This document shows positions 1 to 64,000 of a DNA stretch of 64,000 bases, piece after piece. The translations under genes were made by a program, and so were the position numbers. Every line of letters begins with the position of its first letter. Within the stretch, counting starts at the first letter, position 1. The notes below the pieces were generated by a model that saw only the letters and a list, made by a program, of their open reading frames with translations, ran no database searches and was not told the DNA's origin. Origin of the DNA: Rhizophagus irregularis (lineage: Eukaryota > Glomeromycota > Glomeromycetes > Glomerales > Glomeraceae); assembly GCF_026210795.1 (NCBI RefSeq), contig NC_089454.1:682001-746000 (forward strand), written 5' to 3'.

Positions 1-310
1 TAACAAATATTTTACTAATTTTGCATTTAATTTATAATAAATTGAAATTAATTAATTATGTGTATTTAAATCTGATATAATAAATTGATAAATTAAGTAG
101 CAATTTAAAATTAATTAAAAGTAGAATTCCTTAAAATCAAATCAAATATAAACCTAATTTGAATTTTATTAAATTGATCAATTAAATTAAGAATTTTTAA
201 ATCAAATCAAATCAAATTCAAATCAAATTAAATTAAGCTAATTTGAATTTGATAAATTCAAATCAAATTCAAATCAAATGTCAAATATCAAATCAAGTTG
301 TAGAATCCTA
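1..310. repeat. Low-complexity AAATC/GATTT-rich tract
   Basis: Runs of the hexamer-like words AAATC and AATTTG dominate 120-300. No reading frame of interest is present. The texture resembles the interior and ends of the hAT-like element at 39142-40427, so this may be decayed transposon DNA, but no terminal repeats or target duplication were found. Confidence 0.5.
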
Positions 311-864
311 CTTGAAAGCATATACTGATTCTATATATTAATTTTTTTTTACAATCAAAAATAATTTATTAATCCTTTTTTTTTATATATGATCTAATAT
401 TCAAATTTACTAATAAGCTAATAACAGAAGATAATTTCATTACTTTTTAATAAATTATATGTATATATTGATACAATTAATTAAAATGATATTAATTAAT
501 AAGTTACAAAATAAGAAAAATAAATGGTTAATCTAACAAGTAAATAAAAAAAACTGGATAATAATAAGATCAATCCTATTAATATCCAATTGTAAATGAA
601 TAGGTATCCTATTAATAACCTATTGATAACCTTACCTTACATGATTAATACCATTTTATAGTTGCCAATTAAACACTCTGCAAAAATAAATATCAACTAG
701 ATCTTTTTAGAATAGCCTAGATGGTCCTTAATTTGAATTGCGTTTCAATACAATGATAATGAAAAAATCATGAAAAATAAAAAGATAAAATAATAAATAT
801 AATTTAATGGCAATATTTTTTTGCACATAAAGTAATCTGAAAGCTAAAAAAACAGGAAAAAACT
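311..864. other. AT-rich intergenic DNA, nothing recognised
   Basis: Only short AT-rich stretches and homopolymers are present, with no frame long enough to support and no repeat structure identified. Confidence 0.6.
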
Positions 865-1161
865 AGGACCCCGGATATCTAATATAAAGGTCATAATGGA
901 CTTTTGGCCAAAAACACCCCTTTTTGCTGAAATTCAAAAAATCGTTTTTTGTAAATATCTCAGCATCCAGTAATTCAATTTTAATGAACTTTTTTTTATT
1001 TTGTAGCCCTCATTTAGCTCTACAATTTAAAAAAATGTTCATCAAAATTGGACTATTGGATGCCGAGATATTTACAAAAAACGATTTTTTGAGCCTCTGA
1101 AAAATGGGCCAATCTGCCGAAAGTGTGACTTATGACCTGTTTTGGAGATATCCGGGGTCCT
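865..1161. mobile_element. Foldback MITE, intact copy (family F1)
   Basis: The two halves form one long imperfect inverted repeat with arms of about 140 bp. Ends are AGGACCCCGGATATC and its complement. An 8-bp direct repeat AAAAAACT flanks it (857-864 and 1162-1169), as expected of a hAT-type target duplication. Two further copies lie at 30240-31811 and 41857-50390, each split by a retroelement. This copy keeps the uninterrupted site at 1117-1132, so it serves as the empty-site reference. It has no coding capacity. Confidence 0.88.
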
Positions 1162-1169
1162 AAAAAACT

Positions 1170-2670
1170 AATCAAAAATCAAAAATACATTTAAAAATAA
1201 TAAATCAAGAATAATACAAGAAATATATAAAATGTTTAATGAAATATTTGATATTGATGATATTATGATTTTAATAATCTTGATATTAAAATGAGTGAGA
1301 TAAATAGGACTCTAAAAAATGCTTATATATGTAAAGTACTAAGATACTTAGCCAACGTAGAAAAATTTTATAATGTAAGAATTTTATAATACTTAATTTT
1401 GAGAAAATTTTATACTATATAAGATAATTAAATTGCATATTTTTGATATTATTTTAAAATACTAGGAGTTTTTAGTTGCTTAATTTTCATATTTATAGAA
1501 CTCCTTAAAATATTATATATTGAATTTATAATTAATTTTTATTTTATTTTCACTACTGATAATTTTACTTTCAATTAATTTTGTATTACATTTCACAATT
1601 TTACATAAATACATAAATAAAAAATTTTTTTTGACAAAATTTCAGTTTTTTTTAATGTTTTATTAATTTTCTTTCAATAGTATTTTTTATTAAATTTTAT
1701 TAAACTCAATATACTATTTTTAATACAAAATTATTATATTATATATGTTTATTTTATTAAATAAAATTACTGTAAATATGTTTTACTTTAAAATATTATT
1801 TCACCACTTACCATTTTGGTTGAATCTGAATTGATTCAATTTGACTGAATCTTTTGCAGAACACAATCTAATAGTAGTTATTTCATTTTAAATAGATAGA
1901 GATATTCAATTTTAGGTTAGATTAGATCAGGTTGATTATTTAACCTAGCCTAAATTTTTTAAAACAGGTTTCAGATTATTTAATTTGAGCTGATTTGTTT
2001 AAAACTCTAAGTAAAATGCAGTCAAAAAAATTTACTATAATATTATAATAATGTTATTAACTACTAGTTTAGTACTTTAAAAAAATAATTTTATAATTAA
2101 AATTATTAAAAAATTATCTATAAAATAAAAAAATTTATATAAAATATATTTTATTTTAAAATTTTATTTTAATATAATAATTAAAAAAATTTATATAATT
2201 TAGCTGTCTAATATATAAGTGTTTTCAACCTCATGTGCTAGATATGCGCACACTATACAGTAAATACTGATAAGTGATAATAATAATAATAAAATCAGTT
2301 TCATTTATATTATATATTAAAAACCTCATTAAAATAATTGCATAAAAAGGTTCAGAAACATAAATCCAAACAATACGTATCACACATATATCTTACTAAG
2401 ATTTAATGAAACAATATAGTATTATCTAATTTGAATTCTCTAAATCAAATTAATCAAATTAAGAGAATTTTTTTAACCAAAAATGCTTACATCAATGAAA
2501 AAAGAGAATTAACAGTCACATCCGATTATAATTCGCTTCAGACTCATTATGTTGTGTATTCCAATTTTCTTTAATTAGAATGGCATCTATTCGTTTTTGT
2601 TGTGGAAATTTAATTTTGATTCTAAGGTTTCAATGCGAAACTGAATGTTAATGATTTGATTATCCCAAAT
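1170..2670. other. AT-rich noncoding DNA
   Basis: Mostly A/T with scattered ATTT and TTAAT words. A GATT-rich low-complexity patch lies at 1810-2010. No supported gene, RNA or repeat boundary was seen. Confidence 0.6.
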
Positions 2671-2674
2671 TGAT

Positions 2675-3826
2675 CTAAATCTCAACATTTTGAATGATCA
2701 TTGGTAGTTTTTCTTTAATTTCCAGGATTTTGGCGTATTTTTCAATAGTTTGTTGCTGTTTATCTGACATCTGTCGTGATTTAGGCTTATTATTCTTGTT
2801 CATTAAATATTCCCATAATCGTTGGGCTGGACGTATAAATTTATGAATTAAATAAAATACTAAAGTACCGAAAATACTGGCAGTTAATAAACGATTAACT
2901 AACGAATTAGAATCTGCATTTTTTGTTGGTACATTTTTTGTTAGTGCTGTTCCTACATTTGGCGTTGGTGTTGTACCCGTTGGATAATCGTGGCGTTGGT
3001 ATAGTACCCACATTTGTTAATATATCTTCAGATTCATAAAATTCCTCGTCTTCATAATTAATTTCTGGTATTGAATAACTTTTTTGATGGGATTCTTCGA
3101 TCTCATTTAGAACGCGTTTAATAAAGTTTTCTCTAGATCGTACATTTTCTGTTGGCGCTGTACCTTCAGTTGGTGTTACATTAGTTGTTCTATCTATGTT
3201 AATTTTTGGATAAGATACCGCTTCTTTTCCAATCAAGTTTAAAAATTCTTTCCCTTTCTTAAATAGGAGTCCTGAAAAGGTATGGTATTCGAGATTCAAA
3301 TTTAGAGGAAGTTTAGATAAAGTATATACAAAAGCACCGCAAGCAATAAATAATGGGATTTATAACCGTCGAATCATCTTTGGAAGTGACAGCATTATTC
3401 CCAGTTCTGATGACAATTTGTCTACTATTTAATGTATTTGTTGTATCTGATGTCAAATTTATTTCGATGTTACTAAATTTTCAAAAAATTCTCGATAATC
3501 TTCTTTCAATTACTTTGTAATTTCGTGTCTTTCCTATGCTGCACCCAACAAAGAAGATAAAGTTTCAAGAATTACTCCGACACTTGTATTTTCCTCAGAA
3601 AGTAATTTTATATATTTATCAATGTCCTCAGCATACGTTGAAAGTCTCAAAGATTCCAGAGCTCTTCTATCAGTTATAGAATTAAACAAACGACTAAATT
3701 CTTCAATTTTATCTTTTATATGAAGTTTAATGTTTAATTTTCTACATCTGTTAAAAATTTTCTTTTCGTTCGACAGGAGATGGAAAGTTTGGATTTCGCA
3801 ATAATTTCAAATCTATCGTAATCATT
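2675..3826 (-). pseudogene. Decayed relative of the helical hydrophobic-core gene at 4581
   Basis: Read on the minus strand from a possible ATG at 3826, coding-like sequence continues with several frameshifts and stops to about 2675. A readable segment near 3710-3540 contains TYAEDIDKYIKLLSEE, which matches in position and character the TYAKDLIVFAE segment of the intact gene at 4581. Two residual open segments (3299-2907 and 3013-2675) carry a TNV/TPT-rich low-complexity linker and one membrane-like stretch (FGTLVFYLIHKF). Orientation is opposite to 4581-5529, so the two would be divergent paralogues. The family assignment is inference from short segments. Confidence 0.5.
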
Positions 3827-3839
3827 TTGAAAAATTATA

Positions 3840-4580
3840 TTTGAATGAAAGAAACGAAAGAAGAATTAATATTTATAGATGTATATAAATTGTCAGCACC
3901 CTTTTTTAAAAAAAGAGGAGCATTTTTGTTTTGGGGTTACTATAAATAAAATCACGTGTTAATGGTTGGATCCAGTTTCGGCTTAGTTAAAGAAAAACCG
4001 ATTTTATTAATATAATTAAAATGTATAATTAACAATCTTCAATCAATCTGAAATGAATTCGTGAAAAAAAATTTCAAATTTTATCTTTAACGTGTGTGCC
4101 ATATTAAACGGAAAAAAAACATTTATAAAGTTTTTGTTCTGTATATCCAATCCCTTTTCTGAACGTTTCAATTATTAAACATTTAATTATTTGATTTCAT
4201 TTAATTTTCTGCTGTTAAAAATATAAATCGATTATTGGTGAAATCTAATAATTCGCTTAGGCCATCATGAGATTCAAGTTTATGTAATTGATTGTTGTAA
4301 ATAACAATCCTCGTTCTTCAAAAATATAAGGATCGTCCTTCCTGAAAGTAGTAATTCCCCAAGTTAGAATATTCAAATCAAGAGATGTTGTGAACTTATT
4401 TAAAACTGTCACCTTCAAAATGGGGACATTAATACTACGTTACCCTACCCTAAAAGCTTTTTTCGTTAAACTAAAATTTTTTTTTCTTTTTTTCAAAAAA
4501 ACAATTTCCTTAGAAAAATTAATTACTAAATATTTCCATTCCATTTTTTAAATTAAAATTTCTGACAAAGTAAAAACAAA
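3840..4580. other. Intergenic region between divergent paralogues
   Basis: AT-rich spacer containing the 5' flanks of both neighbours. The last 170 bp (from about 4410) recur in degraded form upstream of the duplicate at 6228, so that duplication included some 5' flank. No defined promoter motif was recognised. Confidence 0.5.
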
Positions 4581-5529
4581 ATGACGTATACTTCAAGTTT
4601 TACTGAGCATGATATGAATGAATTGAATGAATTACAAAATAAAATGGTTCAATCTATTAGTCATTTTTCTGAGACTTGTAGGATTAGTATTAAGGATAAT
4701 AACTTTCTTTTGAATTTAGTTAATCAAATTTCTGATCTAAGAGTGGAATTTCGAAAATTTGCTGAAGAATCTATAGCTCATAATCTTAACATGCTTACTT
4801 ATGCTAAAGATTTAATTGTATTTGCCGAATGTTGTGAAGATGATGGTATCGATAAGGACGATTTGTTGAAATTATTAAGACCATTATTAAGCAATTCTAA
4901 GTTATATAAAGCCAAAGTTAAATTATTAAAGAACCAACTTAAAAGAATTAGTATTTCTTTATATGGGATTGTTAAAGAAATTTTCGAATATGATGAGAAA
5001 TTTATCAGGGAACAAGAATCTTTATCCAATATAGTTTATATGATTATGTATATGAATGGTAATTTCATAAAAGGAGCATCATCAGCAGTGGTTCCTGCTG
5101 CAAAGGCTGTCGTTGGGCTTAGTCTTGTTATTCTTGGAAGGTAATTTTTAAAATTAGTTTTGAGTTATTTTTGGTTGCATAATTAACATAACCAGGATTA
5201 ATTGCAGTGCAGCTGCAGTTACAGTTTCTACCGTAGTTGCTGAAAACGTTAAAGAACAATTCTCACAATACTTACGAGAAATGCGGAATGGTTTTTCTAA
5301 TATTATATGTGGAACTATTATTTATTGCGAATCCTATTGGGAAAACAAAATTGAGGAAATTAAATGTTTTGCTGGGAAGTTAGAACTTTTGGAACAACGA
5401 ATTTTAATACTTATTACTAGGAGTATTGTGTTGAAGGCAAAAAAAATTCTTGCAAATTCTGAAAGTTACAATGATCATATGCGACAAATTTTGAATAGAG
5501 ATTCGATTCTAGCAGTAAGAATTTTATAA
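4581..5529 (+). CDS. Unrecognised 293-aa helical protein with central hydrophobic segment
   Basis: Two exons, 4581-5140 and 5208-5529, joined by a 67-bp intron (GTAATT...TTGCAG); the join restores one frame of 293 codons plus stop. The N-terminal 145 residues are charged and helical-looking. Residues about 155-197 form a long Ala/Val/Gly-rich hydrophobic stretch (VVPAAKAVVGLSLVILG, then SAAAVTVSTVV), and the C-terminal 95 residues are helical again. That outline of long helices around a hydrophobic segment suggests a membrane-associated or membrane-inserting protein, but no family was recognised and no catalytic motif is visible. A decayed tandem copy lies at 6228 and another relative at 2675-3826, so this belongs to a small local family. 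The ATG follows an A-rich leader shared with the duplicate. Function is unknown. Confidence 0.75.
5141..5207 (+). other. Intron of the 4581 gene
   Basis: The GTAATT donor and TTGCAG acceptor give a 67-bp intron. Joining AG at 5139-5140 to T at 5208 makes a Ser codon, and the second exon then stays open to TAA at 5527-5529. Confidence 0.8.
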
Positions 5530-6227
5530 AAATTGTTTAAAATATTCAATATTCTGTCAAATATTTAATTATTTATTCACCAATCTTTTTTTTAAAAAAA
5601 TAGTGATACGATAGTGGAAAAGGATGTAATGAAATAATATACGGTACCGTCCAATAAATAGTAATGATTTAACTTTATTTTCGGTTATTTATTTATTGAC
5701 CTGTATGTGGCTATGTGCTTCTTTCCATTAATAACACCTTTCTAGAATTTAAGGTGCTAATAGTACTACCAAAGTCAAAAAAATAAATATATTATCAACA
5801 TTTGGCTCGTTTAAGTATAGATAGATTATAAGATTCTATCAGATAGTCAGAACAATAGGGTTTGAATTTTTGAAGTTTAATATTTATTTTACATAAAACA
5901 TGCATGATATAACAGTTACTTATCTATGTAGCAGATATCAAATATATCTTATTTGGGAAGCAATAACGTTTAATGGATACACAAAAGTGTTTATATGCAA
6001 AAAAAAACTTTTTGTAATGGGGTCGTTAATATGTTAGTACTTAATATTATGCCACCCTATCTTAAATTATGATCTCTTTAGGTATGGATGTGTGAAAAAA
6101 AAAGATTTCATTTCATAAAATGGGAATATCTTTTGCATTATGAAAAATAAAAACAAACAACACTTTAAAGAAACTATTCCTAAACATATACATTTTTTTA
6201 ATTGAAATTTTTAACAAGATAATCAAA
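5530..6227. other. Spacer between the gene and its tandem duplicate
   Basis: AT-rich. From about 6015 it resembles the 5' flank of the intact gene (compare 4411-4580). No other feature was recognised. Confidence 0.5.
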
Positions 6228-6740
6228 ATGATGGACACTTCAAGTTTCACTGAGCATGATATGAATGAATTAAATAAATTACAAAATAAAATGGTTCAAT
6301 CTATTAGTTATTTTTATGAAACTTGTAGGATTAATATTAAGGTTAACCAAATTTCTGATCTAAGAGTAAAATTTTGAAAATTTGCCAAAAAATCTTATAA
6401 TCTTAACATGTATACTTATGCTGAAGATTTAATTGTATTTGCTGAAAATTGTAAAGATAAGAGTATTAATAAAAACAATCTGTTGGAATTATTAAGTCCA
6501 TTATTAAGTAATTCTAAGTTATATAAATCCAAATCTAAATAAACTTGAAAGATTTAGTATTTCTTTATATGGAATTGTTAAGGAAATTTTCAAATATGAT
6601 GAGAAATTTCATGAAGCTAAAAATGAGAATTTTTATTCAATATAGTTTATATAATAATGTAAAAGAAGCAACATTAACAGTAAATTCTGCTATAAAGACT
6701 GTCATTTGGACTTAATCCTATTATTTTTAAAAGATAATTT
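6228..6740 (+). pseudogene. Tandem duplicate of the 4581 gene, decayed
   Basis: Starts ATGATGGACACTTCAAG and closely follows the intact gene: the segments encoding SFTEHDMNEL and NKMVQSIS are recognisable. It has an in-frame TGA about 150 bp in (AAATTTTGAAAATTT), an internal deletion that removes the NNFLLNLVN segment, and later stops. The hydrophobic segment survives only as a degraded trace. A recent local duplication followed by decay is the simplest reading. Confidence 0.85.
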
Positions 6741-7142
6741 CTAAATAATTATTTTTGAGTTATTCAGAATTATATAATTAGGCTACCTGCTAACTCAGTT
6801 TGCTATCTCATCAACTCAAACAGATAATCAGACTGAATTCTGAAAATGTTTCAAATGTTTCAGATGTGACAAATCTGGAAAAGGTAAAATAAAACTTTTT
6901 TTTGAGATATATCCTCTCTACTTTTTATGAAATATTTGTTGCCACATTTACTACATCTGTTACAACCTTCTAATTATTACATCTGTTTTTGCTTTTTTTT
7001 TCTTAGTTTTTTGGTTTTTTGGTTATATATATATATTCCAGATATTATCTCAAATTGTGGCAGATATAAGGGGTATATTATGCTCTATAAAGATGATGTA
7101 GGTACTACGAGGTTTATAGCCAAAGTGGAAAAGCCTTGCAAC
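6741..7142. other. Intergenic DNA with a spurious hydrophobic frame
   Basis: A 99-codon open frame (6927-7226) starts here but runs into the MITE at 7152, so its second half is transposon sequence. Its N-terminus is T-rich DNA read as Leu/Phe. Not supported as a gene. Confidence 0.6.
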
Positions 7143-7151
7143 TCTACTACA

Positions 7152-7766
7152 ACAGGGCGGACATCCTCATATTATTACATTATTGCCAATCATTTTGCCG
7201 ATCATCTATTTAATATTATCACATAAAAAATACCATTTTTTTGCAAATTTAACTATATAAATTTTATTTGTTATCAAAATTCATCCAAAATCCAAAAATT
7301 AATGTTTTCAAATCCAAAAATTAACTAAAACCCAAAAATGGGCTGAATTTTAATAATAATTAGATAATTAAATTATTTTAATGATATTATGACAACCAGT
7401 GATTAAAATTTAATTTTTGATAGTTTTTTAGATTCATCTCGTTAAGACAAACATTTTGATAGTAATTTCATAAAATTTTTACGCCAAATTGATTGAGAAA
7501 TTGCATTTTGAAAATTTCTATTTATTATATAGATTATAACAAATATAATTGCAAGTATAAATTTAGCCATAGCTTCTTGATTACCTAAAATTAGGAATGA
7601 TTACTTTGGCAGTTAATTTTAAATTAGTTAAACTATGGCCCATAAAAGTTTTAAGTTTCGGCCAAACTTCTGTGACTTCGGCCAAAGCTTTAAAGTCTGA
7701 TATCACCCAATTTACTATAAGATCGGCAAATGATTAGCAAGGTAATATAAGGATGTCCGCCCTGTT
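7152..7766. mobile_element. MULE-type MITE with 9-bp target duplication
   Basis: Terminal inverted repeats begin AACAGGGCGGACATCCT, perfect over 17 bp and imperfect for about 45 bp (TTGCCAATCATTTTGCCGATC against the opposite end). The element is flanked by an exact 9-bp direct repeat CTCTACTAC (7143-7151 and 7767-7775). A 9-bp duplication is typical of Mutator-like elements. The 615-bp interior has no transposase frame, so it is nonautonomous. Confidence 0.9.
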
Positions 7767-7779
7767 CTCTACTACTAGC

Positions 7780-8150
7780 CTGATAATGGTTTGAAAATTC
7801 ATTTTAGAGTAAACAGGATATTTCAAAAGTAAAAAAAAAAATTTTTTTTTTAAATTATTTTAGCAAAATGTACTAATTAATGTCTTAATTTTCTTTTTTT
7901 TAGGTTTAAGATCCATTTTGACAAAATTTTTTTTAATTTTATTTTAGCGAAATGTAATTAGTAATATTTTGAATTTTTTTATGTACAGCATTGTGGTAGG
8001 ATCACAGAATTACACAAATCTCTATTTCACAGATATGTGCAATTTTAAACCCTAAAAAATTTGCTGAAGTTTGCAGAAATTTGTCTTCTTAAAATTTTAC
8101 ACAGTTTTATTAGATTTTTTTTTAAAGACTGCCGACAGAATCACAGGACC
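7780..8150. other. AT-rich intergenic DNA
   Basis: T-rich runs, plus a short GGATCACAG / GAATCACAGG recurrence near 7999 and 8130 that hints at old repeat ends. Nothing else is supported. Confidence 0.45.
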
Positions 8151-8372
8151 CTGCCTACTATTAAAATATGTTACTGGTAGAAATTTTACTTTCATATGAA
8201 ACCTTACTTTAGGATTTACTTAAATTCTATTGGTTAATTGACTAAAAAGGAAAAAAAATCATAACAATGTAACATAAAATTTCCTTTTATAGTAGGATTT
8301 TCAAAAAGTTTTATATGTAAACCTTACCTTAGGCCACAGGGTGACCTATTTTAATAGTAAGTAGAATCTTAA
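8150..8372. repeat. Imperfect inverted repeat, possible old MITE
   Basis: CCTACTATTAAAATATG near the left edge is mirrored by CTATTTTAATAGTAAGTAG at the right edge, with further imperfect matches inward. No target duplication was found, so the boundaries are approximate. Confidence 0.4.
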
Positions 8373-8389
8373 AATCACAGATCTGCATA

Positions 8390-8575
8390 GTAATTAAAGC
8401 TCTGAACAGGTCAGTTTGGTGTGGATTTTTTCCGGTTCAGGTAAGAACTGAAACCAAATGAAAACTGAACTGAACCGAACAGTTCTGGTTCTAAAACCAA
8501 ACTGAGAACTGAACCGAATTTTTAGTCAGTTTCGGATCAGTTTTCAGTTTAAACTGGAACTGTTTGGAGTTCTAA
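8390..8575. repeat. GAACTG/CAGTTC-rich low-complexity inverted tract
   Basis: The words GAACTG, GAACCG and their complements alternate across about 180 bp. The edges (TAAAGCTCTGAACAG and CTGTTTGGAGTTCTA) are loosely inverted, reminiscent of the hAT-like element at 39142. No duplicated target site was seen. Confidence 0.4.
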
Positions 8576-8797
8576 TAATTTTATCATTTGCAAATCTGTG
8601 CAAATTTGCATCCCAAAAACTTTTCTGATATAATACATTTGCAAGTAATATACTGTATATTATCAATACTGTATTACTTTCGCATTTAGAATATAAACTT
8701 AAAATAATTATGTAAGAAGACAAGAAATATAGGAAATTTTTTAAACTAGTTATATAAATAATTAAACATAAAATATAATTTTCTAGTAACTGCCATC

Positions 8798-9114
8798 CCT
8801 ATAAAAAATATGTATACGGTTTTTACACTGTATATACGTATTTTTGATACAGTTTGCATTTTTACATACGGCATATCAGTATAATGTATACTGTTCACAA
8901 AATGTGCTTAGTAAAAAATACAATAAAGTATACGGTAAACATACTGTGTGATACGGTATATTAAATTCATACGTCTATAACGTATATCATTTCTACTGTA
9001 TATCAGTATTTTATATACGGTTCACAAAAATATTGTAAATAAAGGATACGGTATACGTATTATTCTACAGTATATTAAAATTCATATGTTTATAACGTAT
9101 TTTCTACAGATATA
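8798..9114. mobile_element. TATACGG-rich MITE (left part), host of the CACTA insertion
   Basis: Begins CCCTATAAAAAATATG and is filled with TATACGGT/ACCGTATA words. Its right end is ATAGGG, of which ATA (9112-9114) precedes the CACTA element and ATA-GGG (30085-30090) follows it. A second member ends at about 38249 with the complementary terminus TATATTTTTTATAGGG. The internal sequence is noncoding. Confidence 0.6.
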
Positions 9115-9136
9115 CACAGGTCAAATAAATAAAAAT
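9115..9136 (+). repeat. Left terminal inverted repeat of the CACTA element
   Basis: Twenty-two bases starting CACAGGTCAAATAAAT. Only position 5 differs from the complement of 30063-30084. Confidence 0.9.
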
Positions 9137-9320
9137 CAGATTTTTGCCCTTTTTAATATGGCTGTCTGATTTTTTGGCAATTTTAATATAATATTTCCGA
9201 TTTTAATAAATATTTCTGATTTTAATATAATATTTCTGATTTTTAACATGAAATTGCTGATTTTTGGTTATTTGTAATAGGATTTTTCGATTTTAATATA
9301 TAACATGTGATTATGCATTA
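9137..9320. promoter_or_regulatory. Left subterminal repeat array of the CACTA element
   Basis: The motif CTGATTTT or CGATTTT recurs about eight times (for example around 9138, 9167, 9199, 9217, 9236, 9262, 9287). CACTA elements usually carry clustered subterminal repeats that are bound by element-encoded proteins. The role is inferred from that. The right end has at least two related AAAATCAG words near 30035-30060. Confidence 0.6.
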
Positions 9321-10001
9321 CGGTTTAATATTTATTTATTAACTTAGATTTTTTTTTATTTCAGTTATAATTATTTTTTTGCCTCAAAAACTTTACTAAA
9401 ATACTTTTTAAATACTTTATAAAATAGAATTAAAATATTTTTTTTCTTAAATATAAATACATTTAAATTAAATCCCTATAAAAAGTCCACATCCTTAAAA
9501 TGTTCTAGTTTTATGGTTAAAATATCCTTATACAGTGATAATATTCTTAAAATATACTAAAAATTGAACAGACGGTTTATTTAAATAGAATTTTATAATA
9601 ATAAATTATTTTAAATTATACAAAAAATATACTGAACTTTTGAATTGTAATATTAATGGATATTTAAAATATTCTTATTGGATATGCAAAATATCCTTAA
9701 AATTAATTTACCAATAATTTAAGTATGAAATATTTCGATATTAAAATCGATCGGCAAAAAATATACTAAATATATTCTTAAAATAAAAATAAAAATGCCA
9801 ACGTAATTAGATAATTTTTTTTTTTTTATCTGATGTAGTTCGATTTTTTATTTCAGATTTTTTTTTTAAAAAAGTCGAATTACGTATTACGATTAAAAAA
9901 ATTTTATGAAAAATATTTAAAATTTCGTTTTTTTGGTTTCTCTTTTTTTTTCAAATTACCGAATTTCTTTTACCAATTTTATTGCAATTTGAAAAAAAAA
10001 T
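9321..10001. other. AT-rich DNA upstream of the first cargo gene
   Basis: Runs of AATATACT/AAATATCC words (9440-9790), then T-rich DNA. No gene was recognised. It should contain the promoter of the gene starting at 10002, but no motif stands out. Confidence 0.5.
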
Positions 10002-11528
10002 ATGGACTTCTCAAAACCAGTAAAAATACGAAATATTCACCTACTAAAAACAGCTATTTTACCTTTTCAATTTAATAATACTTCTGCTCAGTCTGAAGAA
10101 CATCCTGAAACAGGTTTGCAAAGTTAACTAATTAGATATTCTATGATTTCTATTTACGATTTTTTTTACTTTAATAGAAACATCGTCTCAACAATATGAT
10201 CATGAATCATCATCTCGAGTAACTACTGAACAGGAGGAAAATTCGCAAGTAAATAATAAAAAATGTAAGTCAATACAATACCACTTTAATTTATGTTACT
10301 TTTTTTAAGCAAATGATAATAATGAAAATAATTTAATAATTCAGACAAAAGAGTCAAGACTAAGTCATCACCTCAAGAAACAGGTTTGCAATTAAAATTA
10401 TTATTGACGTTTTATTAAATTTTATTATTCCTGCCCGCGTAATAAATATTTGATATTTTCGCAGAAGATTCAAGAGAGATGGAACGAGAGATCAATAAAT
10501 TTGGAACCAACTTTATCGATGTATTGTTTCATTATTTAGATAATATGAAACAACATGGAGTCTTAAGTGTTACATTTAACATCTCTGAAGGCACCATATC
10601 AGTCGTTGATTCTGAGAGTACATTAATATTACGTTCAAATCAGTACGCTGATTATTTTCAGAAGAAAAAAATTAAAGAAATTTGTCCCAGCGCTATTAAT
10701 GTTGGCAAAGATTTACATATCTTATTAGGTTTATTCTTGAGACTTCCTCAAGAACCTCCTATGCGTGATAAGATCATATTTCCAAAAAAAGAGATTTATC
10801 GTAAAGCCTTACTAGACCATTTAAAGATCATTTCTCAAAATAACCAAGAATTCAAATTCTTTAAAGGGACTTAGAGTGTAAATTTGAATCAAGTTGGAGG
10901 TAGTTTGGAATTGGTTACTAAAGTACCAATTAAGGTTCAACAAGGAGATAATTTTTCGGTTAATTTCAAATATATTGCAAAAAAATTAGCCGAAAATATT
11001 TATCAATCTGTTAATGGTGAAGTAAAGGAACAAATTAACAAAGAAATGTCCAGAAGGAAGGAATTAAGATTCCATGTTGAGGTGTTTAAGGCGTATACAC
11101 GACTTCAAGCATTTTGTGCGTTAAATCTAAGTCGAAGTAAAAGCGAGACGGCAAGATCACAAGCAAAATCAATTGTTGTCAAATATTTTCCACAAATTTC
11201 TTTGCAAAATATGAGTTTAATGTTACAGCGGGCACCGAGAATATACCGATTACTCTTACTTTCAAATGAAGACTGGCGTTTAATTGATTCTTTTGAAGAA
11301 TTAAGCGCGTGTTTTTTTAAGAGTTCAATGAATTCTGCCGCCAATTTTGAAATTTGGCTTAATTTGGTAAGGACGGGACAGATAGCTGATTACAAAAATG
11401 GTACAAGTATGTGCGAAGAAGGAAAGAAGTTCATGAAAGAAGTAAAGCTTAATATTATTAAAGAATATTTTGATGAAGTCGATGAAAAAAATCTAAAGGA
11501 TTTTATTACTGATGATGACGATGAATAA
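10002..11528 (+). pseudogene. Unrecognised gene A, copy 1 (433 codons, one nonsense codon)
   Basis: Four exons join in frame: 10002-10113, 10178-10264, 10345-10383 and 10465-11528. The product parallels gene A copy 2 (16311-18578) throughout: both start MD-S-VKI, share a low-complexity acidic linker, and share blocks such as RRKELRFHV, LMLQRAPRIYRLL, DSFEELSACFFKS and NFEIW-NLVRTG. One TAG at 10872-10874 replaces the Gln codon seen in copy 2 (GTQRINL against GT-stop-SVNL). The frame is open on both sides. Either this is a fresh pseudogene, or the stop is read through. No known domain was recognised; the C-terminal half looks like a compact helical domain. It sits at the left end of the CACTA element, transcribed inward. 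Confidence 0.75.
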
Positions 11529-11939
11529 TAAATAATAATAATGTAGAAATTTGTATAATAATAATGTAGAAATTTGTATTTTAGATGTAAAAGAAACAAT
11601 TTGTAGTATTCATTATAATGCTAATAATGCAATATGTTTAAATAAAAAATTTGTTAAATTTGCTAAATTCGCTTTATTACATTTATCAAAAAGAAAATTT
11701 TACTTTTTGTATAATTTTTTTGATTGAAAATAATATACACGTATTACAATAATCTTCATATATTATGGTACTTGTTCGCTATCAATAATAAATTATAGTT
11801 TTTTTTCTTTTAACTAATAATAAGTCTTTTTGGGATTATTCATTTCGGGATTTTGCCTTTCAGGCTTATGAAGTATCGGTATTATGAAATTTTTCGAAAT
11901 TATGGCAATTCAGGATATCATTGTGCAACCAAATAACGA

Positions 11940-12691
11940 TTATTCAACATCAAGCTTTATTCGTTTATTTTCTTGTGATTTTTTTATTACAAATTTAAAC
12001 ATATTTGAATTTTCTATTTTTTCTATTTTTACTTTACTAGTTAATTCAATTCTATCATATCAATAAAAGTTAGTGGATATGCATAATAATAAATATATAA
12101 TTTATTAATTTAACAACTTACTTTGATGGTAATGTTATAACATATTCGAAATCGCCGACCGGTATCGATTTTTTTAAAATGCTTCCTGCAAAATCGAGTT
12201 CTTTATATTCTCCGGAAATTATTATATTTTCTTCGCCTTCCGTGAATAATTTGATTTCGTCCTTATTTGTAATAGAAGGAAGGCAAAGAACAATGATGAA
12301 ATGGGAACTATATAATGAATATTAAAAGTAAACTATCAGTAAATTTTTTAATTTATATATTAAAATTAAAATGAGAACGTTACCTATCATCATAAAGGTT
12401 ATAATATGGTTGCCAAGTAGAACCCTATAAGTTAATAAATACTTTAATAATAATAACTTAATAACTTATGCTTTGATATTTCTTAAAAAATTATCAAATT
12501 ACAGGTTTATTACGGTATTCGCTATGAAGAGATTCGTTACTCTTTCTCTTGATAGGTTGAAATTTAACAGTAATATTTTTCTCCTCTTCAATTTTAAATT
12601 TAGCTCCTCTTACACTGTAAAAGAAATTGTCTTTTTCTTGTACATTATTAAAATGTATAAACCCATAACTAAAAAGTTTAAAATTCTCCAT
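11940..12691 (-). CDS. Hsp20/alpha-crystallin-like small heat-shock protein, 175 aa
   Basis: Four minus-strand exons, 12691-12503, 12424-12384, 12307-12122 and 12051-11940, join with GT-AG introns into 175 codons plus TAA. The second exon encodes STWQPYYNLYDD, the W-x-P opening typical of the alpha-crystallin domain. The third gives LCLPSITNKDEIKLF, IIISGEYK and GDFEYVITLPSK, which match the beta-strand pattern of Hsp20 proteins including the late G-x-F-x-LP block. The fourth ends in a lysine-rich strand. Members of this family are ATP-independent holdase chaperones. The N-terminal 60 residues are not typical, and no C-terminal I-x-I anchor is obvious. It lies between gene A copy 1 and a minisatellite inside the CACTA element, so it appears to be cargo. 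No heat-shock element was identified. Confidence 0.78.
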
Positions 12692-12734
12692 TAGTTCATT
12701 AAAAATTTAAAATTTTAAACCATTATTAATAAGT

Positions 12735-12893
12735 TTATACATACTCATCTTTTTTTTTTTTACCACATGAACAAAATTTTGTGGAATCTCATCATTTTTT
12801 TTAATCAAATCTTCTAATGCTGAGGATTTAAGATCCTCAAGATTACTTCCGCCAAGAAACAGCGCGCAAGTGTCGGGGTGGCAAGATTCTTAA
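12735..12893 (-). pseudogene. Orphan exon-like fragment upstream of the Hsp20 gene
   Basis: The minus strand reads ESCHPDTCALFLGGS, then LEDLKSSALEDLIKKNDE and ends in a lysine run with TAA at 12735-12737. The composition is coding-like, and more GC-rich than its surroundings. A possible acceptor (CACTTAAG) precedes it at about 12894. It may be the last exon of a truncated gene cut by the minisatellite, or an upstream exon of the Hsp20 gene. Not recognised. Confidence 0.35.
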
Positions 12894-12910
12894 GTGTAAA
12901 TGAGAAAAGA

Positions 12911-13735
12911 AAGGCATCATAAAAAGCCTTTATCAGAAAAAGGCGACATAAAAACCTTTATCAGAAAAAGGCGACATAAAAACCTTTATCAGAAAAAGGC
13001 GACATAAAAAACCTTTATCAAAAAAGGTGGCATAAAAAACCTTTATCAAAAAAGGCAACATAAAAAACCTTTATCAAAAAAGGTGGCATAAAAAACCTTT
13101 ATCAAAAAAGGCAACATAAAAAACCTTTATCAAAAAAGGTGGCATAAAAAACCTTTATCAAAAAAAGGCAACATAAAAAGAAAACGCGACATAAAAACCT
13201 TTATCAGAAAAAGGCGACATAAAAAACCTTTATCAAAAAAGGCGACATCAAAAACCTTTATCAAAAAAGGCGACATAAAAAACCTTTATCAGAAAAAGGC
13301 GACATAAAAAACCTTTATCAAAAAAGGTGGCATAAAAAACCTTTATCAAAAAAGGCAACATAAAAAACCTTTATCAAAAAAGGTGGCATAAAAAACCTTT
13401 ATCAAAAAAAGGCAACATAAAAAGAAAACGCGACATAAAAACCTTTATCAAAAAAGGCGGCATAAAAAACCTTTATCAAAAAAGGCAACATAAAAAACCT
13501 TTATCAAAAAAGGTGGCATAAAAAACCTTTATCAAAAAAAGGCAACATAAAAAGAAAACGCGACATAAAAACCTTTATCAAAAAAGGCGGCATAAAAAAC
13601 CTTTATCAAAAAAGGCAACATAAAAAACCTTATCAACGAAGGTTAAAAACCTTTATTAAAAAGGCAACAGCGACATAAATGAAAAAGAGCAATATAAAAA
13701 ACCTTATCAAAGAAGGTTAAAACCCTTTATACAAA
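12911..13735. repeat. 28-bp minisatellite, about 28 copies
   Basis: Tandem unit of the form GGCGACATAAAAACCTTTAT plus CAGAAAAA, with GGTGGCAT and GGCAACAT variants. Variants recur in a higher-order order (a block ending AAAGAAAACGCGACAT appears three times), which indicates amplification of multi-unit segments. No open frame spans it. It separates the Hsp20 side from the decayed transposase copies. Confidence 0.92.
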
Positions 13736-14340
13736 AAAACTCACCACTCATTTTACTCTTTTTTCAAAAATAATAAAAATATTTACACGCTAGTTAAAAA
13801 GTTAAAACAATTGTGTATTTATTTGTGATGAAAACAGGGTGCATAAGATCATTAGCATGTGTACCCCAAAATAAAAAATTTTTTTTCAGATGATACTAGC
13901 GCAGCCCTGTCCGGGAATGGAAGCTGGCCATCAAATTAAGAAAGTAATGATATGCCTTATTTGCAATGTGAATAGGTCTAGTTTTTTACTGTTATTATCA
14001 TAAACTAAGAAAGTAATTATGCCTTATTTGTCATGTGAATAGGTCTAGGTTTTTATTGTCATTATCATATAAAAGATAAATAGAGTAATGTTATATATAA
14101 TTTATGCAAATATTAATGAATCGTGTGAATGTTACAATTGTTTAGCGATTCGTCACAAAAAAATTTGTCTCAAAATAATAAATACATTAGTGATCTATTT
14201 TACTTATTAGGATTAGTACAAATACGAGGTAATCTAAACGTTTACATGTCTCACAATCTTTTTTTTAATTATATAGATTTAAGATATCGTTACATAATGT
14301 GATGTGAAAAAAAAACTTCTAATTTACAGCTCTTATAATA
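13736..14340. other. Spacer and 5' flank of the decayed transposase copy
   Basis: Contains an approximate direct repeat (13935-13985 against 13995-14050, TGCCTTATTTG and GTGAATAGGTCTAG) and the word GAGGTAATCTAAACG at about 14226, which recurs near 21624. No gene was recognised. Confidence 0.45.
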
Positions 14341-15240
14341 ATGCAATATTTTTGCTCTTGCCGTACCTGTAAAATAAATCCTGGTGGTGGAAAGTGGTTG
14401 TCTACCAAAAAAACTTTTAAAAAACATCAAGAAAAAGAAAAAGCATGTATTGAAAAAATTAATGAATCAGAAACAGAAAGCAGTAGTGAATCAATTTCAA
14501 GTTATAATGTAGCTGAAAAAAGAAAGTTTGATGAATTAGATAAATCGGATATAAATTCGGTGAATAGTCTTTCAGATAATGAGAGGTAATTAATGAAATT
14601 ATAACAAAAAGTAAATTTTACTTTTTGCTAATTATATTATTCATCAAAGTAGTCTTGATAATGAAGACGATAATAATAATCCAAGTCAAGAAGATTATAA
14701 TGGTGACAATGACAATCCAAGTCAAGATTATAACAATTATAACGAAAATTATAATGGTGATAATGATAATTCAAGTCTTGATGAAGATAATGGTAATAAT
14801 AACAATCCAAATCAAGATTATGATTGTGATGATAATCCAAGTCTTGATAATGATGAAAATGATAAAGTAGAAGATATGGAAACTGAAAGTGATGTTTCTG
14901 AAGAGAATGATGAATTTACAGAAATGGACAATTAATTTAATGACATAGAAGACATAAACGATGGTATATATTTAATATTACATCGATAATTGTGATTACA
15001 ATTTTTAATTACTTTTTTTTATTTATTTTAGACGAATTGATCAAAGGCTTACGCCTTTTACATACAAAAGTACTTCATTCGATATCCGATATTGCATTTA
15101 ACAAAATACTCGATAATATTAATTCTAATTTAACAATTTATAAGTTGAAAAAAAATCAATAACATAATTCCTTTTAAACCGCAAAAATATGATACTTGCA
15201 AAAACAGTTGTATAGCGTTAAATATGAAAGAAAAGCATAT
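14341..15240 (+). pseudogene. 5' fragment of a tnp2 transposase gene, decayed
   Basis: Exon 1 (14341-14585) encodes CSCRTCK and KWLSTKKTFKKHQ, near-identical to the start of the full gene at 23668. The next, strongly Asp/Asn-rich exon ends in a premature TAA near 14932. A third exon from about 15032 encodes LIKGLRLLHTKVLHSISD. After a homopolymer A run (8 A here, 9 in the full copy) the frame is lost. Homology ends shortly after the YDTCKNSC segment, so all catalytic parts are missing. A residual N-terminal peptide could still be made. Confidence 0.8.
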
Positions 15241-15565
15241 TTTTGGAATGATGAACTTTCGGTAAGTTTCATCAATGGACGAAAGTTTTTTAAAATTTTT
15301 GTTTTACTGTTGTCTTACCATTATTTCTCCTATTGTCAGGGACCTCTCGCTACACTAAATTGAGATTGTCAAAGTGAAAACCTTCCCTTATTTGTTAAAA
15401 TTGCCCTTATTTAAAATCAGCATAGTCAATTTTTTTACTTTATCTACGAATAATTAAAATTATCATTATACCTCCTAAAATATTAGCTAATATATCGTAC
15501 TGTCATTGCTAAAAGTAAAAATTACTTTTACTAATTTACTAATTGTTGTTATAATATGACTTTAG

Positions 15566-16039
15566 TGACAGTAATAATCAAAGCTTTGATGTTCCATTTC
15601 CTTCAGTGTTAGAAGATACATCTAAAAGGTAATTGATCGATTATTTATAATAAAAAATATAACTTACATTTTCCTAATAATTACAATTATTTTAGCGATG
15701 ATCAAATTCTTGATGATTATGATTATGGACCTTTTAAGATCATTGATAATTATGATAATGATAATTCAGAGACAGAAAGTGGTACTTCTGAAGAGTATGA
15801 TGGTTTTGAGGAATTTGAAATAACAGCAGAAAAAGAGAATAAAATATGGGACGGTATGTTTAATATTATAAATTTAAAATTTTAAACTAGATCATTAATT
15901 AACATTTAATTTTTTAGATAAATTAATTCAAGGACTACGTCTTTTACATGTAAAAGTACTCCATTCTATATCTGATGAAGCGTTTAACAAAATATCGAAC
16001 CAACTGGAACAATGTTCCAAACCATTAACAACAAATTGA
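15566..16039 (+). pseudogene. Second partial copy of the tnp2 5' region
   Basis: Carries the end of an exon-1-like segment (FDVPFPSVLEDTSK), an acidic exon (about 15698-15855) and the third exon from about 15918 (LIQGLRLLHVKVLHSISDEA). It then ends with its own stop at 16037-16039 after QLEQCSKPLTTN. The first exon with the Cys-rich motif is absent. It lies in tandem behind the fragment at 14341 and therefore reflects a partial duplication inside the element. Confidence 0.7.
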
Positions 16040-16310
16040 TGTAAATAATAAATGTATTAAAAAAAAAACGTTTTTAAATAAATACATAAAAACGTATACA
16101 TAAATAACATATCGGAGTTTTTTTCATGTAAAAATAGGCTAAGCCACAAATTGATTTATTTATTTATTTATTTATGATAGTAAACGATAGCAATTATAGC
16201 AAGTTTATTTAGCAAATGTTAGAATGCGCAAACAATAAAAGATTGCATATTATTTAGCCTTTTATTCATGTAAAATTACTAAATTACTTATAATGTTAAT
16301 TTATAAATAC
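16040..16310. other. Short spacer at the convergent ends of two genes
   Basis: AT-rich, with ATTTATTT repeats at 16155-16175. It holds the 3' ends of the plus-strand fragment and of gene A copy 2. No terminator motif was recognised. Confidence 0.4.
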
Positions 16311-18578
16311 CTACTCATTACCAACCATCTCGTCAAAATTAACCCCTGAAATATCAAAATATTCCTTAATAATTTCAATTTTAATCCTCTTGTTTTCCCT
16401 ATTTCTTTCTTGAGTTTTTAATTCTTCGTCATAACTAATCAGCTTGCCTGTACGGACCAAATTGATCCATATTTCAAAGTTAATTGCCGTCTTTACTCCA
16501 CTCTTAAAAAAACATGCGCTTAATTCTTCGAAAGAATCTAAAAGTCGCCAATCAAAATTGGCTACTTCTAGTAACCTGTATATACGTGGTGCTCTCTGAA
16601 GCATCAATTCCAAATTCGGTAAAGAAATTAAGGGGTAAAATTGAGCAATTAATATTTTTGCTTGAGATTTTGTCGTCTCTGATTGTTTTCTGTTTAAGTT
16701 TATCTCACAAAAAGCCTGTAATTGTATGTATGACTTAAAAAACCCGACATGGAACCTTAGTTCCTTGCGTCTGGCCATTTCTTTATTTCCTTGCTCATTT
16801 GCTTCTCCCATTACGGATAAAAATATATCCTCCGATAAATCTTTTGCAATCTTCTTGAATTCATCGGATAATTCAGTAAGTGATGAAGTCTTTTCTTGCA
16901 CACGAATTGGTAAAATTTTAAAAGAACTGCAACTTTTTTGATTGTCATCAGAAATCAAATTAATACGTTGAGTACCACGAAATAATTGAAAATCTTGTGT
17001 TGAATTAATCTTTTCCAAATGACTAATGAGGGCTTCTCTATACTCTTCTTTTTTACTGAAGATTGACCTATCACGTATAGGTGGATTATTTGGCAATTTA
17101 CCAATATAACCTAGCAGCTTATGCAAATCTTCCGCCAATCTTATACTTGCCATATCCAATTCTTTGAATTTCTTTAATTCGATAATATTTGCCTCGAAGC
17201 TGAGATCCGAGGCTTGATTATAATCATAATGAGGAAAACTGGCATTAATTGTTATATCATCGGAGTTAACGTGATTTGGCTTTATCACTAATGTTCCTGT
17301 GGAATCCATAAGTCGTATATTATTATTAACCAAGTTCATTGTTACACTTTTAACTCCGGTATTTTTCAATTTGCTCAATGAATATAATAACGAATCTATT
17401 GTGGGACCTCCGATCTTATTAATGGCCAATAATATTTTTTCGTCTAAAGAAAAATATATATATTATTTCAAATTCAAGTTTCAGAGTTTACTTTCTGTGA
17501 ATTATACAATACCCGGTTTAGCCCTTTTACGCATCGAGGTATCTAATATAATTTAAAATAACAAAAAGTAAGTATCTCTTTTGTTAATCAACAAGGTAAG
17601 AAAAAAATGCGAAAATTTACCAATTTTCGTTCTTTTTTTATCATTTTTTTGGGTTGAACCTTATACATTACAATAAATAGAAAATAATAAACATAAATTT
17701 AAATATTACTGTTTGCTCTAAATTACTAAGATTATAAGATATAAATTGAAACTTACAAAAATCTTCGTTAGCATCATCAGTATTGGTATCCAATACTTTT
17801 ACTTGATCATCTATAAAATATAAATAAGAAAAAAGAATTTACTTTTTGTAAATAACAAAAGAAAAAGACGAAACAACCTACAAAATCATATTAATTTTAA
17901 AACTAACCTTGACCATGATCCTGTTCTTCATTCCTATCATCATTGTCAAAAAATTCATTATTTATATTTGGTTTTTTAGTGCCATTATTACTAAAAGTTT
18001 CAGAAACCCCAACCCCGACACTGGGAGAACCAGAAGAGCCATCGTCACTTGTAACACTTGGAGAAATTATTAGGACCAATGGTTCTTGTTTATCTTTAAA
18101 TATATCCAATTATGAAATATTGATTCAAAATTGAAGTAGATATTAATTGATTGAAAATTTCTAAGTTTACACGGGGTGTTTGCACACGGGTCATATAAAT
18201 ATAATTTTTAATAGACTAATTTTTTGTTTTTTAATTTGAAATTGAATGCTACCGACATTATACTCTTTTACTTTTTATTCTTATTATATTACAGATAAAT
18301 ATATGTATTTTCACCTGCTCTGCAAGTTTACTTAAGGCATTAAAGGAGGTTTTGAATGCCGTTTTTAATCTACTAATATGACCCGTGTTTAAACACCCCG
18401 TGTACAAATAGAAATTGCCTAATTGATTTATTAGAATTAGATACAAAATAAATAATTAACTTTGCAAACCTGTTGCAGGCTGTTCTGTTTCGGGTTGTTC
18501 TTCAGAATCAAAATTATAAGGTAAAATACTTTTTTGCAGCTGGATAATTGGTATTTTTACTGATCTTAAAGAGTCCAT
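16311..18578 (-). CDS. Unrecognised gene A, copy 2 (intact, 493 aa)
   Basis: Minus-strand exons 18578-18470, 18093-17908, 17810-17757 and 17443-16311 join to 494 codons including the stop, with phases agreeing at every junction. The N-terminus (MDSLRSVKIPIIQL) parallels copy 1; residues about 40-115 are low-complexity Ser/Gly/Asn/Asp linker. The remaining 370 residues contain FSKKEEYREALISHLEKI, RRKELRFHV, LELMLQRAPRIYRLL and FEELSACFFKS, all shared with copy 1. No catalytic signature, signal peptide or membrane segment is apparent. Intron 1 hosts a MITE (18170-18402). The intact frame despite divergence from copy 1 suggests selection. Both copies lie inside the CACTA element and face each other. 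Function unknown. Confidence 0.82.
18170..18402. mobile_element. Mariner-type MITE in intron 1 of gene A copy 2
   Basis: Inverted ends CACGGGGTGTTTGCACACGG and CACGGGGTGTTTAAACACGG (complement) enclose 233 bp. TA dinucleotides flank both sides (18168-18169 and 18403-18404), as in Tc1/mariner insertions. It has no transposase, and is nested in the CACTA element, so it is younger than that copy of the gene. Confidence 0.85.
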
Positions 18579-19622
18579 GTTTTAAAATTGCGATAAAGGT
18601 GGTAGAAAGAATTCAGTATTTTTTTAAAAAAAGAAGAGAATTAGAGAAAGAAGAAAAACCAAAAAATGAATTTTTAATTTTTTTTTGATAAATTTATTAA
18701 TCGTAATATGTAATTCTATTTCATGGCTTTTTTGCTGCGACATATTAATCGTAATATGTAATTCGATATTGAATTACATCTTTACATCTTTTAATGGAAG
18801 CGGTGTATTTATACTTTAATGGCAAAGTGGGATTTGATGAACCAAAAATGGGTAAGATTTAATTGTGTTATAATAATGATGTTCCACCACCTTAGCGTGA
18901 CACATTAAACTCTGTGCAACATCCACATTTCTCCCATTCGGTATTTTTTTCGCAAATAAAAAATTTTCTCACTAAAAAAAAATGACAATTTTGATGGTAG
19001 CAGAATGTAACAGTTAGGATTGACAAAAAATTTTTTTTTCTCTTGTAAAAATAATTATTAGATATATAATAAATAAATAAAAAAAATAATAGGTGGGTTA
19101 TTAAACTTGCGCAATGTGCAATGCGATCATAAATTGGAATCATTACGTTAGACGTTTTCGTCTTACGAACCGAGAGACCTAAAAAAATCTTCAGGTAAAG
19201 AAAATTTATCATTCAGTTACACGTCGATTTTTTTATTAAGATTTATTTGAAATATATATATATATTTGCTGATTGACTTTAATATCACAACAGTGTTCGT
19301 ACAGTATAACATATAATGTATAACGTCAGGTTAGGTCTGCATCATTTTCGTTTACATTCATTTATATCTTTCTTTTTTTCATTCTGTCTTTTGGCTCTTT
19401 AGTCATTTTATTCGCAATACCTGTAATTTTATTGCACTTTGTATTGTCACTACTCTTGCGCTAGATTTTATCCTTCATTCTTAAAACTAGTTTACCAAGC
19501 ACGTCAATATTTACAACTTACAACAACGATAATAAACAATTTGTAACATATTATATTATTAATATTTATTAACATATAGATGAAAAAATATATTAGGAAT
19601 ATAAATAACATTATACAAAAAT
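18579..19622. other. Intergenic region inside the CACTA element
   Basis: Contains ATTAATCGTAATATGTAATTC recurring at 18698 and 18747, and GATATATATATATTTG at about 19250. A 106-codon frame on the minus strand (19212-18892) has no coding-like features. The promoter of gene A copy 2 should lie next to 18579. Confidence 0.4.
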
Positions 19623-20237
19623 TTATTTTCCCCTTTTCCCTCGTCCCTGTCCCCTTCTTTGTCTTCTTTCTTGGCCTTCTTCATCCCTTTCCTCCCCTTC
19701 TAAACGAGTAATCCTAATAAAATAAAAGTGAAAAATTATATTAATTTAAGGAACCTTATTAGCAAAAAAGTTGATTACTTACTTCCTCTCTGCCTTCTTT
19801 AATTCATTATGTACACGCAGCAATTCTCTCTGGTCATCTCTGTAAGCCCGATCCATACCATTCACTTGCTCTTGAAGTTCCTGCACCTTTTTTTCCAATT
19901 CCTTTATGTAATCTAATGGGGGAAAAAAAATTGGTTAACTTGATCTATGCGCAGCTCGACCAAGCGGGTTTCTCCATCTTAGGTTGACACCGATACCGCT
20001 TAGACGTCCACAGATTCGTTTTAGAACAGACGTCCACAAGTCACCTTTAGAACAATCCAAAGACGTCCACAGGATCATTTCAGGACAAACGTCCACAAGC
20101 CCTCTTTAGAACAATCTAAGCCCCCAGGATATCATAGAGAGGAACCCACCTGCAACTACCTGACGAGCACTTCCTCTCTTGCTCTTAATGCGAGCAATTC
20201 GTTTTTCCTTCGAACGTTGAGAGCGGTGTCTGACCAT
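19623..20237 (-). CDS. Small basic coiled-coil protein, bZIP-like, 102 aa
   Basis: Exons 20237-20150, 19912-19783 and 19713-19623 join in frame to 102 codons plus TAA. The first 26 residues are strongly basic (RHRSQRSKEKRIARIKSKRG). Next come YIKELEKKVQELQEQV and LLRVHNELKKAERK, a heptad-type helix, and then a Glu/Arg/Gly tail ending GRGKRGK. A basic region directly before YI-ELE-KV-L resembles the bZIP layout, but the invariant Asn and Arg spacing of true bZIPs is not clear. I infer a dimeric nucleic-acid-binding protein. The exon 1 donor is set by frame (GTGGGT rather than the earlier GTAGTT). Gene 20912-21425 shares the architecture, and both lie upstream of the divergent transposase. Confidence 0.65.
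20000..20125. repeat. ACGTCCACA tandem repeat in an intron
   Basis: Four imperfect copies of a roughly 35-bp unit containing (A/G)ACGTCCACA and TTTAGAACA lie in intron 1 of the coiled-coil gene. The tract is GC-richer than its surroundings. Confidence 0.7.
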
Positions 20238-20911
20238 CGTGAATCTATTATATAAATTAAAAGTTATTCCTATCATTAAAACTATCTCGGCAGGCTAAAA
20301 CCATCCAAGCAGCCAACCGGTTAAGCGCAGACTTACCTAAAGAGAGTACCACAGTTTTAGACGTTACGAAAACTTAAAATAATTTTTACGTAATTGGATT
20401 GTATATATAGGAAAAAATGCGTGAGAAAATACATGTTTCAAAAAGAAGGATTTTAGCAAATACACGAGAACGATAAGATTTTTTGTGAAATGGGAAAAAT
20501 GGGGACAAAGAAAAGTACAAAATTAATTACAAACAACGTGCTAGAAACTTTAATCGGAATAGTACAGTATGCCGATCTGGTTGTTAACTGAAAGTAAAAT
20601 TTACTTTTTGTCAGTATTCGTATTTTATTTTATAAATTATACAAATATTAAATATGAGCTATTAGTAATTACGTAAAAGTAGCAGATCTTCAATGTAACA
20701 GGATTGTTTGACAAACTCCTTTTCTCGTGAAAAAATGATTTTTTTTCTCACAAAACTTGTTTCGTATGGGAAGATATATCATTTTTATTTCATATGGGAA
20801 CATATCATTTTTTTCTCCCATGAAAAAAAAAATTTTTCACGTAGTTCTTTGGGGAACAGAATAGTTGGGAGAACTGAATTATAATAACATATAATTTATT
20901 AACAAAATTAT
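20238..20911. other. Spacer between the two coiled-coil genes
   Basis: Contains the palindrome AAAGTAAAATTTACTTTTTG near 20591-20610, also found in introns elsewhere in this element, and a near-direct duplication TATGGGA(A)GATATATCATTTTT / TATGGGAACATATCATTTTT at 20765-20815. The promoter of the gene starting at 20237 should begin here. Confidence 0.5.
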
Positions 20912-21425
20912 TCATTTTCTATACATTTGCAATTTAATAGTTTCATTTTCTAATTTATTTTCTATTTCTATTATTTGGTTTAACTTTTGTTGATATAATT
21001 CAACGGCAAATGTTTTTTGCCGTTTTAATTGTGTAATTTCTAAATAAATGTTAGTAATTGATATATATTATTTATACAATAATAATTTATAATTACCTTT
21101 ATCTTTATTTTCAATTGTTTCGTTTAAAGAGTTGACCTAAACCAATTTTTTAATTAGAAACCAGATAACAACCGAATACAATTATATACTCCATCTTTTA
21201 TTAAACCCTCCAAAAAAAAATAAAAAAATAAAAAAATAAAAAATAGAAGAAAAAAAATAAAAAAAGCTATCTAAAAGATCTGAAAAACTACGGGCGAACC
21301 TAGTAACCACTCTAGGCGGTTCTCAAGTGTTCACTCACCTTATCTCTTTTTCTTTTATTATTCGAAAAGGATTTATTTTTTCGTTCTTGTAATTTATTTT
21401 GACTTCTTTTGTGAACCATCTTCAT
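20912..21425 (-). CDS. Second small basic coiled-coil protein, about 84 aa
   Basis: Exons 21425-21339, 21136-21097 and 21039-20912 join in frame to TGA. The first ATG (21425) or the second (21419) could start; the latter gives 82 residues. The N-terminus is basic (VHKRSQNKLQERKNKSF, NNKRKRDK). The remainder is a leucine/isoleucine heptad helix (ITQLKRQKTF, LYQQKLNQIIEIENKLENE). Exon count, basic-then-coil layout and orientation match the 102-aa gene next door, so the two look like diverged paralogues. A role in binding element ends or in dimerising with the neighbour is inferred only from context. Confidence 0.62.
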
Positions 21426-21813
21426 TTGTAAGTTATCATAATTGAAGGGAAAGGTATTTATAAGATTTAAGCGATTTTTTAGAACAAAAAAGATTAAATG
21501 TGTAAAATTTCTTATCAAAGTAATTTATAGTGTGTAGATTATTTATTAATGATTAGAACAATTAAACATTGCGTAATGAGGCGTGGACAAATTACGCGTT
21601 ACACAATTCAAATTATTTATGCGGAGGTAATCTAAACGTCTTCAAATTTTTAATTTAATTCGAATGAAATGCCGAATACTGATATAGTGTATGAGAAGAT
21701 GAATTAACCAATAGTTTATCATAACAAGATTTATTGAACTAATTAAGTCAAAACTATGTATGATTCGTTTTATACAAGAACGAAGAAATTGTCATCTCCG
21801 AGATCAAGTTTAT
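21426..21813. other. Spacer with the shared word GAGGTAATCTAAACG
   Basis: GAGGTAATCTAAACG at about 21624 also occurs at 14226, upstream of the decayed transposase copy. ATTACGCGTTACAC and related words lie nearby. A regulatory or structural role inside the element is possible; nothing else was recognised. Confidence 0.4.
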
Positions 21814-22761
21814 TTATTTACTTGATTTTGCTTTTCTTCCTCTTTTTTTGGGGACATTATTTTGATTTTCTTTGTCATTTACACGTTGTTTCCGGACCCT
21901 TTTTGGAGGATCACTTTGAACTTTTTCATTAGTACGTGGTTCTGGAGGCCGGACCTGAACTTGTTCATCAGTACGTGGTTCTGGAGGCCGGATCTGAACT
22001 TGTTCATCAGAAGGCTCAACTGGAGGCCGGATCTGAACTTGTTCATCAGAAGGCTCAACTGGAGAAGGAGGATCTTGTTGTGCTTGAGGAGATGGTGGAG
22101 GACGGTCCTGTAATGCTGGAGAATTTTGTGGTGGAACTCTTAAATTATTTTCTAATTCATTTTTTTTTTTTCAGATAATAGCCTATTATAAATAAAATGA
22201 AATAATTAATTTCTACTATAAACCAACTAGGTATAAATAAAGTTATTATTAACTTACGTTTATTTTGTATAGTACTAACAAGCATCTCCTTTACAGCCCA
22301 ATCGGCTGCGGTTATAGGGAAGTCAGGAGCCTTTTTTTTAAACTATAATATAATAATTTTTAGTATACTTCAAAAAAAAAAGAAATGACGAAAATTAAAA
22401 TTTAATATTTACAGAACGAACTATTTGTGCAGTTATTGTATGCTTTTGACTCCTATAATCGGCGGTAAAATCTACATTCTTTTCGTAGAGACATTCTCGC
22501 ATTATCTCCTATTACAAAAATTTACTATTAAAAAACAATTTTTATCTTTTATTAAAAATTAATAAATAGTTACCAAATAAGCAAGCCAGCGTTGCTTTTC
22601 ATTTTTTAATCCTAACGCATCTTGTAAATTATATTTAGACGTAGGCTTATATATGGGCCTGAGCTATAATATAGTAATAAAGTAAGAATTTTTGATTATA
22701 GATTATTAAAAATATTTTTATATTTTTACTCTTATACCTCAGTTTCGGGTGTTTGTTCCAT
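21814..22761 (-). CDS. 210-aa protein with Pro-rich repeats and AT-hook-like tail
   Basis: Five exons (22761-22738, 22663-22574, 22508-22413, 22342-22258, 22151-21814) join without frame conflict to 210 codons plus TAA. Residues 9-100 form a globular-looking part (YNLQDALGLKNEKQRWLAYL, DFPITAADWAVKEMLVSTIQ). After a Pro/Gln-rich stretch there are four 13-residue repeats, two of VEPSDEQVQIRPP and two of EPRTDEQVQVRPP (the last diverged), from 39-bp tandem DNA. The C-terminus is basic and ends KKRGRKAKSSK, whose RGRK core resembles an AT-hook that binds the minor groove of AT-rich DNA. Family not recognised. It lies between the coiled-coil genes and the transposase, which is divergently oriented, so it may be a DNA-binding accessory of the element. 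Confidence 0.72.
21927..22064. repeat. 39-bp coding tandem repeat
   Basis: About 3.5 units of 39 bp encode the EPxxDEQVQxRPP repeat of the 210-aa protein. Plus-strand frames over it are artefacts of the repeat. Confidence 0.8.
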
Positions 22762-23667
22762 TTTCTTAAATTTTTTTAAAAAAATGCGTAAAGAAATGAA
22801 GAATCACTAAAGATAGCATGTATTTATACTTTATACTTAAACGTGACGCGACTGACGCGTTGTTTATTTTTATTTTTTATTGATCGCGAAATACCATTTA
22901 TAGTTGTTCGACACCATTTTCTGATTTTCTGTCCTGATGGTCTGACAAAGTGCCTCTCCAAAAACTGACTCATTACCCCTGTGAATAATATATTACGACT
23001 CGTTTATGCATCAAAGCCCAGCTCGAGGACACTAAGGAGACCAGTATCAAACATGTCTAATAACCGATATAACTTTATTTTAGGTTCTGACTGATTGAGA
23101 GCCTTGCGAACAATTGGTGAGAGGGAGTTACCTTTAAATATAACTTTTGCATTTCACTGTAGTGTTGGTGTCATAAAGAAAAAAATATCATGAAAATTAT
23201 ATTATGAAATTATTAATGAAAGATTATTACAAGTATTAGGACTACATTCTTGTCAGTATTAACACGGTTAAATTAACTTCATTGATAATAATACATAAAA
23301 TATAATGATTCAATTTATCGGTCATCAGTACGAGCGTTGCTCATAACACAATCTCTTAATACAATTAGTATGGCTTTGTATGAACCGTTGCTCATAATAG
23401 GCTTTGAACAATTATTATGGCTTTTATATGAACCGTTGCTCATAATAGGCTTTGAACAATTAGTATGGCTTTGTGTGAACCATTGCTCATAATACAATCA
23501 GTATAATTATTACGAATATTGTCATTATTATATCATCTCTAATAACGATACACAATCTTGTAACACAACCTCTAACTTTAATGCGTAAATTTAATACAAT
23601 CATGTAATACAAACTATGTGATTGTTTATAAAAATAGATCGTTACATAAATTCTATCACGTTTCAAA
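22762..23667. other. Divergent intergenic region between AT-hook-like gene and transposase
   Basis: About 900 bp separating two start codons that face away from each other, so it should contain both promoters. It holds GACGCGACTGACGCG near 22842 and a 47-48 bp tandem repeat at 23335-23500. No canonical promoter element was identified. Confidence 0.5.
23335..23500. repeat. 47-bp tandem repeat upstream of the transposase
   Basis: Three and a half copies of a unit containing CGTTGCTCATAATAGGCTTT and GAACAATTAGTATGGC. The position, 170-330 bp before the transposase ATG, makes it a candidate regulatory array. Confidence 0.8.
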
Positions 23668-26600
23668 ATGCCATTTCTTTGTTCTTGTCGTATTTGTAAA
23701 ATAAATTCTAAAGATGGTAACGGAAAGTGGTTGTCTACTAGAAAAACTTTTAAAAAACATCAAAAAAGAGAAAAAGCAAATATTGAAAAAATTAATGAAT
23801 CTGAAGCAGAAAGCGGATCAGAAACAAAAAGCGATAGTGAATCAATTTCAAGTTGTAACGCAGCTGAAAAAAGAAAGTTCGAAGACGATGAATCGGATAA
23901 ATCAGATACAAGTTCAGAAAGCAATGTTTCAAATAACGATCATGTTCCTGTAATTTTAAAAGACATACCAAAAAGGTAATTAATTAATTGTTTTATAAAA
24001 AAAGTAAATTTTACTTTTATTAAACATTATTGTTATAATAATACTTTAATAATCATCAAAATCATGTTAATTGCAGATCAGAAGATTATGATGATGACGA
24101 TAGCGATGAGCCATTTCTTGACAACGAAGATTATAATAATGGTAATCCAATTCCTAATAACGAAGATTACGATAAGAATAGTGATAGGCAAAGTCTTGAT
24201 AATAAAGATTGTGATGAAGAAGATGATAAAGGAGACATAGAAACTGAAAGTGATTGTTCACAAACAAGTGCATATATTTCTGAAGAGAATGATGAATTAA
24301 CAGATGATGATAAAGAATTTGAGGAATCTGAAATGACAAACATAAACGATGGTACAGTTAATACTATGTTTATTGATTTTAATTTTGATAGAATAATAAT
24401 ATTTATTTATTTTAGATGAATTGATTCAAGGTTTACGTCTTTTACATACAAAAGTACTCCATTCAATATCTGACATCGCATTCAACAAAATACTTGATAA
24501 TGTTAATTCTAATTTAACAATCTATAAGTTGAAAAAAAAATCAATAGCATAGTTCCTTTTGAACCTCATAGATACGATACTTGCAAAAACAGTTGTATTG
24601 CATTTACATCATCATATGAAAATTTAGCCAGTTGCCCTATTTGTGGTGAAAACAGATTTGATGATAATGGCAAACCTGTAAATACAACATTTTTTTTTTC
24701 GGTAAAAGAACGCCTAATAATTCAATACAAGAATAAAGAAAGAGCCGAAGAATTACAATATAGAAGTAATTATTCCCAAAACAAAGGAGAGGAGGAAATA
24801 TATGCTGATATCTTTGATGGATTGTGAGTATAATTTAATTACTAAAGTAAATTTTTTTTTAAAAAAAAGGCCATTAAAATATGTTTCTTTCAATAGGTTA
24901 TATAAGGATTTATTACAAAGGGGTTTTTTTAAAGATGAACGGGATATCGCACTATCTGGGACATGTGATGGATATCAGATCTTTGAACAACGAACCGATG
25001 ATTGTTGGGTCATCTTATTAATAAATAATAATCTTCATCCTTCTATTCGTGTAAAAAAAGAAAATCTACTGGTAACAATGATAATACCAGGTCCCCGTTC
25101 GCCAAAGAATTTTAATTCTTTTTTATGCCCTCTTATAAAAGAATTACAAGAACTCGAAGGTATAGCTAATTTTAATATCTAATAAAAATGTATTTTTTCT
25201 ATAATTGAAATTTTATTTTGTTAAATATTATAGAAGGAGTTCAATGTATAGATGGACGAACAAATGAACCTTTTATTTTACGCGCACATTTATTAACATG
25301 GACGGGGGATGTTCCAGCGTTAAGCAAAAGCTTAAACCTCTCTGGACACAATTCGTATAAAGGTTGTCGTTTTTGTATGATAAAAGGGACTTGTCACCCA
25401 TCAAATAAACACATATACTATCCATCATCTGCTCTTTGCAATATAAGAAATCATGATGACACGATCAATATGGGAAAATTAATTGAAGAAGAAACGAATA
25501 AAGATCGAAAAGATGAAATGATCAGAGAAACAGGTATGATTTTCTTGAGAAAAAAGTAAAAGTATACTTACATCTCTGTATTAATTATTATTACTTTACT
25601 ATACAGGAATTAAAGGGTCCAGTGAATTGTTAAAATTACAAACATTATTATTTCCATGGTCTTTCCCAACAGATATAATGCATTTATTCTTCGAGAATGT
25701 GGCACCGTCAATGTATGCACATTGGAGTGGAAAATTTTTTTATAACAATCTATTATTGTCTAGTGATTATGAGTTATCAAAATCACAGTGGGAAAGTATT
25801 GGCATACAAATGGAAAAAGTAAAAAAAGATATGCCTATTGAAATTGGTCGCCCTCCACGTGACATATTTAAATATCATAATGGTTACAAAGCGGTAGAAT
25901 GGAGAAATTGGATAATTTTATTTTCATTACCATTACTAAAGGTGTATCTGGATAAAAGGTATTTTAATAAAAAGTAAAAAGTTAAATTAATACATTTTTA
26001 AATTTTTTTAACTAATCAAAAAGTAAATTTTACTTTTCGTTACATAATAGGCATCTTCAAGGATGGGCAAACTTTGTGAAGGCTGTAAAGCTTTGTTTAG
26101 AACCTGAAATATCTGAAGAACAAATTGATGATGTACAAATTTTGCTTAAAAAATTTTCAGATTATTATGAAAGGTAATGATTTCTGTCTTATAATTTATA
26201 ATTGTATAATAATTAAAATAATGATTAATTATTTTAGAGAGTATTATCAGAACAATGGCCAACGTTTAGCAGCATGTAAGATAAGTTTCCATTACCTCTT
26301 ACATGTAGCAGATTCTATTAAATATTGTGGCCCTAGTTGGACCCATTGGCAGTTTCCTATGGAAAGGGTGTGTGGTATATTACAACCACTCATTAAATCA
26401 AAGATCAAGCCATATAGCAACCTTGCAAATATGCTTACTTTGTTACAGCAATTTTATATGTTACCATTTTTTTCTATCTCAAAAGCTATTTTCAAAGAAA
26501 AACCGCTAAAACAATGGAGTAAGGAACGGGTCTTTAGTACTGAAGGGTATGACGAAGAATTTTATTCCCCTTCTACTCAATATTCTCTGCTAAGCCAAGA

Positions 26601-27269
26601 ACACAAACATCTGATTAAATTTTACGAAGGATCAAGCAATATAAATCGTAATGATTTAGAAATGGTAATATAAAGCTTTATTTTATTTAATTTTAAATTC
26701 ATCATTACAATAACAAAATAATTTCGTTTTTTAGGAGGTTAATAATTATGGTGTAAGATATGGAAGATTAAGAACTTCAGATGGACAATATATTAGTAGC
26801 TGTTGTATAAAAAGAAATAATAAAATTGCAAGAAATAATTATTGTGCTCAGGTAAAATTTATAATCTTTGATTACTATCATTGCTATTTTTTTGATATAA
26901 TTTTGATTTAATTTTGATTTTATATTTTATTTATAAATATTTTAGATAAGACGCACAATAGATAAACTTGCCCACAGACCCAATGCGCCTCCTCAACTCG
27001 TTATTGTAGATATATATGGAATCGTAAATTATTATCTTGTCCATGAATTAAACCATCAGGTTTACATGTTAGCCTATGTACAATTAACATCAAAAATTGT
27101 AGAAGATGAATATGGATGTAAACATTTTACTCAATTCAGATCAAAAGAATTTATCGATGTAAGATGTTTAGATCATTGTATAGGTTTTGCTAAAATAGAT
27201 AATAGATATTATATAATTGATAAAGAAAATGCATTTGATGACTCTAATTGGGAAAATATTGGGCATTGA
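23668..27269 (+). CDS. tnp2-family CACTA transposase, ten exons, about 965 aa
   Basis: Exons: 23668-23975, 24077-24351, 24416-24823, 24897-25159, 25234-25533, 25607-25958, 26051-26173, 26238-26664, 26735-26851, 26946-27269. Order of parts: N-terminal CSCRIC plus KTFKKHQ zinc-binding-like motif; acidic Asp-rich linker; CPICG knuckle; then the tnp2 (Transposase_21) core with SGTCDGYQIF, TMIIPGPRSPKNF, LLTWTGDVPAL, GCRFC and the FPTDIMHLFFENV block; a later HYLLHVADSIKYCGPSWTHW segment (a conserved tnp2-associated block) and a C-terminal domain. It would cut the element ends and catalyse transposition in the nucleus. All junction phases agree except one: in exon 3 an A9 run (about 24532-24540) leaves the frame one base short, so the copy is either frameshifted or the run length is misread. 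Confidence 0.88.
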
Positions 27270-27798
27270 TTTCTTGCAGCAGTTCGCACTTATAATAAAA
27301 CTTTTTATGTTCTAGTAAAAAACCCGATAATTAAGAATATTTGTTGTATATTGATTAATTTCTAAAAATAGCTAAACACGAATAAGATTATCCCATTAAC
27401 TTTATTTGTATCTAAAAATAGTTAAACACGGATAAGCGATGATGAAATAGATGAAATAGCTATTATAAGCAAAACATTTCACTGTTTTTTTATTTTACCT
27501 TTTCTCTTTTCTGATAAAATATTGGTAACAAGTCTATGTTATTCTGGTAATAAGTCTATATTATTTATAAACTTACTGACGAAAAATATTTTACCAGGAA
27601 TAAAGGATACAAGATACAAAACCTTGAATTTCTGGAATTAGAAAGTTTTAATTAACCCTACTTAGAAGAGAAGCTGACTATATTACAGGGAAAGACGGTA
27701 TGAATACATAAATTTTCCACCACAATATCAATTATCCAATAGTTAGTTACTGTCGAAATTAATATTAACTGATTCTTTTATTTTTTCTATTTTAATGT
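27270..27798. other. 3' flank of the transposase
   Basis: AT-rich, with CTAAAAATAG(C/T)TAAACACG(A/G)ATAAG occurring twice (27362, 27412). No gene was recognised. Confidence 0.5.
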
Positions 27799-28306
27799 AG
27801 CCGTGTCAGGTGTTAACTGTAGAGTGTAGACGTGTATAAGTATTTTTTTACTTAAAAATTATGTTTATTAACAGGTATGCATCAAACTTTATTGTATTGG
27901 ATTTAAAATTAAATAATTAAATTACTAATATACCTTTTTTCCCTCTTTAACAAGTACATTAAATTAAATAGGTCCGTGTCGAGGTGTTAATTGTAGACGT
28001 GTATAAGTATTTTTTACTTAAAAATTATGTTTATTAAACAGGTATGCATCAAACTTTATTGTATTGGATTTAAAATTAAATAACTAAATTACTAATATAA
28101 CTTTTTCCCCTCTTTAACAAGTACATTAAATTAAATAGGTCCGTGTCGAGGTGTTAATTGTAGACGTGTATAAGTATTTTTTACTTAAAAATTATGTTTA
28201 TTAAACAGGTATGCATCAAACTTTATTGTATTGGATTTAAAATTAAATAACTAAATTACTAATATAACTTTTTCCCCTCTTTAATAAGTACATTAAATTA
28301 AATGGG
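27799..28306. repeat. 167-bp tandem repeat, three copies
   Basis: Units start at about 27800, 27971 and 28138 with CCGTGTCGAGGTGTTAATTG and include GACGTGTATAAGTATTTTTT and GCATCAAACTTTATTG. The second and third are nearly identical. Noncoding. Located between the transposase and the right end of the CACTA element. Confidence 0.9.
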
Positions 28307-29100
28307 TCTCGAGTTATTGTGTAATGGGTATGAAAAATAAGTTTTCCTAACTGTATCTTCTTTTCTTTATTTATTTTATTCTTTATTTAAAACATTTTAC
28401 TTTACTATAGAAATTATTTGTATCATTGGTTATTAGCATAGCCTTTAAAATGTACACGAATTATTATTGAAATATAATCAAACCATATCGATATTGTATT
28501 TATATACTAAAAATATCATTATTATCAAATGTAAAAATGTAATTAAAATAATCTTTAATGCAAGTAAAAATGTATGCTATTTTTAATTAAAAGATACATA
28601 AAATATTATTTTATTTGAACTAAATTGACCTTTAAAACTACTAAAAATATATGTTATTTCTAATTGAAATATTATTAAAATATATGCAAAATACAATTGA
28701 ATCATATTTATAATACACTGAAAATGGGCTTTAAATATACTTAAATATATATAATAACACGAAATAAAATTATCCTGAAATTAAGTAGAAATTAATGACA
28801 TAAAATTTGCACTGAAAATATACTTAAAGAGGCAAAATTTAAGGGTGTTTTATGAGCTTTTTACATATTAAATACAGTATATTTAAACATAATTTAAGCA
28901 TTATTTATGGATATAAATATCTTACATAAAATATGCTAAAATTATATTTAATTTATACTTATAATATACATGATTATATAGTTAAATATTCTTAAAATTC
29001 AGTATATTTTCAGTATATTTTCAGTATATTTTCAGTATGCGAATTTTCTTACTGGGAATAACTCATAATTTAAAATATAAACAAATATTATATTTTTTTT
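28307..29100. other. AT-rich DNA with AATATACT words
   Basis: Words such as AAAATATACTTAAA recur, and TTTTCAGTATA is repeated four times at 29000-29040. The left end of the CACTA element (9440-9790) has a similar texture, which may mark paired internal regions. No gene was recognised. Confidence 0.45.
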
Positions 29101-29109
29101 ACATATATT

Positions 29110-29800
29110 TCAAAGTATAGTTTGAGCATTTTGGCTGAAGTAAATCTTATTCTTTTAATTAAAAGTAGTTTAGTAAGTTTAAAACTGTTAAGATCATAAA
29201 AGTACAGTTAATATTTTTGGAATTATTTACATTTTTTATATTATACAGTAGTATTAAGTTACAAATTTTTTTACCTTCAGAGCGTATTTTGAGATCTTTA
29301 GCCAAAGTAAATCAACTTCTATATTAATTGTAAGTTGTTCGGCAGGTTAAAATCTACTTGGATATTAATTTTCACGAAGGTACAGTTAATACTTGATGAG
29401 TTATTTACAATTTTCACAACAGTACTTATTCACGAATTTTATTTTTTTTATTTTGTCACTTCAGAGCGTATTTTGAGCACTTTAGTCAAAGTAAATCGAC
29501 TTCTTTTATTAATTGAAAGTTGTTCAGCAGGTCAAAATCTACTTGGATATTAATTTTTACGAAGGTACAGTTAATACTTGATGAGTTATTCACGATTTTC
29601 ACAACGGTACTCATTTACGAATTTTATTTTTTCCATTTTGTTACTTCGGAGCGTATTTTGAGCACTTTAGCCAAAGTAAATCGACTTCTTTTATTAATTA
29701 AAAATTGTTCAGCAGCTTAGAATCTACTTGAATATTTATTTTAATGAAGGCACAGTTAATATTTGTGGAGTTATTAATTTTTTATAATTGTGCGCATTAC
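29110..29800. repeat. 185-bp tandem repeat, about 3.7 copies
   Basis: AGCGTATTTTGAG occurs at 29281, 29465 and 29650 with 184-185 bp spacing, with an older copy before it. Each unit contains TTAAAATCTACTTGGATATT-like and GAAGGTACAGTTAATACTT-like segments. The two plus-strand frames over this array are repeat artefacts. Confidence 0.88.
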
Positions 29801-30062
29801 ATTGAATTACAAGTAAATTTATATTCTTAATGTATTTTGTTTAAAATTTAATTATTTAAGATTAGTTTTTTATTTAATATTGCTTAATAAAATATTTTTT
29901 AAAATTTAATTCAATATTACAATATAATTATTTATAAAAATATATATTTCATAATGTATATACAATTTTTTTGTATAGTGAAAAAACTGAAAAATGTGGT
30001 TAAGAATTGGTAATATGGCTGTAAAAAGTCACAAATCAGACAAATATAGCTAAAATCAGCCA
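29801..30062. other. Right subterminal region of the CACTA element
   Basis: AT-rich, then AATATGGCTGTAAAAAG, AAATCAGAC and AAAATCAGCC near the end. These resemble words in the left subterminal region (TTAATATGGCTGTCTGATT). Confidence 0.5.
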
Positions 30063-30084
30063 ATTTTTATTTATTTGACGTGTG
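30063..30084 (-). repeat. Right terminal inverted repeat of the CACTA element
   Basis: The complement begins CACACGTCAAATAAAT and matches the left end at 21 of 22 bases. ATA follows at 30085-30087. Confidence 0.9.
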
Positions 30085-30239
30085 ATAGGGTAAGTTTTTC
30101 TACACTTTAAAGCATCAAACAATACTAGTATCTGCTAATATGTACTACCCAAAAACTCACTGATGTAAAATCACAATTATTAAAAAATTTACAAGAATTT
30201 TTGTCAATACTGTTTAATTTTTAAGTTCAAAGTCCGATT

Positions 30240-31811
30240 AGGACCCCGGATATCTCCAAAACAGGTCATAAGTCACACTTTCGGTTTAACAAAGCTGCGC
30301 TTGAATTTTATTAATTTTTGCCACAAGTTACTTTAGAGAATACCAGGTATTCAAAAAAGAACTGCAACAAAGTGCAGAACTAATCTAATACAAGAACAAT
30401 AATCTTCCTAGAAAAATACATAAAAAGAAATGCAAGATTATAAACCCAACACCCTCTCTATATAAATAACTATGGCTACCCCCCGAATTATATCTCAAAC
30501 CCGGTAGAATCGACTATGCTATACATACCCAGCGAGACCCCTTGCTACATTTAAAGATCAAAGAATCCCATTGCCAAATACCATTAGCGCTATTAAAAAT
30601 ACACAAAATTCAATTTCCCCTATTTAACTACATACTATGAATAACAAACCTATTTCACAAAGACCTCCGGGAACTTTTTAGTGTCGTGCAGTCCAGCCGA
30701 TGGGGAACTTTTTAGTGTCGTGCAATCCCCGAAGGGACACCCACCTCATTGCGAACAATCCCAAACGGAGGACACCCACCTCATTGCGAACGATCCTTCG
30801 ACCTAAGATCTACCTAGATAAGTCAATCCAATGATAGTCCAACATGTGACCACCATGATCAGCATACTACAAAAACTGCAGTACCTAACCTGTCACCCCC
30901 CTTATCACCCGAGTGATGATCGATTTTGAAAATTGTAACACCAAACTACCATGACGATCAAATTTTCCAGTATCCCCCCACCCCCAAAGAAAATAAGGTT
31001 ACACTGAAAAAAGCGACCAAGAAAAACAAAAAGCAAAAAATAAAAACATAAACCTCAGGAAAACTCGAAGTGCAATGAGAAAAACCTGAGTAAAATTCAC
31101 CAAACATACACCTCAACTCCATCTCCTTATTTTAGAAGACTAACTCCCCAGTTAACAACATCAACTAGCAAGAAATACGTTGGTCAGAAGCTCCTTCCAA
31201 GAAATACCGGTCCGGCCTGCGAACCACTTACGCCAGTTAGACTTTAAAGGCGTAGGAACCAAGACGCACTACTTTTCAACCTTTCAGAAAGCCCAGGGGA
31301 ACGTTCGTATGGAACTGCCATCTTACAGTATTATTGGTAACTCCAAGACTCATGATAACGGTCCTAACTCAATATAAGCCATAAGGAGTTCAGGCGAAAC
31401 TAAAGATTCCGTCAGTAATAACTTCATATAACGTCGAAAAGTCCTTTTACTATCACTCAAGGCAAAAAATCCTCATATTTTTCATCCATAACTTCATGGG
31501 AAAAAATGGGCAGAGCCCAACGGGAGAGAAAGTACGATGATCACTAAGTCACACTTTCGGCAGATTGGCCCATTTTTCGAGAACAAAAAAATCGTTTTTT
31601 GTAAATATCTCGGCATCCAGTAGTCCAATTTTGATGAACTTTTTTTTAAATTGTAGAGCTAAATGAGGGCTACAAAATAAAAAAAAGTTCATTAAAATTG
31701 AATTACTGGATGCTGAGATATTTACAAAAAATGATTTTTTGAGTTTCAGCAAAAAGGGGTGTTTTTGGCCAAAAGTCCATTATGACCTTTATATTAGATA
31801 TCTGGGGTCCT
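30240..31811. mobile_element. Foldback MITE F1, copy 2, split by a retro-insert
   Basis: The ends are AGGACCCCGGATATC and its complement, with the 8-bp duplication GTCCGATT at 30232-30239 and 31812-31819. One arm is interrupted at its 45th base by foreign DNA (30285-31544), flanked by a 16-bp duplication of MITE sequence. Removing the insert restores an element matching the intact copy at 865-1161. Confidence 0.88.
30285..31544. mobile_element. 1.26-kb nonautonomous retro-insert in MITE copy 2
   Basis: Flanked by the direct repeat TAAGTCACACTTTCGG (30269-30284 and 31545-31560), the same bases that flank LINE-1. It has no polymerase frame. It is GC-richer than its surroundings, with repeated segments GGGAACTTTTTAGTGTCGTG (30670, 30706) and GACACCCACCTCATTGCGAA (twice near 30740-30775). 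The edge at 30285 contains TTTATTAATTTTT, comparable with the 3' ends of both LINEs (minus-strand ATTAATAAA). That fits a SINE-like passenger using LINE machinery, in the same orientation. Function inferred. Confidence 0.7.
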
Positions 31812-31819
31812 GTCCGATT

Positions 31820-32094
31820 AATACTAAATTCAAAACTCAATTATAAATCATTTTTATAAATTATAATTTAAAAATTAAGCAGTATTAAGGAAAATTCTCA
31901 TGAATTTTTAATTCTAATTTAACTAATTTAGTATTAAGGTTTTAATTTAAAAATTAAGCAGTATCAAGAAAAATTCTTGCGAATTTTTCTTAATACTGCT
32001 TAATTCTAATTTAACTAATTTAGTATTAAGGCTTTAATTTAAAAATTAAGCAGTATCAAGAAAAATTCTTGCGAATTTTTCTTAATACTGCTTA
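31820..32094. repeat. 92-bp hairpin satellite (left block)
   Basis: Units of about 92 bp contain the inverted pair AAGCAGTATCAAGAAAAATT and GAATTTTTCTTAATACTGCTT with a 4-base loop, plus the linker TTCTAATTTAACTAATTTAG. The array resumes at 37330, on the other side of the DDE element. Confidence 0.85.
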
Positions 32095-32116
32095 TATTTG
32101 CCAATTCGTGAAATTA

Positions 32117-33486
32117 GCCAAACATAAAGATTTGCACATTTTAACAAGAATTATGTTTCACAAGCTTAAATTGTATGTGTTACATAATCAGATGATCTAA
32201 ATCTATCAAAAATAAAAAAAAATTTTTTAACGTTTATTCAAAAATAACAATGGCAACTACTTTCTTTTTCAATCACTTTTCAATCACTTTTCAATCACTT
32301 TTCAATCAGATTTTTGTTAGGTGACTTAGAAAAGTTTATAGGCATATATAGCAGGTTTTTTTTAATCAGTAAGTAAGAAAACAAATATTAATAATTTTTA
32401 TTAATAAGAAAAATCTTTTTTCATTTATTTTTAACCTTATTTCCTTCTTTTTTTTAGTAAAAATATATACAAAATAAAAATGTGAGTTATGATTTAGAGT
32501 TTTTGAGATATTTTTTTTTGTTTTTTACTATACTAATTTTATTTTACTTGTTAATTACTTTTTAAAATTGATTTTATTAATTTATTCAATTTAAAACAGA
32601 AATGGCAAATAAAAACTTGTTAAGTAAAGTAAAAAGAGCCCAATAATACCTGTAAAGATCATCTTTTGGTAAGAATTATAATTTTAAAAATTTTTGTGTC
32701 AGAGTTTTATTCAATTAACAAAATCATTAATATCTTGGCGTACATGTATGCTAAACACATATATTTATATTCATATGAAAGCCCAGAATCTACTCTACCT
32801 GAACAAAAAAAGATTATTCAAATCGAATTACTAGATGTGAAGATATTAACGATCAAAGTCAAAGGTTAAAAATAAATCTATTGAACGTAATTATTCAGCA
32901 ACTTGTGATCCAATTCATGTGATATTTGGTTTATGGATAGCTCTTGATTACCTCTTTCTAATGAATATATAATTCATTCGTCTAGCACACATACACGTTA
33001 AGTTATTCAACATTTTGTCATGACAATTATATTTAAATTTTTTAATTTTAAGGGACCGATCGCGACTCAATAGGTGAAATTTATTAATTACGATTTACGC
33101 AAATCTTTACCGAAAATGGCTAAAACTCCTATTTTACCGGATCGTCGTCTCATCATGTGATATAATATGCAAATTTTAAATACAGTAATTAATAATGTCG
33201 ATCCTAACTAAGCCACTTGAAGAGTTTGAAGTCGCCAGAGTTCCACGTCTTCGATTTTACTATGGAAGAACGTAAGATTCCGACCATATATTTTCGGCTA
33301 TTTCAAGCTTTAAATAAATTATTTTTGAGCAATTTTAACCAAAATCGGTTAGTTTTAGATTTTTTTTTTGGGTTTAACCCGATATATAGTTTATTTAGGC
33401 ATCGTTCCTTTATTTTATTTTTTTTTAAAACATACTGAGCGGTGTTTAATCATAAACATTTACTTTCTACCAGTTTATTTATTATA
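32117..33486. other. Noncoding left part of the DDE element
   Basis: Includes four copies of TTTTCAATCAC (32265-32310), then AT-rich DNA, and a stretch with more balanced composition at 33050-33290. Short plus-strand frames here have no support. Confidence 0.45.
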
Positions 33487-36400
33487 TTATAGTGCGTTAT
33501 TTACCATATTTTCTGTAGCTTGTTCCTTGAACGTTCGTGCATAAGCTGAGATCCAATTTTGTATTGTTGTTATCTTAGGAATGTCTTCAGCTTTCAATTC
33601 ACCAGATTCAACAAATGTCAGCAGTTCATTATACATATCCTTTGCTGACATCTTATCCTTTTGATTAAGATTTCCATTCAAAAAAAAACTTTTCAACAAC
33701 TCCTTTACCTGCTTTGTCATTCTTTTTCCCTTTCCTTTTCCTCCTACTTTTTGATTGCTTTTTAGCGCCCATCCCATAGGAAATTGAAAATTATGTCAAC
33801 AGAACTAATTCAATACAAATCATGTAGGTTTATAATTTGAATTATGTTTGTTTAAGTTTCACATCTATTTACCTTACATCTTCTAATTCACCATCACCAT
33901 TATTATTATTATCCATGAATTCTGGTATGCTAGGTGTATCTATATATAGAAAATTATTAGTCAAATGTTATGATGAAAAAATTTTATTTCAATCAATCAC
34001 CTAACAGAGGAATTGTCCAAGTTAATTCAGGTTCAGTTTGTTCAGAAATCTTTGGATAGGGACGAATAATTGGTTTGGTGCATAGTTTGGCAATTGCAGC
34101 AGGAGAAAAATTATTCCATGGACCAAAATGTGGAAGTGATCGGGCACATACATAACCTGTCATTTCGCCAGAAATTGGCCATTTCCAGTAAAACAAATTT
34201 GAAATACCTTTTATAGTTTTGACATTGGGCTTTGAATTTTGTTCTTTTTTGCTAATATTATATATTTTTTCATCTTCAGGTTCAAATTGACTTCGATTTG
34301 GTTCTAAATTTGCCAGTGATGTACCAGCTAAATGTTTAGCTGCTTCCACTATATCTTCTCCATCACGAATATCATATCCAATCCGAATATATCATTTGAT
34401 TGAATGGGAAATCTAAAAAGAAAAGGTAATTTTAATATGAAATTTATTGCAATGACTATAACAATAATACTTACTGCAGCATGATGTGAATCAATAGTTG
34501 TTTTAGCTTCGCCTGGTTCAAGAAATTGCCAATCACGAACCTCAATTTGATACCACTCATTCTAATGTGCAACTATAGCCATAAGTTCTGATGAATGGTA
34601 ATGTGCCCCATTATCTGAAATTACTCTAATCCACTTTGGTTTATGTTTTATTGTTTCAAAAACAGCTTCAAATGAGGAGGCTGTAAACCAAGCATCCTGT
34701 TTGGTATCAGTTGACCAGTGATCGTAGACCCTTACATCTAACTCTTTGCAATCTTTTTTTTTTGTAAAAACCAGAATTGTATGAAGAGTCCATCTATGTT
34801 TTCCAAAAAATTCTGCTTTAGTTTCCCGAGCAGATCTTGACAAAATTCTCATCTTATAATCAACAATAAATAATGCACCATTCTCATCAAGACTGGCCAA
34901 CGTAGCTTTAAATTGAGCATTCAAGTATATCTTTCGTGTTGTATGGGCTAAAAAATATTGCAAGTGTTCCTTTATTTCGTCTAAAGAAGCAACTTGATCC
35001 TCCATTATATGTAGGTGCATAAATTCAAAAAATTCAAAAAATTTATCACATTCTGAAAGCACCGTGAAGTATGTTTTTCAGAACACTTTCCAAAAGCATA
35101 TGGCAAACAATGGGAAATACAGGGATTATGTATTGTTGTACCATCAGCATTAACCACTAATTCTCTTTCATAACCACGACGCAGATGACGCTTTAAATCA
35201 TCAATTTTTCGCAATACATTATCCTAAAGATATTTAGAAAAGGTAAATTATAATATAATCAAACTAAATAATTTATTTATCAAAATAGATTCCACTTACT
35301 AATTGCTCCTTTTGCAAAAATGTATTGCGTGCAATAGCTGTTAAAGATTCAAATGGAGTATAGCCATATTTATTACAAGTAAGACAAAGTCCACCCATAG
35401 CATCCCGATATTTAATGTTACTACAGTTTGCTAATCGGCCCATAAATGATGTCTTTTTCATACCGTTAGGAAAGGTTTCTTCAAATTTTTTCCACAATTT
35501 GATTTTTTGATAATATTGGGGATCCATTTTTATCCACCTGGTAGGAACTTTGTGCAACTACACTTCGATCCTGAAAAAAAACTAGAAATTGTCTTTCTTT
35601 AATTTCAGACATCCGTTTAACAATTCTTTTTGGCTTTATTAGGCTTGGTGCACCTGGTCCATTAAGTCTTGCATGTTTTCGTGCAGAATTAATTATATCA
35701 CTTCCTATCTGTAATAATTTAGATTTTTTAAGATTTATTTTATAATGAATTCAATATGAATTTTATCTTTACCTTAAACTTTTCTTTGAGTTTTTTGTAT
35801 GTAAAATTTTCGGCAATTATTGAAAGAATCCTAACATTTCCATCAATTCCTCTTTTATTTGTTTCTAAAGTTTTTTGTAAACTTTTCCAAAATGTTTCAC
35901 TTTCATTATCAGGTTGAGAAAAAGATTTATTTTCTATTACTAATAACATTCCTGATTCAAAGAGTTTTGCTAGATTTTCCCTATCAGATGAAGGATCTGG
36001 TGCTTTTGTCCAAAATTCAATCAAATGCCGTTTTTTCATAAATGGTGTAATATTTGTACAACCAGAAGCGCAAAACATTGCTCGCCATGCACCTAATTCT
36101 TTTTCTTGAAATTGATAATTTTTTGGATAAATCTGATATAAAATTGTAGGAAATTGAATTATTGTATTAGTTTGATCGTACCAGTTTGTGAATAATTTTG
36201 ACCAACTTGAAAATGTGTTGGCAATTTTACGTTTTTTTATATTTTGTTCGAATATAAGATTCAATATATCAATGTTTTTCCAATTATCACTCGTACAAGT
36301 AATTAAATTTTTACTCTTTTCTAATTTATTCAATTCTGTCAATATTTGTTGAATGTTATAATCAGTAATTCCAAATAAAGTCGCACTATCATATTTTTTA

Positions 36401-37047
36401 AGAATACCGATAGTTTCCCAAATTTTATTAGGTGTAGTATCCTTATTATGATATAATTTTATACCTTCGTTATAAATATCTAAACTGCATTCATCTTCTA
36501 TAGATTATACAAAAAGTGAACGTTTATCTGCATATTTTGTTATAAGTGTAGAAAGATATCCAGGACCAGCACCATAATATCCTTCACAAGATGAAACACC
36601 AATTTTACTAACTACAGTTAATATCTGATCTAAGCGAATAAATATTGGAATAAATGAAATATCAGCTACTAACTCATGAACAATTGCTTCATTATCAAAT
36701 CCCATTACAGCTAATCCTGAATACTTTGTTTTATTACTAAAAATTTGGCTATACGTGTTATTAATAGCTGCAGTAGCTATTAGTTGAGTTCCGGAATCTT
36801 TACCATCACAAATACAACGAAAATATGGGTTATGTGTTTGCTCATCATTAAGAACTGTTATTGCAAAGTTCTTACCGTTAAGACAACAATTAACAGACAT
36901 AAATAGTCGATAAGGTATTGGATTTATGCAGTTTTCGTTAAATTTGCACGGTTCCCACCAATTTCGTGCATATATTCCATAATGCAAGTCTTTTGAAATA
37001 ATTCCTTTAGCTAAAAGAGTTACTATATACTGTTTTTTTTTGCTCAT
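33487..37047 (-). pseudogene. Broken DDE/integrase-like transposase gene
   Basis: Coding segments on the minus strand, in order: 37047-36506 and onward in the same frame to about 35753 after one TAA at 36505-36507; about 35708-35275; 35214-34562; 34349-33993; 33777-33487; plus small exons such as one near 33950-33875. At least one frameshift (near 35625-35545) and the nonsense codon break it. The central part has LFIVDYKMRI, FFGKHRWTLHT, VYDHWSTDT and VISDNGAHYHSSEL. The spaced Asp residues with S-D-N-G are what an RNase-H-fold integrase core shows. An upstream CCLNGKNF and FRCICDGKD region and a GGLCLTCNKYGY knuckle suggest zinc binding. The C-terminal part (VGGKGKGKRMTKQV) is basic. It would have moved the element at 32095-37329. 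Named family not recognised. Confidence 0.65.
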
Positions 37048-37329
37048 TGTAGAAGTTTTTATAACAAAGAAACCGAAATTCCAAAAAAAGTTTTTTTATT
37101 AATAACGAAACCTGTAAAATTAATTATAGATTGTCGATCATTTTATCCTATCGAGTTCCGATCTGTCACTTAATGATATTATTAAAAAAAATCAAAAAAT
37201 AATATAATCAAATCAATTTTATTTATATCAGCGGTGTGAATCTATCATTTTCATGTAACTTGTATTTGCATTTTCTTAATAAAGTTAGTTTTTTGAATAT
37301 AAAAACTTAATTCCATAAATCAGCCCATA

Positions 37330-37475
37330 TGTTAATTCTAATTTAACTAATTTAGTAGTATTAAGGCTTTAATTTAAAAATTAAGCAGTATCAAGGAAAA
37401 TTCTTGCGAATTTTTCTTAATACTGCTTAATTCTAATTTAACTAATTTAATATTAAGGCTTTAATTTAAAAATTA
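37330..37475. repeat. 92-bp hairpin satellite (right block)
   Basis: Same unit as 31820-32094: TTAATTCTAATTTAAC, then the AAGCAGTAT...ATACTGCTT hairpin, then the next unit start. Confidence 0.85.
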
Positions 37476-37710
37476 AAATTAAATTTCTTTTTTTTTACTA
37501 ACCTTTTATTATTTCTTTTTTATATTTAAAATAATGATAATATTACTAATTAAATTTCTTTTTTTTTACTAACCTTTTATTATTTCTTTTTTATATTTAA
37601 AATAATGATAATATTACTAATTAAATTTCTTTTTTTTTACTAACCTTTTATTATTCCTTTTTTATATTTAAAATAATGATAATATTACTAATTAAATTTC
37701 TTTTTTTTTT
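37476..37710. repeat. 70-bp tandem repeat, just over three copies
   Basis: Unit TTAAATTTCTTTTTTTTTAC followed by TAACCTTTTATTATTTC and AATAATGATAATATTAC. The copies are almost identical, so the amplification is recent. Confidence 0.9.
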
Positions 37711-37839
37711 GTTTATATTTTGCTAATATTATTTTTTTTACAAATAGTATATTATTTTATACTAGTTTTTTATTTATATTATTTATAAAAAAATATTTGT
37801 ATATTTAATATTATTTAATAAAAATTTTATTGATTATAA

Positions 37840-38249
37840 ATGCATTTTAAATTCTGTTTGCAAATATAAAATATACAATTTAATTGAATAATATATACTA
37901 TTTATCAGTACAAAATATGCAGTTTAAACTGGAAAAAAGTACTGTTTATCAGTATAAAATATATGGTTTATCCTGGAAAAGTATACTGTTCGCAATATAA
38001 AATATAAAACAATATACTGTTTATTGGTATAAAACATACGGTTTTTCTACTGTTTACAAGTATAAAACATACGGGTGAAACTGGAAAAATATACTGTATG
38101 CAAACCATATATATGATACGGTGTGCAAAATACCGAATATATACAGTATGTGAAAATACTGTAATTATACGGTAATTATACTATAAATATACTGTTCGCA
38201 AAATACGAAAATACAGTATACTAACTGTATATATATTTTTTATAGGGCA
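37840..38249. mobile_element. TATACTGT-rich MITE, second member
   Basis: Dense TATACTGTT and AAAATATACGG words, ending TATATATTTTTTATAGGG, which complements the start of the element at 8798. The left boundary is approximate. Noncoding. Confidence 0.5.
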
Positions 38250-39141
38250 TGACAATATTCTTTTCCACTCAGTATAAGGCAAATTAAAGAATCTGTGAAA
38301 AAATCAAGTTGCAGCACAAATAATAGAATTTTTAATTACTATTAATTTCTAATCAAAGTAGGCAAATATAATTAAAATAAGATTAAAAAGGGTATAGCTA
38401 ATATTAAATATATTGTCTTATATTTTATTAATAGAACTGAATATTACAGTTTCTAATAAAATGCTAAATAATCATATTTACAATATAATAAGAAAAGTAC
38501 ATACTTATTTAAATTTCATCTACTTTTAGATAATGAAGAATGGGATATACTATTAATAGATTTGAATATGAGAAACTTCATATACCAATAGGAATTAAAA
38601 ATATACAGGAAAGATAAAGAATTTATTATAAAAAAGCAGTATTTTTGTCAATTTATAGCACAAATATAACAGTTAGTTAATCAAGACACTTCTAATACAG
38701 TCACAATGTCACATATCAACAGATTTGTAACGTCAATAAAAGCCCAGTAAAAGAAAAATTCTAAAATAATTTATTTTGTTAATAGATCTTATACAAAAAG
38801 TATTTTATTTAAAGAATTATTATATAATGAATAAAATGCTTTTAAATTCAGAAAATTTTCTAGAATATAATGAAATATATTTAGAAAATGCATAGGCATT
38901 TAGAATGTCAAAAAAACCTCTATCCATAAATAATAGAAAAAAAGAATTCATCTATATATAGTAGGATAATACATTAACATTTGAATGGATTAATAAAAAA
39001 CATTAAATAGATAAGAAACATACTAAAAATTAACTGATTTCTTTTAATTAACAGCCTTAGCCCTTACTCCCATCTGATTGAAATCTGATTGGCTAAAAAA
39101 ATTTTTATTATTAAATATTATATAGAATAATTAGTATTATA
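38250..39141. other. AT-rich DNA, possible old transposon relic
   Basis: No long frame. A few coding-like fragments on the plus strand around 38525-38600 could be LINE remnants but are too short to support. Confidence 0.4.
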
Positions 39142-40427
39142 TAGTGTTCTGAAAAAAATCTGATCTGATTTATATCTGCAGATCCGATCCGAGATAAATC
39201 AGATTGGATCATATATTTTATGATTTATGATCTGATCTGAATAAAAAAAATCAGATCTAATTCAAAGCGAATTGAATTAAATTAGCAATTTATTTAAATC
39301 AAATCAAATCAGATTAGATTTAAGCAGATCTGAATCAGATTTGAATTAGATCAAATCTAATTTGATCAATAAAGTTGAAAATATTGCAAAATATTTTTAT
39401 AGTTAAGTTAATAATTAAAAAATGTTGGGTTAAAAAATGGTTCACAACATTTTTTATTAAAATAATTAAAAACTGTTGCGAAATAGTTTTTATTTGTTAA
39501 ATTAAAAATAAAAAAATGTTTCATAATATTTTTTTATTAAAACGATTAAAAACTGTTGTGAAATAGTTTTTTATTCGTTAAATTGAAATAAAAAATAGTT
39601 TACAATATTTTTTATTCAAATTATTAAAAATCATTGTGAAATAATTTCATTAAATTGAAAATAAAAAAATGTTTCATAATATTTTTTATTAAAACGATTA
39701 AAAACTGTTGTGAAATAGTTTTTTATTCGTTAAATTGAAATAAAAAATAGTTTACAATATTTTTTATTCAAATTATTAAAAATCATTGTGAAATAATTTC
39801 ATTAAATTGAAAATAAAAAAATGTTTCATAATGTTTTTTTATTAAAACAATTAAAAACTGTTGCAAAACAGTTTTTATTCATTGAATTGAAATAAAAAAT
39901 ATTTCACAACATTTTTTATTTAAAATTATTAAAACCCGTTGTAAACTAGTTTTTTATTTAAATAAAAAAATGGTTTATACCATTTTTTTATTAAAATAAT
40001 TAAATCCCATTGCAGAACAGTTTTTTTATTTATTAAATTGAAATAAAAAATATTCGCAACATTTTTTATTTAAAATTATTAAAAACCATTGCAAAACAGT
40101 TTTTTTATTCATTAAATTGAAAATAAAAAATGTTGCGTAATATTTTTTATTTAATATTAATAATATAACTGATTCAGATCTGAATTAGATCAAATCAAAT
40201 CAAATTGAATAATTCAGATTCAGATTAGATTATCTAATTTGAATTTAAATCAGATCAGATTAAATCTGATTTTATTTAATCTGAATTTAAATCAGATCAG
40301 ATTAAATCTGATTTTATTTAATCTGAATTTAAATCAGATCAGATTAAATCTGATTTTATTTAATCTGAATTTAAATCAGATCAGATTTAACTCAAATCTG
40401 ATCTAAACTGATCTATTTAGAACACTA
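39142..40427. mobile_element. hAT-type nonautonomous element with satellite interior
   Basis: The ends TAGTGTTCTGAAA and, complemented, TAGTGTTCTAAAT are flanked by an exact 8-bp duplication GTATTATA (39134-39141 and 40428-40435). TAGTG-type ends plus 8-bp duplications are typical of hAT elements. The interior is not a transposase: both flanks are GATCTGATTT-type low-complexity DNA, and the middle (39370-40150) is a tandem array of segments such as AACTGTTGTGAAATAG and TTTCATAATATTTTT. 1,286 bp in all. Confidence 0.85.
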
Positions 40428-40435
40428 GTATTATA

Positions 40436-41489
40436 TAATTTATTTTTATTTAATAATTTTTTTTTTTCTTTCTTCTTCTTCGTTCTTTTTCTTTTTCTTT
40501 TTATTATTATTTTTAATTTTATTTGTATTTTATTTATTTTATTTTATTTTTATTATTATTGTTATTTTTTTTTATTTGGTTTGTTATCATTTATATTTTA
40601 ATAATCACATCTTATTAGGTAGATATATATAGCTTATAATAATTTATTTATATAATATATAAACTTAATATCAATAAAGTACTATATACTATAGATCATT
40701 AAAAAAAAAAAAAAATTAGTATTATACAATAATCTTAACTTCTAGTGATTCAATTTGAACAAACTTTTTTATTTCATAAGCTAGATTTTTAAAGCTAAAT
40801 GAGAGCTATAAATTAAAAAAAGTTTATTAAAATTAAAGTCAAAATAATTGCATTACAATAATTATATATAAAAATAATTAAATTACTTATATTTATATTT
40901 AGATATATGGACGCTTTGCAGTAAAAAAAGATGAAGCTATTAAAAAAAATAAAAAATGAATTAATATAAAGTCTGAACAAATTATAGCATTTAAAATATT
41001 TTTGGCATATAAAAAAAAATTTAAATTTTTTCAGTAGTTTTGTCTTTTTTTACTGCAAAGTACCTATATAAATATCACAAGATATATATAAATTTGATTT
41101 GAAGCTTGACTTCCTCTACTCTTTTTCAAATCAGCTGATTTCTGGTATACCCTTAAATATACGATACAATACTGAGTTACAGTTGACAGTAGCAGATAAA
41201 ATACCATATAAATTAATTAAACAATGTAGAGATTGTTCACTAAATAACAAAAAGATTAATAAAGAAAATTGGGATTGCTATTTCAATAAAGATCACCTGT
41301 TGTTAACTTGCATAAATAGAATATTTAAATACTTAATAATCCAAATATTAGAATAATTAAAGATATTATAGAAAATAAAAACTATTCACTTGCACAATAA
41401 ATCATAGAATATAATTTTAGTTGCATATAAGTGGTAAATTATGATACGCCCTTAATCCAAAATACGTTATTGAATAATAAAATCATGAT
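40436..41489. other. AT-rich DNA with a decayed F1 MITE trace
   Basis: T-rich microsatellite at 40440-40600. At 40740-40830 a fragment resembles the core of the F1 foldback MITE (GAACAAACTTTTTTATTTC, AAAGCTAAATGAGAGCT). An 85-codon frame at 41099-41356 has possible LINE-like character but no motif. Confidence 0.45.
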
Positions 41490-41856
41490 ACAGCATATAG
41501 TGCTATTATCTGTTATAACAAATAAAATTAAATTTTATTCCATCTAATATAATTAATATATACATAGATGATTTACTAACAAATCGTTTTAACAATAGCT
41601 CTAATATATTCACAAAGTATACAGGTACAGACTGGATGATACTGAATAGTAAAGATAAAGTAATACTAAAATGTAATAGTTCAATCACAGATTGGCTTTC
41701 ATCTACACATACAGAACTAAGAGCTATTTTGTTACCCATATTGATTTTACAAATAGGACAGAAAGCAAATATTATTACAAACTCATAAACTGTTATAGAT
41801 AGTATTAATTATATAAAAACAAATTTAACAAATAGAAAAAATAAAATACAAATATA
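41490..41856 (+). pseudogene. LINE RNase H relic, left part
   Basis: The plus-strand reading gives SITDWLSSTHTELRAI and, after one stop, TVIDSINYIKTNLTNRK. This matches the order of an RNase H domain: Glu in TELRAI, then the segment around the third Asp. It is interrupted at 41857 by the F1 MITE and resumes at about 50391 (WCKYNNYSIVSNIINL). It is therefore the oldest layer of this nest. Degenerate, truncated on both sides. Confidence 0.6.
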
Positions 41857-42073
41857 AAAACCCCAGATATCTCCAAAACAGGTCATAAGTCACACTTTCA
41901 GGCAAACATGGCATAGTAGCCTTTATCTTTATTAATTATTTATCAAACTTTTACAAATTTACATATAAGAAAAAGAAAAGAAAATAGAATAAAAACTAAC
42001 TAAAAACAAAGCTATATAGTCTCCTAGAAAGAAATTAAAATTAAAAGAAAATTCAAAAGAAAAATCGCTAATA

Positions 42074-45000
42074 CTAACACTTCCTAGATCTCCCCCCTTG
42101 ATATATTCCAACCAAAGTAGAAGCAACTATGCTAACATAATAATGAATGACGCGCCCACTATTAAAATCGACACTCCATCCTGCAAAAGCGGTTATTAAG
42201 TAAAGCACCGTTAGACGACCCATAAAACCCGAAATGTAATTAAACCAAGATAATCCATATTGCATCGAGTTTTTTAACCAATCGGTTCTGGAGTCACGTG
42301 AATCAACATGGGTCGGAGGTGGTAAAGACGAGTAAGGTAAATAAGAAGATTTGGGCAAACCTTTAGGCCTTGAGGATTGTTTAAGTTTTGGAGAAATGTT
42401 CATCGTATGTTCCTATAATCCTTTATCATACGAACGTGGATTCCAAATTCGTTTATGGAATTTGTTGACAAAATTGTTATGTATGGCAGCAACCACATTC
42501 ATAGCAGAAAGGCGAGGAATACCTAAGGATTCAAAAACTTCCAAAAAGGCGGTAGGCAAAGCAGCAGGACAAGACTATAGGAAGACCAGTTGTTTGATAA
42601 AAAAGTCCAGCAAGGGAGGGAAATAACTCTATTAATTGAAGAAGAGTAATCACAATTGGCATTATCACCCGCTTCTTTAATTTTTTGGATAAGGTGATGG
42701 AGATATGACGTTAAAATTTGATGTAATTTAACGCAGCGCTTTTTGCATAAAAATAAGTGCATAAAATCTTCTAAGTGGTCTTCACAAGAATGACAGGTTA
42801 GAATCTCTTCGTATAAATCAGGTCGTGTTCTTTTCAACGTTTCCAAAGTAGGTAGGTTTTCCAGAAAAAGTTGAAATTTCAACGTGTGATGTCTAGAGAC
42901 ATTTTCCTTAGTGAAGGAATTATCAAATTTGGGTTGGAACATTAACGTATGCCAGGTAAGAGCCCAGTCAACCACGTATTGGGATGGATCTGTTAAAAGA
43001 GAAATAAAACGGAAGCGAGAAAGAGCTAAAAGGTCTTTCATATACAACATCTGATGATATTGTTTAAACAGATGTCTTGGGTTGGATTACAGACTATGTC
43101 ATCGTAAGACAATAATAATGTCATGAACCGTGCAAGATCGAGACGGGAGATAAGAATAGCATCGTCAGATGTATGGGCAGTATTGGCAAGAGAGTCAGCG
43201 AAGTCATTCCAATAAAAATTAGAGTGAGCCTTTAACCTTAAAGGGTAAGAACTGAAAGTTGTTTATCCACAATCAGTTGTTGAATGATGGCCCAAAGTTC
43301 AAAATTGGTAGTCTTATAATAAAGACGAGAATCTGAATAATCAGATAAAAGACAATGTTTCAAACCCTCGATGGAAGATTGTGAATCTGTATAAATATGA
43401 ACAACAGAATTGACAGGAGAGGCTGATAAGGCAGCATAAATAGCAGCAGCTTCAGCACAAGAAGAAGAAGGCCAATCGTGAATAATACCCTGCTTATAAG
43501 TGGCAATGGAATTAAGAAAGCCAGAATCTTTGACAATTTGAACCCAGCCCCATCCCATAGAAACATCACTAGTTCCTGAATTGATAAGAGAACCATCGGT
43601 GTAAAAGGTATATTGTGAGTCTGGAGAAAGCACGACCGATGATGATGCAGCAACATCACCAGCTGTAAGTAAATGTGGAGTAAGCAAGGCCTGGTCAACA
43701 GTAACAAAGGAAGCAGGGGGAATATCAGCAGCGAGCATCAAGCGAACTGAAGAATTACAAGACGAAGTAACAAAGTCCATGATTTCCGCCCATGACACCA
43801 TAGCAGTCAAGCTGGATATGTGATTCAAAATGGATGATTTCTTCATAGGTAAGATCCATGATAGTCAAAGAGAGGCCGAATAGGAGCAAGAAACAGAACC
43901 AGTAGCAACTGATTTCTTTGAATAGGAAGATTTATTTATATTTAAATCGCAGCCAGGACAAGGTCGTAGAGTAATAAAATCGCTCGGACGAGATAAGCAG
44001 TCTGAAGTCCAATGTACAATAGTACAAGTGGAGCGTTTGGGTTGGATCTGGATCTGTTTACCAAATGAGGGAAGACCATCATCATTCATCGTGACAATCC
44101 AATTCTTTTTATAACCAGAAGGAGGAATGCAAGGAGCAAGTTCTTTTGCAATCAGGCTCACAGGTCGTTGTTCAATCATAAATCGGTCTTTTAACAAACC
44201 AGGTTTGTCTGGAATCGTAACATTAGCAGAGAGATTTTTGTACCAATTGGGAAGACGGGCGTTACCTCGCTTTTGAACAGAATTAGCATATATGACGGAC
44301 CAAGAGAGCAAATGTGTTCCTTGAGGTGTCAAGAGTTGCGAAAGGTAAAAGAGGCCACGTTTCGAAGTCTTGTTAAGTTGGCTTTAAATACATCCAAAGA
44401 AAGACATTGATAAATAGGAGTATGACCATTGGGGTAAGTTATATCAGGCACAGACGATAAATTAGTGTGTGATAAACGAAAGGGAGTTGAGAGTAATAAA
44501 GCTAGAGTATTAGCGATATAATCTTGTTTAAAAATTATAAGAGAAGACCAACAAGTCCAATCCAAAACCATCAAAGGAGAAATAGGAATTAAACAATAAA
44601 ATTGAATAAATCGCAACCTATAATTAAATAATGATTTCATAAAAACAGAGGAAGAATTTGCTAACAAAAATAAATTAGTAAAATGACTTTGTTGTTGGAA
44701 TGAAAATAAATTGATCAAACCCAAAGCATGTGTTAAATATAACATCACATTAGGAACAGAGCATGATAATTTGGCCTTGTGTTTAACTAAGGCACGAATT
44801 GAAGAGGTAATAGTGGAACATTTAGCCTCAGATAGATGCGTAACTTGCATCCGATAATCTAATTTCGGGATCAAAACAGTATTATAGAGATATACCACTT
44901 GTTGGACAGTCAGTTTCGCAAGGCGAAGAGTAGCAGAAAAAGAATTACATTCTCGTTTAAGTTGTTGTCGGATAAAGTTCCTAGAGCCGTTAATATTAAA

Positions 45001-47795
45001 CCAAACTCCTAAAAACCGGAAAGATGAGGACATAGGGATAGGAGTAACAATAATATTGGGCATAGAGTTGAGCGATGAAATCGACAAATTAAAGGCTATA
45101 GGAGACAAATCTCGAGAAGCAGCAACTGCATTAGTGGCTAAAACATATTTGTTATGATTGGCTGAGGTATTGTTTAAACAATAAAATTCTTCAGTAATAG
45201 ACAACATATGTTCCATTCCTTCTTTAGAAGAAGAGATCAAAGTAGAATCATCCATGAACACCAAATTATTAATTTCTAAAACATCCAGAGAGCAAGAAAT
45301 TGATGGAGCAGTGTAGGGAGCCAATGGAAAAACCAAACAATAAGAGTCTTTCTTCTCATTTCTGAGAGTTGTAAGCAGAGGGTCTAAATAAATAACCCAT
45401 AAAAGCGGAGAGATAACTTCACCTTGATCTATTCCAATTTTAACTCTATATGGTGGAGAGATTACCAGTCGCAATGACACGGTTAGAACGTGACATAAAT
45501 AAGGAAAGTAAGAATTGAATTGCATTTTGAGGCAAACATAAACGTTAAAGAGCAAAACGCAACATAGATAAATCTACAGAATCAAATGCTTTTGAAATGT
45601 CTTGAGAAAGAATCCACAAGGGTTGTTTAGTGACTACCGAATCATGGATAATGGATTCCAGAGTAATAATAGGATCACGGCAGGAACCTCCAGGTAAACC
45701 TGCGAAATTACCACCTTGGAGAACATGGTGGGAGGCAAGCAAAGGAGCCAAACGATTATAAAAAAGTTTAACCAAAGCCTTACGAATCACCTCCAATAAA
45801 GTGATAGGACGTGTATTTTTAAGTTGGCATTTCCATTCATGCGGTTTAGGAATAGGAAAAACAGTAGCTTGTCTCCATAAATCGGGGATATTAGCTTCTG
45901 ATAAACAGGCACAAATTAAATTGAAAAGCAAAGTAGAAGCAGAAGGACCTAAGTGTTTCAACATCTCATACGAGATCATAGAAGAACCTGAGGCTTTGTC
46001 ATTAGGCATAGAGGAAATTGTTGAGGACCATTCATCAAGGGTAGGAGGATCCATTAGTGAATCAAAAATAGCTGGAGAAACATCAGCAAGTGGTGCATAA
46101 GCGTTAGACCATCGTTCAGGCAAATCCTGTATAGAAGAAGGAGGAGTAGAAGTAATTGGAACAAAATTTTGAAAATGTTCAATAACTTCTTGATCAATAG
46201 CATCTGGAGAAGTTAATAAAGTAGGGTGTGTTGGATGATCAATAAAGACACGATCAAGAACAATTCGTCATCTGGTTCGTGACAAAGCAGATTCAATAAA
46301 AGTGGAAATATCATTGGTAAAGTTATCATTCCGAGCATCAATTTTAGCCTGAATAGAAGAGGCTTGAAATTTTTTTTCTTTAAGCAAAAGAAGACTTCGT
46401 AAAATCAAAGTCATATTTTCTAGGGTTTGAAGTAAATTGGCAAAATCATCAATTCTTGCATCTCGAAGAAAAGGAGGAAAAGTAATAGGTATAACAAAGG
46501 TCTGTTTATAAAGGAATAAAATATTATTAAGACGTATATAATATAAAGACCACTTAGTTTCATGATGCATAGAGTATGAGATAGGGGTCTTATGAAGAGA
46601 ACAGATAGTTTTAGCCACTTTAGACAAAAATCTATAAGACTGGCATAAACTTTCCAAGTCTTTAGGCTTCTTTGGAATATAAGTATTGCCCACAGTAACT
46701 GAAGGCAATGTGGAATTAGCAGCTTTGATAATCCTAGAATGAAGATATTCACATTTCTGATTGAGAGGCCAAGCGTCAAAAACAAGTGGATCAATTGGAC
46801 ATAATTTATCCAAATTATCAGCAAAAGCAGTCCATTGATCAACAGAAATGGAGTCATATTTGAAACACGTTGAGTATTACGACCAAGTTGACAAGCTCGT
46901 GCAGATTTAATAGCATCTGATAATAATGAAGCATCAAAATATGTAATAATAGGTTGTGATCTGAAATGTGTAAATCATGAGCATCAAAAATAGAAGCTGT
47001 TAACATATATTGGCGAAGAAATGGACAGGACCAAACAAAGTCAATACGAGTAATAATATCCAAATGGTGATAGTTACCTAAGGTACCAGATAAATTAAGG
47101 GGGGTGCAGTCCTCATAATTATGAGAAAGCAAATAATGAAATAATTTGTGAATTCGTTTAGCAGCAACCTGAGGTTGATGCAAAAATATAGGGTAATATT
47201 TCTCCAGATTCATGTTAAAATCACCGCAAATAGCATGGTGAAAATTTTGTGAAGAAGTTTGGGAAATTAAAGAAATTAATTGATCAATGACTTCGTAACG
47301 AAGAACAAGATCATTTGTGGGTGGAATGTAGACGACAAATATACGCAATTTAACATTGCCTTTAAAAAACAAGTCTACAGAAAGAATACGGGAGGAATGG
47401 GATTGATAAAATTGAACATGAGTTGCTAAAGAGTTGTGTATGAATAAAGAAACACCACCAGAAGAGCGACCATGTTTGGTGGAGTCCAAATCAGAATGAA
47501 AAGAAGTATAATCACAAACTCGTTTAGACAAAAATTTCATTCGTTTAGGCGATAGGTGTGTATCAACGATACCACCAAAGGAAATGTGATTTTGTAAAAA
47601 GAAAGAAGAGATTTGGTCCATTTTAAAGGAACCCTTGGCCAGGAGTTTTAAGACCATTAACATTAAAAGAAGAAATGTTAAAAGAATTGGGAATGGGGAA
47701 GTAGAGGAAGAAGAAGAAAATAAAGTATCAGATAAAGGGTCATTAAAAATATCACTAAAATTAACGGGGTTGGGGATTTCGCACAAAGGTATCAT
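42074..47795 (-). pseudogene. LINE-1 ORF2: endonuclease, reverse transcriptase, RNase H
   Basis: From the 5' side: APE-type endonuclease (SSFNVNGL in another frame near 47670, then ICGDFNMN, RIDFVW, SDHNLLL); reverse transcriptase with FPIPKPHEW, SQDISKAFDSVD (about 45570), GIDQGEVISPLLW (45435-45397) and FMDDSTL (FMDD 45258-45247); a zinc/linker part with PCPGCDL; RNase H with FYTDGSL (TDG 43600-43592), CAEAAAIYAAL and HIYTDSQSSIEGL, and KAHSNFYWNDFADSLAN in a shifted frame; C-terminal domain with SWFNYISGFMGR. The endonuclease position usually held by Glu reads IVDTHL here. In-frame breaks include TGA at 46268 and 43865 and TAA at 45545, with frameshifts near 47640, 46860, 45500, 44330 and 43240. 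ORF2 would nick the target and copy the LINE RNA. Confidence 0.88.
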
Positions 47796-47864
47796 AATCT
47801 ATATTATCGTTCATCATTATAACACAATGATAGAAACTGCAGGGTGAAAGAAAGGGATAACAAA

Positions 47865-50023
47865 TCAATCAGACGAAGTCTTATTGACTAAGTCCGAGGA
47901 AGAGCCACCAGAAATGGAGCTAATAAATCTTTCAATAGAGCCGGATAAGTGGTCAAATTTGTTATCTAAGGATCGTTGAAATGAATAAATTTCAGCACGT
48001 TCTTTATTAATAGTTACTTCATCAGCAGTTTCGGGGATGGGGGAAAAAGAAATGGTGGAATGGGGAACAGAAACCGTTGGGAGAGGGAGAACCGGGCCAG
48101 AATTAGACCTGTTCGAAGTGGACAGGTTAGATTGTGTTATATAAGGGGGGTGCTTTGGTGATTGTCAACTAGCATGTATGAAGAATTATTAGGGTCAGGT
48201 GGAAGAACATCGTCTTGCTTATGTCCAAAAACACGAAGTTCCAACCAAGACATCCTCTGATCAGCTAATTCAAAAGCATGAATTCTAGCACGTACACTAG
48301 CCATATCTTCTTGAAGGTTTTTAAGCACCGAAAGGATCTCTTGAATTTGGGAGCAATTAGGATCCACCAAAGGAGGTTGTTTATGGCCAGATGAGTTGGG
48401 AATGGAGGTACTATTACGTTGGGAAGTGGAAAAGGAAACTGAACGGTCTTTGCCTTTACGCTCATTAGAGCGAGGTCATTGTGCAGATTGGATAGATTTA
48501 TTGGAATTAGAAGGATTGGGCGAAGAAGTGTTATTGGTATTGTTATTGCTCCGTCCGGTGTTATTGGCTGAATGGTTACGTTGTCGGGAATTAGAATGAT
48601 CTTTGGATTGAGAACGGGAACGATGTCTATTGCGATTAACAGAAGAGTCATGGTTATTAGATCGTCCAATATTAAAACGTTCTTTTAAGTGTGCAACAGG
48701 ATTACGGGTACGTGAGCGACCACAAGAATTGTTCAATGGGCATGCAGTAGGAGCGCAGCCAAGTTTGCCGCATCTGTGGCAAAGCTTGTTTGTATTCTCT
48801 GGGAGTTCCCATTGGAGTCTGTGGCCTTGCAGGGCGACTGATTGTTCCATTGCGGTGTCCATCATTTGTTGTGATTGAAAAGTGATGTAAGCCCATCGTT
48901 TAGGTTTATAGGAATTAAGAGATAGTGGGATATTAACGGCCATAGCGCCAATTGCTTGTACCAAGGGTGCTAAATGCACATCTTTTGTGTTAGGAGGGAG
49001 CTGAGATAAAACGGTGATGAATTTACGTCGTGTTTTCTTTTGATCAAGGGTGAGGGAGCATGGTGTAATACGTAAACAAGTGGAATAACAATAGATTGCC
49101 CACTGTTTATCCATGAAATGTTGGATAGAAGAAGCATCATCATAAACAATACGAGCTTGCTGAACTTTAGCATTGGTACGTGTATGGATGCGACAGGATT
49201 GTATGTTACCATATTTTTTAAAAAGAGCAGTAATGTCATCTTTCTTGATGAAGAATGGAATGTCAGTGACTTGGATAGCCCGGAGATCTTCATCAGTTCG
49301 GAGTTGCTGAGGGTCATGTAGAAAAAATCAGAGATCGGCAAGATCATCATGTTGGAGAGAAAGGCAGGCATCACGTTCAGTAGTTGAATTAAAATGAATG
49401 ACTAATCGTTTGAGGTCACCAGAACCAGACATGCGAGCGCGGCCAGTGTAAGAGTGATAAGTTTCCAAAAGGAGGTTATTAACAGCGTCAATCATAGCCC
49501 GATTGGTAGGATACTTTTTGATAAATTCAGGGGAAGTATTAGGAGCTGCAGCAGCCTGATAATCACGCCTAAGAATGGAAATAGTGGGCGTGTCAAGGGG
49601 AAGAGAAGAAGTATCATTGGTATCCATAATATCTTTATTAGGAGACACGTCTAAGGGGGAAGTTTCTTTGTCTTTTGGGGCATGCATGGACGCGTCGGTA
49701 CCAGACGTGACAGTACTAGGCGCAGAAGGCGCAGTAATATCTTTGGGAGGAGGAGACGAAAAGTTATCAGCATTATTTTGTTGAGGAGGAGTAGTATTGC
49801 TGCCTCCAGCATCAGCCGCTGAGTCGGCGACGTAGTCTTCTTCCATAGGGTTTTCTGGGAGCGTACGAGTGCGTTTGGAAGGGTTGTTTTTATTGTTTGT
49901 TTGTTCATTATCTGAGTTTGAAACGTCAGAGCCAGAGTCTTTATTTTTGTTTCGTTTGTCTTGACGCTTGGCAGGTCCCCCGTTAGGGTTATTGCCAGCT
50001 TTTTTGTTACCTTTGGGAGGCAT
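47865..50023 (-). pseudogene. LINE-1 ORF1: RRM and zinc-knuckle protein
   Basis: Starts MPPKGNKKAGNN. A Ser/Pro/Asp-rich region is followed by a conserved stretch (PEFIKKYPTNRAMIDAV), a TGA at 49328-49330, then an RRM-like fold (VTDIPFFIKKDDITALFKKY). Next come a second RNA-binding-like part (MAVNIPLSLNSYKPKRWAYI) and a knuckle CHRCGKLGCAPTAC of the spacing C-x2-C-x4-C-x4-C, in which Cys takes the usual His place. A Ser/Arg/Asn-rich tail ends, after TGA at 48476-48478 and a frameshift near 48137, with a helical segment and TGA at 47865-47867. ORF1 proteins of this type coat LINE RNA. LINE-2 ORF1 has the same order and the same knuckle. Confidence 0.82.
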
Positions 50024-50398
50024 TTTAGTAGTAAAATAAGAGATGTGTTAATATGAAGAATAAAAATTTCTTTCGCAAAATTTTTGACCAAGGATCTACA
50101 AGAAAGAGTTGGCAGATCGGGATTAAGTCACACTTTCAGCAAATTAGCCCATTTTTCAGGGGCTTAAAAAATCAATTTTTGTAAATATTTCAGCATCCAG
50201 TAGTCCAATTTTGATGAACATTTTTTTAAATTGTAGAGCTAAATGAGGGCCACAAAATAAAAAAAGTTCATTAAAATTGAATCACTGGATGCTGAGATAT
50301 TTACAAAAAATGATTTTTTGAGTTTTAGCAAAAAGGGGTGTTTTTGGCCAAAAGTCCATTATAACTTTTATATTAGATATCCAGGATCCTCAAATATG

Positions 50399-50903
50399 GT
50401 GCAAGTACAACAATTATAGTATAGTAAGTAATATAATTAACCTTATTGATAGTAAACAGTTAGAAATAAAGCTAATATATGTTTTAATTACTCAATCTGA
50501 ATTTTTCTTATCTTCCTTTTAAAGGTTATACAAATCCTGTAATATATTTTCTATATTATCTTTTTCTTTTATTTATTTAAATCTTCTAATTTTTTGTATT
50601 TTATTATATAAATTTTTGTGATAAATGTAAGTAACTGGATATTTTTTAGTTAATAATTTGTATATACTTTAAGTACTTATAGTTGGAACTGCAGTAAGAT
50701 ATTTTAATATATCAGTTTATTTCTTTTAAAAACTAATGAAATTGAACTTCATAAATTTTAATATTTGGATTTAAAGGATAGTTATATTTATCAACTATTA
50801 TGAAGATTTTAATAATTTTTGTTAATTTTGAATAAATTACATTTAAATAATACTAATAACCAATTGATTCAAAACTTCATTGAAAATCTTTATCTTGATT
50901 GGT
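50399..50903 (+). pseudogene. LINE RNase H relic, right part, and AT-rich DNA
   Basis: The first roughly 100 bp continue the relic frame from 41856 (SKQLEIKLIYV). The rest is AT-rich without recognisable features, up to the TIR element at 50912. Confidence 0.45.
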
Positions 50904-50946
50904 ATTAAACTAGGACCTGAACAATACTGATATAACTCACATTTGA

Positions 50947-52206
50947 GGATATATTATTATACTCTGGAAGGAATGGTCATCTATAAATGGACTCCATCGC
51001 ACATATCACAACACCCTAAAGCGGTCAGCATCATATAGGATACTAACTTTGACGGGTTATCATATAGCACATCCTGAAACCATCTTGTGCCAAGACCTAA
51101 CCCCATGTGGCCTTCCTTACTAACCATTCATCCACTATAAGGTAGCCTCTAGCTAGTATATTTTTGTACAAGTTCCCCCAGCTAATGGTACAGTGATGGC
51201 TTTCATAATATCAGTTAACTATTTAGAACCCTTCCGAGTATCAGCTCTTAGATACTAGGTTTATTCAAGGCTACTTACCCCGACGTAATTACCTATCACC
51301 GATGGTATAGTTGTGAACCCTTAGTGGTAGTTATGAAGGTATACCAACACAGACCGTGACCACCAGGACAGGAAACCTCAAGAAATCTCTAGGATCACCT
51401 TTTATAGTAGGCTCTTAATCATGAAGGATTACCAACTAGGAGCGAGTATGGTAGGGAATCGAACCCCATATTTATGTCCTGATACCATTGGTTCAGAAAC
51501 ATACAGGTTGGTCTAAACCTATTAGAAGGTAAACTAATATGAAGACATTGCACCTTGACTTTACCATTTATGGTACCCATCTAGCACGACAAACCCCACG
51601 CAGTAAAGTTTGCCACACTCTTAGTGGTATAGTTCTTACTAGTGACCACCAAGACAAGATACCACTCCTAAGGTATGCAAGCAGTGACCTCAAAGACAAG
51701 ACTCTGAATTTACCAACGATCTCTTAGGGAACATGAAAAGAACATCAAAACTCTTTGTTGAAATATGTGACCGTTACTGTACATATTAATACACCAAGAT
51801 GCAATCCAATCCAACTAATCCCTGTATCTTCACGCTATTGGTGGTAGCATCTACAGTAAAATTCGTTTTATTTCTGTGATTGGCAGAATTGAACCTGCGA
51901 CCTCACCATACTCAGGCTTAATGAGGGTCTCAATCATATACTACTGAGATATGGTTAAGGTTGCTTGTCTAAACCTCTTCAAAATCTTATGATTAGTTTC
52001 ATCAAAATTTTACTATAGATTTATTATAGTTTTGGCAGAGTTTCGGCAGTTTCGGCATTTATAATAAGTTTCGGCAGTTTCGCCTTTCTCTAAAGTTTCG
52101 CCAGTTTTTTAATATAACTTTAATATAGTTTCGGCAGAATTTCACTTTTTGGCGAAACGCCATCTTGCCTAAACCCCTAGGTTTCGGCAAGCAACCTTAG
52201 ATATGG
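50947..52206 (-). mobile_element. tRNA-headed SINE-like insert, about 1.0 kb plus nested MITE
   Basis: Flanked by the 19-bp repeat TGATATAACTCACATTTGA (50928-50946 and 52207-52225). Read on the minus strand it starts, beside the nested MITE, with a tRNA-like head (about 51955-51875): an A-box-like TATCTCAGTAGTATATGA and a B-box GGTTCAATTCT inside GGTCGCAGGTTCAATTCTGCC. A second T-arm-like GGGGTTCGATTCCC lies near 51460. The rest is noncoding, GC-richer DNA with repeats such as CTTAGTGGTA. A polymerase III promoter and LINE-dependent mobilisation are inferred from this structure. It is long for a SINE. Confidence 0.65.
51956..52198. mobile_element. MULE-like MITE nested in the SINE-like insert
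   Basis: The ends TAAGGTTGCTTGTCTAAACC and AAGGTTGCTTGCCGAAACC (complement) are flanked by the 9-bp repeat AGATATGGT (51947-51955 and 52199-52207). The interior contains repeated TTTCGGCAG and TTTCGCC words. Confidence 0.78.
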
Positions 52207-55200
52207 TGATATAACTCACATTTGATAGACTAACAGTGATTTTTATTAATCATTTATAACTTCGTACACTCAAAATACAATGAAAACAAAAAGTAAATAA
52301 ATAAACTAAACAAAAAGAAAATAGTCGCACAAATTTGTACATATAGAGAAGCAAACTAAACTATAAATCCCAAACTTGTATATCCCAACTTTAAACCTAA
52401 AAAGCAAAGTTTCGGATCAACTACCCAAATCCAGAAAATCTTACCCGATCTTACAACCTGCCAAGATATTATTCCAGATGAGGACTGTTCGACTCTTCAG
52501 AAAACCCAACAGGTGATGAAACCATGAGAGTCGTTGGGTTAAAGAGGAATGGAGCCATTTGATACCAAGAGAGGACCATTCAGAAGCCTGAAGCGGAGAA
52601 AGAGGCTCATCGGCCTGAGACAGAGCAATTGGAGGAGCAGAAAAGCGGAAAGGTTGAACAGAAGGTCCTTTGTATGATCGAAGAGTACTTGGCAAAATTC
52701 CTTTTGCCGTGTCTTTTGTAACTTTAATTTTACACCTTGATCGCCAAAGACCATGATAAATTTCGCGTTGTAATTTCAAATATATACGGGAAATAATAGG
52801 AGTCAGGAGATAAAGATTTATAATTAAGACCAGAGCAGCGAATAAGGCACCTTGAAAGATCACATGGGATGAAGCCTCAGAGAAACCAAGAAGCAGAAAA
52901 AGAGGAGTAATTATTATTCAAAAGCAAATCTGGAAGACCAAGCGTCGATAAATTATGAAGAGCCATAAGAAGTTCATCATATGATTGTTTGCAACGTGGA
53001 GAAGAGGAAACCTTAGTAGCAAGTTTGACCAGAAAACGTTCAATAAGATCTGTAGTTACATCTTTGTGATTCAGAAGCACAGGGTTATCATCCTCAACAT
53101 CCAGGTAGCTAGGTGAACAAATGAAAAGATATTCTAACGTTTTCATGAAAGTTCCACAAATCGGACACAAGGAGTTATCAGCATATAGGCCAGGAAATCT
53201 TTGGGAAAGTTTATACATGATAGGAAGTTCATCAAACCAAAGTTTAAGACGGAATTGCGTAAAAACGGAAGTTTTGGTTACGGCGTTGTTCGGATATAAA
53301 GTTTGTCTAAAAATTTCAAAAGAAAGAGACCAATCCATAACATAAAAAGTAGATTGCAAGGGCGAAAAACGGGAAAGTCCAATCAAAGAGAAGAAATGGC
53401 AAATATCAGTGAAGGAACGCCAATAATCAACTGGGTCTCGAGTTAAAAGTTCATCATATCCAGTGAAGAGACCCATGGTTTTCAAAAAGGAAGGAAAGAT
53501 ATCATCCATAAATGGTGTAGGTTGCAATAAGGCAGGCCAGTCAGGTGTTTTAAAAAGATTACGGGCCCAAACAGAATATGTGGGAATAGAGTCTTTGGTA
53601 AAACTAAAGAATCTATAAGTAATTCTTCTGGATATCAGCAACTCTGAGATACAGGACCATAAAGAATGATTTTTCATTCAGACACGTTGTATAGGAGAAG
53701 CGTCACACCATCTTGAGAACAACGTATCAAAATTAAACAGGGAAACAAAGGACACAGACGAATCCAAAAAAAGGGAATTCAACACGTATAATATAAAAGC
53801 TAGTTATGCAACATCGTTGTATGGAGAAATCATAGGACAAGAAAAAATTCTAGAGTCAAGTATGAAATCGTCAAGGGTTTGTACCCAGGCACAGACCAAT
53901 AATGAAGTTGTAGAATCAATGGCGTGAAGAGTTCCAGATATATGGAAAGTGGTGTCCGAACTTAGGGCAAAATTACAATTTGGTACTGGAGTAAGATCGG
54001 GTAGTAGGGCAGGAGAACTGTCACAATGCAATAAAGGTAGTTGTGCTAATGCTATATATCTATCAGGAACATATAGTTCAGAAAATCCAGATAAAAATCT
54101 AAAATAAGAACATAAAATAAAAGGAGAAAGTTTTAAATTAATAATTTGTTGAGAAATATCTACATGTACAGTCATTTGAAAAAGTTGCAAACAACGATAA
54201 GAAGGTAAAACAGATAAACAAGAACGATGAATTAATTTTCCGCCAACTGTTTTCAAAGCCAAAGGGCCTAGGGAACAACCGGGACAAGGAGTAATCTGCA
54301 TTTGATTATGCATAGTGAGAATCCAATGGGAGAAATATACAACCCGAGTACCAGAGTCGTCATCAAAAGTATAAAAGACCCGCCCAAAAATAAGAGAATT
54401 TGAAGAATCAATTCCAGCAATCTAATAATACTTATTTCGGAATCGAATGTAAGAGGAAGTATTAATTGTATCAACAAACTTTCCCACCAAAGTTGATAAG
54501 GATGGAGTAATATCAATAAGTCTCATACGTTTAGGTAAAAGAGAAGTTAGACTGGAAAGAGAGATAATAATCCGAAACCAAGAAGGAGTTTTTCCAGTGG
54601 CGGCAACAAGGCCCATATGCTTAAGGTCATTCCATGTAAATGGGAAATTATAAAATAAATCCACAACTTGTGAAAGACACCAGAGAGCAGATTTAAGCCA
54701 AGAACGCGTTTCTAGAACAGCCAGGTTAGAAGATAAAGAGACTAAAGGACACGCTTCATCAGGCATTAACTTGAGAAATGTATAATCTGAAAAATCAAAT
54801 TGGAGTCCAGATTCTCAAAGTAATTTGATGGCTTGAAAAAGCCAGTTATGACTAATTGAACGGCGTTTGGAAGTCCATAAAGAAAAATCTATAAGAGAAT
54901 CAAGAGAATTAGGCCATTTTAAAGTAAGCTGCAGAGTTCGTAACATAATTAGAACCCAATTCGCCTGCTTGGAACCAGTGGACAATAAAGAGATCCAAGA
55001 TAGGAAACGACATAAAAGTCGTTCACATAAAGAATCATAAGGATTGGCATCTTTACTGAAAAACCTGCTAGTCAAAGCTATAGAAGGAAAAGTGCGAGCC
55101 ACAGAAAGAGCTTTGCGTTGTAAACCATAATATCTGTTAGCGATTCGCATAACCTGTGATTCTGACAAATATAATACTTGGAAGCAGAATTGGACTTTCG

Positions 55201-57911
55201 GTAAAACAACCGAAGAGTGAAGATAAGCCAATTGAACAGGGAATAATTTCTTAAATCGTACAGACGTAATAAAGGAGGAGTAAATATCTTTAAGTTGTGA
55301 AAGGACAAAATTAGGGGATCCTAGTAAATTGAACCAAACACCCAAAAACCGAAAATATGAGGATAATCTCAGGGCTTGTAAAGAGAAGCTCATAGAAGAA
55401 AGATAAGCCGGAATTTCAGAGACCAATTGAAAAGAAATTAAATTATTGCCAGCTGAAGAAGAGACTAACTCGTATTTTGAGAAGTTTACTGTAATATTTA
55501 AAAAATAAAAATCATGAGCTACAGAAAGTAATTGTTCTAAGCCCGCCAAAGAAGAAGCAATTAAAGTGGAATTATCCATATAGGTAAGTTGAGTAATAGG
55601 TACGGCAACATCTTCATTATTATTGATGTCAAGAATATTTGCAGAGATACCAGAACTTCATATATAAGGGGAAATTGCTGATGATGATAATTTAGTCAAA
55701 AGGGGATCGAAGTAAATAGTCCAAAGAAGTGGAGAAATGACCTCGCCTTGATCAATACCGATCAAAAGATCGTATGATTCAGTTTTGCCAAAAGGAGTTA
55801 AAATTCTATTCTTCCTAGAAGTAAATAGACTTATTATAAAGTTAGAAAGATTAGAGGGAAATTTAAGCCGGTCGAAACAAAGTCGAAGCATGCTCAGATC
55901 TATAGAATCAAACGCTTTAGAAATATCTTGACTTAGAATCCATAATTCTTGCGGGATTTGAGAAACACGGTGGCTTTTCATAATGCCATCAAATATATTA
56001 ATAGGAGTGTTGACAGATGAACCAGGGAGTCCAGCAAAATTGTCACCAGTAAGCACTTGATATTTAGTTATAATTCGAGAAAGACGATCTGTAATAATTT
56101 TGACCAACAATTTCCGAGCAGTTTCCAATAAAGTAATTGGGCGGGTATTCTTTAATAAACATTCAAACTCATGAGGTTTAGGAATGGGTACAATAGAAGC
56201 TAAACGCCAATCCTCAGGGATATCGGATTTCGCCAAACACGAATTCATCAGTTTACACAGATAAAGGATTCCCTCAGAAGATAATAATCTAAACCATTCA
56301 TAAGGTATGGATGAGGGACCAGGAGCCTTGTGGTGTGGAGAGTTATTAATAACTGCTAGGAGTTCTTCTTCAGTAACAGGCGCCATAACCATTAAATATA
56401 TATCTGGGTCAATTGAGGAGATAGGAGTATAGTGACTTTTCCATCGATCAGGAAGACCGTGAAGGGTTTTGAACGGAGATTGACTGAAACCAACCACATT
56501 TTGAAAATGTTTAATAGCAGCCTTATGAATGTCGTCCGGTGCAACCAACAATTGAGGATTACCAGGTATATCAGTGATAAGTACTCGATCCAAGACAATA
56601 CTACGCTTTTCACGATTCAAGGAGCTACAGATAAATTTTCCTTTATCTTCATAAAAATTGGAGTTCCGTTCAGCAATAGCTGCTTTCATATCAACTTGTT
56701 TAAAATTATCCAATTCCACGGTGATTTTTCCAGAAATAAACTGTTTAACGGTTCGTAAAGAAGTTCGAAATTTTGTTAAAAAGGATAGAAAATCTAAATG
56801 CAAAGATGTAAAGACCGAATAAAGTGATGTAGGATTAGGAAGAGTATCAATAAGGACACTCTGATCGGGAAATAGGTCAATAAATTCTTTATAAAAAGAA
56901 GGAAAAAATCGATTCCAAGAAAAATAAAGATCAGAAATCGAAAAGATTTTAAAAAGTGAACTAATATAATGATCTAATTTATGACTAAAGTGATTAAAAG
57001 GTCTAAGTTCAAAGGGAATAGTTCAAGGCTTATTCAAGGAAATAACTTGTTTGGGAAAAGCACAACGAGCAGCATTAAGTAAGGCAGATTTCAGTCTATG
57101 CCAGTCATTATTAAGATGTCCAGTACCATAAGAAGGTGCAAGTTGTTTAAGTCCAGAATCCACTTTCGCAGTGAAAAGAATCTTTTGTTCAGGGAGAGCA
57201 GCATGAACATTAAATTCGGTTCGATAACGTGAGCGCTGTTTTAGATAACTCAGAGTACGTAGATCACGAATATTGAGAAAGTCGAAGAAAGCGATCAATA
57301 AAAAATGATCAGAGCTAAAGGTGTCTGAAGAATCTAAAACATACAACCACAAATGCGCAGCAGGAAAAGCAAAAGAAGTCCAAAAATAATCCAAACGGGA
57401 TAGATGGTTAGAACTCGAGGATCGAAAAGTAGGTAGTGGGGAAGAAGAGAAATCAAAAACACATAAATCATCAAATTGATGTAAATGTAAATATCGAAAC
57501 AAAGGATTAATAGGGGATAATATAGTAGGATCAGAAATATTTTTAAGAAAACTATCAAATTCAGCATTCAGGTCGCCTTCTAACAAAACATGAGCACCAG
57601 TTGAACGTGCCTCGGTAATCCAAGAAATAAGAGTGGAGTGACATTCAGAAATTAATTTATTATTAAGTCCATTAGAAGGGGGTATATAAGCTCCAATAAT
57701 AAAAATATTTTGTCGACCTGGTAGCTGTAGAAAAAGTGATATTAAACGGTCCTTAAAGAATCATTTTCTGATTACATACATAGCTAAACTAGAGTGAAAA
57801 ATAATTCCAACACCCGCATGATGATTGATGGAAGATGAAAATGAAAACCATTTGTGATATGAATATTGTGATAAATAAGGTTCACGCACATATTTGTGAG
57901 CGGTGAGATCT

Positions 57912-59140
57912 CCCAATTCCCTCTGTCATCAATTTACAGAGTTGCCACATCGAACGGGCATTCTCATGGTCAAACGAATGAATAATCGAATGAACGAACA
58001 AATAAACGAACAAGCAAATATTCAACGGCATAATTAACAAACAACGTAATCAACAAACAACATACAACAACATGTAACGACAACATTCTTGGTTCACAAC
58101 ATAAATAGCGTTAGTAATATAAAACGTTGAACGATATAAAATAAAATTTAACTTCTCTAAATTTTCCCCAAATTATATTCACTTTTACCTTTAATTTCAA
58201 ACTTCGATAGCTCTCGCTACGAATTATTACTTTTCAAAAATGTATATTTAATTCATCTTAAAATTTCATTTTATTCAATTAAGATTTATTAGGCAAACAT
58301 TAATCAAAGTTTAGAGCGAACCTATTACCTTTAATTAACATTAAACTTTACTAACAAATAATTAAATGAAACTTATATTTTTTATTGAGTTCTGTGGATG
58401 AGAACTATGGAATTACTTTGAATTCCGCTCTCTATTTATACAAATTTTATGCTACTTTCTATTCTTTCTATATACTATCTATATTTAAATACGTTATCTT
58501 TTAATACACTATCTTTCTATTTTTAATATGTTATATTCCATCTCTTATATACCATCTTTTTAATATGTGTTATATTATCTTTTATATTATCTTCTTATAT
58601 TATCTTTTATGGAAATAAAATTTAGTAAAAATGGAAGTAAAATTTAAGATATATTGTAAATTTTGTAATCAAAAGTTTATCTATAGAATAGTAAAATTCA
58701 AGAATGAATCTTTAGAAATCTTTAGAATAAAAAAAATATTAAATAAGGATTTTTTAAGAAAGAAAGATAAATGTCTGCAAGAAATAATAAAACATGAGAA
58801 TGAATGTATGTATTTTCGTTATGCGTATTCCTTTAGTCCGCTATCCCTCCATTTTATATGATTTACCTTTTGTGGCTTATAATTATTCTTTCTAATTGTT
58901 CTTGTTGTTAAAGATTGCTAAGCCGCAATTGATCGACTCTAATTATTCTATTAGTTCTTCGTCAATCACTTGATAAATATTACATCATGTAGATCATTAT
59001 TCTTCCTAAATGTTTATCCTTTTCGGCTAATTATTTATCCATCTACGCCAATTCATAATTAATTTGTTCGTTCCTAATATTTGGCAATTACATTTGGTAA
59101 TCGAATTTTATCATCTTTTCATGCTTAATATTTGACCGTT
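57912..59140. mobile_element. Insertion of about 1.2 kb in LINE-2 endonuclease
   Basis: The endonuclease reading stops after LTETNLRSPAVNG and resumes beyond this segment at KYVREPYLSQYS. GATCACCCGCT on one side and GATCTCACCGCT on the other may be the duplicated target. The interior has repeats of AACGAACAAATAAACGAACA type (57975-58020) and TATCTTTTAATACACTATC type (58470-58610), and one small frame. The exact edges are uncertain. Confidence 0.55.
58631..58861 (+). CDS. Hypothetical 76-aa Cys/His-containing protein
   Basis: An ATG-started frame with YCKFCNQKFI near the start and CLQEIIKHENEC later, so a C-x2-C pair and an H-x3-C pair spaced by about 40 residues, plus many Lys. This might be a degenerate zinc finger of the BED or C2H2 type. 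It lies inside the segment interrupting LINE-2 and has no other support. It could be chance. Confidence 0.3.
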   Translation: MEVKFKIYCKFCNQKFIYRIVKFKNESLEIFRIKKILNKDFLRKKDKCLQEIIKHENECMYFRYAYSFSPLSLHFI

Positions 59141-59461
59141 TACAGCGGGTGATCGTAAATTAGTTTCAGTAAGGATTAAACCATGAAGTTGGTGGGAAAG
59201 CAATAGAGAAAATAAATTTAATTGTTTTAAAGAGTGAACTATAGAACGAACATTAAAAGTACCAATTCGTAAAACATTAGAAAAACTAAGTTCACGATTA
59301 AATTGATCAGGAGAAATGTCAAAACAATGGGGAGGGGAAGGAGAAAGTAAAAGATTCAAATCAGACGCACTATCAGGGGGTGAGATCTCTGTGAACCACC
59401 CATTATATAATTGTTGTCAATCATTTAGAAAGGGAGGGTGGAGCCGGGGAAGAGAAAGACT

Positions 59462-61527
59462 CTAATTTTCAAGAATAAAGCCTAATTGATTGGAGAGGCT
59501 TTGTTGAGTATTGGAGACTGAAGAGATTTCTTGACGCAATTTTGATGAATCATTAGAGGAGCCGCCAAGGTTGACACGATTAGGAAGAGGAGTATGTCTA
59601 CTGGAAAGGATAGAATTAGAATTAAGACTGGAGAAGAAGGCATCAGGAGAAGTGTCCATGATAGAAAAGTTGGAGTCAGCGTGTACAGGTGAAAAGGAAG
59701 AGGTGTTATTAATATTATTGTTATTATCAGGGTCCGTTTGATAGTCCCAACCAGCGTCATTTGGGTAAGAATTAGGCGCATAAGAGGGAGTATCTTCAGG
59801 AGGGTCGTCATAGTTCATCATCGACTCAAGTTCCTTGATGCAGTAGTCATCATCAGTGATAGAGTATTCCATCCATATAACTTTTTCATCAAGATCTTTA
59901 AGCTGCTGAGCAATGTCCTTGGGTTGTTTTTTAATTTCATCTATGACATCCAGAGGTAGGGAGGACTGGTGCTGGGGAGAGGGAGAGGAGAAGTGACCAG
60001 AATTGGATCCAGATTGAGCATTGGCATTGGCATTTCGCTGAGAATTTATAGCGTCACTGCGAGAGCCATGAACAGGCGGTCGAGCATGAGAGGAACCAAA
60101 ATTGGATTGATTGGGATTTTTTGAGCGGTCAATAGAGAAACGGTTATGAGAACGTGAATTAGATCTTGACCGTAAGCGGAAATTTGAAGGGGATTGTGAT
60201 CACTGAGAGTCAGAGCGGCCACGCTTCAGGCCAGCATTGAACCGTGTATAAAGTTTATCTAAGCGATCATTGGTTTTTCGAGCAGGCCGAGGGCTACAAA
60301 CAGAAGGAGAACATCCATGTCTTCCACAGACATGACAGAGATCTTTGGCATCATTGGGAGAGTGCCAGGTTAAACCTTTATTTCAGAAGGCAATTGATAA
60401 ATCCTTAGCTGCCTCAAGATTTTCGAACGATGAGAAATTCAAATAGGCGTAAGGCTTGGGTTTGTAGGAATTGAAAGAAAGAGGGATGTTAACAGCTTTA
60501 GCATTGACTTGTGAGGCGATTTCTAATAAGTCCGCTTCTTTGATATTTTTGGAGATGCCAGCAAGGATGGCAACATGCTCTCTGCAGACATCACGTTGGA
60601 CTTTCGAATAAGATACCAGACAAACGCGTAGGGAGTTACCGAGACAAATGATCACCCAGATGTCTTCAAATTGTATAACAGAGCTCGCATTAGAAAATTG
60701 GACGTAGGCATTGTAGTAGTGATTCCTAGTGGTAAGTTTGCATTTAACTACATCGCCATATCGGGAAAAAGCCTGTCTGATTTGTGTTTCATTAAGGAAA
60801 AGGGGAATGTCAGTAACGAACAAAGACTTTTCTTCGTCACTGCGACGTGCGTCTGCAGGCGAGTAGGGGTAAAAGCCAAATCGAGAAGATCAGCACATGG
60901 GGATTGGATGCATTTGGTATGATCATCATGGACAAAGAAAAAGACAAGGATTTTTTTATTGTCTCCTGATCCTTCACAATGGGCACGCGAGCCATAAGAG
61001 GAATATCGGGAGAGGGCTCTATCAACTTCGTCACACATGGCGCAGTTAGTAGGAAATTTTTCTTTGAACGTGACAAATGTGTCACGAAGATATGCCGCAG
61101 CATGAAATCTGGAAGGAGAAGATTTGATGGCAGCAGCATCACCATCAGGAGAAGGCTGGCGTGTAGGTACTTCAAAGGCCACAGATTTGCCCTTATCATT
61201 AGTCAGAGGGGTCGTGGAAACGGGAAGGGGATGGGCGTGTATAGAAGACTCTAAAGACGTATTAGTAGGAGGTGGTTGAGTAATAACAGGAACTCTATTA
61301 ACGGGAAGGCCAGAAGGAACACTGGAGATAAGGTTAGAAGCAGGAGCAGAGGGCGAAGTTATGTCAACATTTATAGCATCATCAGAGACAATACGCGAAC
61401 ATTTGTTAGGCGCGCCAGTGGTACTTGTGGGAGACAGAGGTCAGTCTCCAGAAGGAGCAAAAGTGTCAGGACGCGGTGGTGGCGAAATATCAGGGTTAAT
61501 AACAGAAGGAGCTGGAGGTGTAGTCAT
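59462..61527 (-). pseudogene. LINE-2 ORF1: RRM and zinc-knuckle protein
   Basis: Starts MTTPPAPSVINPDI; TGA at 61443-61441, then a Pro/Ser-rich part and a conserved KEKFPTNCAMCDEVDRAL (parallel to KKYPTNRAMIDAV in LINE-1). After a frameshift near 60840 comes an RRM-like fold (VTDIPLFLNETQIRQAFSRY) and AVNIPLSFNSYKPKPYAYL. TGA at 60385-60383 precedes the knuckle CHVCGRHGCSPSVC, again C-x2-C-x4-C-x4-C. A Ser/Arg/Asn-rich tail follows, with TGA at 60202-60200, then a coiled-coil-like segment (VIDEIKKQPKDIAQQLKDL) and an acidic end at 59462. Confidence 0.82.
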
Positions 61528-61966
61528 AGTATAAAGCTCAGTAAAGAGGAAGGCAACTAGAAAAATATTAGTATATCGAACGAGCACTTAGAAATTTTCA
61601 AACGAAAATTTCAAAAATAAATTTTATTAGTAATTTCAAAAATCAGGGAAAGAGTTGCGTAGATCCTCTCATAACTCACATTTGAGTTTACATAAAGTTT
61701 ATATTAAAATTTTTCAAAAGTTGCTTATTACAGGAGTATTTTTAAAATTTTGGTATCCTACATACTTCTGTTTTTAACACAACCAGTGATTCGATTTTAA
61801 TAAAATTTATATCATTAGATTTGTCTTGATAAGAGAATTCTAATGATAGTAAAATCAAATTCCTAGCTTCAATATTGATAGAGTTATGTCATAAAATGTA
61901 TTTTTACTTCAGTACTTAAAATTTACTTGTGAGTTATATTAGTATTATTCGGAATTCTATTAAACT

Positions 61967-62420
61967 ACTTTAGTATATTTATAAGTATATTTACATATAG
62001 AAATAATGTATTCACTGTACTCTGCGTTACAAATTTATATATATTTTTATGTTTATCATTTGTCATTTTAAAGGAGGTGTGGTGTATAAACTAAAGATCG
62101 ATATAAATAATTTACAAAAAAGGAAGAATACTTTGTAATGCAGGATGTGGTAAATAAATTCACTCTTACATATAATAATATTATTATTATATTTAATTCT
62201 TCTTTTATAATATTTAAAATCTTTCTACTTAAAATATTGTTTTAAATATTTTTCTATTTTTTCAAAAATTTCAAAGATTTATCCCTTTTAAAGTAATAAA
62301 TTACCATCATTTTTTTTACTTATAAAGTCATCATTAATATGTTTTGTATTTATATTTTTATTATAAAAATTGTTTAAAAGTTCGTTATGATTTATAAGTA
62401 TTATTATAAAAATTCAATAG
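61967..62420. other. AT-rich DNA, nothing recognised
   Basis: Mostly A/T words with no supported frame, repeat boundary or RNA. Confidence 0.55.
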
Positions 62421-62461
62421 GAATTAAAGGTAAAAAAAAATTTTACCATATAGTGTTACAT

Positions 62462-62527
62462 ATAATATTCCTGGTACTATTCAAAAAAATCTGCTTAGAT
62501 TGAATAGTACCTGGAGAAATATTATAG
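62462..62527. repeat. Long hairpin
   Basis: ATAATATTCCTGGTACTATTCAA and its near-complement TTGAATAGTACC...AATATTAT flank a short loop (AAAAATCTGCTTAGA). It could form a stable stem in RNA or DNA, and may be the core of a small foldback repeat. Confidence 0.65.
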
Positions 62528-62557
62528 GAGAAGAGGGGTACTATTATAAGAAGATAC

Positions 62558-62760
62558 AGTCACCTCTCTCTATAACAAACCTCGATATAACGAATAATAC
62601 GATATAACAGATTTTCAGTGTGGTACTGATTTAACTATAAAAAAACTCTTGATATAACGAAGTTACTATTTATTTACTGTATAACGTAGTATGAAGTAAA
62701 GTAAGTGAATTGCATATATAAAATGCCACTCGATATAACGGATATTTTTATACCAAATTT
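62558..62760. mobile_element. pogo/mariner-like MITE end or fragment
   Basis: Contains CAGTCACCTCTCTCTATAAC, then CTCGATATAACGAATAATAC, and further TCGATATAACG and TTGATATAACGAAG repeats. CAGT-beginning ends with repeated ATATAACG words are common in fungal pogo-like elements. The opposite end was not located. Confidence 0.5.
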
Positions 62761-63050
62761 TTTTTCAGTAAAACAAAGAATTTTTTATTAATTTTATTTA
62801 TTTATTATATTTATTTATTTAAAATATTTATTTATTTGTATATAATTTATTTATTAATTATATTATTATTACATAGTATTCTCTTTAATTAATAATAATT
62901 TTTACAATAATTTTGATTAGAATACAACCATAAATTCACGTCTTTATTTTGTTAATTTATTGTTTATTTCTATAAAAATTTAAGTGTAGTAAACGTTCAA
63001 AAGAAACCACCTACACATACATGTCACCACATCCCTTTAAATACGTACTA
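62761..63050. other. AT-rich DNA, nothing recognised
   Basis: TATTTATTTA-type repeats at 62795-62860. No supported gene. Confidence 0.5.
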
Positions 63051-64000
63051 AGCGAATAAATCGGTTTCGTTTAGTTGTAAGTTTTTTTTGATATTATTCA
63101 CCTGCTGAAACTTCTAAAAAAAAATAAAAACAGTTAGTAAATTTATAAAAAAAACTAAAAAAATGACTAAGATTCATACTTGCACTTACAAATCTTCTTT
63201 CCATCTTTGAAAATTCACTTGAATCGTAGTCTATAAAATAAAAAAAAGGACAGTTAGTAAACTGTTCCACTTTATTAAAAAAATAAAAAAAGATTAAGAT
63301 TCAATCGTACTAGTACTTACGAATCTTAGTTAATTCTTTTTCTGTTAGAAGTCCGCTCAAAACCTAAGAAAAAATAAATAAAAACGGTCTACTTTATTAA
63401 AAAAAGCAAAAAAAAGACCACTAAAAAAAGATTTGATTCATATTTACGATTTTTAGCACTTTTTCCATTGAAATCTACCTGAAATCTAAAAAAATAAAAT
63501 AAAATAAAATTAAATAATGAACCATTAATCACTAATAAAAAAAAAGAAACAAAAAGCTAAGTTCATAATACTTACGAATTTTAGCTCTTTTTCAATCAAA
63601 ATCCATTCTAAACCTATAAAAAACAAAATAAATAAGAATAACAGTTAGTAAACTGTCCTACTTTATTAAAAAAAAATAACAAAAAAAAATTAAGTTCGTA
63701 ATACGAATAGTTTTTTTTTATTCTCAAAAGCCTACCGAAATTTATAAAAAAAATAAATAAATAAAAATGGGTAGTAAAAAAAAATAAAACAAAAAAACTA
63801 AGTTCGTAATAACTACGAACCTTAATTCTTTAAATTTAAGAGCCGTCTCTAAGGAAAAAAAAAGAAAAAAAGAACATTAATAAACGTTTTTAAACGAAAT
63901 TAATAAAAAAATTAAACCTCCACTTACTTCTCATTTCAGGCATCCATTTCGAAGTCTGGGAAGTTCACTACAATAAAAAAAATAAAAAAAATGTTAGTAA
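63050..64000 (-). repeat. Array of exon-like cassettes, about 115-125 bp period
   Basis: At least seven short segments on the minus strand are each preceded by a pyrimidine-rich tract with AG and followed by GTAAG-like donors. Examples: 63967-63928, 63848-63817, 63613-63576, 63487-63450, 63364-63322, 63231-63191. Several share the form GGA-TT---GAAAAAGAG-TAA-ATTC. The intervals share ACAGTTAGTAAACTGT and TACTTTATTAAAAAAA. No single frame runs through all of them, so it may be a decayed micro-exon gene made by tandem duplication, or a noncoding array. It continues beyond the window. Confidence 0.5.

What the first reader, a model, noticed from the sequence alone, without database searches (positions are those of the whole stretch)
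30269..61685. Non-LTR retroelements that land on one motif inside DNA-transposon ends
Four independent insertions in this window (30285, 41902, 50947, 52226) abut the same motif. Family F1 copies read TAAGTCACACTTTC and family F2 reads TAACTCACATTTGA at the junction, giving the consensus TAASTCACAYTT. All have 15-19 bp duplications of the motif. In F1 copies 2 and 3 the insertion is at the identical base although the inserted DNAs differ (a 1.26-kb passenger and an 8.2-kb LINE). Known site-specific LINEs target rDNA, telomeres, tRNA or microsatellites; a LINE group specialised on MITE ends would be a safe-haven strategy using another transposon's copy number.
Basis: partly seen in the sequence, partly recalled or inferred. 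Interest (0 to 1): 0.92.

Follow-up and report, generated by a model that had tools for sequence, protein, structure and literature searches.

The report
Retrotransposons specialised on MITE ends
In a genome that fits the symbiotic fungus Rhizophagus irregularis, a group of LINE retrotransposons inserts at one fixed spot near the ends of small DNA transposons, and sister families have specialised on different transposon ends, which makes target switching testable.

Summary
The window lies in a 146.7-Mb, 32-contig assembly that fits Rhizophagus irregularis (inferred from size and protein names). LINE1 (41902-50123) and passenger S1 sit at one base, 44 nt inside the right end of F1, a ~298-bp MITE with 8-bp duplications. 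LINE2 (52226-61670) and passenger P2 sit 35 nt inside F2, a 308-bp MITE. Among best matches, 36 of 38 LINE1 ends and 28 of 28 LINE2 ends that were reached lie in that MITE end or at a motif copy beside another element. Outer flanks differ (28 of 28 tested) and 5' breakpoints vary, so events are independent. Against 'one motif': of about 219 LINE1-type 3' ends at most 44 abut the F1 motif. Of 40 others read (of 83 listed), 18 sit 16 nt from the end of a third MITE (F4, ~295 bp), 20 at a fixed site in an unidentified repeat, 2 at neither. Endonuclease sequence co-segregates with target where assignable (58 of 128). Closest precedent: Xenopus Tx1L (its target recalled). Ten paper searches showed no report for this fungus. 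Shown: site specificity. Inferred: the endonuclease sets the target; safe-haven benefit.

The parts
863..1163 (-). F1: intact empty MITE, ~298 bp, terminal AGGACCCCGGATATCT, target motif at 1132-1121 (- strand), 8-bp duplication AAAAAACT
   Evidence: 867 first-look candidates genome-wide, the best 40 scored
30240..30284 (.). F1 copy 2, outer (right) end with first copy of the target duplication TAAGTCACACTTTCGG (30269-30284)
30285..31544 (-). S1: 1.26-kb passenger; a 230-bp stretch ending 15 nt before its 3' end is 62% identical to the LINE1 3' region
   Evidence: no protein search was run on it
31545..31811 (.). F1 copy 2, rest of the MITE with second motif copy; outer 8-bp duplication GTCCGATT
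41857..41901 (.). F1 copy 3, outer end (mutated terminus AAAACCCC) with first motif copy TAAGTCACACTTTCAG (41886-41901)
41902..50123 (-). LINE1: ~8.2-kb APE-type LINE with ORF1 (RRM), endonuclease, reverse transcriptase and RNase H; reading frames broken
46854..47795 (-). LINE1 endonuclease domain (PF14529), open piece of 313 aa
   Evidence: E 2.2e-6
50124..50390 (.). F1 copy 3, rest of the MITE with second motif copy
50912..50946 (.). F2 outer end, AGGACCTGAACAATACTGATATAACTCACATTTGA
50947..52206 (-). P2: 1.26-kb passenger with two tRNA-type B-box matches; no match to the LINE2 tail at the threshold used
52211..52225 (.). middle copy of the F2 target duplication, between P2 and LINE2 (stacked insertions)
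52226..61670 (-). LINE2: ~9.4-kb LINE of the same group (endonuclease 57023-57757, reverse transcriptase 55658-57019); reading frames broken
61671..61958 (.). F2, rest of the MITE, ending GAATTCT, followed by the 8-bp duplication ATTAAACT

Best explanation
A group of APE-endonuclease LINEs in this genome (fits Rhizophagus irregularis) inserts by target-primed reverse transcription at one fixed base in the subterminal part of MITEs. The window's LINE1 family uses mainly the right end of F1, LINE2 uses F2, and a sister of LINE1 with almost the same 20-nt 3' end uses F4. The strand ending ...TAAGTCACACTTTCRG (F1) or ...AACTCACATTTGA (F2) is nicked and primes cDNA from the LINE RNA 3' end, so the LINE 3' end faces the MITE terminus. 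Insertion duplicates the motif, so the target is regenerated and later copies stack head to tail. Non-autonomous passengers (S1, P2, tRNA-headed elements) share the targets. Shown: fixed base, fixed orientation, duplications, varied 5' breakpoints, stacking, correlation of endonuclease sequence with target. Inferred: that the endonuclease sets the choice, that passengers are moved by the LINE proteins, and that high MITE copy number makes this a low-cost refuge.
For: LINE1: 38 of the 40 best matches (window copy included) were read: 24 in F1 right end, 1 in F1 left end, 8 with motif then LINE1 or S1 5' end. Of the 5 left over, by eye, two are motif then truncated S1, one is an F1 end with the motif deleted, one is another repeat (CTAAAACTCAAAATATGAG), one has no motif. 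LINE2: 30 of 31 matches read: 15 F2 by script and one more by eye, 9 stacked, 3 motif then other sequence, 2 where the match stops short of the 3' end. S1: 20 of 40 in F1, 6 stacked, 14 other; all 19 at 90% identity or more are in F1 or stacked. P2: 6 of 13 in F2, 2 stacked, 5 other, four of which stop short of the 3' end. F2 copies: 14 of the 40 scored (window included) lack just the outermost part (alignment starts at 18-41), i.e. are broken at the target; one is split by a 68-bp P2 fragment with a 14-bp overlap. In 11 LINE2 loci the rest of F2 lies 296-1662 bp upstream; 9 of 11 show an 11-19-bp duplication (up to 1 mismatch and an offset of up to 7 allowed, no shuffled control). 28 outer flanks tested, 28 distinct. 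F4: among 100 of 127 listed sites of TGGTTTTTGACYAGTG, 16 facing pairs 235-307 bp apart (10 at exactly 295) and 19 facing pairs 1.4-23 kb apart, five of them 8449-8555 bp, as expected for 295 bp plus one LINE; no pairs under 1 kb in the opposite order. Endonuclease identity to LINE1 by target: F1 n=15, 64-100%; F4 n=22, 55-60%; beta n=19, 54-57%; neither n=2; 70 of 128 not assignable.
Against: At most 44 of about 219 LINE1-type 3' ends abut the F1 motif (the two mismatch limits differ, so this is not an exact fraction), so the 40-copy sample was biased to the window's own subfamily. Fourteen of 40 S1-like ends (7 at 78% identity, 7 at 82-89%) sit elsewhere, four of them at F4-like sequence (by eye). 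The beta target (TTGAYAAGGACTGATGAC...; 20 of 40 sampled non-F1 ends) lies in a repeat that I could not identify, so 'MITE ends' is not shown for that part. One LINE1 end (L057, read again as L168), one more sampled end (L166) and L144 are at none of the four targets. Whether the enzyme needs only the short motif or the wider MITE end is unresolved: of 30 motif sites read, 8 lie outside F1/F2/F3 and are empty, but only 2 of 18 F1 sites there are filled, too few to decide.
Confidence: 0.88

Rival explanations
1. The LINE-filled MITE spread by gene conversion or segmental duplication between near-identical MITE copies, so the shared site reflects one or few ancient insertions.
For: F1 copies are many and similar (the 40 best scored are at 98% or more, of 867 candidates); beta-target flanks are 100% identical over 90 bp at 28 of 40 places, so for beta this is not excluded.
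Against: 28 of 28 tested outer flanks differ; in LINE2 loci the distance from inner F2 to the LINE 3' end varies from 296 to 1662 bp, with duplications in 9 of 11; different elements (LINE1 and S1; LINE2 and P2) share one base; stacked copies exist.
Confidence: 0.05
2. The enzyme recognises only a 12-16-bp sequence, and MITE ends are hit because they supply most copies of it; there is no specialisation on MITEs as such.
For: The motif is mostly carried by repeats (738 against 146 control sites); stacking on LINE 5' ends shows that the motif copy and its inner flank can suffice; one LINE1 is in another repeat with a partly similar sequence (L144).
Against: One LINE1 is in the F1 left end, whose motif differs while the outer flank is alike (L047). 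No non-stacked LINE1 junction read has the motif outside F1, but the numbers are too small to exclude it.
Confidence: 0.35
3. Composite elements: LINE-filled MITEs are themselves moved by a MITE transposase, so part of the copy number is cut-and-paste hitch-hiking.
For: F1 copy 2, filled with S1, keeps both termini and a perfect 8-bp duplication; filled F4 elements of ~8.5 kb keep both ends.
Against: An insertion into a MITE already in place gives the same picture; the varied 5' breakpoints need separate LINE insertions.
Confidence: 0.15

Closest known systems
Xenopus laevis Tx1L (Tx1 clade LINE; target is the DNA element Tx1D, recalled)
   Same: APE-type LINE with a target-specific endonuclease; PMC8869645 has it among the references for a target list that includes 'other TEs' (passages). 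That it inserts at a fixed site in a DNA transposon is recalled.
   Different: Here several sister families use at least three MITE families; hosts are ~300-bp MITEs (8-bp duplications shown for F1 and F2); an RNase H domain is present in LINE1; the host is a fungus. Christensen et al. 2000 (PMC85248) is not held.
R1 clade LINEs (R1, TRAS, SART; members recalled)
   Same: PMC4640811 says most reported target-specific families fall in early-branched, Tx1 and R1 groups, and that the Tx1 and R1 ones carry an APE-type endonuclease (passages). PMC8647823 names 'LINE R1' in R. irregularis (passages).
   Different: Targets here are MITE ends and one unidentified repeat; the beta target has no Rfam match.
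Dada DNA transposons
   Same: A group whose sister lineages use different but related repeated targets (passages of PMC8869645).
   Different: DNA transposons aimed at RNA genes, not LINEs aimed at transposon ends.
R. irregularis TE libraries (PMC11075540, PMC8647823)
   Same: PMC11075540 lists LINE families (L1-Tx1, L1-R1, I and others) and SINEs in this species (passages).
   Different: No target specificity in the passages seen; 'site-specific' occurs 0 times in either main text.

Membership tests
Site-specific APE-type LINE | APE endonuclease plus reverse transcriptase | tested here: met
   LINE1 PF14529 E 2.2e-6, RVT_1 E 1e-9; LINE2 RVT_1 E 4.7e-14, PF14529 27.3 bits, just under the 27.4 cut-off
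Site-specific APE-type LINE | independent insertions at one base, with duplications and varied 5' breakpoints | tested here: met
Site-specific APE-type LINE | endonuclease cuts the target in vitro | not testable with these tools
   needs purified protein
Tx1 clade | reverse transcriptase groups with Tx1L | not tested
   no Tx1L reference sequence at hand; best PDB sequence matches of the LINE2 piece are 8c8j (RNA-directed DNA polymerase), LINE-1 ORF2 and then R2
Tx1L-like way of life (not clade membership) | fixed site in a DNA transposon (as Tx1L in Tx1D, recalled) | tested here: met
R1 clade | reverse transcriptase groups with R1 | not tested
   no reference tree built
MITE (F1, F2) | short, inverted termini, fixed-length target duplication, many copies | tested here: met
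   298 and 308 bp, 8-bp duplications, 867 and 367 first-look candidates
MITE (F4) | short, inverted termini, many copies | tested here: met
   16 facing pairs, 235-307 bp, among 100 of 127 sites listed
MITE (F4) | target duplication | not tested
hAT superfamily (for F1, F2) | 8-bp duplication | tested here: met
   other superfamilies share this length (recalled)
hAT superfamily (for F1, F2) | autonomous partner with hAT transposase | not tested
   none sought

The most novel reading that the evidence does not exclude
A LINE group that radiates by jumping from one DNA transposon family to another. Sister families keep nearly the same 3' terminal sequence, and so probably the same RNA recognition, while their endonucleases have diverged to about 55-60% identity and each is bound to a different transposon end (F1, F2, F4, perhaps beta). 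Host-transposon turnover would then drive LINE speciation, as in a parasite living on parasites.
Probability: 0.55. Interest if true: 0.86.

Novelty: new variant of a known kind. Interest (0 to 1): 0.74.

Why it matters
How a LINE endonuclease changes its target is, to my knowledge, an open question, partly because site-specific families tend to differ in everything at once. Here one genome holds sister families whose 20-nt 3' ends are nearly the same, whose targets are short and known to the base, and whose endonucleases fall into separate clades (which clade uses which target is inferred from identity bands). That allows domain swaps and a direct reading of the recognition code, and offers candidates for targeted insertion tools. 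It also shows a refuge made of other transposons rather than RNA genes or telomeres.

Tried and rejected
Segmental duplication: rejected for F1, 28 of 28 tested outer flanks differ. MITE end carried as part of the LINE 3' end: rejected, because the end belongs to an ordinary MITE that also occurs empty, with its own 8-bp duplication. RNA-gene target: no Rfam hit at gathering scores in the window, none up to E 1 for three beta flanks, no tRNA by ARAGORN. The '40 best copies' proof was found to be biased once one search gave 219 ends; the sample was widened. CACTA membership of F4 (terminus CACTRGTCAAAAACCA) was considered from memory and not tested. Placing the LINEs in a named clade: not settled (one search found no PDB match for the endonuclease). 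Motif-only versus MITE-context recognition: not settled. Paper searches: (ten, the cap); their listings showed no report of these targets in Rhizophagus. The library holds open-licence papers only. PMC6895275 and PMC4585706 mention Tx1L but gave no target statement in the passages seen.
Full report
WHAT IS IN THE WINDOW. The window is G000:C26:682001-746000 of a 146.7-Mb assembly in 32 contigs. That size (recalled as fitting the species), with homologous proteins named mostly Rhizophagus irregularis and R. clarus, points to R. irregularis; the tool does not name it. F1 is intact at 863-1163: ~298 bp, termini AGGACCCCGGATATCT, 8-bp duplication AAAAAACT. A second copy (30240-31811) is split by S1 and a third (41857-50390) by LINE1. 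F2 (50912-50946 plus 61671-61958) is a 308-bp element with duplication ATTAAACT, split by P2 and LINE2 in tandem. Nine motif matches stand against 0.04 expected. All four inserts run on the - strand and carry the motif on both sides, 15-19 bp shared.

WHAT THE INSERTS ARE. LINE1 (8.2 kb) has an RRM-bearing ORF1, an APE-type endonuclease, reverse transcriptase and RNase H. LINE2 (9.4 kb) has endonuclease and reverse transcriptase matches. The two are 58% identical over 1445 bp and 75% over 88 bp close to the 3' end. S1 is 62% identical to the LINE1 tail over 230 bp, with two short matches (46 and 64 bp) to LINE2; I ran no protein search on it. P2 has two tRNA-type B-box matches and no tail match. 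Both LINEs in the window have broken reading frames. Elsewhere the endonuclease of relatives lies in open frames of up to 1930 aa; I single out none.

GENOME-WIDE TEST. I read target flanks for 38 of 40 listed LINE1 3' ends, 30 of 31 LINE2, 40 of 40 S1 and 13 of 13 P2, window copies included. First-look candidates were 268, 30, 118 and 13. LINE1: 24 F1 right end, 1 F1 left end, 8 stacked on a LINE1 or S1 5' end; of the remaining 5, two are motif then truncated S1, one an F1 end with the motif deleted, one another repeat, one without motif. LINE2: 15 F2 by script plus L090 by eye, 9 stacked, 3 motif then other sequence, 2 where the match stops short of the 3' end. S1: 20 F1, 6 stacked, 14 other (7 at 78% identity, 7 at 82-89%); all 19 at 90% or more are F1 or stacked. 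P2: 6 F2, 2 stacked, 5 other (four stop short of the 3' end; the fifth, L140, has the motif).

INDEPENDENCE. For the 28 LINE1 or S1 loci whose F1 terminus fitted a strict pattern (of 44 classed as F1 right end) the sequence outside the MITE was distinct in 28 of 28. In 11 LINE2 loci part of F2 lies upstream, at 296, 368, 461, 467, 506, 718, 1348, 1361, 1432, 1650 and 1662 bp from the 3' end of the match; the longer ones may hold more than one element. In 10 of 11 the F2 part ends at position 283-291 of 308, the target; 9 of 11 show an 11-19-bp duplication (one mismatch and an offset up to 7 allowed, no shuffled control). Among 40 scored F2 copies (367 candidates), 14 lack only the outermost part and so are broken at the target; seven of the 14 have a LINE2 or P2 match within 2.3 kb on the expected side, two more within 11 kb, five none. 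One holds a 68-bp P2 fragment between F2 1-36 and F2 23-308. Of the 26 others, one (alignment from position 8) has a LINE2 match 103 bp away.

THE RESULT THAT CHANGED THE PICTURE. The 20-nt LINE1 3' end (up to 2 mismatches) occurs 219 times, control 0. The same end followed by the F1 motif (up to 3 mismatches over 34 nt) occurs 44 times, control 0; a few of the 44 exceed the first limit. Of the 100 listed ends, 16 are in that set and one is in the F1 left end; of the other 83 I read 40, every second one in list order. By eye, 18 are followed by TGGTTTTTGACYAGTG or a close variant, with varied sequence beyond; 20 by TTGAYAAGGACTGATGAC or a close variant, then a conserved flank or another element's 5' part; 2 by neither. 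The first site (127 copies, reversed control 27) comes in facing pairs: among the 100 listed, 16 pairs at 235-307 bp, ten of them at exactly 295 bp, and 19 pairs at 1.4-23 kb, five of them 8449-8555 bp, which equals 295 bp plus one LINE; no pairs under 1 kb in the opposite order. So it is the end of a third MITE, F4, with the LINE 16 nt from the terminus. The second, beta, has at least 107 candidates and is unidentified; no Rfam match. Of 20 same-strand neighbours under 20 kb apart among the non-F1 ends, 13 are 8180-8215 bp apart, that is in head-to-tail arrays.

ENDONUCLEASE AND TARGET. The LINE1 endonuclease protein found 128 matches (676 candidates, 127 scored). I joined these by position and strand (4.0-6.5 kb) to 3' ends of known target; for F4 a target site on the expected strand was accepted even where the 3' end was not among the 100 listed. 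Result: F1 n=15 (64-100% identity, median 84), F4 n=22 (55-60), beta n=19 (54-57), neither n=2; 70 of 128 could not be joined. One F4-type copy is 86% identical to LINE1 over the last 350 nt (C1:242314). A tree of 42 of 104 public homologues plus LINE1 shows a LINE1 clade (100/100), two further R. irregularis clades (100/97, and 94/84 with one long branch) and one R. clarus clade (100/99). That the two further clades are the F4 and beta families is inferred from identity bands only.

MECHANISM. Target-primed reverse transcription at a nick on the motif strand explains fixed orientation, 15-19-bp duplications and truncation (established LINE biology, recalled; not assayed here). Because the motif is duplicated, each insertion leaves a new target, which explains stacking and arrays. 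The endonuclease is the likely determinant, since it co-varies with target while the 20-nt 3' end does not; this is correlation, not proof.

KNOWN OR NEW. A LINE aimed at a DNA transposon has a precedent, Xenopus Tx1L; I saw it only as a reference behind the words 'other TEs' in PMC8869645 (passages), and its target Tx1D is recalled. PMC4640811 (passages) places most target-specific families in early-branched, Tx1 and R1 groups. R. irregularis TE papers list such clades but say nothing on targets in the passages seen. I therefore call it a new variant of a known kind: several sister families, several MITE hosts, shared passengers.

LIMITS. Best-match samples lean to close relatives; candidate lists are lower bounds. 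The by-eye classes (L034, L036, L075, L076, L079, L090, L140, L144, L147 and the 40) are mine. Beta is unidentified, and motif-only recognition is not excluded.

Noticed in passing
window 50947-52206 (- strand): P2 holds two tRNA-like B-box matches (GGTTCAATTC and GGTTCGATTC); elements with a tRNA-like head also stack on LINE2 or P2 3' ends (L067, L081, L083, L132), which looks like a SINE family sharing the F2 target. ARAGORN called no tRNA.
   Followed up: partly
L005, L006, L022, L027: A further end type F3, AGGACCCCGGACATCACATATATAACTCACATTTGAG, carries the same motif; the four read were empty.
   Followed up: no
G000 C2:2323176-2366703, C23:3202424-3218833, C10, C11 and others: Head-to-tail LINE arrays with a period of about 8.2 kb.
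   Followed up: partly
L110, L111, L119, L126, L144: Four S1-like ends and one LINE1 end abut parts of a common repeat (CTAAAAATCAAATTATCAC...TTTGCTAAAACTCAAAATATGAG), perhaps another target.
   Followed up: no
window 12922-13641: Tandem array with a mostly 28-bp spacing, 17 register copies.
   Followed up: no
window 27818-28318 and 29322-29691: Tandem repeats of 167 and 185 bp upstream of the first filled F1 copy.
   Followed up: no
window 14382-15219 and 23715-24604: Blocks repeated about 9.3 kb apart at 85-90% identity, possibly a local duplication.
   Followed up: no
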